Assembly (NCBI GenBank): GCA_003166915.1
Contig: PMUK01000094.1
Location: 1-40,066 of the forward strand
Origin: Candidatus Cybelea palsarum
Lineage (GTDB): Bacteria > Vulcanimicrobiota > Vulcanimicrobiia > Vulcanimicrobiales > Vulcanimicrobiaceae
DNA length: 40,066 nucleotides
Reading direction: 5' to 3'
Shown: positions 1 through 40,066 of the stretch, one piece after another
Position numbering within the stretch: position 1 is the first letter of the stretch
Layout of the letters: every line of letters begins with the position of its first letter
The notes under the pieces: generated by a model
What the model was told of the DNA's origin: nothing
Databases searched by the model: none
Seen by the model: only the letters and a program-made list of their open reading frames with translations
Position numbers and translations under genes: made by a program

Positions 1-16
1 CATTGGTTGACCCTTC

Positions 17-39
17 TCCACAAAGTGGAAAGTGTCCAC
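17..39. repeat. Alternating TCCAC/GTGGA motifs at the left edge
   Basis: Three alternating 5-bp motifs are seen: TCCAC (17-21), GTGGA (25-29) and TCCAC (35-39), so each neighbouring pair forms a small inverted repeat. The surrounding sequence is more AT-rich than the rest of the window. Upstream of an integrase, such short repeats could be arm-type recombinase sites or an operator. That reading is inference only. A short open frame on the minus strand (ATG near 57) also runs off the left edge here and is not recognisable. Confidence 0.25.
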
Positions 40-189
40 GGAACCCTGGCAGCTTCATACCAAGTTAAACAACTACGTATATTATACCACAATTCCTTGC
101 TTAATGTAAGCCTTGCGACCTTGGTACATTGCTTGCCATTTTTGGCCCTGATGCTCGTTTCTGGCCCCGAGGCATGGTAAAAGATTCTT

Positions 190-1341
190 GTGAAGACAAA
201 ACGAGCGCGTCGCCGCAAGGGCGAGGGTAGCATCTTCTTCCATGAAAAACTCGGTCGCTGGACTGGTGTTGTCTCCAAGGGACGAGGGCCCGATGGTAGG
301 CGCATACGAAATCAGGTTTACGGAGCCACCGAGGGTGCCGTCGTAGCGAAGCTCAAAGAGATCGACCGTGAGATCGCGTCCGGCCGGCGAAAGGGCACGA
401 CTGCCCAATGGGTAGAGCATTGGCTCGAAGAGGAAAAGCGTCCTAACCTCGCGGCTTCAACGTATGCGGTCTACGAAGTGGCGTGGCGCGTTCACACTAA
501 GCCGCTAGTGGGCGACTTCCGGTTAGACCGTTTCGGTCCCGACGACGTGCGAGATGTTCTTACTAAACTTCGGGCCAAGAAATGCGGAGGCCGCACTTTG
601 CAAGTCGTTTGGAAAGTGATGCGGGCCGCATTCGACGCCGCCATTTTGCAGGAAAAGTACCCTCGCCCCAATCCTTGGCGAGCGGTTTCTACGCCCCGGC
701 ATGACTACAAAGAACCGCACGTCCTGACGGACGCCGAGGCTCGGAGTTTTCTTGAGGCCGCAAAGGAAGACGCATTCGAGGCGGTTTGGCTTCTGGCGCT
801 CTTCGGCGGATTGAGACTCGGAGAGTGCCTCGGTCTTCAATGGCAAGACGTAGATTTTAAGTCAGGTCGGATAGACATTCGGCAAGGGGCGACAGAAGTC
901 AACGGTAGCATCCAAGTCGGCAAACTCAAGACGAAGAGCAGCCGCCGCGAAATAGTCGTCGGCAAAGTCGTGACCGATGCCCTACGGCGTCGGCACCAGG
1001 CCGCCGACAAGGAGGGCCACAAGTCGCCCTTCTGCTTCACATCCCCAACGGGCGATCTTCTGAGCCGTACTTACATCCGGCGCAGGCATTTTCAAAAGGT
1101 CTGCAAGACCGCCAACATTACCGACCCGCATCCGCATGATCTCCGCCATAGCATGACGGCACATGGCTTGGCCGCTGGCCTGTCTCCCATCGTGGTCGCT
1201 GCACGACTAGGTCACGGCTCGACGAGAATGACCCTTGATCGCTACGGCCACCAATTACCCGGACAACAGCGTGAGGCCGCGAGGGTTCTCGAACGCCGCT
1301 TTGGCGCAAAAGCAACGGCAAAAAGCGACGATAGGTTGTAA
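190..1341 (+). CDS. Tyrosine recombinase / phage-type integrase
   Basis: A 383-residue site-specific recombinase, full length for the family. The N-terminal 60 residues are a basic arm-type DNA-binding region, a SAM-like core-binding domain spans roughly 65-165, and the catalytic domain follows. The catalytic set is complete: R209 (GGLRLGE), a Lys near 246-250, H316 and R319 (HDLRH), H342 (LGHG) and the nucleophile Y352 (DRYGH). The GTG start at 190 gives the expected basic N-terminus; no strong Shine-Dalgarno is visible. The gene points at the 3' end of tRNA-Gly 85 bases downstream, the classic arrangement for an element integrated in a tRNA. The local base composition is less GC-rich than the housekeeping genes, consistent with transfer. 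Excision or integration activity is inferred from the family. Confidence 0.95.
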   Translation: MKTKRARRRKGEGSIFFHEKLGRWTGVVSKGRGPDGRRIRNQVYGATEGAVVAKLKEIDREIASGRRKGTTAQWVEHWLEEEKRPNLAASTYAVYEVAWRVHTKPLVGDFRLDRFGPDDVRDVLTKLRAKKCGGRTLQVVWKVMRAAFDAAILQEKYPRPNPWRAVSTPRHDYKEPHVLTDAEARSFLEAAKEDAFEAVWLLALFGGLRLGECLGLQWQDVDFKSGRIDIRQGATEVNGSIQVGKLKTKSSRREIVVGKVVTDALRRRHQAADKEGHKSPFCFTSPTGDLLSRTYIRRRHFQKVCKTANITDPHPHDLRHSMTAHGLAAGLSPIVVAARLGHGSTRMTLDRYGHQLPGQQREAARVLERRFGAKATAKSDDRL

Positions 1342-1391
1342 TTTAGGCTGTAAATAGCCCTAAAGGTGGGCTTCTCCGGATTTCTAGGATA

Positions 1392-1425
1392 ACGAAAAAG
1401 CCTTATTGTGAAAGGCTCGTTTCGT
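1392..1425. terminator. Hairpin abutting the tRNA-Gly 3' end
   Basis: ACGAAA and AGCCTT at 1392-1404 pair with AAGGCT and TTTCGT at 1411-1425 with a small bulge, and the right arm stops one base before the CCA of tRNA-Gly. Read on the minus strand the stem is followed by a T-rich stretch, so it fits an intrinsic terminator for the tRNA operon. It could equally end integrase transcription from the other side, or be part of the attachment site. Confidence 0.5.
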
Positions 1426-1450
1426 TGGAGCGGGCGGCGGGAATCGAACC
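1426..1450. other. Probable attachment-site core (3' end of tRNA-Gly)
   Basis: The integrase gene ends 85 bases from the tRNA-Gly 3' end. Integrases of this family commonly recombine within the T-arm or anticodon-arm to 3'-end segment of a tRNA and restore it. The 3' half of this tRNA is therefore the likely core. The second copy that would prove it should lie left of the window and is not visible here. The exact limits are a guess. Confidence 0.4.
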
Positions 1451-1499
1451 CGCGACTCTTGCTTGGAAGGCAAGGGCATTACCACTATGCAACGCCCGC
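1426..1499 (-). tRNA. tRNA-Gly (anticodon TCC)
   Basis: A 74-base cloverleaf with the acceptor stem GCGGGCG/CGCCCGC, discriminator T and an encoded CCA. The anticodon loop CTTCCAA gives anticodon TCC, which reads GGA/GGG glycine codons. The T-arm contains GGTTCGATTCC. It lies 5 bases downstream of tRNA-Tyr on the same strand, so both are probably cut from one transcript. CCA is encoded here but not in the other two tRNAs of the window. Confidence 0.95.
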
Positions 1500-1504
1500 G
1501 ACTC

Positions 1505-1589
1505 TGGGCAGGGCTGGATTTGAACCAGCGTAGCGCTTTCGCGCACCAAATTTACAGTCTGGCGCCATTAACCACTCGGCCACCTACCC
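1505..1589 (-). tRNA. tRNA-Tyr (anticodon GTA)
   Basis: An 85-base class II tRNA with a long variable arm, as expected for bacterial tRNA-Tyr. The acceptor stem is GGGTAGG/CCTGCCC with discriminator A, and the anticodon loop CTGTAAA gives GTA. CCA is not encoded, so it needs nucleotidyltransferase maturation. It is the first tRNA of the minus-strand pair with tRNA-Gly. Confidence 0.95.
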
Positions 1590-1769
1590 ATGAAGACTCT
1601 TTAAACGTGGCTGACCTGGGTACGATACTGCAGCTATCCGCTCCTCGGCAAGGTGATGCCGCTTGCTTCCCAAAGGGGTCCTCATGGCCTTCTCATGTGC
1701 CCCCAACGTGGGTACCTTACCATGGAAGCTATAGCAAACTCGCCTTCGCCTTTTGGAGTTTGGACAGGA

Positions 1770-2633
1770 ATGGCGCGCCCAGCGACTCTTGCGGTTACCG
1801 CCCTCGTAGGGCTTCTCCTTACTGGATGCAGTGCGGCATTTGGTCAATTCGATGTTTCACTTCCCGCTGCCGGTGACGACGTGCAGACCGTTAGCGACGC
1901 GGCCGATTCCCTCGTCGCCCACCGTGGATCCGCGACGCAGAACGCGAAAGCCGCCATCGGCGTCACGGACGCGCTGGGCTCGATCGTCCGCGACATCAGC
2001 ACCGACGAGCGCATACTCTCCGGCGGGGCGCATCCGCGCAAAGAAGGCGCGCGCGTACGCCGAGTCCTGTCGCTATCGCAGTTGGTGCTACGCCCAAGCG
2101 GTGGCGGCGTCTCCGGATACTGCCAGAGTTCCGCGGGCTACAGCCTCAAAGGAATTCCGTCGCTCGATGAAACCTTCGGCTGGCAGAGCGGCGCGTACTC
2201 CGGCGGTGCGCGTGCGACTGGAGACCGCGGATTTTCCACGTGGTCCGCAAATGCGATCGGCGAAGCCGTGCAGGCTCCGATCGGAGGACTCTCGATCGCG
2301 CGCAGCGGCAGCGCAAGCTGTCCGATGTTGGCGCCCACGTTCTCCGTGCGCGGCGCGACGGCTGGCAACGCGTTTTCGATTCCAATCACGCTAACGTATC
2401 ATCACGGAACGCTGTGGAACGTCAGCGTGAGCAATGCAAGGTTTGCCGGCGGCGAAAGCCTCGACGTGGCCACGTCTTTTGGCCGGCCGCACCGGATTAC
2501 CGGCACGATCGCAAATGGCAGCACCGAATTGGCGACGTTCCATACGAACGCCTACGGCGAAGGCACCCTCACAATCACGAGTACCGGCGCCCAATACGCG
2601 ATCGCTGACTGGATCGTCACCGCAACGCCCTAG
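1770..2633 (+). CDS. Predicted lipoprotein of unknown function
   Basis: I do not recognise this 287-residue protein. Starting at ATG 1770, it opens with a short positive stretch, a hydrophobic segment and a lipobox LTGC near residues 16-19, so the mature protein should be lipid-anchored at that cysteine. A GGAG at 1755-1758 lies 11 bases upstream; the longer frame back to 1653 adds 39 residues that would bury the signal peptide. After the anchor comes an Ala/Asp-rich probably helical segment (about 25-75), then a Gly/Ser/Thr-rich, beta-like region with two cysteines about 70 residues apart (GYCQSS and SCPML). The C-terminal 90 residues read like an Ig-like or adhesin-like beta sandwich. It stands alone between tRNA-Tyr (divergent) and the HNH gene. 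Confidence 0.7.
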   Translation: MARPATLAVTALVGLLLTGCSAAFGQFDVSLPAAGDDVQTVSDAADSLVAHRGSATQNAKAAIGVTDALGSIVRDISTDERILSGGAHPRKEGARVRRVLSLSQLVLRPSGGGVSGYCQSSAGYSLKGIPSLDETFGWQSGAYSGGARATGDRGFSTWSANAIGEAVQAPIGGLSIARSGSASCPMLAPTFSVRGATAGNAFSIPITLTYHHGTLWNVSVSNARFAGGESLDVATSFGRPHRITGTIANGSTELATFHTNAYGEGTLTITSTGAQYAIADWIVTATP

Positions 2634-2730
2634 TCCGGCGTCGCGCCCTCTAGCGAATTAATGCATCGCTCGTAAAAGCGAAGCACCTGTCGGCCATACA
2701 GGTGGCACACCGGCATCGTAGCATCGTCCC

Positions 2731-3192
2731 ATGAACCCCAAGAAGTTTCGCGGATGCTGCACGAACGGATGCGGCAACGAAATAAAAACGGGCGCGACCA
2801 AGTATTGCTCGTTCACATGCCAGCATGATTTTCACTTTCGAAAGCGGGCCGAGCTACTCGAATCCGGGTCATACCCTTTTATTCGCTCGACGACGTTCTT
2901 GCGGAGATACCTGATTCGCCGTCTCGGCGAGCGCTGCAGCAGGTGCGGCTGGGCGGAACGGCACCCAACGACGAAAAAAGTCCCTATCGAAATCGAGCAT
3001 ATCGACGGGAATTGGGAAAATAATCGTTTGACCAATTTAACGCTGCTCTGTCCCAATTGCCATGCGCTTACCCCGACGTTTCGTGGCCTTAACCGAGGAC
3101 GAGGTCGAGCCCATCGCCTGGGTGGCCGCGCCAACCAGATTTCAAGTCCCGCATCAAGCGCGGTGCAAGACCTCCGCGACCTCAAAAGGTAA
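2731..3192 (+). CDS. Free-standing HNH endonuclease
   Basis: A 153-residue protein with two zinc-binding parts. The N-terminal 30 residues hold four cysteines (CCTNGC and KYCSFTC), a small zinc ribbon. Residues about 68-115 form the HNH core: CSRCGW, IEHIDGNWENN (metal-binding His near residue 90), and CPNCHA (C108, C111, H112). The basic tail RGLNRGRGR is typical of phage and homing HNH nucleases. There is no Shine-Dalgarno before the ATG; a TAGCAT lies 7 bases upstream, so the mRNA may be leaderless. No intein, intron or partner gene surrounds it. Its position, 38 bases upstream of tRNA-Thr, suggests a mobile or phage-derived gene. DNA cleavage is inferred from the fold. Confidence 0.9.
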   Translation: MNPKKFRGCCTNGCGNEIKTGATKYCSFTCQHDFHFRKRAELLESGSYPFIRSTTFLRRYLIRRLGERCSRCGWAERHPTTKKVPIEIEHIDGNWENNRLTNLTLLCPNCHALTPTFRGLNRGRGRAHRLGGRANQISSPASSAVQDLRDLKR

Positions 3193-3230
3193 TTCGGGCG
3201 TCATCGATGCAGTTGGAGTTGTTGACGCGC

Positions 3231-3303
3231 GCCGACGTAGCTCAGCTGGTAGAGCATCACACTTGTAATGTGAGGGCCGTGGGTTCGAGTCCCACCGTCG
3301 GCT
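3231..3303 (+). tRNA. tRNA-Thr (anticodon TGT)
   Basis: A 73-base cloverleaf with acceptor stem GCCGACG/CGTCGGC and discriminator T. The D-arm is AGCTCAGCTGGTAGAGC and the anticodon loop CTTGTAA gives TGT, reading ACA/ACG threonine codons. CCA is not encoded. The VOC gene begins 33 bases downstream and may share the transcript. Confidence 0.95.
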
Positions 3304-3336
3304 TACTATTTATTACTACATCTGGAGATTGATACA

Positions 3337-3711
3337 ATGCCTCGTGTCGTTCATTTCGAAATCCACTCCGCGGATCCCGACGCGGCGGCGGCGTTCTACA
3401 CGTCGATCTTCGGCTGGAAGATCTCCAAGTGGGACGGACCAGTCGAGTACTGGCTCGTCCAGACCGGCGAGGAGGGCCGAGGCATTGACGGGGGCATCGT
3501 GCGGCGCCAAGGCGATGCGCCGGCCGCGGGGGCGCCGGTCAACGCCTACGTTTGCACGATTGGCGTAGAGTCGCTCGATGACACGCTGACGTCAATAACG
3601 GGCAACGGTGGGGAGATCGCCGTTGCAAAGCACGAGATACCGGGCATCGGAATTCTGGCATACTTCAAAGACCGCGACGGGAACATCTTTGGCGTAATGC
3701 AACCGGTATAA
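3337..3711 (+). CDS. VOC family (glyoxalase/dioxygenase-fold) protein
   Basis: A 124-residue single vicinal-oxygen-chelate domain made of two beta-alpha-beta-beta-beta modules. Visible marks are the opening VVHFEIHSADPDAAAAFY, the FGWKISKW segment, the central IGVESLDDT and the closing YFKDRDGNIFGVMQP. H7 (HFEIHS) and the glutamate or aspartate positions could bind a metal. The length fits the small YdeM/CFP30-like group, whose members have varied or unknown substrates, so no reaction is assigned. GGAG 9 bases before ATG 3337 supports the start. The [2Fe-2S] gene follows after 15 bases, probably in the same operon. Confidence 0.88.
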   Translation: MPRVVHFEIHSADPDAAAAFYTSIFGWKISKWDGPVEYWLVQTGEEGRGIDGGIVRRQGDAPAAGAPVNAYVCTIGVESLDDTLTSITGNGGEIAVAKHEIPGIGILAYFKDRDGNIFGVMQPV

Positions 3712-3726
3712 GCGCGACAATCCTTC

Positions 3727-4071
3727 ATGCAAAAGGTTAGCCCCAAATGGGCGCGCGGCGGCCTCGTGCTCGTCTGCGAGCGCTGCTTCAAAGAGCGCAT
3801 TCCCGAGGAAGACCCGGAGGTCGCCGAGCGCATCGGCGACTTTCATCTCCGCAATTGGCTCAAGGAACGGCTAAAGCAAGACGGGCATTGGGGCGCGATT
3901 CGCGCGGTGAGTACGAGCTGCTTAGACGTTTGCGCACGGGAGCGCGTCACGGTCTGCATCGAACCGCGGGACGGCGAGCGGTCAGTTATGGTCCTCGACC
4001 CGATCGCCGAACGCGAAGAGCTCTATAAGGCGATCGTGAAAATGCTCGTCGACCGCGAGGTCAAAGCGTAA
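3727..4071 (+). CDS. Thioredoxin-fold [2Fe-2S] ferredoxin-like protein
   Basis: A 114-residue protein with four cysteines in the pattern CERC near residues 17-20 and CLDVC near 65-69. This spacing matches the thioredoxin-like [2Fe-2S] ferredoxin family, and the protein should therefore be a small cytoplasmic electron carrier or cluster protein. The segment DFHLRNWLKERL is a predicted helix of the thioredoxin fold and VCIEPRDGERSVMVLDP supplies the strand region. The partner enzyme is not evident from the neighbours; the VOC gene upstream may be cotranscribed. The 3' end overlaps the convergent Kelch gene by 11 bases. Confidence 0.8.
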   Translation: MQKVSPKWARGGLVLVCERCFKERIPEEDPEVAERIGDFHLRNWLKERLKQDGHWGAIRAVSTSCLDVCARERVTVCIEPRDGERSVMVLDPIAEREELYKAIVKMLVDREVKA

Positions 4072-4984
4072 AGATCAGCAGAGTGTCGCTCTGCCTGCCG
4101 CCGCCGGGCACGGGCGCCCCGGCGGGAACATAGAGCCGCCCGTCCACGACGGCTGCGCCGGTTCCGTGGCGGCCCTCTGGAAGCGGTGCATACTCCCCCC
4201 ACCGGTTCGTTTCGGGACCGTAGGCTTCGTTGTTGGTGAATGCGCTCGTCATGCCACCCTGCTCGCCGCCGATCGCAAAGATCTTACCGTGGTAGAGCGC
4301 GACGGCCATGCCGCTCCGCGCCGTCGGCATCGCTGCACCTGACCTCCACGCGTTACTGCGAGGGTCGTAGATATCGACGTATGCCGTATTGTTGGCGGGC
4401 GTGTCGATGCGGCCGCCGATTGCATAGAGGCGACCGTCGTAGGCAACGAGACCCATGTGGTCGCGGCCGACTGGGAGCGGGGCGCGCGAAGAATATCGGT
4501 TCGTCGCCGGATCGTAGACGAGATGCGTTTGAACGCTGTGCACGTCGCGGCCCCCGACGAGGTGAATCTCGTCGCCCAGTGCGGCGACGGAAACCGAGCC
4601 GAGCGCACGCGGGAGCGGGGCAATCGGCGTCCAGCGGTTCGTCGAAGGATCGAAGACGTCGGCATCCGCCACGGCGGCGCTATTCTGCGCAGCAAATCCG
4701 CCAAACGTATACACTTTTCCGCGATAGCCGACTGCGGCGATGTGATTGAGACCGCGCGGCAACGGCGTCTCCTCGCGCCAGGTACCGCGGTCAACGTCGA
4801 AGACTTCAACCAGCGATTGATCGACGTTTCCATTGGCGTAGCCGCCGATTACATAGACGCGGTCGGCGAGAACGGCTACGGCTACCTCGCTGCGTGCGAC
4901 CGGGAGCGCCGGTCCGCTACTCCAACTTCCCGGCGCGGGCGCGAGCCCCAGCAGCAGAACCGCCGCGGCGAGACGCTTTGTCAC
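4061..4984 (-). CDS. Secreted Kelch-repeat beta-propeller protein
   Basis: A 307-residue protein with a signal peptide (MTKRLAAAVLLLGLAPAPG) followed by about six Kelch units of roughly 45-50 residues. Each unit shows the pattern hydrophobic-YVIGG ... V..YDP.TN.W...APLP (for example RVYVIGGY, KVYTFGGF, EIHLVGGR, RLYAIGGR, KIFAIGGE, RLYVPAG), giving one closed beta-propeller outside the cytoplasm. Function is unknown; bacterial Kelch proteins can bind sugars or proteins. The GTG start at 4984 lies inside a copy of the dispersed repeat (4981-5010), whose GAAGGG abuts it. It follows sigH by 63 bases in the same direction. Confidence 0.9.
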   Translation of the reverse strand: MTKRLAAAVLLLGLAPAPGSWSSGPALPVARSEVAVAVLADRVYVIGGYANGNVDQSLVEVFDVDRGTWREETPLPRGLNHIAAVGYRGKVYTFGGFAAQNSAAVADADVFDPSTNRWTPIAPLPRALGSVSVAALGDEIHLVGGRDVHSVQTHLVYDPATNRYSSRAPLPVGRDHMGLVAYDGRLYAIGGRIDTPANNTAYVDIYDPRSNAWRSGAAMPTARSGMAVALYHGKIFAIGGEQGGMTSAFTNNEAYGPETNRWGEYAPLPEGRHGTGAAVVDGRLYVPAGAPVPGGGRQSDTLLIFTL

Positions 4985-5028
4985 CCTTCGACTGCGCTCA
5001 GGATGACACTGGGAGCGCTCAGGATGCC
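4981..5028 (-). repeat. Dispersed stop-start repeat, copy at the Kelch start
   Basis: Seen on the plus strand as CCTTCGAC ... GCTCAGGATGACA, followed by a second partial copy GAGCGCTCAGGATGCC at 5013-5028. Read in the direction of transcription it ends in TCGAAGGGTGACA, whose GTG is the Kelch start codon. One of five copies in the window (others at 6586, 14398, 15123, 22778). Confidence 0.85.
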
Positions 5029-5047
5029 GTAGCTCAGCGTGACGCGG

Positions 5048-5695
5048 CTATTGGAACTCGAACTCGGCCAGATTCTTTTCGATCTTCCGCTTGACGCGCT
5101 GGAGCGCGTTGTCGATCGATTTGACGTGACGGCCCAAGTCGCGCGCCATCTCCTGATAGCTCTTGCCCTCGAGATACGATTCCAGCACCTGCGATTCGAG
5201 CTCGGAGAGATTCTGGCGAATTCGCTGACGGATATCGTCGGAGACCTCTTGTGTCACGACCAGCTCTTCTGGGTCGGAGGTCTTCTGCGAAGCCATCACG
5301 TCGAGCAACGTGCGCTCGCTGTCTTCGTCGTAGATGGGCTTGTTGAGCGAAATGTATTGGTTGAGCGGGATGTGTTTTTGGCGCGTCGCCGTCTTGATCG
5401 CGGTGATGATCTGGCGCGTGATGCAGAGTTCGGCAAAAGCGCGGAAGCTCGAAAGCTTGTCGGCCTTGAAGTCGCGTACGGCCTTGTAAAGGCCGATCAT
5501 CCCTTCTTGGATGATGTCCTCGCGGTCCGCGCCGATGAGAAAATAGCTCTTCGCCTTAATCCGAACGAAGTTTTTGTACTTGTTGAGAAGGTACTCCATC
5601 GCCAGATTGTCGCCAGTCTTCGCGATAGCCACCAGGTCTTCGTCGACCCGCTGTTGGTATTCCACTCCATCCGAGACGGGATGGGTCATTGCCAT
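5048..5695 (-). CDS. sigH: RNA polymerase sigma factor, SigH-like (sigma-70 family)
   Basis: A 215-residue sigma factor with region 2 (about residues 30-100) and region 4 (about 150-210). The segment YFLIGADREDIIQEGMIGLY, then KADKLSSFRAFAELC and QIITAIKTATRQKHIPLN, closely matches the Bacillus SigH/Spo0H core as I know it. Region 4 has the helix-turn-helix SYQEMARDLGRHVKSIDNAL. I chose ATG 5695 because it aligns with the SigH N-terminus and has GGGG about 12 bases upstream; a GTG at 5752 would add 19 residues. The gene order rlmB-sigH is that of Firmicutes, yet nothing here indicates sporulation. A near-consensus promoter at 5770-5798 can express it apart from the upstream operon. Confidence 0.93.
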   Translation of the reverse strand: MAMTHPVSDGVEYQQRVDEDLVAIAKTGDNLAMEYLLNKYKNFVRIKAKSYFLIGADREDIIQEGMIGLYKAVRDFKADKLSSFRAFAELCITRQIITAIKTATRQKHIPLNQYISLNKPIYDEDSERTLLDVMASQKTSDPEELVVTQEVSDDIRQRIRQNLSELESQVLESYLEGKSYQEMARDLGRHVKSIDNALQRVKRKIEKNLAEFEFQ

Positions 5696-5765
5696 ATCGT
5701 TGTCTGCCCCGTGAGAGATGTGCCGCATGCGCAGGCCTGAGCCCGTCGGCACGGCACGTCGAGGC

Positions 5766-6614
5766 TTAGTATATAGGAGGGTACCCCTCCCCCGTCAAGG
5801 ACGAGGCTAGCATGCGCTGCCGAAGAGCCTCGAAAATCAGGACGCCCGCGGCGACCGAGGCGTTGAGGGAAGCGACTCGACCGAGCATTGGAATCCTCAC
5901 CAGGAAGTCGCACTCGCGCTTGACCAGGGGCGCGAGCCCGCTTCCTTCGCTGCCGAAAACGAGCGCCAGATCCCGGTTGAGGTCGGCCTTCCCCAGCTCA
6001 ATTCCGGCTGGTGAGGCGTCAGCCCCGACCACCCAGACGCCCGCCTTCTTGAGCACCCGGATGGTACCGGCGATATTAGCCACTCGGGCGATTGGCAGGT
6101 AGGCCGCCGCCCCGGCGGCCGCTTTGCGGACCGTTGCGTTGATCCCCGCCGAGCGGCGCTCGGGCAAGACCAGGCCGTCGGCGCCGGCAGCCTCGGCCGT
6201 TCGGACGATCGCGCCGACGTTATGGGGATCGGTCAGGTGGTCGAGCACGACCAGCATGCGCGGCGAGCCGTCGGGACGGGGACGCGCAAGGACCTCGCCC
6301 AGCGACGCGTACGGAAACGGGGGCGCGGTCGCGATCACTCCCTGGTGCGCTTTAAAGGGAACGCGATCGAAGAATGCGCGCTGCTCGAAACGAACCGGCA
6401 CGTTGCGCTCTTTCGCTTGCGCGAGAAGTACCCGCAGCGCGGCGTCCTTTGTGCGATCCGCCGCCACCGCAATCGAACGCAGCCGCTCGCCGGCGAGCAG
6501 CGCTTCTTCGACGGCGTGGATTCCGTAGATCAAATCGTCGAAATCCAGTACGGTCCGCGGGCCTCGCTGTCTCAACCCACGACGGCCCTTCGACGAGCTC
6601 AGGACGTCGTCCAA
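5766..6614 (-). CDS. rlmB: 23S rRNA 2'-O-ribose methyltransferase, RlmB/TrmH family (SPOUT)
   Basis: A 282-residue SPOUT enzyme that methylates a guanosine ribose of 23S rRNA with S-adenosylmethionine. The N-terminal substrate-binding domain starts at YGIHAVEEAL (about residue 29). The three SPOUT motifs are present: LDHLTDPHNVGAIVRTAEA, VFGSEGSGL and IPMLGRVASLNASVAAGV, forming the trefoil knot. The family normally begins near YGIHAVEEAL; the first 13 residues (MDDVLSSSKGRRG) come from a dispersed repeat. The TTG start at 6614 overlaps cysS by 16 bases. A TTG at 6575 with AAGGG about 9 bases upstream is an equally good start and would leave the repeat as leader. It sits in the cysS-rlmB-sigH order known from Firmicutes. 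Confidence 0.93.
   Translation of the reverse strand: MDDVLSSSKGRRGLRQRGPRTVLDFDDLIYGIHAVEEALLAGERLRSIAVAADRTKDAALRVLLAQAKERNVPVRFEQRAFFDRVPFKAHQGVIATAPPFPYASLGEVLARPRPDGSPRMLVVLDHLTDPHNVGAIVRTAEAAGADGLVLPERRSAGINATVRKAAAGAAAYLPIARVANIAGTIRVLKKAGVWVVGADASPAGIELGKADLNRDLALVFGSEGSGLAPLVKRECDFLVRIPMLGRVASLNASVAAGVLIFEALRQRMLASSLTGEGYPPIY
5770..5798 (-). promoter_or_regulatory. Sigma-70 type promoter for sigH
   Basis: On the minus strand TTGACG (5793-5798) is separated by exactly 17 bases from TATATA (5770-5775). Transcription should start near 5763, about 68 bases before the chosen sigH ATG. The -10 overlaps the stop codon region of rlmB, so this is an internal promoter. The spacer contains a near-palindrome centred on GTAC. 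Confidence 0.75.
5777..5791. promoter_or_regulatory. GTAC-centred palindrome in the sigH promoter spacer
   Basis: The 15 bases GGAGGGTACCCCTCC read nearly the same on both strands and fill the space between the -35 and -10 hexamers. A repressor bound here would block the promoter. No regulator is identified, so an operator role is inference. Confidence 0.35.
6586..6609 (-). repeat. Dispersed stop-start repeat, copy at the cysS/rlmB junction
   Basis: Plus-strand CCCTTCGACGAGCTCAGGA. In the transcribed direction its CCTGAGC supplies the TGA stop of cysS (6599-6601), and in another frame it is read as the first residues of rlmB. Confidence 0.8.
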
Positions 6615-8041
6615 CTAGTCCCCTCTTTTGTGTCGTGCAGCTCGACGCCGCATCGCTGCAACGCATCGCGAAGCCGATCGGAGGCGGCCCAATCCTTCGC
6701 GCGACGAGCCTCGCCTCGCATCGCTATGACTCGTTCAATCGCTGGGTGCGGTTCCAGGCTTTCGAGCTTTCCGGCGGCACCGTCAACACGCTCGTCTTCG
6801 AGCGCGGCTTGCAGGCGTTGCACGAACTGACCCGTCAGCTCGGCGACCGGCTCATTCAACCACGATTCGTTTGGCTCGATGCCAAGGATCGTCAGCCAAT
6901 AGCGTAGCCGTTCAACCGGTGCGTTTGCGGCAAACTCGTAGAGCACCGCGAGCGCCGCGGCGGTATTCATGTCGTCGTCGAGAGCCGCTTCCATCCGCGA
7001 ACCGAACGGCGAAGCTTGCGCCGGCGAACCGACGTCGTGCTGCGCCGACGCGGCCCGATAGGCCGTCTTGATCTTGCTCAGGCCCAGCGCGGCCGCGGCA
7101 ATCGAGTCTTCGGTGAAGTTCATCACTTTGCGATAGCCCGTCTGCAAGAAGAGCCAGCGAATCGCCTGCGGATCGTGACGCCGCAGCAAGTCGGAGAGCG
7201 GCTCGAAGTTTCCAAGCGATTTTGCCATCTTGCGGTTGTCGAAGAGCAGCAGTCCGCCGTGCACCCAAAAGTTTGCCATCGGCGGACGCGACATCAGCGG
7301 CTCGCTCTGCGCGATCTCGTTCTCGTGATGCGGAAAGATGAGGTCCGCACCGCCGCCGTGGATGTCGAAGCCCACGCCGGGCGGATCGAGCAGCGCACGC
7401 GCCATCGCCGAACACTCGATGTGCCAGCCCGGGCGCCCATCGCCGTACGGTTCGAACGGCCAACGCGGTTCGCGCGGCTTAGCAAACTTCCACAACGCAA
7501 AGTCGAGCGGATCTTCCTTATTTTCGTCAACCTCGATGCGGGCGCCGGCCTCGAGGTCGGCGATGTTTCGATTGGCCAGGCGGCCGTAACTCCGAAACGT
7601 CGCAACGCGATAGTAGACGCCGTCGCGGGTGACGTAGGCGTGTCCGCTCTCGACGAGCTCGCGTATCATCTGCTGGATCTCGCCGATATACTTAGTGGCA
7701 TACGGCTCGAAATCGTATTCGAGGATGCCGAGCTTACGCATCGATTCCTTGAACTCGGCATAGAAGTACTCGACGATCGCGTGGTAATCCTGACCGGTTT
7801 CGATTCCCGCTTTGATGCTGCGATCGTCGATGTCGGTGACGTTCTGCACGTATGTTACGCGATAGCCGCGATGGGCCAGGTACCGGCGCAGCACGTCAAA
7901 AAAAAGAAAGGAGCGCGCGTGACCGAGATGTGCTTGCGCGGACGGCGTCAGCCCGCAGACATAGATACGCACCTCGTCTTCGCGCAACGGCTCGAACTTC
8001 TCGACCGTGCGCGTTCGAGTGTTGTAGAGTCTTAACGGCAC
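6599..8041 (-). CDS. cysS: Cysteinyl-tRNA synthetase
   Basis: A 480-residue class I aminoacyl-tRNA synthetase, usual length for CysRS. It charges tRNA-Cys with cysteine. Visible marks are the zinc cysteine in YVCGLTPS, the HIGH-type motif HLGHARSF, VTDIDDR, the second zinc ligands in GWHIECSAMA and HHENEIAQSE, and the KMSKS-type loop KMAKSLGNF near residue 270. The HIGH motif differs slightly (HLGH) from the common form. The related mycothiol enzyme MshC is shorter, so CysRS is preferred. The stop codon lies within a dispersed repeat. It starts 6 bases after cysE, coupling cysteine synthesis to its use. Confidence 0.96.
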   Translation of the reverse strand: MPLRLYNTRTRTVEKFEPLREDEVRIYVCGLTPSAQAHLGHARSFLFFDVLRRYLAHRGYRVTYVQNVTDIDDRSIKAGIETGQDYHAIVEYFYAEFKESMRKLGILEYDFEPYATKYIGEIQQMIRELVESGHAYVTRDGVYYRVATFRSYGRLANRNIADLEAGARIEVDENKEDPLDFALWKFAKPREPRWPFEPYGDGRPGWHIECSAMARALLDPPGVGFDIHGGGADLIFPHHENEIAQSEPLMSRPPMANFWVHGGLLLFDNRKMAKSLGNFEPLSDLLRRHDPQAIRWLFLQTGYRKVMNFTEDSIAAAALGLSKIKTAYRAASAQHDVGSPAQASPFGSRMEAALDDDMNTAAALAVLYEFAANAPVERLRYWLTILGIEPNESWLNEPVAELTGQFVQRLQAALEDERVDGAAGKLESLEPHPAIERVIAMRGEARRAKDWAASDRLRDALQRCGVELHDTKEGTSWTTS

Positions 8042-8047
8042 CGCTTT

Positions 8048-8743
8048 TTAGATCACCCAGCTCCAGGATTCGTCGCCGGTCGCTTCCCCCTGCTCGAGCT
8101 CGTTCAAGCGTTGTTCGAGATGCTCGAGTTGGCGTTGCAGCCGAACGATTGCGTCGGTCGTCGGATCGGGCATTTCGACCCGCGGGCGGTCCGAAACGAC
8201 GCGAACCGGTTTGCCGTCTTGCGCGACGATCCGCGCTGGAACGCCGACGACGGTCGCATTGGCCGGCACGTCTTTCACAACGACAGAACCGCCGCCGACC
8301 TTTGCGTTATCGCCGAGCACGATCGCGCCGAGCACGCTCGCGTTGACGCCGACGGTCACGTTACGGCCGAGCGTCGGATGGCGCTTGCCGTGCGAGAGGC
8401 TCGTGCCGCCGAGCGTGACGCCTTGATAGATCGTGCAGCCGTCGCCGATCTCCGACGTTTCGCCGATAACGACGCCCGAACCGTGATCGATGAAGACCCC
8501 TTTGCCGATGCGAGCCGCCGGATGGATCTCGATTCCCGTAAGGAAGCGCGCGACGTTGGCCAAGAAGCGCGGCAGCAGCGGAATCCCGGCGCGATAGAGT
8601 GAGTGGTTGATGCGATGCGCGACGAGCGCATGAAAACCCGGATACGAGAGGACGACGTCGAGCCAGCCGCGCGCGGCGGGGTCGCGCTCTTGCGGCGCCC
8701 GCAGGTCGGCTCGTATCGTTTCGAACGGCTCGTCCATTTCCAA
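8048..8743 (-). CDS. cysE: Serine O-acetyltransferase
   Basis: A 231-residue enzyme that acetylates serine with acetyl-CoA, the first step of cysteine synthesis. A helical N-terminal part (about 1-70, with HALVAHRINHSLYRAGIPLLPRF) precedes a left-handed beta-helix of hexapeptide repeats. Key stretches are GIEIHPAARIGKGVFIDHGSG (catalytic His/Asp region), GETSEIGDGCTIYQGVTLGG and RHPTLGRNVTVG. The length corresponds to the shorter Firmicutes-type CysE. It lies just upstream of cysS, as in Bacillus. The C-terminal 35 residues are charged and probably helical. Confidence 0.95.
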   Translation of the reverse strand: MEMDEPFETIRADLRAPQERDPAARGWLDVVLSYPGFHALVAHRINHSLYRAGIPLLPRFLANVARFLTGIEIHPAARIGKGVFIDHGSGVVIGETSEIGDGCTIYQGVTLGGTSLSHGKRHPTLGRNVTVGVNASVLGAIVLGDNAKVGGGSVVVKDVPANATVVGVPARIVAQDGKPVRVVSDRPRVEMPDPTTDAIVRLQRQLEHLEQRLNELEQGEATGDESWSWVI

Positions 8744-8782
8744 CAGTGTAACCCGTCAATCCCAATCGAGGTGACAACCGGG

Positions 8783-9268
8783 TCAGGACGACGCCGAGTC
8801 GAGCAGCGCCACGGCGTAGGCGGCGATGCCGCTGCCGTCGCCCGTATAACCCAGGCCCTCGCTCGACTTGGCCTTCACGCTAATGCGGCTTTGGTCGATC
8901 TCGAGTCGGACGGCAAGATTCGCGCGCATCCAGTCGATGTGCGGCGCGAGCTTCGGACGATCCACGACGATCGTAGCGTCGACGTTGACGATCTCGAAGC
9001 CGGCCACGCGCACGGCTGCCGCGCACTGCGCGAGCAGCACCATCGAGTCGGCATCCTTCCAGCGCGGATCGCTTGCCGGAAAGCGAGTACCCAGATCGCT
9101 CATCGCGGCGGCTCCGAGCAATGCGTCGGCGAGTGCGTGGGCGAGGACGTCGGCGTCGGAGTGGCCGAGCGCACCGCGTTCGAATGGAACGTGAACGCCG
9201 CCCAAAATCAGCCTACGCCCTTCGACCAGCGGGTGTGCGTCGAATCCCTGGCCGACGCGCATCGTCAA
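8783..9268 (-). CDS. ispF: 2-C-methyl-D-erythritol 2,4-cyclodiphosphate synthase
   Basis: A 161-residue cytoplasmic enzyme of the MEP isoprenoid pathway, which closes CDP-methylerythritol 2-phosphate to the cyclodiphosphate with release of CMP. Zinc ligands appear in GQGFDAHPL (Asp, His) and LGHSDADVLAHAL (His); DLGTRFPASDPRWKDADS and the C-terminal EGLGYTGDGSGIAAYAV complete the signature. Homotrimer by family. Its ATG overlaps the ispD stop by 4 bases, so the two are translationally coupled. Confidence 0.96.
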   Translation of the reverse strand: MTMRVGQGFDAHPLVEGRRLILGGVHVPFERGALGHSDADVLAHALADALLGAAAMSDLGTRFPASDPRWKDADSMVLLAQCAAAVRVAGFEIVNVDATIVVDRPKLAPHIDWMRANLAVRLEIDQSRISVKAKSSEGLGYTGDGSGIAAYAVALLDSASS

Positions 9269-9957
9269 GCAGTGACCGCGCGCGCGTTCAAAATCGTTTC
9301 CGCCCGGATCACGTCACCCGGCAGCGTGACTTTGAAGTTCTCGCTGGTAGATGCTACGACGACCACGGATATGCCGATGCGTTCCAGTAGCGCCGCATCA
9401 TCGGTGACGGCAACGCCGTCGAGCCGGCCGCGTTCGTGCGCGGCGCGCAGCTCGGCGGTCAGGGCGAACTGCGGCGTTTGCGCCGCCCAGAGCGTACCCC
9501 GATCGAGCGTCGCACCGACAATGAGCGAATCGCGATCGACCAGCTTGATTGTGTCCACGACCGGCTCGGCCAAGAGCGATGCGCGTCCCGCACGCACTTC
9601 ACGCATTCCGGCGCGTACGTCCGCGGCCGTAACGAGCGGGCGCGCACCGTCGTGAATCAACACGGCGTCGCAACGGTCGCTCAGTGCCATGATGCCCTCT
9701 CGAGCGCTATCTTGGCGCAACTGCCCTCCGCGCACGACGCGTGGCGTGAGGTTGGGCGCGAGGCGCAGGGCGAGCTCGCAGAGCGGCTCAATGGATTCGG
9801 GCTCCGTTGCAATGACGAGCTCCGCAATTTCCGGCATTGCAGCAAACGTTTGAATCGACCATCCAACCATCGGCACTCCGGCCAGTTCGATAAACTGCTT
9901 CGGCCGCCCTAAACGCAGGCCGCGTCCCGCCGCGACGATGACCGCACCCCATCTCAC
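9265..9957 (-). CDS. ispD: 2-C-methyl-D-erythritol 4-phosphate cytidylyltransferase
   Basis: A 230-residue MEP pathway enzyme that joins CTP to methylerythritol 4-phosphate. The nucleotide-binding start VIVAAGRGLRLGRPKQFIELAG matches the family G-x-G-x-R...K pattern. Further marks are DAVLIHDGARPLV, a conserved metal and substrate region, and TPQFAL followed by TDDAALLE. Full length. It overlaps the PIN/TRAM gene by one base upstream and ispF by four downstream, in the Firmicutes order yacL-ispD-ispF. Confidence 0.95.
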   Translation of the reverse strand: MRWGAVIVAAGRGLRLGRPKQFIELAGVPMVGWSIQTFAAMPEIAELVIATEPESIEPLCELALRLAPNLTPRVVRGGQLRQDSAREGIMALSDRCDAVLIHDGARPLVTAADVRAGMREVRAGRASLLAEPVVDTIKLVDRDSLIVGATLDRGTLWAAQTPQFALTAELRAAHERGRLDGVAVTDDAALLERIGISVVVVASTSENFKVTLPGDVIRAETILNARAVTA

Positions 9958-11075
9958 TACGTCACGCTTTCGCGTTTCGGGCGCGCAAAGATCATTCGGC
10001 CGGCAACCGTCTGGAGCACGCTCGTGACGACGACATCGGCCTCCTCGCCGATCAAGCGACGGCCGTGCTCGACGACGATCATGGTGCCGTCTTCCAAATA
10101 TCCGATCCCCTGATGCCCCTCTTTTCCTTCGCGGATTACCGCGACGTGCAGCTCCTCGCCGGGCAGGACGACCGGCTTGACGGCATTGGCCAGCTCGTTG
10201 ACGTTGAGGACGGCGACGCCTTCGACATGGGCGACGCGGTTGAGATTATAATCGTTGGTGACGAGCTTAGCGCCAAGTTCGCGAGCAAGCCGAACCAGAC
10301 GCGCGTCCACATTTCCGGGCGCCATGTCGCTGTAATCCCGCTCGCTAATTTCAAAAATCGTCAGTTCCTGCAAACGCGTGAGTACGTCGAAGCCGCGACG
10401 GCCGCGGGTTCGTTTGAGCGGATCGACGGAATCGGCGATCGACTGCAGCTCGCGTAAAACGAATCGCGGAACGATGAGCGTGCCGTCGAGAAAGCCGCTC
10501 TCCAGGATTTCAACGATCCGGCCGTCCACGATCGCCGAGGTGTCCACCAGCTTCGCGGCGACGGCCGACGTGTTGGCGGCCACTCCGCGTGCCACCGGGA
10601 CGATTCGGGTCTTGGCACCGATCCGCGCTCCGAGATAGGCGGCGAAGATCGCCACGATGAGGTAGAGCACGATCACGATATAGGTTCCGGCTCGACCGAT
10701 GTCCGAGATCAGCTCGAAGACGATGCCTTTAATCAAGAACGCGATCAAAAGGCCGACGACAAGCCCAACGGCGCCGCCCGCGATCTCGGCCGGGGTCAAA
10801 CGCTCCATCGCACCTTCGGCCTGGCTGAGCTGGCCCTCAAAGAGCGCTTGAGCCAGCGGCGCTACCAGCGCACCGAGCACCGCGCCAGCGACCGGGGAGC
10901 CGATCAAAAAGACGAGTTGCATCGTTTCGCTGGCAAAATGCGGCGAAAAAACGCTAAAGTACGCCTCGCGGCCCAGCAAAAATCCGGTCACGCCGAAAAC
11001 CACGACGAACGCGACGCGTAAGACCGTCCCCGCTAAATTGCTTCCGGCTACTCTAATGTTATGAAGGCTCCGCAA
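9957..11075 (-). CDS. Membrane PIN/TRAM domain protein, YacL-like
   Basis: A 372-residue protein with about four membrane segments (roughly residues 15-35, 50-75, 95-120 and 125-150), then a PIN nuclease domain and a C-terminal TRAM RNA-binding domain. The PIN part (about 170-290) shows KLVDTSAIVDGRI, VPRFVLRELQ, DVDARLVRLA-like acidic positions and LVTNDYNLNRVA, the acidic residues expected to hold metal. TRAM-like sequence begins near PVVLPGEELHVAVIREGKE. RNA cleavage is expected from the fold but not proven for this family. It directly precedes ispD as yacL does in Bacillus. The TTG start overlaps hemW by 28 bases; a later start is possible. Confidence 0.9.
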   Translation of the reverse strand: MRSLHNIRVAGSNLAGTVLRVAFVVVFGVTGFLLGREAYFSVFSPHFASETMQLVFLIGSPVAGAVLGALVAPLAQALFEGQLSQAEGAMERLTPAEIAGGAVGLVVGLLIAFLIKGIVFELISDIGRAGTYIVIVLYLIVAIFAAYLGARIGAKTRIVPVARGVAANTSAVAAKLVDTSAIVDGRIVEILESGFLDGTLIVPRFVLRELQSIADSVDPLKRTRGRRGFDVLTRLQELTIFEISERDYSDMAPGNVDARLVRLARELGAKLVTNDYNLNRVAHVEGVAVLNVNELANAVKPVVLPGEELHVAVIREGKEGHQGIGYLEDGTMIVVEHGRRLIGEEADVVVTSVLQTVAGRMIFARPKRESVT

Positions 11076-12166
11076 ACGTCGTTGGCGAGAAAACGGCCCC
11101 GGCGCGTTAGTCGTAACGCGTCCGCCGTCCGCTCGAGCAATCCCGTCTGTGCAAGTTGAGTTACGACGGGATCGTAAGTTTCGATCACGTCGATGCCATA
11201 ACGCTCTTTAAAATCCGCCAAGCGAACCCCTTGCACGGTGCGCAGCGCGAGCATCATTGCTTCCCCGGCCCGCCGCCGCCCCTCCAGGCACTCCGCCTCC
11301 GACGGAATCGGCCGGCCTTCGCACGCCGCCGCCACATACTCCTCGAGCGCCCGCGTGTGCACCGAGCGCACGCCGTCGCGGTAAGACGCGGCGCCGACGC
11401 CCAAGCCCACGTACTCGCCATTCGCCCAATAGTTCAGATTGTGCGCGCATTGATGCCCGACCCGAGCGAAGTTGCTCACCTCGTATTGGTGATAACCGTC
11501 AGCATGTAGCAGGTCGATGGCCAGGGCGTAGAGCTCCGCCTCGCGCTCGTCGTCGAAGAAGACCGCAGGCTCGCGCGAGCGCCACGCCGCGTACGGTGTG
11601 TTCTCCTCGACCGTCAGACCGTACGCCGAAATATGATCTACGTGCAAATCCATGGCGCGGCGCAACGATCGCTCCCACGTTGCCGGCGTCTGTCCCGGGA
11701 CGCCGTACATCAAATCGAGCGAGACGGAGTCCATCCCCGCGGTGCGCGCGGCGGCGACGACCCCTTCGACCATTTCGCCGGTGTGCTTGCGTCCGAGTGT
11801 ACGAATCTCATCGGGCTCGAACGACTGAACGCCGATCGAAACCCGCGTGATTCCCGCTTCGTGATAGGCGAGAAAATCGCCGTCGCGCACCAGCTCGGGA
11901 TTGACTTCGATCGAACGCTCCGCCGTGAAGCCAAATCGGTCTTGCAATGCGCCGAGAAGCTGAACGATCGTCTCGCAGTCGTAGGCATTCGGCGTTCCGC
12001 CGCCGAGGTAGAGCGTTGCGGCCGCGGCACGCGGCTCGCGCGCGATTTCGGCAGAAAGCGCTTCGAAATACCGGCTCGCCGCCGAAACACGCAACGGCCA
12101 CTTTGCAAAGTCGCAATAGGGACAGAGATACGCGCAAAAGGGTAAGTGAACGTATACGCCGAGCAT
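11048..12166 (-). CDS. hemW: Radical SAM heme chaperone HemW
   Basis: A 372-residue radical SAM protein beginning MLGVYVHLPFC, with the 4Fe-4S cysteines C11, C15 and C18 (CAYLCPYC). SAM-binding elements YLGGGTPN and IGVQSFEPDEI follow, and the C-terminal HemN domain contains YWANGEYVGLGVGAASY. It lacks the N-terminal extension of true coproporphyrinogen dehydrogenase HemN and starts directly at the barrel, which places it with HemW, a heme-binding protein thought to insert heme into respiratory enzymes. It lies 14 bases after plsX and overlaps the next gene, so it is part of the same operon. Confidence 0.93.
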   Translation of the reverse strand: MLGVYVHLPFCAYLCPYCDFAKWPLRVSAASRYFEALSAEIAREPRAAAATLYLGGGTPNAYDCETIVQLLGALQDRFGFTAERSIEVNPELVRDGDFLAYHEAGITRVSIGVQSFEPDEIRTLGRKHTGEMVEGVVAAARTAGMDSVSLDLMYGVPGQTPATWERSLRRAMDLHVDHISAYGLTVEENTPYAAWRSREPAVFFDDEREAELYALAIDLLHADGYHQYEVSNFARVGHQCAHNLNYWANGEYVGLGVGAASYRDGVRSVHTRALEEYVAAACEGRPIPSEAECLEGRRRAGEAMMLALRTVQGVRLADFKERYGIDVIETYDPVVTQLAQTGLLERTADALRLTRRGRFLANDVCGAFITLE

Positions 12167-12180
12167 AGCGGCGACGGCCC

Positions 12181-13188
12181 TTACGTGGCCGCGAGTTGCG
12201 GTGCGATCAGCTCGCTGATTTTACCGACGACGTCGTGTTCGACTTCTTCGGCTGCCGCCTTGATGGCGTGTTTGATCGCATTGCGACTGGAGCGCCCGTG
12301 CGTCACGATGCAGTTTCCTCGAAGGCCGAGTAACGGCGCGCCGCCGTACGTTTCGTAGTCGAACTTCCGGCGTAGGCGGCGCAAGGCGGGCGCCAGCATG
12401 TACGCGCCGATTTTCGTAGCGAGATTTCCGCCGAGCAACGCGTCATGCATCACCCGCGCGAGGTCGGCGATCATGCCTTCGCCGGTCTTGAGCACGACGT
12501 TGCCGACGAAGCCGTCTGCGACGATCACGTCGGCGGCGTTGTGGAAGAGATCGCGGCCCTCGACGTTGCCGATGAATCGAACCGGAGCCGCCTCGAGCAG
12601 GCGCGCGGCTTCCAGGACAAGTTGGTTTCCCTTGCTGCGTTCCTCACCGTTGGAGAGCACGGCAACGCGAGGCTCGGCGATTCCGAGCACGGCTTTGGCG
12701 TAGGCCGATCCCATGACGCCGAACTGCTCGAGCCATTCCGGACGGCAATCAACGGTCGCGCCCGAATCGAGCAGGATCGTTGGGCCATTGATCGCCGGCC
12801 AGACCGTCGCAATAGCCGGACGCGAGACCCCTTCGATCGTGCGGAGTTTGATAAAGGCGATCGCGACGAAGGCCCCACTATTTCCGGCCGAGACGACGGC
12901 ATCGGCCTCGCCCTGCTTGACGAGATGCACCGCAACGCCCAGCGACGTGCGCTCGCAAGAGCGAACCGCCGTCGAAGGGCTGAGGTCCATGGCGATCGCT
13001 TCGGGAGCATGGACCAGGGTGACGCGGTCGAAAACGGGGGAGGGAAGCAGCGAGCGAACGCGCGCTTCATCTCCTACCAGCACGACCTCAACGTCGAACT
13101 CTTGCGCGGCGAGCAATGCTCCGGCGACAATCTCTTCCGGCGCGTGGTCGCCGCCCATCGCGTCGACTGCGATGCGCGCTCGCTTCAC
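12181..13188 (-). CDS. plsX: Phosphate acyltransferase PlsX
   Basis: A 335-residue enzyme that converts acyl-ACP to acyl-phosphate for phospholipid synthesis by the PlsX/PlsY route. It begins [18 protein letters not shown], the hallmark N-terminus, and contains [22 protein letters not shown]-like [27 protein letters not shown] and [20 protein letters not shown] chose GTG 13188 because the family starts a few residues before IAVDAMGGD; the longer frame to a TTG at 13254 has no conserved sequence. It is divergent from rpmB over about 94 bases and heads the plsX-hemW-yacL-ispD-ispF-cysE-cysS-rlmB series. Confidence 0.95.
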
Positions 13189-13244
13189 GGGAGCCGTCTT
13201 TGGGGGCCACCCAGGGAATCCTTGCCTCCGGTCAACATTTGCGC

Positions 13245-13273
13245 TTGCCCTCAAATGCGCCGCATGGTACTAT
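13245..13273 (+). promoter_or_regulatory. Possible rpmB promoter, near-leaderless
   Basis: TTGCCC (13245-13250) and TACTAT (13268-13273) are 17 bases apart, each matching four of six consensus bases. The start of transcription would fall near 13280, only a few bases from the rpmB ATG at 13283, and no Shine-Dalgarno precedes that ATG. Confidence 0.4.
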
Positions 13274-13282
13274 CTGCCGGCT

Positions 13283-13474
13283 ATGGCGAAGCGCTGTGAA
13301 GTATGCGGAAAAGGACCCAAGGCGGGCAACAACGTCAGCCACGCCATGAATAAGACCAGGCGGCGCTGGCTACCGAACCTGCAATCCGTTCGGATCGACG
13401 ACCGCGGAGTGCACCGCACCGCCAAAGTCTGCACCAGCTGCCTGCGCTCCAAACGCGTCACCCGCCGCGCCTAA
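13283..13474 (+). CDS. rpmB: Large-subunit ribosomal protein L28 (bL28)
   Basis: A 63-residue basic protein of the 50S subunit. It opens [24 protein letters not shown] and carries two CxxC pairs (CEVC and CTSC), the zinc-binding form of bL28. RRRWLPNLQ and [23 protein letters not shown] match the family. No ribosome-binding site is visible. It is the only plus-strand gene between 4984 and 24259. Its 3' end overlaps the convergent thiL by 17 bases. The family is essential or near-essential in many bacteria. Confidence 0.96.
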
Positions 13475-14453
13475 GAAAGTGATCCCAGCCCAAGCGATCG
13501 AGCGGCGCCCCGCGCCAATCGACGCCGCGTGCTTTTCGTAAAGCCCCAACACGCAGCAGCTTCTTTTTAAAACGCTTTTCGTAGCGGCCGGCGAGGTAGC
13601 GGAACGCGCGAGCCCGGACCGTCACCAATAGCTCGAAATCCTCACCGCCGGCCAGCGCGAAACGCTCGGGGTCTTCGCCCAGCCGTTGCGCGGCCTCGCG
13701 AGCGGAGTCGGCGACGGGAATGGCCTCGAGAACCGCACCGCAATCGCTCGCGGCACAGAGCCGCCGTGCATCGGTCGAGAGCCCATCCGAGCAATCCATC
13801 ATCGACGTCACGTTTGCGCTCGCCCCTAGAAAGCGGCCTTCGGCTATTCGCGCAGTGGGCCGGCGAAAGGCCTGCAGCGCGGCGTCGCCATTCGCGCCGT
13901 CCATAAGTCCGCGTTGGTTTGCGAGTTCGAGTCCCGCGCGTGCTGCGCCGAGCGCGCCGGTCACCGCCAGCACGTCCCCCGGTCCGGCGCCCGCGCGCGT
14001 CTTGACGCGCGTGGTGCGTACCTCGCCGACGACCGTAACCGAGATCGTCAGGAGATCGGAGCGCGATAGATCTCCGCCGGCGATCGTGATTCCAAAGCGC
14101 CGAGCCGCAGCGGCGATTCCCTGGTAGAGCTCCACGATCTCAGGCTGCGCGTTGGCTGCCGGCACACCCAGCGCGACCGTTGCGAGAACCGGTCGCGCGC
14201 CCATTGCGGCCAGATCGCTGAGCGCCGCCGCCATCGCGCGCCAGCCGGCGTCTTCGAGCGACATCGTGTCGCGCCGAAAATGGACGCCTTCGACGAGCAT
14301 GTCCGTCGATATGACGCTGCGATGGGAACGCGAGGGCTGCCAAAGCGCCGCATCGTCACCGATCCCCAAGATAATGCGGCGGTGTTTTTCCGCTTCATGC
14401 TTCGACAGGCTCAGCATGACACTGAGGTTGTTAACGATTTCGTCTTCGGTCAC
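13458..14453 (-). CDS. thiL: Thiamine-monophosphate kinase
   Basis: A 331-residue enzyme that phosphorylates thiamine phosphate to the active cofactor thiamine diphosphate with ATP. The fold is AIR-synthase-like, with [56 protein letters not shown] and [11 protein letters not shown]. Between the usual N-terminal helix (TEDEIVNNL) and IILGIGDDA lies an extra in-frame stretch, [13 protein letters not shown], that is encoded by a dispersed repeat and is not expected in the family. The GTG start at 14453 overlaps the rpe stop by 4 bases. Thiamine diphosphate serves the transketolase encoded at 33348. Confidence 0.95.
14398..14423 (-). repeat. Dispersed stop-start repeat, in-frame copy inside thiL
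   Basis: Plus-strand GCTTCGACAGGCTCAGCATG followed by ACACT. Here the repeat is read through in frame as LSLSKH near residue 14 of ThiL; its usual TGA is out of frame. It therefore adds protein sequence where other copies add a stop codon. Confidence 0.8.
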
Positions 14454-15103
14454 GCGAGGAGCGCGCGGATCCGGCGCAACGCCGCGGCAGGATCCGGCGC
14501 GCCGAAGACCGTCGCACCCATCACGAGCGCATCCGCGCCCGCCTCAACCAGCGCGCGCGCGTTCCCTTCACCGACTCCGCCGTCCACTTCGATCAAACAC
14601 TCGAGGTTGCGCCCGTCGATCAACGCGCGGGCCTCGCGTATTTTTTCGATCGCGTGCGGGATGAACTTCTGGCCTGAGAATCCGGGATTGACGCTCATCA
14701 CGAGCACGGTGTCGCAATTTTCAATGATGTCTTGCAGCATCCCGACCGGCGTTTGGGGACAGATCGCGATTCCCGCCTTCACACCCATCGACCGCAGATG
14801 CACGAGCAGCCGCTGCGCGTGCGGCGTCGCCTCCAGATGAAACGTGATGCGGTCGCAACCCGCTTCGCGAAAATCGTCCACGTAGCGCTCCGGCTCGACG
14901 ATCATCAAATGCGCGTCGAAGACGAGCGGCGACAACCTCCGCAGGTCGCCGATGATCTTCGGCCCCCACGTAATGTTTGGAACGAATCGCCCGTCCATCA
15001 CATCGAGATGCAGATACTGCGCGCCCGCTTCTTGCACGCACGCGATTTGCTCCGCAATTCGCGCGAAATCTGCCGAAAGCAGCGAAGGCGCAAGTATCGT
15101 CAT
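14450..15103 (-). CDS. rpe: Ribulose-phosphate 3-epimerase
   Basis: A 217-residue TIM-barrel enzyme that interconverts ribulose 5-phosphate and xylulose 5-phosphate. Marks are the start ILAPSLLSADF, metal and catalytic stretches LHLDVMDGRFVPNITWGP and VFDAHLMI, MSVNPGFSGQKFIP and the phosphate-binding EVDGGVGEGNARALVEAGAD. The product feeds the transketolase operon at the right end of the window. Its order with a PASTA gene before and a thiamine gene after recalls the prkC-rpe-thiN region of Firmicutes. A dispersed repeat separates it from the PASTA gene. Confidence 0.96.
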   Translation of the reverse strand: MTILAPSLLSADFARIAEQIACVQEAGAQYLHLDVMDGRFVPNITWGPKIIGDLRRLSPLVFDAHLMIVEPERYVDDFREAGCDRITFHLEATPHAQRLLVHLRSMGVKAGIAICPQTPVGMLQDIIENCDTVLVMSVNPGFSGQKFIPHAIEKIREARALIDGRNLECLIEVDGGVGEGNARALVEAGADALVMGATVFGAPDPAAALRRIRALLA

Positions 15104-15122
15104 TTAATCAGCGGCTTCATCG

Positions 15123-15154
15123 TGTCACCCTTCGACTCCGCTCAGGGTGACACT
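15123..15154 (-). repeat. Dispersed stop-start repeat, perfectly palindromic copy
   Basis: The best-formed copy: TGTCACCCT (15123-15131) pairs with AGGGTGACA (15144-15152) across 12 bases, a 9-bp perfect hairpin. In the transcribed direction it provides the TGA stop of the PASTA gene (15142-15144) and lies 20 bases before the rpe ATG. Confidence 0.85.
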
Positions 15155-16134
15155 GGCGGCGACGGGGAAGGCTTTGCACCGTAAACGCTCGGCGGTTCGG
15201 TTCCGAGGCGCGTTTCGCCCACGAGCGTGTTGTTGACGTACATGTCGAGCACGGACGTTCCGACCGCGGTGACGGTAAAATCGAGCTTCTGGCCTGGCTC
15301 GGCAAAGGCGTGATAGAGATCGTACTGGCCCGTTGCGTCCGTGAGGGCGAGGCGGACGTCGAGCTGCGCGTCGGTTGCGGCGTTGTCGGTTTCGGGAACC
15401 GAAACGAGCACGCGGGCCTGATGGATGATATAGCCCGATTCGTTCGGGCCGGCGCTGACCTGCAGCGAAACGGGCTCGAACGATGCGATCTTTGCATCGG
15501 GCGCGGGACGCTGTCGCGCGACGACACCATGAGCGGGCCCGCTTCCGCCCAGCGGCGTCCACACGATCTGCCCGAGTTGGATGCCGACATCCGCGGCGAC
15601 CGTTCGCGCCTGATCGATCGTCAGTCCGACTAAATCGGGAACGCGCACGTTCGCCCGGCCGCCTTGGCTTACGACTAGCGCGACGGAGTCCCCCTCGTGC
15701 ACGCTGGTTATCGGCCCCGGAGCCTGCGAGATCACGTGTCCCTCCGGGATAACGTCGCTCTTTGCGTACGTTATCTTTCCCAATGTAAGGTGCGCGCGAG
15801 AAAGATCGAGCTGCACTTCTCGCATGGACTGGTAGCGCAAGTCGGGCATGAGACGCGCGATGATTCCGTCGCTAATAACGAACCCAACCTGGCGCCCTTG
15901 GCGCACTTGATCGCCGGCCGGCGGCCGCTGCGTGATAATGACGTCTTTGGGATAGCGATCGCTCGTCGTGTGATCCACGACGGTCGAGCTAAGGTTCAAT
16001 CGGGCGATCTCGGCGTTGGCGTCGGCCAGCGTTTGCCCTACAAATGAGGGCACGGTCACCGTCGCCGACGAGGGAATCAAGAAATCGTAGATCTGGTGCC
16101 CAAACCAGACGACCAACGCGACGAAGATCACCAA
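15142..16134 (-). CDS. Membrane-anchored PASTA-domain protein (no kinase domain)
   Basis: A 330-residue protein with one N-terminal membrane segment (IFVALVVWFGHQIYDFLI) followed by three PASTA domains, about residues 27-92, 93-162 and 163-230. They start TVPSFVGQTLADANAEI, LMPDLRYQSMREVQLDL and RVPDLVGLTIDQARTVA. Residues 235-310 form an extra beta-rich domain of unknown type, and the tail is Pro/Ser-rich. PASTA domains usually sit outside the membrane on Ser/Thr kinases or penicillin-binding proteins and sense muropeptides; no kinase is fused here. The GTG at 16134 is uncertain; TTG 16137 is as good. The stop codon lies in the dispersed repeat. It follows yebC by 20 bases. Confidence 0.85.
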   Translation of the reverse strand: MVIFVALVVWFGHQIYDFLIPSSATVTVPSFVGQTLADANAEIARLNLSSTVVDHTTSDRYPKDVIITQRPPAGDQVRQGRQVGFVISDGIIARLMPDLRYQSMREVQLDLSRAHLTLGKITYAKSDVIPEGHVISQAPGPITSVHEGDSVALVVSQGGRANVRVPDLVGLTIDQARTVAADVGIQLGQIVWTPLGGSGPAHGVVARQRPAPDAKIASFEPVSLQVSAGPNESGYIIHQARVLVSVPETDNAATDAQLDVRLALTDATGQYDLYHAFAEPGQKLDFTVTAVGTSVLDMYVNNTLVGETRLGTEPPSVYGAKPSPSPPVSP

Positions 16135-16154
16135 GACGATCGTAGCGGGGGGCT

Positions 16155-16901
16155 TCAGGTAAGCGCCTCCATCGGGACGCTGTTAAAGTCGAGATTGCTG
16201 AAGACCCGCTGCGCGTCTTCATGCTCGTCGAGGGCCTCGAGAAAGGCCAGCGCGGCCGAAAGCTCGTTCCCGTTGCGCTCGACCTTCGTCTTCGGGCGCA
16301 TGCCGAGGTACGCGTCTAAAATTCGTGCCGCTCGCGCGCGAAGGGCATCGCGTACGCCGGCCAACATCGTCGGTTGCGTATAGATGACGGCGACGTCCGC
16401 GTCGTACTCGATGTCCTCGACCCCATCAACGAGCGCCTCTTCCATCACCGCGTCCTCCGATTTACCGTCGGGATCGAGCTCGATGACGCCGACCGGATCG
16501 AACATCCACGCGACGCTGCCGGTCTCCCCCAAGCTGCCCTCATGTCTGCTGAAGAGAAAGCGCAGTTCTCCGGCGGTTCGGTTCCGATTGTCCGTCGCGG
16601 CGTCAATGACGACCGCCAGCCCCGCCGGACCGTATCCCTCGTAACGAATTTCCTCGATTTCGCGCTCGTCGTCCTGTCCGCCGGCACGCGCGATGGCGCG
16701 CTTGATGTTCTCTTGCGGCACGTTGAACCCGCGCGCTTTCTCGACGGCGATCTTCAGCCGGTAGTTGGCTTCAGGGTCGGGAGAGCCGCCTTTCGCCGCG
16801 AGGATGATCTCTTTGCTGAGCTTCGTGAAGAGCGCGCCCCGCTGCGCGTCCACCTTGCCCTTTTTGAGCTTGATATTGTGCCACTTGGAATGTCCCGACA
16901 T
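16155..16901 (-). CDS. yebC: YebC/PmpR family protein
   Basis: A 248-residue cytoplasmic protein of the YebC/PmpR family, whose members act as transcription regulators or, as shown more recently for some, as translation factors at proline stretches. It begins MSGHSKWHNIKLKKGKVDAQRG, the family signature, and contains IRYEGYGPAGLAVVIDAATDNRNRT and GSVAWMFDPVGVIEL. Full length. A good ribosome-binding site (GGAGAGG, about 13 bases upstream of the ATG) is present. The leader also contains the end of a 165-bp inverted repeat. Confidence 0.95.
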   Translation of the reverse strand: MSGHSKWHNIKLKKGKVDAQRGALFTKLSKEIILAAKGGSPDPEANYRLKIAVEKARGFNVPQENIKRAIARAGGQDDEREIEEIRYEGYGPAGLAVVIDAATDNRNRTAGELRFLFSRHEGSLGETGSVAWMFDPVGVIELDPDGKSEDAVMEEALVDGVEDIEYDADVAVIYTQPTMLAGVRDALRARAARILDAYLGMRPKTKVERNGNELSAALAFLEALDEHEDAQRVFSNLDFNSVPMEALT

Positions 16902-16934
16902 TTTATGCTAAACCTCTCCGCTAGCGCCTTCGCG

Positions 16935-17099
16935 AGGAGCCTGTAGGGTTATGCCCGTTTTCGGATTCGTTGCCGAATTTTGTTCGAAAACGAGGCGCGA
17001 TGAGGGAGCGAAGCCGTAGCTTCGTGACCGAAGAGCAACGAAGTGTTCGGACAAAAGGCGGCACGAAGACGGAAATGCGGCATAATCCTACAGGCTCCT
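16935..17099. repeat. 165-bp near-perfect inverted repeat
   Basis: The outer arms 16935-16955 and 17079-17099 are 21 bases each and pair throughout with one G-T wobble. Middle arms 16969-16991 and 17043-17064 pair with few mismatches, and the apex is GAAGC CGTA GCTTC at 17010-17023. The symmetry centre of the outer arms and of the apex agree (about 17017). The right end overlaps the stop codon of the glycosyltransferase and the left end stops about 33 bases before the yebC ATG. It codes for nothing evident. It could be a MITE-like element or a strongly folded RNA between two genes of one operon. Confidence 0.85.
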
Positions 17100-20000
17100 A
17101 GCCCGGCCCGATTATCCAGGTCGGGAACCACATCCGCTGATGCCAAGCGTTCCACGCAATCGGATGCGCCGCCAGAATCGGATAGAAATAGATGAAACCC
17201 GCCGCTGCCGCGGCGACGTAGGAGCCGACTGCCAAACCCCCGAGCCATTGGAGATTCTCCCGGCGGCGCAACCACAACCAGGCCCGCTGCAAGAAAATGG
17301 CGTTGCACAGACAGATCAGGGGAATGTTCACGTAAAAATGATAGGCGAAGATCAGGCGGGGCGAGCCGATCCAGGGCAGCCATTGCAAGAGATAGGTGAT
17401 TACGATCAGCGCGTAGCCTTTGTTCCGTTCTCGCCATGCCAGCACGCCCACGAACGGCACGCAGAACAAGCCGAACCACAGGATGATCGGGTTCGGCAGC
17501 GAGGTAATCTCGTAGACGCAGCAGCCCTTCTCATCGCTGGGATTGTTGCGATGATCCTGATAGAAGTACGCGACCGGGACGTAATCGATCGGCCACTCAA
17601 ACCACTTCGAGGAGTACGGGTGCGTGGCCACGAGGTTATGGTGATACTCGTACATCGTGTACTGTCGATAGACGACGTCGTTGACGTTGTGAACCTCGCC
17701 CGGATCGGGAGAATGCCGCACGACATCCGGCACCCAAACCAGCGCGTACACCGTGGCGCTCACGAAGAGAATGGTCGCCAGCGCGCCGTCGATGCGAAAG
17801 CCGCGCGGATTGCCCCAAAGCGTCGGCCGCAGGTCGAACAGATACCGTTGAAGCCAGACGGCGATCAACACCACGAAGCTGACGCCGAAGCCCATCACGC
17901 CGTACCATTTCGAGCTCACCAGCAACCCGAGTGCGACGGTAAAGAGAATCAGCCAACGCCGCGAGGTATGCCCATTCTCAACGGCGCCCGTACTGCCGTC
18001 GCGAATTTCGTCCTCGGCATAGGTGACGCTGCCTTCGGGCGTGTCGTACTCGACACTGCCGTCGCGTGAGTATTCGATGGTCAGCGGATCGTCGCGATAG
18101 AGCAGCGTGCCGCCCTTGCCCTGCGAAAGCTCACCGCGCGTAATCTTTCCACGCGAGTCGATGGTTCCACCGTCGGCGGCAAAGAGCGACGTACCCGCGG
18201 CATCGCGCAGCGCATACGAGCCTTCGGCGTACGAAAGCTCCCGGCGCCCGTCGCCGAAGAATCGCACGAAGAGCACGTAACGGACCAAGAGGTAGATTCC
18301 GCTCGCGCAATAGAGCGCGACGACGACCGTCGAAGCCGTATCGAAGTGCCACAGCGCACGTCCGATCGAAGCGATTGCCAGCCCGGCGAGCACTGCTCCG
18401 GCGGGGCCGGCAGCAAGGGCCCACGATGGAACGGTTACGTGCGCTCGTTCGCCGACCTGCGAGTTGATCCAGAAACGATAGAACGCGTAGACGGCCAGCG
18501 TCGCAAAGAAGACGACGAAGCCTTCGGGCGTCGCGATTCGAGATTGCACGAAATGCATACCGTCGAAGGTCAGGAGCAGCGCGGTGATCGTTGCAAAAAG
18601 CGTCGAGCCGGTGATGCGCTTTGCAAAAACATACAGCAACATGACGACGAGCGCGCCGAAGACGACGTCGAGAAAACGCCAGCCATACGAGTTGTCGCCG
18701 TTGCCCATGCCGACCAGGGCATTGAGGCCGGTCCAGCCGCCAAGCCCGTGGCCGTGAGGCATCCCCCCGAAAAGCATCATGGAGAGCGTTATCAGAAGTT
18801 TGGTCAGCGGAGGATGGGTATTTTCGTAGATGCGAAGGTTCTGCAGATACTCTTCGCCGGCGCGCGCAAAGTAAATTTCGTCGAAGACCTTATCGGGCGG
18901 CCACCAATAACCGATGAACGACAGAATGAAGTTTCCGACGCCCAGCACCGCGACGATCGCATAGTCGAGCGGAGCGCGCATCGCGGTCAAACCCTCGCGA
19001 GGATCGAACCAGTTGCGCAGGGCGGGGAGAATGGCCGCGCCGGTTTGCGGTTCCGACGCAGGTTCCCGGATCGTCGAAGGCTTGGCCGGGCGCAACTCGG
19101 CACCGCCCAAGAATTGGTAACCGAGGACGAAGAACGTACCTACGGCAAGCAGCGAAAAGAGCGTCGTCCACAGACCCCAGAGGTTCTGGGCGTTGACGCC
19201 CGGCGTGTTGCCGGTGACTGCGTGCAGGTATTGCAGGCTATATAAGAGATTCGCGAAGAGCACGATCGAGAGCGCAATCGCGCCCCCAAAATAGCGGCGC
19301 GCCAACGGAATGCACGCGATCGTAAAGAGCAGCCCGTTGAAGAGATAGCGCTCGTGCATGCGCGTCGCCAAGACGAAGAAGGCGAGTGTGGCAATCGCGC
19401 AGCCTTCGAGGAGTGCCGCGGAGGTGCGATCCTGGACGTAACGCCAAACGACTAAGGCCAGCGCTGCCACCACCAGCAGCAGGCCCCAGGCAAATTGCGG
19501 AAGGCCCAAGATATATTGGTTGTCCGACACCCACATGGTGCCGCGAAGAGCCCATAGGTTGAAGGCGTTGACGGTGTTGTACTGATAGACGCCCGAACCG
19601 TAGGCGTATTGGTTCCATAGCCAGCCGAAGGCTGCAACTGGGTTGCTGGGGTGAAACGGCTCGGTGATGAGCAGCGCGAACGCAAGCGCAGCGGCGACTC
19701 CGATCGCCGTCGCAACGATTCGCTCGCGGCGGCGCTGCGGGTCGACGAACGCAAATGCCACGAGGAGCGGCAGCAGAACCGCCGCCTGCGGCTTGATCAG
19801 CAATGAATAAGCGAACGAGAACCACGCCAGCATGATCAAGAGAAGATGCCCGCGCGATTGCGGCGCCGCGTCTTCACTGCGCAAGAGCGCGTAGATTGCT
19901 AAGAGCGCCAAGCCTCCCGAAATCGAATCCACTTGTCCCCACGACGCGGAGATGTAGATCGTCGCCGGATTGAACAGATAAAAGGCGGCCACACCGAAGG

Positions 20001-20379
20001 CCACGGCCGCACCGGCGAATCGTCGAGCGATCGCGTAGAGCAGGAGGCCGACTCCAAGATCGGCCAGTATTGCCGGCAGCTTTACCAGCAGGCGAAGAAT
20101 CGCGTAGCCGGCGTCGTGGGACGCAAAGAATGCGTGCCAGAGTCGCCCGACGATAGCGAGGACGTAGAAATAACCGGGTGGATAATCGGCAAAGCCAACG
20201 GTCGAATAAAACGCTGCAAAGCCGTGATCGCTCAACGAAAGGGCCCACGCCACGTACGTGTTTATGTCGGTCTTGAAGCCTTCGTTACTCACGAAGAACA
20301 GCCGCACGAGCAATCCAAGGAAGAGCAGCGCGGGCAGCCCCCACGCTTCCAAGTGAGCCCGGGCCGGCGCGCGCGTCAT
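17098..20379 (-). CDS. Tandem GT-C glycosyltransferase (GT87/DUF2029-like plus PMT/GT39 module)
   Basis: A 1093-residue multi-pass membrane protein made of two GT-C modules. Module one (about 1-430) has a loop Asp in KTDINTYVAWAL near residue 37, FADYPPGYFYV and many membrane helices; it resembles polyprenol-phosphate-dependent mannosyltransferases. Module two (about 470-1093) is protein O-mannosyltransferase-like, with DKVFDEIYFARAGEEY (about 495-510) and ENTHPPLTKLL (about 515-525), the conserved first-loop motif. A hydrophilic, Gly/Asp/Tyr-rich, beta-like insert occupies about 705-800 within module two. Both modules keep their first-loop acidic residues, so both may be active. The donor is probably a polyprenyl-phosphate sugar; a polyprenyl synthase gene overlaps it by 4 bases upstream. 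Target unknown. Confidence 0.88.
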   Translation of the reverse strand: MTRAPARAHLEAWGLPALLFLGLLVRLFFVSNEGFKTDINTYVAWALSLSDHGFAAFYSTVGFADYPPGYFYVLAIVGRLWHAFFASHDAGYAILRLLVKLPAILADLGVGLLLYAIARRFAGAAVAFGVAAFYLFNPATIYISASWGQVDSISGGLALLAIYALLRSEDAAPQSRGHLLLIMLAWFSFAYSLLIKPQAAVLLPLLVAFAFVDPQRRRERIVATAIGVAAALAFALLITEPFHPSNPVAAFGWLWNQYAYGSGVYQYNTVNAFNLWALRGTMWVSDNQYILGLPQFAWGLLLVVAALALVVWRYVQDRTSAALLEGCAIATLAFFVLATRMHERYLFNGLLFTIACIPLARRYFGGAIALSIVLFANLLYSLQYLHAVTGNTPGVNAQNLWGLWTTLFSLLAVGTFFVLGYQFLGGAELRPAKPSTIREPASEPQTGAAILPALRNWFDPREGLTAMRAPLDYAIVAVLGVGNFILSFIGYWWPPDKVFDEIYFARAGEEYLQNLRIYENTHPPLTKLLITLSMMLFGGMPHGHGLGGWTGLNALVGMGNGDNSYGWRFLDVVFGALVVMLLYVFAKRITGSTLFATITALLLTFDGMHFVQSRIATPEGFVVFFATLAVYAFYRFWINSQVGERAHVTVPSWALAAGPAGAVLAGLAIASIGRALWHFDTASTVVVALYCASGIYLLVRYVLFVRFFGDGRRELSYAEGSYALRDAAGTSLFAADGGTIDSRGKITRGELSQGKGGTLLYRDDPLTIEYSRDGSVEYDTPEGSVTYAEDEIRDGSTGAVENGHTSRRWLILFTVALGLLVSSKWYGVMGFGVSFVVLIAVWLQRYLFDLRPTLWGNPRGFRIDGALATILFVSATVYALVWVPDVVRHSPDPGEVHNVNDVVYRQYTMYEYHHNLVATHPYSSKWFEWPIDYVPVAYFYQDHRNNPSDEKGCCVYEITSLPNPIILWFGLFCVPFVGVLAWRERNKGYALIVITYLLQWLPWIGSPRLIFAYHFYVNIPLICLCNAIFLQRAWLWLRRRENLQWLGGLAVGSYVAAAAAGFIYFYPILAAHPIAWNAWHQRMWFPTWIIGPG

Positions 20380-21392
20380 GCCGCCGTGAGACCGAGCGTG
20401 GACGCCAAGAACTCTCCGAACTCTCGATTGGGATGGCGCTCGATCACGCCAACGTGCTCCGCTGCCTTTTGCGTGGCCGCTTCGCGAGCGCCGAGCTCAT
20501 CGAGCGCCTCGACGACCCTTGCGACCGCGGCATCGTCGAGCGAAGAACCGGTTGCATAGGCCTGCGCCACCACGCTGCGTGCTGCCGACGGAGGCTGCGA
20601 AATAGCCCAGACGACGGGAAAGGTCCATTTTCGGCGCGCGACATCGCTTCCGGCCGTTTTGCCGGTCTCGTCCAATGTCGACCAGATTCCCGCGATGTCA
20701 TCCCGAATTTGAAAGGCCATGCCGTAGGCACGCCCGACGGCACCGTAGGCTTCGATCGTCGCAGCATTGCAGCCGGCCGCGAACGCGCCCAAACGGCATG
20801 AGGCATCGAAGAGTTGCGCAGTCTTACACTCGATCATGCGATAGTAGCCCGGCCTATCCACGACTCGCTCCGTCTCGAAATCCAAGTCCAGCGACTGTCC
20901 CTCGCACATCACCGCGTGCGCCTCGTGCAGGAGCGCGATCATTTGCAAGACTCTGGCGGCATCGAGATACGCGGCGGCATGCTCCAGACTCAAAAAACTC
21001 AGCGCGCACATCGCGTCGCCGGCATTGATCGCGGCAGCGACTCCGTACTCGCTCCACAACGTCGGGCGCCCATGGCGCAGCTCGTCGCGATCCTCGATAT
21101 CGTCGTGGACCAGGGAATAGTTGTGAAAGATTTCGACTGCCACCGCCGCATCGAGCGCGCGCTCGAGCGGAGCGCCCTCGCTGGTTGCGACGCGCATGAC
21201 CATTTGAGGACGTAAGCGCTTGCCTCGGCGCGCCGGTCCATAGCCGCCGTAACCGAAGTGCCGCAAAAGCATATCGGAGATCTCTTCCGATCCCCGATAT
21301 CCGGTAATCCGCTCTTCGAGGGCGCTTTCAAAGCGCTCGGCAAGGTCGGTCGGGCTATGCAGAGGCTGCGAGCTCCTCCATCCGAGCCTCAA
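20376..21392 (-). CDS. Polyprenyl diphosphate synthase (trans-isoprenyl synthase family)
   Basis: A 338-residue all-helical prenyl transferase that lengthens allylic diphosphates with isopentenyl diphosphate. The first aspartate motif is intact (LVHDDIEDRDELRHGRPT). The second reads QIRDDIAGIWST, that is DDxxG rather than DDxxD, a form I know from actinobacterial and Chloroflexota-type homologues. GKRLRPQMVM is the basic pyrophosphate-binding site. Chain length cannot be told from sequence alone. The called TTG start overlaps ispH by 38 bases and is doubtful; the conserved domain begins at about residue 20. It lies between ispH and the glycosyltransferase, suggesting it makes the lipid carrier precursor. 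Confidence 0.9.
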   Translation of the reverse strand: MRLGWRSSQPLHSPTDLAERFESALEERITGYRGSEEISDMLLRHFGYGGYGPARRGKRLRPQMVMRVATSEGAPLERALDAAVAVEIFHNYSLVHDDIEDRDELRHGRPTLWSEYGVAAAINAGDAMCALSFLSLEHAAAYLDAARVLQMIALLHEAHAVMCEGQSLDLDFETERVVDRPGYYRMIECKTAQLFDASCRLGAFAAGCNAATIEAYGAVGRAYGMAFQIRDDIAGIWSTLDETGKTAGSDVARRKWTFPVVWAISQPPSAARSVVAQAYATGSSLDDAAVARVVEALDELGAREAATQKAAEHVGVIERHPNREFGEFLASTLGLTAA

Positions 21393-22197
21393 CTTTGTCT
21401 ACCAGCCAGCCGGGTGTCGAGGCTCCCGACATGAGCCCGGCCACTTCCACCTTCGCGAACCACTGTGGTTGCAGCTCGTCAGGTCCTTCGATATGGTAGG
21501 CGCGCGCGCCGCGCGATTCGGAGAGATCGGCGAGATGCTTAGTATTGGCCGAGGTCTTTCCGCCGACGACGATCATCACTTCGACGTCCTTTGCCAGCCG
21601 AAGCGCCTCATTCTGCCGATTGTGCGTATCGGTGCAGATCGTGTTGACTGCGCGAACCTCGTAGTACTTCGCCGAAAGCTCTCGCACGATTTCGGTGAAT
21701 CCTTCGCCGGACCACGTCGACTGAACGACGACGCCGACTTTGCTGGAGCGCGGGAGTTTTTGCACATCGGCGGAGCTTTGGATGCACCACGCGCCCGGCA
21801 CGTGGCTCAGCGTTCCCTTGACTTCGGGATGATTTGGATCGCCGATGACGATGATCTTGTAGCCGTCGCCTTTGAGCTTCTCGGCCTGCACGTGGATTTT
21901 GGTGACCATCGGGCACGTGGCGTCGATGATCTCGAGCTTCTTCTCCTTGGCCTTTTCGAAAACGTCCACCGGAAGCCCGTGGGCGCGGACGAAGAGCGCG
22001 CCCGAGTCGACGTCGTCGACCGTCGTCGCATTCTTCAACCCGCGCGCCGAAAGCGATTCCACCATCTGCGGATTATGCACGACGTGTCCCAGCGTCGTCA
22101 CATCACCGCGGGAGGCGATCGCCTCCTCCGCCTTCTTTACGGTAATGGCAACTCCGAAGCAGAATCCTTGAACGGATGCCTTACGTATTTCCACCAA
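21355..22197 (-). CDS. ispH: 4-hydroxy-3-methylbut-2-enyl diphosphate reductase
   Basis: A 280-residue iron-sulfur enzyme that performs the last MEP step, making IPP and DMAPP from HMBPP. The three cluster cysteines are in GFCFGV, DATCPMVT and NTICTDTHNRQ. HVVHNPQMV and RAHGLPV carry the active-site histidines; GLMSGASTPGWLVD is the conserved C-terminal motif. Together with ispD and ispF in the other minus-strand block, most of the lower MEP pathway is in this window. Its start overlaps plsC by 17 bases, following the cmk-plsC-ispH order of Clostridia. Confidence 0.96.
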   Translation of the reverse strand: MVEIRKASVQGFCFGVAITVKKAEEAIASRGDVTTLGHVVHNPQMVESLSARGLKNATTVDDVDSGALFVRAHGLPVDVFEKAKEKKLEIIDATCPMVTKIHVQAEKLKGDGYKIIVIGDPNHPEVKGTLSHVPGAWCIQSSADVQKLPRSSKVGVVVQSTWSGEGFTEIVRELSAKYYEVRAVNTICTDTHNRQNEALRLAKDVEVMIVVGGKTSANTKHLADLSESRGARAYHIEGPDELQPQWFAKVEVAGLMSGASTPGWLVDKVEARMEELAASA

Positions 22198-22783
22198 TAC
22201 TCCCCGCCAGCAGTTCGATCGTCTTCATAACCTCACCGGTAAACTTCGCCAAGTCCTCGCGCGTTGCTTTCCGACCGGCCTGCAGCGAGATTGGCGGCCC
22301 GAAAGAAACGTCAATACGGTTCAGGCGAAGCGCCCGGTCGCTGCCGCGAATGAATGCTGGAACGACCGGAGCCTTCGCCAGCGAGGCCAGCAGTGCGACA
22401 CCAGTCTGAGGCTGGATCTCGCCAGTGCGGTTACGGGTGCCCTCGGGGAAGATTCCGACCGCCCCGCCCGCCTCCAAGACCTGAAGCGAGCGCCTAATAG
22501 CGGATGTCGCGCTGCCCTTCCGGTCGACGGCATAGGCGCCCAGGGCTCGAATCACGGCGCCGAGGACCGGAACGTCGAAGAGCTCTTTTTTGGCCATGTA
22601 GCTGATGCGCCTCGGGCAAAAGCACCCCATCAGCGGCGGATCGAGATATGAAACGTGGTTGCAGGCCACGATGAGCGGGCCCTCGGCGGGAACGTTCTCC
22701 GCTCCGAAGACCCTCGCACGCCAGAGCACGTGCGCCGTGGCGCGCACCGTAGCCTTCGCCAAATCGTAGAATGCCGTGTTCAT
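22181..22783 (-). CDS. plsC: 1-acyl-sn-glycerol-3-phosphate acyltransferase
   Basis: A 200-residue membrane-associated acyltransferase that makes phosphatidic acid from lysophosphatidic acid. The catalytic NHVSYLDPPLMG (HxxxxD motif) and the substrate-binding FPEGTRNRTG are both present. ATG 22783 gives the family-typical opening MNTAFYDLAKATVRATAHVLW. The frame extends upstream to 22966 but that part is antisense-like cmk shadow and repeat-derived (HPERSRR). The start codon itself belongs to a dispersed repeat, with GAAGG directly against the ATG. It lies 13 bases after the cmk stop, which is in the same repeat. Confidence 0.93.
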   Translation of the reverse strand: MNTAFYDLAKATVRATAHVLWRARVFGAENVPAEGPLIVACNHVSYLDPPLMGCFCPRRISYMAKKELFDVPVLGAVIRALGAYAVDRKGSATSAIRRSLQVLEAGGAVGIFPEGTRNRTGEIQPQTGVALLASLAKAPVVPAFIRGSDRALRLNRIDVSFGPPISLQAGRKATREDLAKFTGEVMKTIELLAGSIGGNT

Positions 22784-22810
22784 CCTTCGACTGCGTTCAG
22801 GATGACATCC
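22778..22810 (-). repeat. Dispersed stop-start repeat linking cmk to plsC
   Basis: Plus-strand CATCCTTCGACTGCG then TTCAGGATGACATCC. In the transcribed direction ATGTCATCCTGA ends cmk (stop at 22797-22799) and GAAGGATGAAC begins plsC (ATG at 22781-22783). A single copy thus supplies the stop codon of one gene, a GAAGG and the start codon of the next. Confidence 0.88.
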
Positions 22811-23489
22811 TAGATGCCAGCTTACAGATCTGCTCGACGACGCCCGCTGCGTCGATGTCGCTGGAATCGATGACGTGCGCGTCGGGCGCCGGCGCGAGCG
22901 GCGAAACCGTTCGGGTTTCGTCGAGGCGATCGCGCTCTTCGATCTCCGCTGCGAGCTTGCGCGCATTTACGTTGATTCCCGACTCTTCGAGTTGCGCGCG
23001 CCGGCGCGCGATGCGCGCTTCCGGCGAAGCGGTCAAATAGATCTTCACCGGCGCGCCGGGCAACACGACGCTCCCGATGTCTCGCCCCGCCATGACGACC
23101 GGCGAGCCTTGCGCAATGTGGCGCTGCGCGCGCACCATCTCCGCGCGCACCTCGGCGTGCGCGGAGACGGCCGAAACGATTGCGGTGACCTCTCTGCTCT
23201 GCAGCGCGGCCTCGTCGAGCTCTTGGCCGCCCGCGGTGATGCGAAATCCCAATGGAGCCGCCTGGTCTACACGCACTTCAATTGGTTGTGCGGCAACGAG
23301 CCGCGCAAGCGCCGCGCCGTTATCGACGTCGGTGCCCGTGCGCAAAGCGAGATACGCGAGCGCACGGTACATCGCACCGGTGTCGAGATAGAGTACGCGC
23401 AAGCGCCGTGCCAAAGCGCGGGCGACCGTCGTCTTCCCGGACGCGGCGGGGCCGTCGATCGCGATCTGGAGCGGCGATTGCGAGCTCAC
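22797..23489 (-). CDS. cmk: Cytidylate kinase
   Basis: A 230-residue nucleoside monophosphate kinase that phosphorylates CMP and dCMP. The P-loop IDGPAASGKTTVARALA sits at the N-terminus, followed by LYLDTGAMYRALAY, the NMP-binding segment, VMAGRDIGSVVLPGAPVKIYLTASPEARIARR and a lid region ERDRLDETRTVSPL. Full length. The GTG start overlaps the vapC stop by 4 bases (GTGA), so it is translationally coupled to a toxin gene. Its last residues (MSS) and stop come from a dispersed repeat. Confidence 0.96.
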   Translation of the reverse strand: MSSQSPLQIAIDGPAASGKTTVARALARRLRVLYLDTGAMYRALAYLALRTGTDVDNGAALARLVAAQPIEVRVDQAAPLGFRITAGGQELDEAALQSREVTAIVSAVSAHAEVRAEMVRAQRHIAQGSPVVMAGRDIGSVVLPGAPVKIYLTASPEARIARRRAQLEESGINVNARKLAAEIEERDRLDETRTVSPLAPAPDAHVIDSSDIDAAGVVEQICKLASRMSS

Positions 23490-23911
23490 CGGCGACGTTT
23501 AGCCGGCTTTCGCGCAAGGCCAAGCCGCCCCGCGACCTCTGCGAGCCGGCGGTCGCGTGTCGCGAGGTAGCCCTTGTAGCGAAGCGCGACGTCCAGATAC
23601 GCCGCGTCGTACACGCTAAGGTCGAACCGATTCGCCAAGGCGAGCGCGCCATGAAAGGAAACGCGCTCGGACGAATCCGCCACGCGAATAGGTAAGCGAG
23701 AAAGCTTTGCTTGAATGGTTTGCGCCTCGACTTCGGTGATTCTGCCACGGCGAAGTGCGTTTCGCAGCCCGTTTTCTATCTCAAAGAGCCACAGCGCCGG
23801 GACCACGGCCCCTTCGGCCCTCACTCTTCTCAGCAACTCCAGTGCCTCGACATCGCTCTCGTCGGCGATCGACCATGAGAGCGCCACGGAGGCGTCCACG
23901 ACCAGCGTCAC
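23486..23911 (-). CDS. vapC: PIN-domain ribonuclease toxin (VapC family)
   Basis: A 141-residue PIN protein, usual VapC length. Acidic metal-binding positions are visible in LVVDASVALSW (Asp near residue 6), LWLFEIENGL (Glu), LSVYDAAYLDVAL (Asp) and LATRDRRLAEVA (Asp). GTG 23911 gives the family-like N-terminus MTLVVDAS and overlaps the antitoxin stop by 4 bases; the longer frame to 23989 adds non-homologous sequence. VapC toxins cut RNA, often tRNA or rRNA. The tail KPAKRRR is very basic. It is followed without gap by cmk. Confidence 0.9.
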   Translation of the reverse strand: MTLVVDASVALSWSIADESDVEALELLRRVRAEGAVVPALWLFEIENGLRNALRRGRITEVEAQTIQAKLSRLPIRVADSSERVSFHGALALANRFDLSVYDAAYLDVALRYKGYLATRDRRLAEVAGRLGLARKPAKRRR

Positions 23912-24147
23912 TCGCGCCGCCCTTCGAGGATTAGTTCGCGCGGGGTCACCTTCCACGGCTTGCGTTGCTTGCTGCGTGCGACGAACCACTCGACCGCGTC
24001 ATCGGCATCCTCGCCCGGCATTTCGATGGGCGCAAGCTGCGCCATCGGGCGGCCCCTCACCTCGATTATGATTCGCTCGCCCGTCGCAGCTCGACGCACC
24101 AGCTCGCCGAGCTGCGCGCGCGCATCGTAAATTCCAATCGCCTTCAT
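23908..24147 (-). CDS. vapB: Phd/YefM-type antitoxin (VapB partner)
   Basis: A 79-residue protein starting MKAIGIYDARAQLGELVRRA, the Phd/YefM DNA-binding fold, followed by GERIIIEVRGRPMAQLAPIE. The C-terminal third (residues about 48-79), rich in charged residues and Trp, is the part expected to wrap and inhibit the toxin. ATG 24147 was chosen over the longer frame to 24198 because the family begins there. It overlaps vapC by 4 bases. A palindrome and promoter lie directly upstream; there is no ribosome-binding site and transcription should begin at or next to the A of the ATG. Confidence 0.9.
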   Translation of the reverse strand: MKAIGIYDARAQLGELVRRAATGERIIIEVRGRPMAQLAPIEMPGEDADDAVEWFVARSKQRKPWKVTPRELILEGRRE

Positions 24148-24149
24148 GT

Positions 24150-24169
24150 GACTAGTATACAGACTAGTC
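24150..24169. promoter_or_regulatory. Palindromic operator upstream of vapB
   Basis: GACTAGT (24150-24156), a 6-base spacer ATACAG, and ACTAGTC (24163-24169) form a perfect inverted repeat. It covers the -10 of the vapB promoter. Antitoxins of this family bind such sites and repress their own operon, so it is the probable VapB/VapBC operator. Confidence 0.7.
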
Positions 24170-24183
24170 GATATTGCGGTCAA
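24154..24183 (-). promoter_or_regulatory. vapBC promoter, predicted leaderless
   Basis: On the minus strand TTGACC (24178-24183) and TATACT (24154-24159) are 18 bases apart. Transcription starting about 7 bases after the -10 falls at 24147, the first base of the vapB ATG. Confidence 0.7.
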
Positions 24184-24258
24184 CGCCCTCGGTTTCAATC
24201 GGCATGCTCAGAACTCTTCCCAGGCGATGCAGCGCGTCCGAAGAACCTTCGAGGACGG

Positions 24259-25584
24259 GTGGCAAGAGCGCAGACGGTCTATTTTTGCTCGGCCTGCGGC
24301 TTTGAATCGCCGCGGTGGCTCGGGCGCTGTCCGCAATGCCAAGCTTGGAACTCATTCGACGAACGCCCCTTCGCCGTCGCACCGCGGGGCGCACGCGCCA
24401 AGCCGGCGGCCGCGCAATCGGCGGCACCTCTGCCTTTGCGCGAGATCGGCTCGGGCGGCGTCACTCGCTTGCGGATGGGCATGCCGGAGTTCGACGCCGT
24501 CTTAGGCGGTGGAACCGTCCCTGGGAGTTTGACGCTCGTCGGCGGACCGCCGGGCGCCGGCAAGTCAACGTTGATGCTGCAGATCGCGGCGCGGCTTGCG
24601 CACAGCGGCGAAGTCGTCTATGTCTGCGGTGAGGAGTCGGCGGCGCAAGTAAAGCTCCGCGCCGATCGCACGCTAGCCACGGGGGCGGAGCCGGCGCTGC
24701 TCGTCTATCCCGAAACGAATCTGCGCGCCGTCCTCGATCGATTGGAGCGGCAGAGACCGCTCGCATTGGTGATCGATTCAATCCAAACGGTCTGGCTCCC
24801 CGAATCGGAAGCCTACGCGGGAAGCATTACGCAGATTCGCGATTGCACGCAAGCGCTGATGGAATATTCAAAGCGCTCGGGCTGCGCGACGTTTATCGTC
24901 GGGCACGTGACCAAAGACGGCGCCATAGCCGGACCGCGTCTGCTCGAGCATCTGGTAGACACGGTGTTGTATTTCGAAGGCGAGACAAACGGCGAGTACC
25001 GCATCCTGCGCGCGTACAAGAACCGCTTCGGTTCCGTCGACGAGATTTGCGTCTTCTCGATGCACGATTCGGGTTTACGCGAAGTCTCGAACCCTTCGGA
25101 ACTCTTTGCGGGCGCCCGTACGCAGCGCCCCAGCGGCTCGTGCGTCGTCGCATCGATCGTCGGTTCGCGTCCCGTGCTCATCGAGGTCCAAGCACTGGTC
25201 GGCGAAGCCAGCTACGGCACGCCGCGACGCCTGGCCAACAATCTCGACCAGCAGCGGCTCGCCATGATTCTCGCGGTATTGGAGCGGCGAGCGGGCTTTT
25301 TACTCGGGACACACGACGTTTACGCTTCGGTGGCCGGCGGGCTGCGGGTCGGGGAGCCTGCGGCGGATCTAGGAATCGCCTTGGCTATTGCTTCGTCGTT
25401 TCGCAATGCAGCGGTGCCGTCGGACATCGCCGTTTTCGGCGAACTGGGGTTATCCGGCGAGGTTCGCGCCGTCGGCGGGGCCGAGCGGCGCGAAGCCGAG
25501 GCCCGCAAACTCGGCTACACCCACGTTATCTCCCCAGCGAATACCGGCGACATCGTCGCCGCGATCCAAACATGCCTTGGTTAG
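24259..25584 (+). CDS. radA: DNA repair protein RadA (Sms)
   Basis: A 441-residue RecA-like helicase that helps branch migration during recombination. The N-terminal zinc finger is FCSACG and CPQCQAW, then come the Walker A GGPPGAGKST (about 95-104), the RadA motif YKNRFGSVDE, and a C-terminal Lon-like domain with VYASVAGGLRVGEPAADLGIALAIASS. GTG 24259 gives the expected start just before the zinc finger, with GAGG 4 bases upstream. The frame upstream to 23965 crosses the vapB operator and is not coding. It is divergent from vapB; a radA promoter was not identified in the 111-base gap. Confidence 0.96.
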   Translation: MARAQTVYFCSACGFESPRWLGRCPQCQAWNSFDERPFAVAPRGARAKPAAAQSAAPLPLREIGSGGVTRLRMGMPEFDAVLGGGTVPGSLTLVGGPPGAGKSTLMLQIAARLAHSGEVVYVCGEESAAQVKLRADRTLATGAEPALLVYPETNLRAVLDRLERQRPLALVIDSIQTVWLPESEAYAGSITQIRDCTQALMEYSKRSGCATFIVGHVTKDGAIAGPRLLEHLVDTVLYFEGETNGEYRILRAYKNRFGSVDEICVFSMHDSGLREVSNPSELFAGARTQRPSGSCVVASIVGSRPVLIEVQALVGEASYGTPRRLANNLDQQRLAMILAVLERRAGFLLGTHDVYASVAGGLRVGEPAADLGIALAIASSFRNAAVPSDIAVFGELGLSGEVRAVGGAERREAEARKLGYTHVISPANTGDIVAAIQTCLG

Positions 25585-25587
25585 CTC

Positions 25588-26403
25588 ATGTTCTTTGAGA
25601 TCGTGCCGAATCTTTCGGAAGGCCGCAACGCGGCGATGATCGACGCGGCGATTGCGGCGGTCGAAGCGACCGGCGCGCGCGTCTTGAATCGGAGCAGCGA
25701 CGCCGTCCATCATCGCAGCGTTCTGACGATCGCCGGCTCGGAAGCGGCGATCCTCAATGCGTCGGTCGCGCTCGCCGGCGTCGCCCTCGAGCGCATCGAC
25801 CTAAGGAGCCACTCGGGCGTGCACCCGCGCATCGGCGCGCTCGACGTCCTGCCCTTCGTTCCGCTAAAGGGCGCGACTCTGGAAGACGCCGCCGCGCTGG
25901 CACACCGAGCGGGCGCCGAAATTTGGCGACGCTACCGCGTACCTTCCTACTATTACGGCGCGGCGGCGCGAGCGCCCGAACGACAGCCTCTGCCGGCGAT
26001 TCGGCGCAACACCGACTGGCTGCCGGACGAAGGTGACGTTTCCCGCCATGCAAGCGCCGGAGCAATTGCGATTGGAGCCCGAGACGTCCTCATCGCGTTT
26101 AATATCGAGCTGGCTACCACCGATCTTCCAGCGGTCCGTACGATTGCTCGGGCGATTCGCGAACGCGACGGGGGCCTGCGCTCGCTGCGCGCCCTTGCCT
26201 TGCCGCGCGGCGACGATTGCGTGCAGGTCTCGCTCAACGTTACGGACTATGCTGCAACGCCGCTCTATCGCGTCGTGGAACTGGTTCGCGACCTCGCCGC
26301 CGAACGCGGAATCGAAGTGCTCGGCTGCGAGCTTATCGGCTGCCTTCCCCTGGCCGCGGTCGAAGCTGCCGCGGCATATTATTTGGGAGTCACGACGCTG
26401 TGA
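25588..26403 (+). CDS. ftcD: Glutamate formimidoyltransferase (FtcD N-terminal domain only)
   Basis: A 271-residue protein equal to the transferase part of FtcD: it opens MFFEIVPNLSEGRN and contains NRSSDAVHHRSVLTIAG, SGVHPRIGALDVLPFVP, YYYGAAARAPER, GARDVLIAFNIEL and VSLNVTDYAATPLYRVVELV. The cyclodeaminase half is missing. No histidine-degradation gene is nearby. Stand-alone forms of this family have been shown in some bacteria to replace 5-formyltetrahydrofolate cycloligase, so a folate-repair role is as likely as histidine breakdown. It begins 3 bases after radA and its stop overlaps the next start (GTGA). Confidence 0.9.
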   Translation: MFFEIVPNLSEGRNAAMIDAAIAAVEATGARVLNRSSDAVHHRSVLTIAGSEAAILNASVALAGVALERIDLRSHSGVHPRIGALDVLPFVPLKGATLEDAAALAHRAGAEIWRRYRVPSYYYGAAARAPERQPLPAIRRNTDWLPDEGDVSRHASAGAIAIGARDVLIAFNIELATTDLPAVRTIARAIRERDGGLRSLRALALPRGDDCVQVSLNVTDYAATPLYRVVELVRDLAAERGIEVLGCELIGCLPLAAVEAAAAYYLGVTTL

Positions 26404-29084
26404 AAATGAGAACGACGCTGTTAGCGCTGCTCCTTGGGCTTTGCGCGACACAGGCCGCGCCCGCGCAAAATGGTCCGGGCGATGCAGGAATCTTCACGAC
26501 AACGCTGCGCAATGGGCTGCGAGTCGTCGTCGTCGAGGATCGAGCGGCTCCGGTCGTCCAAACGGCTATGTGGTACGGTTTCGGCTCGCTGCAAGAGACG
26601 CCGGGCAAGACCGGCTTGGCGCACGCGCTCGAACACATGATGTTTCGTGGAACGCCGGAAATCTCGTCGGGCGGCCTCGACGACGTGGTTGCTCGTCTGG
26701 GCGCGCAGATGAACGGCGAGACGAACTACGATTACACGCAGTTCTACTTCGAAATGCCCGCCGATAAGCTGGATGTGACGCTCGCGATCGAGTCCAACCG
26801 GATGCAGCACGCGTCCCTGAGCGCTGCCGGCTGGGCAATCGAACGCAGTGCCGTCCTTAACGAAATCGACGGCGATGCCAGCTCGCCGTTCTTTAACCTG
26901 CTCTCGCGCGTTCGCGCCGCCGCTTTCCCCGGCCAACCGGCGGGCCGCACGCCGCTGGGCGAACGCAGCGACGTCGCACGGGCGACCGTCGCGGATATCG
27001 CTCGCTACTACGACGAGTGGTACGCGCCCAACAACGCGACCTTGGTCATCGCCGGAGACGTCGACCATGTGACGGCCTTTGCCAAGGCGCAGCGCTTCTT
27101 CGGTGCGATTCCTTCTAAGAAGCTGCCGGTGTGGTCGGAACTCAATCCTAAGCCGGCGCCCGAAACGACCGTCGAAGCACAGTTTCCCTTCCCATTCGAG
27201 ATTCTCGATCTGGCATACGCGATTCCCGGCGACACGCAGCACGGGGAGCCGGCGATCAGCACGCTAGCAACGCTGCTCGAGAATCAGCGTTCTCCTTTCT
27301 ATAAAGCGCTGATTGCGAGCAACATCGCGCTGGCGATCGAAACGGACGCCGATACGCAGCTCAAAGGCGGTCTGCTCCACGTCTTCATCGTTCTCAACCC
27401 AGGCCATGTGAGCAGCGAAGCTGCATCCGTCTTTGCAACGACGCTCGGGTCCGTGCTCCGCAACGGTTTCGATCCGGATCTCGTCGTCGCGGCGAAACGC
27501 TTAACGATCGCGGAACGGCTCTACGACTCGGATTCTATCGACGGCATCGGCGATCTCGCCGGCTATACGTACGGCATCGTTCACGAAAAGGTGGCCGACG
27601 AGGACCGCCGCCTCGCGGCGCTAACCGGCGACGATCTCCTCGCCGCCGCGCGCAAATATTTGAGCCGTCCGACTGTCGTCGGCCATCTAAGGCCCAACGA
27701 CAGTCCGCCAAAAGGCAACTCTCAGAAGAGTACTTCCGAGGCCAGCGACGATTTCTCCAAACGCATTCCGAACGGACCAATCGTCGAACCCCGCTGGATC
27801 GCCAAGGCCGTCGAAACACCGACGACCGTGCGCAGCACGCTGGCACCGGTCGAGTTCACGCTGGCTAACGGGTTGCGCGTCATCGTGCAACGCAAAACCG
27901 ACCATCCTACGGTCGTTATCAAAGGTACGATCGCGAGCTCCCCTTCCTTCGAGCCGCTTGGGCAGGAGGGCGTTGCGCGGCTCGCCTCGGCGGTCGCCGA
28001 TTACGGCAGCGCCGCGTACCCGTTCGCACAACGCCGCAAAGCCACCGACGAGATGGGCGTCTTCGCCGAAACGGGACAAGATTTTTCGGCGACGGCGCAG
28101 ACGCGCGATTTCGAGCGAGTTGTGACGATCTTGGCCGACGGCGAAGCGCATCCAACTTTTGAGGATCCCTGGCTGAGCGTCGAGCGATCGCAGCTCGCCA
28201 ATGGTTTGCAATCGGAGGGCCAGATCTCCGGCGTGTTGATCGATCGCGCGTATAACCGCCTCCTCTTGGCCGGCGCAGATCCGGCCTTGCGTCTGCCGAC
28301 CGCGCAGAGCGTCTCGGCGATTACGCGCGCGGATTTGCTGGCATACGCCGCAGCCTATTGGCGCCCGGATCTGACGACGATCTCCGTGGTCGGCGACCTT
28401 TCGCCGGAGCGCGTGCGCTCGGCGCTCGAAGCGAGCTTCGGATCATGGCGCGCCACGGGGCCGAAGCCCGACGCGCATTTGATGGCGATCCCGCCGGCGT
28501 CGGGCGGGCACGACTATATCGGCACCGCGGCCAATCAGGTCTTCATTCGGCTCGGCCAACCGGCGCTCTCGCGGTCGAACGAAGATTACGATACTCTTGC
28601 CGTGCTCAATCAAATCTTGGGCGGCGCCGGCGCTTTTGAATCCAGACTCTGGCAAGAACTGCGACAAAAACGCGGCCTCGTCTACAGCGTCGACAGTTCC
28701 CTCGAAGCCGGCGCGGACCGCGGCGATTTGCGAGTTGAGCTCAACACCTCGCCGGAGCGAGTCGTTGAAGCCGTCGGTATCGTTCGGCAAGAGCTGCGCC
28801 GCCTCCAGGACGAACCCGTTTCGGCCACGGAACTCCAAGAAGCCAAAGTACGTCTGATTGGCAACGCGCTTTTGGAGGAAGCTTCAACGGTGGGGCAGGC
28901 CAAACAACTTCTCGACATCGCGGTCCTTCGTCTGCCGCCCGACTACTACCGAACGCTCAACGAGCGCTTTGCGCGCATTACTTCCGCAGACGTGCAGCGC
29001 GTCGCGCGCGCGTACCTGCGGCCCCAGAGTTTGGTCGAAGTCTATGCCGGTCCGTCGGGACCGTGGGCGATGCACGCGCTATGA
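26400..29084 (+). CDS. Exported M16 family zinc peptidase, two fused modules
   Basis: An 894-residue protein with a signal peptide (MRTTLLALLLGLCATQAAPAQ after a V-K start) and two M16 halves. The first half has the inverted zinc motif H75-A-L-E78-H79 and a later Glu in LNEIDGD, so it should be catalytic. The second half, from about FTLANGLRVIV (residue near 485), has no HxxEH and keeps the LRQKRGLVYSVDSSL substrate-binding signature, as in non-catalytic M16 partners. Similar proteins degrade peptides in the periplasm. GTG 26400 overlaps the ftcD stop and has GGGAG 10 bases upstream; ATG 26406 is an alternative. The frame back to 26217 overlaps ftcD and is not used. Confidence 0.92.
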   Translation: MKMRTTLLALLLGLCATQAAPAQNGPGDAGIFTTTLRNGLRVVVVEDRAAPVVQTAMWYGFGSLQETPGKTGLAHALEHMMFRGTPEISSGGLDDVVARLGAQMNGETNYDYTQFYFEMPADKLDVTLAIESNRMQHASLSAAGWAIERSAVLNEIDGDASSPFFNLLSRVRAAAFPGQPAGRTPLGERSDVARATVADIARYYDEWYAPNNATLVIAGDVDHVTAFAKAQRFFGAIPSKKLPVWSELNPKPAPETTVEAQFPFPFEILDLAYAIPGDTQHGEPAISTLATLLENQRSPFYKALIASNIALAIETDADTQLKGGLLHVFIVLNPGHVSSEAASVFATTLGSVLRNGFDPDLVVAAKRLTIAERLYDSDSIDGIGDLAGYTYGIVHEKVADEDRRLAALTGDDLLAAARKYLSRPTVVGHLRPNDSPPKGNSQKSTSEASDDFSKRIPNGPIVEPRWIAKAVETPTTVRSTLAPVEFTLANGLRVIVQRKTDHPTVVIKGTIASSPSFEPLGQEGVARLASAVADYGSAAYPFAQRRKATDEMGVFAETGQDFSATAQTRDFERVVTILADGEAHPTFEDPWLSVERSQLANGLQSEGQISGVLIDRAYNRLLLAGADPALRLPTAQSVSAITRADLLAYAAAYWRPDLTTISVVGDLSPERVRSALEASFGSWRATGPKPDAHLMAIPPASGGHDYIGTAANQVFIRLGQPALSRSNEDYDTLAVLNQILGGAGAFESRLWQELRQKRGLVYSVDSSLEAGADRGDLRVELNTSPERVVEAVGIVRQELRRLQDEPVSATELQEAKVRLIGNALLEEASTVGQAKQLLDIAVLRLPPDYYRTLNERFARITSADVQRVARAYLRPQSLVEVYAGPSGPWAMHAL

Positions 29085-30466
29085 TCGAGACGATCAACCC
29101 GGCGACCGGCGAGGTGATCGAGCGCATTGCGCCGATGGAGGCCCCGCAGATAGAGATGAAGCTCGCAGAGGCTGCCCGCGGGGCGCTGCGATGGGCGCGC
29201 GAGGATTTTTCCGGGCGCGGGAGTTTGCTGCGAGCCGTAGCCGCTCGTTTTCGCTTGGAGCGCGAAGCGCTCGCGACCACGGCCGTGCGCGAGATGGGCA
29301 AGCCGCTCGCCCAGGCGCGCGCTGAGATCGACAAATGCGCTTGGGCGCTCGAGTATTTTGCCGAGCATGGCGAAGCGCTACTCTCCGCACAAATCGCTCC
29401 GTCCTCGGCCGCGCGAAGCTACGTCGCGTTTCGGCCGCTCGGCGTACTGCTGGCAATCATGCCATGGAACTTTCCATACTGGCAGGTCATTCGCGCGGCT
29501 GCCCCAGCGTTGATGGCAGGCAACGTCGTACTGCTTAAGCACGCGACGAACACCACCCGGTGCGCGCTGGAGATCGAACGCGTCTTCAACGAGACCGGCG
29601 CGCCGGAAGGGTGCTTCGGGACGCTGCTGATTCCGGGAAAGGAGATGAGCAAGATCGTCGCCGATGCGCGGATTGCCGCCGTTACACTCACCGGAAGCGA
29701 GGACGCCGGCGTCTCGGTCGCGCGCACGGCGGGCGAGAATTTAAAAAAGTGCGTACTCGAGCTCGGCGGCTCCGATGCATTTGTGGTTCTCTCCGACGCG
29801 GATCTTGAAGCGGCGGCGAAAACGGCGGTGACCGCGCGCTTTCAGAACAATGGCGAGAGCTGCATCGCGGCCAAGCGCTTCATCGTCGAGGACTCCGTCT
29901 ACGACGACTTTCTGTCGCGCTTCGCAGAGCTGGCTGCGGCGCAAATCGTAGGGGATCCGATGGAGGAACGCGTGCAGCTCGGGCCTTGCGCGCGCGACGA
30001 TCTTCGTACAGCGGTGCACGAGCAGGTCTCCGGAACGATCGAGTGCGGCGCGCGCTTGGTTACGGGCGGACGATCGATCGATCGTGCGGGTTTCTTTTAC
30101 GAACCCACCGTCGTCGCCGGCGTTCTACCCGGCATGCGCATGTTCGACGAAGAGGTCTTTGGGCCGGCCGCAGCCGTCGTGCGCGCGAACGATCTCGAGC
30201 ACGCGTTGGAGCTTGCCAACGCATCGCGCTTCGGACTCGGCGCGAACCTATGGACGCGCGATATCGCCCTCGCCGAGGAGCTCGCTGGACGAATCGAAGC
30301 GGGCAACGTCTTCATCAACGGCATGGTGGCCAGCGATCCGCGCTTACCGTTCGGCGGCGTCAAGAAGAGCGGCTACGGCCGCGAGCTCTCCTCGTTCGGT
30401 ATCCACGAGTTCGTCAATATTCAAACCGTCTGGATTGGCTCAACGGTCAGCGCGGCTCGTTCTTAA
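29081..30466 (+). CDS. NAD(P)-dependent aldehyde dehydrogenase, succinate-semialdehyde type
   Basis: A 461-residue ALDH. It begins METINPATGEVI-like (MIETINPATGEVIERIAP) and has the cofactor-binding IMPWNFPYWQVIRAAAPAL, TLTGSEDAG, the general base E227 in ELGGSDAF and the catalytic C261 in NNGESCIAAKRFIV. NESC/GQ-type contexts and FINGMVASDPRLPFGGVKKSGYGRELS resemble the Sad/YneI group that oxidises succinate semialdehyde, but the substrate is not certain. Its ATG overlaps the M16 stop by 4 bases. The 3' end overlaps the convergent cyclophilin gene by 20 bases. Confidence 0.93.
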   Translation: MIETINPATGEVIERIAPMEAPQIEMKLAEAARGALRWAREDFSGRGSLLRAVAARFRLEREALATTAVREMGKPLAQARAEIDKCAWALEYFAEHGEALLSAQIAPSSAARSYVAFRPLGVLLAIMPWNFPYWQVIRAAAPALMAGNVVLLKHATNTTRCALEIERVFNETGAPEGCFGTLLIPGKEMSKIVADARIAAVTLTGSEDAGVSVARTAGENLKKCVLELGGSDAFVVLSDADLEAAAKTAVTARFQNNGESCIAAKRFIVEDSVYDDFLSRFAELAAAQIVGDPMEERVQLGPCARDDLRTAVHEQVSGTIECGARLVTGGRSIDRAGFFYEPTVVAGVLPGMRMFDEEVFGPAAAVVRANDLEHALELANASRFGLGANLWTRDIALAEELAGRIEAGNVFINGMVASDPRLPFGGVKKSGYGRELSSFGIHEFVNIQTVWIGSTVSAARS

Positions 30467-30932
30467 CGCTGATCATCGCGTCCCCTCGCTTGATCGCGTC
30501 GAGCGCCTCGAAACCTTCGGTCATCTGGCCGAAAACCGTATACTTCCCATTGAGGAAAGACGCGTCGCCGAGGCAGATGTAAAACTGCGAACCCGCTGAG
30601 TCGGGCTGGGAGCTGCGCGCCATTGCGACGGCCCCACGCACGTGCGGCCGCGCGTTGAACTCCGCTTTGAGGTTGTAGCCAGGCCCTCCCGTTCCGTCGC
30701 CCTTCGGGTCGCCACCTTGGACGACGAATCCAGGTTCGACCCGGTGGAACTTAAGGCCATCGTAAAATCCTGCATCCGCGAGCTTCATGAACGCCGCGCA
30801 ATGAAGCGGTGCGTCGTCAGGAAAGAGGCGGAAGACGATGTCGCCGTGCGCGGTTGTAATTCGCACTTGCGAGCGACTCGCACGTTCGGTGTACTCTTTT
30901 ATTTCAGATGCTTGCGGCGGAGCGTGTGCCAT
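30447..30932 (-). CDS. Cyclophilin-type peptidyl-prolyl cis-trans isomerase
   Basis: A 161-residue single-domain cyclophilin that speeds prolyl bond isomerisation. Visible marks are GDIVFRLFPDDAPLHCAAFMKLA, the catalytic FHRVEPGFVVQGGDPKGDGTGGPG, MARSSQPDSAGSQFYICLGD and YTVFGQMTEGFEALD. No signal peptide, so cytoplasmic. ATG 30932 has GAAAGG about 5 bases upstream; an upstream ATG at 30950 would add six residues across that site. It is convergent with the aldehyde dehydrogenase and divergent from the LEA-like gene. Confidence 0.94.
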   Translation of the reverse strand: MAHAPPQASEIKEYTERASRSQVRITTAHGDIVFRLFPDDAPLHCAAFMKLADAGFYDGLKFHRVEPGFVVQGGDPKGDGTGGPGYNLKAEFNARPHVRGAVAMARSSQPDSAGSQFYICLGDASFLNGKYTVFGQMTEGFEALDAIKRGDAMISVKNEPR

Positions 30933-31003
30933 ACGGCCTTTCTTCCTCAATTCGGAAAGCGAACCATTCCTGGGTTCGGCCGTTTGGGTATCGCTGCCGC
31001 GGG

Positions 31004-31009
31004 TATACT
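31004..31009 (+). promoter_or_regulatory. Probable -10 element of the LEA-like gene
   Basis: TATACT at 31004-31009, 31 bases before the TTG start codon, is the only strong -10-like hexamer in the gap. No convincing -35 lies at 16-18 bases, so it may depend on an activator or another sigma factor. Confidence 0.35.
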
Positions 31010-31040
31010 TGCCGCGTCACACGTCATAGGAGGCGAGAAC

Positions 31041-31280
31041 TTGAGCAAAGATCCGACCGACAAGGTGTCCGACGCCATAAAGCATACCGTCGACGACGTC
31101 AAAGATTCCGTTCACGAGGGCCAGCACCGCTCCGCGGCCGACTTGGAAAAAGCCAAGCGCGAAGCGCTCGGCGACGAGCTTACGCCGTCAGAAAAGGTGG
31201 GCTCGGCTCTCAATGAGGCGAAGCACCGGACCGAGGCAGAGATCGACGCTGCGAAGCGCAACATCCGCGACAAAACGTAG
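31041..31280 (+). CDS. Small LEA-like/CsbD-like hydrophilic protein
   Basis: A 79-residue protein rich in Lys, Glu, Asp and Ala with no cysteine and almost no aromatic residues. It holds two related segments, KVSDAIKHTVDDVKDSVHE and KVGSALNEAKHRTEAEID, that would form amphipathic helices, the pattern of LEA-like or YtxH/CsbD-like stress proteins. I do not recognise a specific family. The TTG start at 31041 is supported by a perfect AGGAGG 7 bases upstream; the frame further upstream to 30642 is antisense to the cyclophilin gene. A stress or desiccation role is inference. Confidence 0.75.
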   Translation: MSKDPTDKVSDAIKHTVDDVKDSVHEGQHRSAADLEKAKREALGDELTPSEKVGSALNEAKHRTEAEIDAAKRNIRDKT

Positions 31281-31300
31281 CCGCGCCGGTTAGGCGCGGC
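31280..31300. terminator. Hairpin between convergent genes
   Basis: GCCGCGCC and GGCGCGGC form a perfect 8-bp stem around GGTTA, starting at the last base of the LEA-like stop codon and 6 bases before the end of the aminotransferase gene. There is no T-tract on either side, so it may be a bidirectional, non-canonical terminator. Confidence 0.5.
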
Positions 31301-31305
31301 ACCGC

Positions 31306-32427
31306 TTAGGAGCAGTACTCGGCGATCCGCGCCACTCCGTCGCGCACGCGTTCCGCTTGCATGACCCAGCTCAGGCGCAGCCAGCCTTCCATAGATTTAC
31401 CGAACGCGATGCCCGGAATCGTAACGACGTCGAACCGCTCGATTAAGTCGTTGGCGGCGTCGAGCGATGCCATGCCCCCGGGCAATCGCACGCAGACGTA
31501 GAAGGCGCCTTCCGGATCGACGAACGGCAGGCCGCTCTCTTTGAGCATTTCGCGCACTCGAGCGCGCTGCTCGCGGTACCACGGCGCGTGCTCCTGCAGA
31601 TTGGTGGGAGACCGAAAGATTTCCAACGCGACATATTGCGCGAACGTATCGGCGCAGGATGCCGCCCAGGCATGCACCTTAATCGCTTGCTCTACGAACC
31701 CGCCCGGGCCGAGGATCCATCCCAGGCGCAGCCCGGTCAGGGCGTTACTCTTGCTCAGCGAGTTCGCGACGATCGTATGCGGATAGAGCATCGCGAGATC
31801 GGCAGCATCGTCGACAAAGCGCTGTTCGCGGTAAATTTCGTCGTGAATCAGCCAGATCGGTTCGCCCCCGCGCCGCGATAGCGCATCGACGATGGTTTCG
31901 GCCGCACCGCGCGAGATGACGCGTGCAGTCGGATTGCACGGCGAGCAGATTACGATTGCACGCGTCCGTTCGCCGATCGCGGCGATGATTCGCTCGGCAT
32001 CGAACGCGAAGTCGTCGTCATCGAGCATCGAGACGATGCGCACGCCGATTCCCTCGAGCGCCGCCATCTTGACATACGATGGAAAGGCCGGCTCGACCAC
32101 GAGCAGCTCGTCGCGCGACGGATCGAGCAGCGTCTTGAGCGTCACGTACATCGCCTCTTGCGATCCGATCGTGATGCAGACGTTCTCGGCGCGCTCCATT
32201 GCGGGATAGGCATAGTGCCGCGCGATGAGTTCGCGCAGCTCGAGATCGCCGGCGTTGGCCGTGTACTTGACGCCGTTCTCCCTCACACGCTCGAGCGCAC
32301 GCTCGAAATACTCGATTCGCGGCAGCAGCGTCGGCTCACCGAGTCCCAGATCGATCGACGTGGGACGCTTCTTGGCGGCGAGCTCCCGGATGAGCGAGGG
32401 CGCAATCCCAGAAACGCGCGGATTCAT
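31306..32427 (-). CDS. PLP-dependent class I/II aminotransferase (possible DapC)
   Basis: A 373-residue fold-type I aminotransferase. It shows IDLGLGEPTLLP, VKYTANAGDLELRELIARHY, the cofactor-contact CSPCNPTARVIS (NPTA in place of the common NPTG), IHDEIYRE, the PLP-lysine segment NSLSKSNALTGLRLGW and, near the end, LRLSWVM with the carboxylate-binding arginine. The substrate cannot be read from sequence. It lies 16 bases downstream of dapD, so N-succinyl-diaminopimelate aminotransferase (DapC) is a reasonable guess from context. An aspartate or alanine aminotransferase role is possible too. Confidence 0.88.
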   Translation of the reverse strand: MNPRVSGIAPSLIRELAAKKRPTSIDLGLGEPTLLPRIEYFERALERVRENGVKYTANAGDLELRELIARHYAYPAMERAENVCITIGSQEAMYVTLKTLLDPSRDELLVVEPAFPSYVKMAALEGIGVRIVSMLDDDDFAFDAERIIAAIGERTRAIVICSPCNPTARVISRGAAETIVDALSRRGGEPIWLIHDEIYREQRFVDDAADLAMLYPHTIVANSLSKSNALTGLRLGWILGPGGFVEQAIKVHAWAASCADTFAQYVALEIFRSPTNLQEHAPWYREQRARVREMLKESGLPFVDPEGAFYVCVRLPGGMASLDAANDLIERFDVVTIPGIAFGKSMEGWLRLSWVMQAERVRDGVARIAEYCS

Positions 32428-32443
32428 ACGGGTTGGAGTGGCT

Positions 32444-33271
32444 TCATACGGCCACGTCGTGATCGCGTAGCGCCGCGTTGAGCGAGGTCTTGAGATCGGT
32501 GGATTCGTTTCGGGTGCCTACGATCAGCGCGCACGGCGTCGCGTACGCGCCGGCGGGAAACTGCTTGGGCAGCATGCCGGGGATCACGATGGCGCGCGCC
32601 GGAATGCGGCCTTTGCTGCGAACGGGCGCCTCACCGCGCACGTCCACGATCGGAGTGGTGGCGGTTACGACGACGCCGGCGCCGAGAACGGCCTCGCGCT
32701 CGACGCGCACGCCCTCCACGACAATGCAGCGCGAACCGATGAATGCGCCGTCTTCCACGATCACGGGCGTGGCTTGGGGAGGCTCGAGAACCCCGCCGAT
32801 CCCGACTCCGCCCGAAAGATGGACGCCCTTGCCGATCTGCGCGCACGAGCCGACCGTCGCCCACGTGTCGATCATGCTACCTTCGTCGACATACGCGCCG
32901 ATATTAACGAAGCCGGGCATCAGGATAACGTTGCGTCCAAGAAAACTTCCGTACCGCGCGACGCCCGGCGGGACGCAGCGTACGCCGAGCCGCTTGTAGT
33001 TGCGCTTCACGGGCAGCTTATCGTAATAAACGAGCGCGTCGCGGTCGCGATCTCCCATCCAATCGACCGAACGGCGCGTAAAGTAGAGAAGAATGGCTTG
33101 CTTCACCCAAACGTTGGTTACCCAGTCGTCGCCGCGGCACTCGGCCACTCGCAGTTCGCCCTCGTCGAGCATTGCGATCACGCGGTCGACTGCGCGCCCG
33201 TCGCGGCCGCGCACGTCGCCCTCTCCCCGCGTCAGCGCCAAAATCTGCGTTTGAAGTTCGTCCTTCGTCAC
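32444..33271 (-). CDS. dapD: Tetrahydrodipicolinate N-succinyltransferase
   Basis: A 275-residue enzyme that adds succinyl-CoA to tetrahydrodipicolinate in the lysine/diaminopimelate pathway; length equals the enterobacterial type. The N-terminal helical part is followed by [28 protein letters not shown] and a left-handed beta-helix with [54 protein letters not shown] and [17 protein letters not shown] 33271 gives MTKDELQTQ; the frame to 33388 runs through the tkt promoter region. A perfect 7-bp hairpin ends on the first base of the start codon. Diaminopimelate is a cell-wall component, matching the envelope genes around. Confidence 0.94.
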
Positions 33272-33287
33272 CGTAGCGGAGCTACGG
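33271..33287 (-). promoter_or_regulatory. Hairpin at the dapD start codon
   Basis: CCGTAGC and GCTACGG pair perfectly around a 3-base loop, and the last paired base is the G of the dapD GTG. No Shine-Dalgarno is visible. A folded leader could limit translation; this is inference. Confidence 0.35.
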
Positions 33288-33347
33288 CGCCAGGGAAGCG
33301 CGCCCCCGCCTCGCATTATCATAGGCCACCACGGGAAAGGAGTAATC

Positions 33348-35351
33348 GTGCCGAACTCGCCCTCCGACGAGCAGCGAATCAATGCCATCCGCTTTTTAGC
33401 CGTCGACGCGGTCCAGAAGGCGAACTCCGGTCATCCGGGCATGCCGATGGGTGCGGCCGCGATGGCCTACACGCTCTGGACCCGCCATTTTCGTTTCAAT
33501 CCCAAAGACCCGGACTGGCTGAACCGAGACCGCTTCGTGCTCTCTGCCGGCCACGGGTCGATGCTGCTCTACGCGTTGCTCTATCTCACGGGTTACGACG
33601 TTACGCTCGACGACATCAAGCACTTTCGACAACTCGGAAGCAAGACGCCCGGACACCCCGAGGCGGAGCGCACGCCGGGAGTTGAGGCAACGACCGGTCC
33701 GCTGGGGCAGGGAGTCGGCAACGCAGTGGGCATGGCGATTGCCGAGGCGCATTTGGGAGCGGTCAACAACCGTGAGGACCAATCGATCGTCGATCACTTT
33801 ACCTATTGCATCTGCGGCGACGGCGATCTCATGGAAGGCATCAGCCAGGAAGCGCTTTCCCTCGCCGGCCACCTAAAGCTCGGCAAACTCATCGTTTTCT
33901 ACGACGACAATCGGGTTTCGCTCGCCGGCCCCACGGACATCACGCTGACCGACGACCCAATCGCCCGCTTCGACGCCAGCGGCTGGCACACGCAGTTGGT
34001 CCCAATCGATAAAGGTAACGACGTCGCGACGATCGACCAGGCGATCGAAGTTGCGAAGAATGTGACGGACCGGCCGTCATTCATCGCGGTGCGCACGCAC
34101 ATCGGCTACGGTTCGCCGCGCCAAGACAACTTTTTGGCCCACGGCGAAGCGCTCGGCCCGGAAAACGTCCGCAAATCGAAGGAGGAACTCGGCTGGCCGC
34201 TCGAGCCCGACTTTTACGTGCCCGACGACGTGCTGGCATTCTATCGGCAAATCGGCGAGAAGGGCGCGGAGTCAGAGGGCCGCTGGCGCGAGACCTATGA
34301 CGTATGGAAACGCGAGAATCCGCAGCTCGGATCGGCGCTCGAACGCGCGCTGCGCGGCGAGCTTCCCAGCGATCTTCCCTGGCCTACATTCAATGCCGAA
34401 AACGGGAACGTCGCAACGCGCGACGCGGGCGGCTCGGTCATGAATGCCATCGCGATGAGCTTGCCCGAACTCGTCGGCGGATCGGCCGACCTCGATCCGT
34501 CGACCAAGACCTATCTCAAGAACTGCGGCGATTTCTCGCCGGGAAACTACTCCGGTCGCAACATCCATTACGGCGTGCGCGAGCACACGATGGCCGCCTG
34601 CACCAACGGCATCGCCCTGCACGGCGGCTTGCTTCCGTTTGCCGCCACCTTCTTCAACTTCGTCGATTATCTCAAGCCCGCGCTGCGGTTAGGCTGTCTG
34701 ACCGGCATTCACTCGATCTACGTCTTCACGCACGATTCCGTCTTCCTCGGTGAAGACGGCCCCACGCACGAACCCGTCGAGCAGCTCGCGATGCTGCGGG
34801 CCACGCCGAACTGTTACGTCGTGCGTCCCGCCGACGCGCTGGAGACGCTCGAAGCCTGGAAGCTCGCGCTCGCGCGAAAGGGCGCGCCGTGGGCGCTCGT
34901 TCTCACGCGGCAAAAGGTTCCGTTTCTGGGCGCACGCGATGCGGCCGTGAGTCGCGGCGCCTACGTGCTGTCCGAGGCCGACGGGGGCGATCCCGATCTC
35001 GTGCTGATCGCAACGGGCTCCGAAGTCTCGCTCGCGGTTGACGCCAAAAAGATTCTGCGAGACAAAGGCGTTCGCGTGCGCGTGGTCTCGATGCCGTGCT
35101 GGGAACTCTTCGATGCCCAGCCGCAGTCGTACAAGGACGACGTGCTGCCTCCCTCGATCGCGGCGCGCATGTCGATCGAAGCGGGCGCGACGCTGGGATG
35201 GGCCAAGTACGTCGGCGATCGCGGCTTCGCGTTCGGCATCGATCACTTCGGCACGTCGGCGCCGGCCGCCGACGTCGCGCGATCCTTTGGATTTACGCCG
35301 GAGAACGTCGCCAACGTTGCCCTCGAAAAGTTTGCACTTGCCGCCCGTTAG
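33348..35351 (+). CDS. tkt: Transketolase
   Basis: A 667-residue thiamine diphosphate enzyme, full length, that moves two-carbon units between sugar phosphates. The N-terminal pyrimidine-phosphate domain has [49 protein letters not shown] and [18 protein letters not shown] with the metal-binding GDG...N region ([12 protein letters not shown]). The middle domain has [30 protein letters not shown] and [19 protein letters not shown]. The start is GTG 33348 with AAAGGAG 5 bases upstream. It is the first gene of a plus-strand operon with tal-pgi, gnd and zwf, with 9 bases to the next gene. Confidence 0.97.
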
Positions 35352-35360
35352 GAGAGACCG

Positions 35361-38201
35361 ATGAAGAACCAGATCCAGCAACTGCTCGACGACGGGCAGA
35401 GCGTGTGGCTCGACAACCTCCGCCGCAATATGTTTGAGTCGGGTGAGCTCAAGCGGTTGATCGATCGGGGCTTGCGCGGGATGACAAGCAATCCGACGAT
35501 CTTCGAAAAAGCGATCGGCGCCGGCAGCGATTACGACGAACAGCTCGGAAGGCTGGTCGGCTCGGAGAAGAGCGCCGACGCGCTCTTCTGGGACCTGGCA
35601 ATCCAAGACATTCAAAGCGCGTGCGACGCCTTCGCTTCGGTCTATGAATCCTCGGGTGGCAACGACGGTTTCGTAAGCCTCGAAGTCTCCCCGCTGCTGG
35701 CCAACGACACCGCCGGCACGATCGCGATGGTGCAAGAGTTGTGGGGACGCGTGAAGCGCCCGAACGTGATGATCAAGATTCCGGGCACCAAGGCCGGCCT
35801 GCCGGCGATCGAAGAGTCCATCTACCGCGGCTACAACATCAACGTCACGCTGGTCTTTTCCGTCGAGATGTACGAACGCGCCGCGCAAGCATACGTCAAG
35901 GGTCTGCAGCGGCGTATTGCCGAGGGCAAACCGATCGACGCAATCCGTTCGGTCAACTCGGTCTTCGTCAGCCGCATCGACACCGCCATCGACAAGCTTT
36001 TGCAAGACCGCATAAGCAGGGGCGAAAAGCTCGAGCCACTGCTCGGCAAGACCGGCGTTGCAAATCTTAAGCTCACCTACCAGAAGTTTAAAGAGATCTT
36101 CTACGGGGTCGATTTTGCGGCGCTGCGGGCGAAAGGCGGCGCGGTTCAGCGGCCGTTGTGGGCCTCGACCTCAACGAAGAATCCACAGTATCCAGACCTG
36201 ATGTACGTCGAGACCGTCGTCGGCCCCGACACGATCAACACGATGCCGCCCGCAACGCTCGAGGCCCTACTCGATCACGGAACGATCGTCGCGGACACCG
36301 TGGAGAGCGACCTCGGCGCGGCCAACGACGTGATGCGCGCGCTTCAAGACGCGAAGATCTCGCTCTTCGACGTCACGCACGACCTCCAAGTCGAAGGCGT
36401 TGGGCTCTTCTCCGATTCGTTCGCGGCACTGCTCGGCGCGATCGTCTACAAGCAGAAACTCCTGGAGTCGGGTGGCGCCGAGCGCGTGCAACTCTCGCTG
36501 GGCCAGTTGAAACCGGTCTACGACGGGGCGCTCGAGAAACTCGCGTCGGCCGATTTCTTGAAGCGAATTTGGGCACACGATGCGACGCTGTGGTCGACGC
36601 AGCCCGACGACATCGCGATTATCAAGAAATCGTTAGGCTGGCTCGACATCCAGCAGCGCATGCTCGAAGAGGTCCCCGCTTTGCGCTCCTTCGCGAAAGA
36701 AGCGAAGGAGCACTTCGATTTTGCCGTGGTCTGCGGCATGGGCGGAAGCTCGCTGGCCCCCGATATTCTCGCCGACACCTTCAGACGCTGTGACGGCTAC
36801 CCGCAGTTGTACGTCCTCGATTCGACGTGTCCGCAACAGATCAAGGAACTCGAAGAGAGAATCAACGTCGGCGAGACGCTCTTCATCATCTCCAGCAAGA
36901 GCGGGACGACCACCGAACCCAACGCCTTCTACGCATACTTCCACGAGAAGGTCAGCAAGCAGGTCGGATCGTCGCAGGCCGGCCGCAACTTCGTTGCCAT
37001 CACCGATCCCGGAACGTCGCTCGACAAAGAGGCGAAGGAGGCATCGTTCCGAGAGGACTTCAAGAACGATCCGAATATCGGCGGCCGCTATTCGGCGCTC
37101 TCGTTCGTCGGCATCGCGCCCTCGGCGATAGCCGGATACGACATCAACCTGCTGCTCGATCGCGCGCTCGGCGCAATGCACGCCAACGATCGCACGGTCG
37201 ACCCCCGAAGTGCGCCCGGCGTTCGCTTCGGCGCGACGATCGGCGGCCTCGCGCAGAACGGCCGAGACAAGCTCACCATTATCACGCATCCGCAAGTCAG
37301 GGCCTTCGGGGCCTGGGCCGAGCAACTGATCGCCGAATCCACCGGCAAACTTGGGCGAGGCATCGTGCCTATCGAGGGCGAGCCGCTCGGCGAGCCCACG
37401 GACTACTCCGACGACCGCGTCTTCGCGTACGTCGGCGCCAATCTCCCCGGCCCCGATCCCGGCGTCGATGATAAGCTGCGCGCGCTCGAGGCGGCCGGTC
37501 ATCCCGCGATCCGCTTGGAGATGAACGATCCCTACGACCTCGGCGAGCAGTTCTATCTTTGGGAGATTGCCGTGGCGGCGGCGGGCGTCATCCTTGGAAT
37601 CAACGCTTTCGATCAACCCAACGTACAAGAATCGAAAGATAATACCGTCGCCCTGCTCGCGGAGTATGCGCGCAACGGCAAGTTCGACGAGCCCGCTGCC
37701 AACGTTGAAGGACCCGACTTCAGTGTAACCTACCTTTCGGGAAGCAATGACATTACCGCGCAGAACCCGACGCAGGCGCTGGCGGGCCTCTTCGCGCAGT
37801 TGCGGCCGCATGATTACAACGCCATCACCGCCTACATCGCGCGCAATCCGACGCACGCCGAACTTCTCCAGGAACTGCGTTTGAAGATCCGTGACGCGCG
37901 CCGCGTCGCGACGACGGTCGGCTTCGGCCCGCGCTTCCTCCATTCGACCGGACAGCTCCACAAAGGCGGCCCCGATTCGTGCGTCGTGCTGCAAATCACG
38001 GCCGACGATCCCGACGATCCGATGATTCCCGGCATGCAGGTCGGCTTTCGCACGCTGCTCGCCGCGCAAGCGCTCGGCGACTGGATGTCGCTCGACAAAC
38101 GGCGTCGCCGCGGCGTGCGCGTTCATCTCAAAGGCGCCGTGGAACCGGCGCTGCGCACCCTCCTTGCCGCCGCCGACGAAGCGCTCGCAGCTCGCGTCTA
38201 G
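35361..38201 (+). CDS. tal-pgi: Bifunctional transaldolase / glucose-6-phosphate isomerase
   Basis: A 946-residue fusion. Residues about 1-370 are transaldolase: MTSNPTIFEKAIGAGSDYDEQL, the Schiff-base lysine near 139 in MIKIPGTKAGLPAIEE and INVTLVFSVEMYERAAQAYVKGLQ. Residues about 380-946 are phosphoglucose isomerase: VCGMGGSSLAPDILADTF (near 456), ISSKSGTTTEPNAFYAYF (near 510), RYSALSFVGIAPSAIAGYDI and, near the C-terminus, FLHSTGQLHKGGPDS. Such fusions occur in some other bacteria; both catalytic parts look complete. It joins the non-oxidative pentose phosphate branch to glycolysis. ATG 35361 has GGAGAG 5 bases upstream. Confidence 0.96.
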   Translation: MKNQIQQLLDDGQSVWLDNLRRNMFESGELKRLIDRGLRGMTSNPTIFEKAIGAGSDYDEQLGRLVGSEKSADALFWDLAIQDIQSACDAFASVYESSGGNDGFVSLEVSPLLANDTAGTIAMVQELWGRVKRPNVMIKIPGTKAGLPAIEESIYRGYNINVTLVFSVEMYERAAQAYVKGLQRRIAEGKPIDAIRSVNSVFVSRIDTAIDKLLQDRISRGEKLEPLLGKTGVANLKLTYQKFKEIFYGVDFAALRAKGGAVQRPLWASTSTKNPQYPDLMYVETVVGPDTINTMPPATLEALLDHGTIVADTVESDLGAANDVMRALQDAKISLFDVTHDLQVEGVGLFSDSFAALLGAIVYKQKLLESGGAERVQLSLGQLKPVYDGALEKLASADFLKRIWAHDATLWSTQPDDIAIIKKSLGWLDIQQRMLEEVPALRSFAKEAKEHFDFAVVCGMGGSSLAPDILADTFRRCDGYPQLYVLDSTCPQQIKELEERINVGETLFIISSKSGTTTEPNAFYAYFHEKVSKQVGSSQAGRNFVAITDPGTSLDKEAKEASFREDFKNDPNIGGRYSALSFVGIAPSAIAGYDINLLLDRALGAMHANDRTVDPRSAPGVRFGATIGGLAQNGRDKLTIITHPQVRAFGAWAEQLIAESTGKLGRGIVPIEGEPLGEPTDYSDDRVFAYVGANLPGPDPGVDDKLRALEAAGHPAIRLEMNDPYDLGEQFYLWEIAVAAAGVILGINAFDQPNVQESKDNTVALLAEYARNGKFDEPAANVEGPDFSVTYLSGSNDITAQNPTQALAGLFAQLRPHDYNAITAYIARNPTHAELLQELRLKIRDARRVATTVGFGPRFLHSTGQLHKGGPDSCVVLQITADDPDDPMIPGMQVGFRTLLAAQALGDWMSLDKRRRRGVRVHLKGAVEPALRTLLAAADEALAARV

Positions 38202-38221
38202 ATCGAAAGGACGACTTTACA

Positions 38222-39130
38222 ATGCAACTCGGAATGGTCGGCCTCGGCAAAATGGGCAACTTTATGACGCAGCGTCTGATCGGCGGCGGCCATCAGGTCG
38301 TTGCGTACGACCGCGATCCGAAGGCCGTCGCGACCGCCGCCGGCGCCGGTGCGACCAGCGCGCAGAGTCTGCCGGATATGGTTGCCAAGCTTACCGCCTC
38401 GCCGAAAGTCGCGTGGGTGATGGTGCCTGCCGGCGCCCCGACTGACGAGACTATCACGCAGCTCGCCGACGCGATTGGCAGCGGCGGTATCATCATTGAC
38501 GGCGGAAACACGAACTATAAGGATGGCTTGAAGCTCTACGCCATTTGCAAGGCCAAAGGCGTTTCGCTGATTGATGCCGGCACGAGCGGCGGCGTTTGGG
38601 GTTTAAAAGAGGGCTACTGCCTCATGGTCGGCGGCGACGACGAGCAAGTGCACACGTGCGAGCCGATCTTTCTCACGCTAGCTCCGCCCAAAGGTTACGC
38701 GCACGTCGGTCCCGCCGGCGCGGGACATTTCTCCAAGATGGTTCATAACGGAATCGAGTACGGTCTGCTGCAGGCCTATGGCGAGGGCTTCGAGATTCTC
38801 GAGCGATCCCAGTACCCGTACGATCTCGGCCAGCTTGCCGAGCTCTGGTGTCATGGCAGCGTCGTTCGTTCGTGGCTGCTCGAGTTATTGGTCCTGGCGT
38901 TTCGCGACGATCCTGGCTTGAAAGATATTCGCGGATATGTTGACGATACCGGAGAGGGCCGCTGGACCGTTGAGACGGCCATCGACGAAAACGTTCCGGC
39001 ACCGGTGATCACGCTCTCGCTGCTCGCGCGCATGGCATCGCGCCAAGACGAATCGTTCAGCGCAAAGGTGGTCGCCGCGTTGCGCAATCAGTTCGGCGGC
39101 CATGCCGTCAAGGCCGAACCGCGTGCTTGA
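38222..39130 (+). CDS. gnd: 6-phosphogluconate dehydrogenase, decarboxylating (short form)
   Basis: A 302-residue enzyme that oxidises and decarboxylates 6-phosphogluconate to ribulose 5-phosphate. The N-terminal Rossmann motif is MQLGMVGLGKMGNFMTQRL, with WVMVPAG, IIDGGNTNYKDG, DAGTSGGVWGLKEGYCLMVGG and GAGHFSKMVHNGIEYGLLQAYGEGF, the catalytic Lys/His/Asn region. The length of about 300 matches the short YqeC/GntZ-like group, often NAD-dependent, rather than the 470-residue type. An acid residue (DR after YDRDPK) following the second strand supports NAD preference. AAAGGA lies about 10 bases before ATG 38222. Its 3' end overlaps zwf by 8 bases. Confidence 0.95.
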   Translation: MQLGMVGLGKMGNFMTQRLIGGGHQVVAYDRDPKAVATAAGAGATSAQSLPDMVAKLTASPKVAWVMVPAGAPTDETITQLADAIGSGGIIIDGGNTNYKDGLKLYAICKAKGVSLIDAGTSGGVWGLKEGYCLMVGGDDEQVHTCEPIFLTLAPPKGYAHVGPAGAGHFSKMVHNGIEYGLLQAYGEGFEILERSQYPYDLGQLAELWCHGSVVRSWLLELLVLAFRDDPGLKDIRGYVDDTGEGRWTVETAIDENVPAPVITLSLLARMASRQDESFSAKVVAALRNQFGGHAVKAEPRA

Positions 39131-40066
39131 GGAAGTCGCGGTCAACCCGCTTCGCGCGGGGTTACCGGAAGAAGGGATCACGTCGCCTTGCAGCGCGGTT
39201 TTCTTTGGCGCCAGCGGCGACCTTTTTAAACGCATGCTGTTGCCGGCGGTCTATTCCATGCACTTGCGCGGCATACTTCCGACCGCATTTGCACTGGTCG
39301 GTTTTGCACGCACGCCATATGACGACGCGGCCTTCCGCGAGTATTGCCGCAAGCAGCTCGACCTCTTCATGCCGCAGGACAAAAAGCCGCAAGGCCCGCT
39401 CTGGGAAGATTTCGCGAAGCGAATCAGTTATGTCACGGCCGATTTTACCGACACGCGGCACTTCCTCGCACTCAAAGACCGGCTCGCCCAAAACGATGCC
39501 GAGTTTGGTACCGCCGGCAATCACCTCTTCTATCTCGCAACGCCACCGCCGATCTTTCCCGAGATCATCAAGCATCTCAAGGAAGCCGGTCTCGACAAAG
39601 ACGCCAACGGCTGGACGCGCATCGTGGTGGAGAAGCCATTTGGTACCGATCTCGAATCGGCGCGAAAGCTCCAGCAGGCGATCGAAGTGGTCTTTCCCGA
39701 GAACGAGATTTACCGCATCGACCACTATCTCGGGAAGGAGCCGGTGCAGGACATCATCGCGCTGCGCTTCGCCAACACGATTTTCGAGCCGATCTGGAAC
39801 CGCAACTACGTGCAGAATATCCAGATCACTTCGGCGGAGTCGCTCGGGGTCGAAGAGCGCGGCGGCTATTACGACAGCGCCGGCGCGCTGCGCGACATGA
39901 TTCAAAATCACGTGATCAACCTGCTCGCGCTGGTTGCGATGGAGGCGCCGATCAGCTCGCACGCCGACGACATCCGCAACGAAAAGTATAAAGTACTATC
40001 GGCGATCCGGTCGCCGGCGCGTGCCGATGTCTGGTCGCTCTCGGCGCGCGGGCAGTACGGCGCGGG
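39123..40066 (+). CDS. zwf: Glucose-6-phosphate 1-dehydrogenase (partial, runs off the right edge)
   Basis: An open frame of 314 codons with no stop before the window ends. It makes 6-phosphogluconolactone from glucose 6-phosphate. The N-terminal part shows SAVFFGASGDLFKRMLLPAVY (cofactor-binding GASGDL), and further on VVEKPFGTDLESARKLQ and the active-site signature YRIDHYLGKEPVQDI. FANTIFEPIWNRNYVQNIQIT and GYYDSAGALRDMIQNHVINLL follow as in the family. GTG 39123 overlaps the gnd stop. About a third to two fifths of the protein (usual length near 500) should lie outside. The long frames starting 39127 and 39344 in another phase are shadows of this gene. Confidence 0.95.
   Translation, partial: MLEEVAVNPLRAGLPEEGITSPCSAVFFGASGDLFKRMLLPAVYSMHLRGILPTAFALVGFARTPYDDAAFREYCRKQLDLFMPQDKKPQGPLWEDFAKRISYVTADFTDTRHFLALKDRLAQNDAEFGTAGNHLFYLATPPPIFPEIIKHLKEAGLDKDANGWTRIVVEKPFGTDLESARKLQQAIEVVFPENEIYRIDHYLGKEPVQDIIALRFANTIFEPIWNRNYVQNIQITSAESLGVEERGGYYDSAGALRDMIQNHVINLLALVAMEAPISSHADDIRNEKYKVLSAIRSPARADVWSLSARGQYGA

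Follow-up and report, generated by a model that had tools for sequence, protein, structure and literature searches.

CGTC-tagged REPs, as described by Di Nocera et al. (2013, PMC3733652), have a stem of 8-9 bp whose first two pairs are A-T and which holds at most one mismatch (repeats with more than one stem mismatch were discarded), a loop of 4-5 and a 3-base tail that is mostly CCA; clusters are rare, head-to-head dimers predominate, and Neisseria dRS3 and Rickettsia RPE-4 and RPE-6 are counted among them. Ribosome stalling is also reported for REPs that lie at most 15 nt from a stop codon (PMC12306157 and PMC5082802, both citing Liang et al. 2015). Here, we analysed a dispersed repeat in a 40,066-nucleotide stretch of the Candidatus Cybelea palsarum genome (this whole stretch is termed the window), in which an initial annotation had seen five copies at gene junctions and had proposed a translational stop-start unit. 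The repeat is probably a non-autonomous, hairpin-forming mobile palindrome of REP type, and its presence at gene ends would mainly reflect which insertions survive. In the literature searched, core strings led to no paper on the repeat, and the matches to the string and to PERSRR were unrelated by title. The same applied to the matches listed for shorter arm strings, and no title among the matches listed concerned such repeats in Eremiobacterota.

The repeat unit and its distribution

The repeat was located by its core, TTCGACN(2-6)CTCAG. All five copies were found at the places named by the initial annotation (Table 1), four with an exact core and copy 5 with a core (at 22786) that contains a single mismatch (CGTTCAG); the 40 kb hold four further one-mismatch core matches, all without arms. 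All five copies read (C/G)CTGA(G/A)C...TCGAAG on the minus strand. As had been claimed, three copies supply the stop of a gene (cysS, the PASTA protein gene and cmk) and two contain a start codon, namely GTG at 4984 within the 3' arm of copy 1 and ATG at 22783 in copy 5, where the unit encloses both the cmk stop and the plsC start at a spacing of 13 nt. After copy 1 there is also a partial second unit, at about 5012-5027. A search of the window against Rfam at gathering scores returned three tRNAs only.

Table 1. Positions and contexts of the five repeat copies in the window
Copy	Positions	Strand	Context
1	4979..5008	-	Full palindrome, flanked by a sigma-factor gene (5048-5728) and a kelch-repeat gene (4061-4984)
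2	6585..6608	-	24-bp insertion (ends uncertain by a few bases) at 3' end of cysS (6599-8041; CysS domains found in product); TGA 6599-6601 is the stop
3	14395..14421	-	In-frame insertion in thiL (13458-14453), in the N-terminal part; gives the peptide LSLSK
4	15123..15152	-	Full palindrome; TGA 15142-15144 ends PASTA-domain gene (15142-16131); rpe downstream
5	22779..22807	-	Between cmk (22797-23489; stop TGA 22797-22799) and plsC-like acyltransferase gene (start ATG 22781-22783)

The whole unit has the layout TGTC-AYSCTGAG-loop-CGAAGSR, a tag followed by a stem whose loop is 5 nt in one class of units and 6 nt in the other, while some relatives have longer hairpin loops. The T, G, T and C of the tag are present in 80, 85, 87 and 82% of short-loop units (n=123) and in 73, 83, 75 and 74% of longer-loop units (n=104). 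The stem comprises eight places when the GA/AG tandem mismatch at its centre is counted, a mismatch that is fixed by the search pattern itself. Two stem pairs covary, and C-G is exchanged for G-C. Of 105 distinct units, 90 have a Watson-Crick pair at -2/16 (57 on average after shuffling) and 95 have one at -1/15 (54 on average after shuffling), counts reached by 0 of 2000 shuffles in either case. No covariation was shown among distinct units for the first A-T pair; A-T occupies this position in 50/105 and 13/89 distinct units of the two loop classes, and T-A the second in 65/105 and 30/89. The TGTC tag is mostly unpaired: its pairing with the other side was not clearly above shuffles (best 26/2000), although its C lies opposite G in 60 of 105 short-loop units. 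The 3' flank is variable: the stem is followed by G in 61% and 41% of units in the two loop classes, and there is no CCA tail. Folding predictions gave a structure stronger than that of shuffled sequences, with z scores of -3.3 for an idealised unit and -3.1 for copy 4; the difference was weaker for copies 2, 3 and 5 (z -0.7, -1.5 and -1.8, respectively).

The core occurs at 122 places in the host genome, compared with 8 for the pattern read backwards, and at 23-215 copies per genome across the 18 genomes searched from the genus. It was near the control level in most of 23 genomes from other genera, and its abundance is mostly confined to the genus. Nearly identical palindromes of 29-30 nt were matched in records whose titles cover about 14 phyla, such as Patescibacteria, Bacteroidota and Nitrospirota, and a Dyadobacter strain is one of the carriers; short queries gave no match to phages or plasmids, and one viral contig had a match. 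Head-to-head pairs of units were observed, as were tandem runs of 6 to 23 cores, mostly in steps of 25-34 nt, at five loci of genomes G011 and G007 chosen for their dense core matches. A strand bias of the cores in G011 (148:52) was set aside because tandem arrays distort this count.

A Y1/RAYT transposase was rejected as the partner of the unit in the genus, as PF01797 (Y1 transposase) matched in 0 of 18 genomes, several of which are incomplete. An arrangement of units adjoining Y1 genes in other phyla was also rejected: none of the 30 loci examined, from 71 matches, had a unit beside the gene, and three had one 0.9-1.3 kb away. Overall, the search with PF01797 found no transposase for the unit.

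Orthologous junctions and placement relative to genes

A strict test for the unit at orthologous junctions covered 62 resolved junction-genome pairs, excluding four ortholog pairs that did not resolve and any genome lacking anchors; a looser search was discarded, as its reversed-letter control matched 680 of 2780 tiles. Units were present in 22 of the 62 pairs, compared with 44 of 2780 80-nt tiles overall, and the same junctions therefore recur. Between genomes, units at these junctions are present or absent, inverted or replaced. Among the genomes resolved at the copy 1 junction, the strict test detected units in G003, G004, G005 and G012, and none in G001 and G014. Copy 2 has a clean empty site in G006, where TGGAC directly adjoins CGTCGTGGG, and an identical insertion in G003 and G010; the empty-site comparison gave no clear target-site duplication. 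The thiL unit (copy 3) is absent in G014, G005 and G002, while the thiL gene of G016 carries another unit, read as PERSRR and adjoining two unread bases (N), and the strict test detected other units in G003, G007 and G010. At the copy 4 junction, units were detected in G006, G008, G012 and G016 and not in 10 genomes, the close G003 and G010 among them. Where one junction holds different units, an old copy may have been replaced or may have undergone gene conversion.

At the cmk-plsC junction, several genomes do show a genuine stop-start arrangement. Without a unit, the two genes share a -4 ATGA overlap (G016, G007, G009, G017 and G001), whereas with a unit they have a TGA and an ATG or GTG 13 nt apart, both provided by the unit (the window, G006 and G012). 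The G005 unit is read in an open, PERSRR-like frame, with the ATGA overlap still in place. The coexistence of overlap and unit states within one genus provides a natural experiment on translational coupling.

Placement in the host genome was determined for 95 units (100 of the 122 places were examined, minus five cores with loops of 5-6) using gene calls from a home-made finder. Inside called genes there are 38 units (85% expected), while 37 lie between genes and touch no gene end, and convergent junctions hold nine (1% expected). Stop codons are overlapped by 17 units (2.5% expected), with the stop supplied by the unit itself in 13 of 18 overlaps, and start codons by four (2.4% expected, p 0.19). 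Both a stop and a start were found in only one of the 95, plus window copy 5, and 75 touch neither, which does not support stop-start provision as a general function. Orientation to genes is balanced, with 10 units over stops in the same direction as the gene and 8 opposite, and same/opposite counts between genes of 20/17 on 3' sides and 18/17 on 5' sides. The one-sided orientation described for the window's five copies holds for those copies and not genome-wide, and the absence from plus-strand genes is not general. An even spread, mixed orientation and a position mostly away from gene ends had been named as evidence against the stop-start reading; of these, mixed orientation and a location mostly off gene ends were observed, but not an even spread.

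Intragenic units number 28 antisense and 11 sense, a ratio with p 0.61 against the 2:1 expected of an intact unit and p 0.036 against the 54:46 expected from the present open frames of the units; the 22 deep intragenic copies (14:8) are compatible with either. In-frame copies occur in called genes with the domains of ligA, lhr, a penicillin-binding protein, a fadB-like enzyme, an aminotransferase and pgk. The early TGA serves as the stop in 9 of 11 sense copies located in gene tails, compared with 44-53% expected, which is a suggestive excess (p about 0.01-0.05, with p values interpolated between printed values). With read-through stops limited by distance, the expectation was 52-53% within 60 nt (p about 0.05), 43-45% within 120 nt (p about 0.013) and 38% within 300 nt, where 9 of 14 were seen (p about 0.045).

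A probable mobile palindrome and its alternatives

The repeat is dispersed, has two covarying stem pairs, varies in its presence at orthologous sites and occurs in both orientations in and between genes. As a probable mobile palindrome, it may have been spread by a trans-acting enzyme that acts on single-stranded hairpins, or by a host repair process. Insertions that break genes would be lost, while copies whose TGA, within CCTGAGC, terminates a gene close to its original end would be kept, as would in-frame open insertions read as PERSRR, LSLSK and similar peptides. Where genes overlap at a junction, the ATGA overlap could in this way give way to a stop codon and a start codon that are each part of the inserted unit. 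Placement at gene ends would thus arise mainly because gene-breaking insertions are lost and tolerated ones kept. Insertion followed by loss of frame-breaking copies accounts for most of the placement, and for the intragenic 28:11 orientation only loosely. Its copies record how genes and gene ends can accommodate a mobile hairpin, for which no mobiliser was found here.

The proposal of a translational stop-start unit, kept for ending one gene and restarting the next at a fixed short distance, is partly supported by the enrichment at stops, many of them supplied by the unit, by the suggestive early-TGA excess and by the 13-nt spacing at cmk-plsC. It is very improbable as a general function, given that starts are not enriched, most copies lie within genes or between them without contact to a gene end, orientation is balanced and the G005 unit leaves the ATGA overlap intact; in addition, GAAGG abuts the ATG without ribosome-binding spacing. 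Although the repeat often supplies the stop at a gene end, it does not resemble a dedicated stop-start signal. Another reading would be a mobile cassette that inserts preferentially at RTGA overlaps, perhaps because its own ATGAC/GTGAC ends match the target, and is kept for substituting the overlap with a fixed-distance stop and start that have a hairpin between them. We consider this unlikely to a similar degree; if true in many phyla, it would be a general way to rewire the translational coupling of operons.

The predicted folds and the over-representation at convergent junctions, together with the reported stalling of ribosomes by REPs ≤15 nt from a stop (Liang et al. 2015, via PMC12306157 and PMC5082802), are consistent with a post-transcriptional RNA element, a hairpin at gene ends with an effect of the kind described for E. 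coli REPs, namely ribosome stalling, protection of mRNA 3' ends or transcription termination. This alternative is possible but doubtful, as there is no orientation bias, many copies lie within reading frames and no terminator-like T-run was noticed by eye beside the units. The recurrence of units at the same junctions could instead point to old conserved regulatory sites that have diverged, rather than to mobile DNA. However, loop, frame, number and orientation differ at one junction between close genomes, and G003 and G010, which are among the closest, lack copy 4, which makes such an origin very improbable.

Comparison with known repeats

In the wide sense of a REP, the unit is short, palindromic, similar between copies and present in many copies; it departs from the rule that REPs seldom overlap coding sequence, as the intragenic share is substantial, yet far below expectation. 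MITEs have terminal inverted repeats and a target-site duplication; here, the one clean empty site, that of copy 2, showed no clear duplication. GTAG REPs with RAYT transposases (Nunvar et al. 2010, PMC2817692) are described as sharing its high copy number, hairpin and intergenic preference, and a Coxiella REP in that paper has a heart similar to that of the unit, GCTGAGCTTGCGAAGC. In contrast to GTAG REPs, the unit has a TGTC head, the genus genomes gave no Y1 transposase match, and no Y1 gene flanked by units was seen among the 30 loci examined. REPs near stops (PMC12306157 and PMC5082802) share a hairpin close to stop codons, but are placed downstream of the stop, whereas here the unit itself usually supplies the stop where the two overlap. 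Rickettsia palindromic elements (via PMC3733652) resemble the units, by description rather than by sequence, as palindromes kept in frame inside conserved proteins, albeit in a different host.

The likeness to CGTC-tagged REPs (PMC3733652) is also by description, without comparison to the Figure 2 sequences of that paper. The lack of a conserved 3-base tail such as CCA and the tandem arrays of G011 and G007, where clusters are rare in the published set, distinguish the unit from these REPs, as may two GA/AG stem mismatches, a first A-T pair that is often missing and a loop of 5 or 6. Shared features are an unpaired C/TGTC tag at one end, a short stem and loop, intragenic copies, occurrence in distant phyla and the absence of a linked transposase gene, which here refers to PF01797 only. 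The unit is probably a REP-like mobile palindrome, and it is closest to the published CGTC/TGTC-tagged REPs.

Abundance and architecture of the repeat

All five repeat copies claimed in the window are present. In the host genome, a 3.36 Mb draft of 249 contigs (94.8% complete), the core TTCGACN(2-6)CTCAG occurs 122 times, 61 per contig strand, versus 8 for the backwards-read pattern. Across 18 genomes of the genus, core counts ranged from 23 to 215 (backwards controls 1–10). Counts in 23 genomes from outside the genus, spanning its family, order and class, were mostly near control level, with clear exceptions in two members of the same family (G019, 25 versus 1; G021, 23 versus 3) and smaller excesses in G020 (9/0), G023 (8/0), G024 (5/1) and, within the class, G039 (8/2). 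Units are also arranged as tandem runs in the genus members G011 and G007; in the L078 array of G011, the first core is oriented opposite to the next.

Coordinates of the repeat copies and other features
Feature	Sequence	Positions	Description
Copy 1	Window	4979..5008	Minus strand
Copy 2	Window	6585..6608	Minus strand, cysS end
Copy 3	Window	14395..14421	Minus strand, thiL
Copy 4	Window	15123..15152	Minus strand, PASTA gene end
Copy 5	Window	22779..22807	Minus strand, cmk-plsC
Inverted repeat	Window	16932-17102	Large, imperfect, between two minus-strand genes; 60-nt arms, 75% complementary
L078	G011:C1	1902487-1903133	Tandem array, 23 exact cores, step mostly 25 nt
L265	IMGVR_UViG_3300026519_000173	4871-4899	Exact full palindrome

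From its tagged end, the unit reads TGTC-A-Y-S-C-T-G-A-G-loop-C-G-A-A-G-S-R-(T/C). Watson-Crick pairs were counted against 2000 shuffles in 105 distinct short-loop and 89 distinct longer-loop units; the search core itself fixes the GA/AG mismatches and innermost pairs, whose constancy is not a result. Short-loop pairs -2/16 and -1/15 were Watson-Crick in 90 and 95 of 105 units (shuffle means 57 and 54, 0/2000 shuffles as high for either), as were longer-loop pairs -2/17 in 57 of 89 (mean 37, 0/2000) and -1/16 in 74 of 89 (mean 70, 28/2000), although these shuffles overstate significance because related unit sequences vary non-independently. The outer pair -3 was not above shuffles with either loop (55/105, mean 55; 29/89, mean 31). 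Both short-loop pairs show exchanges on both sides (T-A to C-G, C-G to G-C), which, despite the kinship of the sequences, are hard to explain other than by pairing. The TGTC tag is conserved among units and is mostly unpaired, since in most comparisons pairing with the positions that face it does not exceed the shuffles. Many short-loop copies carry GAC(A) after the stem, which lengthens the palindrome.

At L107 (G007; GCGCGCTCGCGACGCGAGCGC), L117 and L146 (G004), L118 (G005) and L119 (G012), the loop is enlarged by an extra small hairpin or a GC-rich stretch, which suggests loop variants like those of other REP families. Composite units, in which a second unit lies in opposite orientation within the loop of the first, occur at host loci L030 (TGTCATCCTGAGCCCTTCGACTGCGCTCAGGACAGGCTCCGTCGAAGGACGAC), L031, L043, L051, L052, L063 and L067.

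Read in the tagged orientation, an intact unit closes one frame with the early TGA of CCTGAGC and another with the late TGA of GATGAC and leaves the third open; the reverse orientation leaves two frames open. The open tagged-orientation frame reads PERSRR (longer loop) or LSLSK (short loop), which accounts for the peptides named in the initial annotation. A TGA is retained in the last 9 bases of the 3' part in only 19 of 95 host units.

Position of the copies relative to genes

For the location tally, 100 of the 122 host places were taken with flanks and merged into 66 pieces (306 kb including the window), and 95 cores with loops of 3-4 were compared with random positions from the same pieces, using genes called by a home-made, unvalidated hexamer finder. 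Only 38 of the 95 lay inside genes, versus 85% of random positions. Overlaps with stops were in excess, with 17 cores over a stop (random 2.5%, p about 2e-10); overlaps with starts were not, with four (random 2.4%, p 0.19, one also over a stop), start positions being the weak point of the gene calls. Intergenic cores were tandem (18), convergent (9) or divergent (8), and two were at an edge. Among 18 unit-stop overlaps (17 copies), the unit's own TGA was used in 13, comprising nine early TGAs and four from a GATGA/GGTGA end, while the other five were host stops at the unit's edge. The single orientation relative to transcription seen in the window did not extend to the genome: same and opposite orientations numbered 10 and 8 at stops and 3 and 1 at starts, and intergenic units were balanced at 3' (20/17) and 5' sides (18/17).

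Such a distribution probably reflects mainly survival, with gene-breaking insertions lost and copies kept where they end a gene near its old end or stay open in frame. Of 39 copies wholly within a called gene (one also overlapping a neighbour's stop), 28 are antisense and 11 sense, which is compatible with the 2:1 predicted for intact units (p 0.61), departs from the 54:46 predicted from the open frames of present intergenic and edge copies (p 0.036) and rejects equality (p 0.009); the 22 deep, high-scoring intragenic copies (14:8) are compatible with all three. A frame filter on intragenic copies is therefore plausible, though not proved, if units insert intact. Eight genes with internal copies were scanned for Pfam domains; seven were recognisable (ligA, lhr, pgk and genes for a penicillin-binding protein, a fadB-like protein, an aminotransferase and a sortilin-type protein) and one had no match. 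Sense copies at gene tails used the early TGA in 9/11 cases within 60 nt of the gene end (52-53% expected, p about 0.05), 9/11 within 120 nt (43-45%, p about 0.013) and 9/14 within 300 nt (38%, p about 0.045), a suggestive excess that hinges on the gene calls.

Orthologous junctions and turnover

Among the 62 junction-genome pairs that were resolved for the five sites in the window, 22 carried a unit by a strict test, against 44/2780 tiles of 80 nt from these loci and 5/2780 with letters reversed. The initial annotation read the repeat as a possible translational stop-start unit, and the strongest case is cmk-plsC, where plsC starts were predicted as the nearest in-frame start codons. Instead of a unit, five genomes (G016, G007, G009, G017 and G001) have a 4-nt ATGA overlap there, as does G011, which has no unit by the strict test; this overlap is thus probably ancestral. 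For the window, G006 and G012, cmk terminates at the early TGA of the unit, and plsC begins exactly 13 nt later at the unit's ATG or GTG. A TGA in CTGAGC also ends cmk in G003, G014, G004 and G010, with the next start 19, 33, 37 and 8 nt on, respectively. G005 reads through its unit as AERSRR and retains the overlap. Two further genomes without a unit by the strict test have TAG/GTG with an overlap of 1 (G002) and TGA followed by TTG after 8 nt (G008). The unit can therefore act as proposed, whether or not it was selected for that role; the observation itself was confirmed and its interpretation partly supported.

At copy 2, G006 has a clean empty site, and G003 and G010 share the same insertion; both of these close genomes lack copy 4. 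The N-terminal part of ThiL around copy 3 is variable: G014, G005 and G002 have no unit there, and G016 has a different one, read PERSRR, with two adjoining bases N. When eight more host copies were set against four close genomes, unit number, loop and orientation varied at the same junctions. These differences, including presence itself, amount to fast turnover in which some junctions are struck repeatedly, whether by new insertion or exchange of old units. The separate inverted repeat of the window had no Rfam match at gathering scores; at the orthologous site in G003 (L094) its arms are present and the middle is shorter.

Spread and relation to known REPs

The full palindrome TGTCAYCCTGAGCN(2-3)GTCGAAGGRTGACA occurs in at least 115 stretches of a public genome collection. 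Record titles among the matches listed include Eremiobacterota, Gamma- and Alphaproteobacteria, Spirochaetes, Bacteroidetes with Ignavibacteria and Chlorobiota, Nitrospirae, Nitrospinae, Syntrophaceae, Verrucomicrobiales, Caldithrix, Zixibacteria, Cloacimonas, Neomarinimicrobiota, Lachnospiraceae and several Patescibacteria lineages, which we take to be about 14 phyla among the matches listed; the records are mostly metagenome-assembled and wrong binning is possible. Those without MAG in the title include Bacteroides stercorirosoris, Dyadobacter sp. MSC1_007 and Stygiobacter electus. A viral contig collection yielded a single exact full palindrome (L265), which may be a host stretch.

As a candidate mobiliser, the Y1 transposase family PF01797 had no match in any of the 18 genomes of the genus, of which 10 are at least 90% complete, and a control search gave matches in 5 of 14 known genomes. 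In other phyla the family was found in 16 of 19 genomes searched (71 matches); at none of the 30 loci examined did a unit lie beside the PF01797 gene, and at three it lay 0.9-1.3 kb away. This resembles the published CGTC REPs, which the text of PMC3733652 likewise describes without a linked transposase, the likeness here concerning PF01797 only.

Our literature search found no report of this sequence family, although the figures of PMC3733652, which carry its consensus sequences, may show it, and no REP that turns a gene overlap into a stop plus start. According to the text of the same paper, REPs occur near and within genes and GTAG termini often give flanking ORFs a stop codon (PMC3733652), so the general notion that a REP can provide a stop codon has already been published. 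The repeat is ordinary in kind, and unusual in its spread and in the cmk-plsC case.
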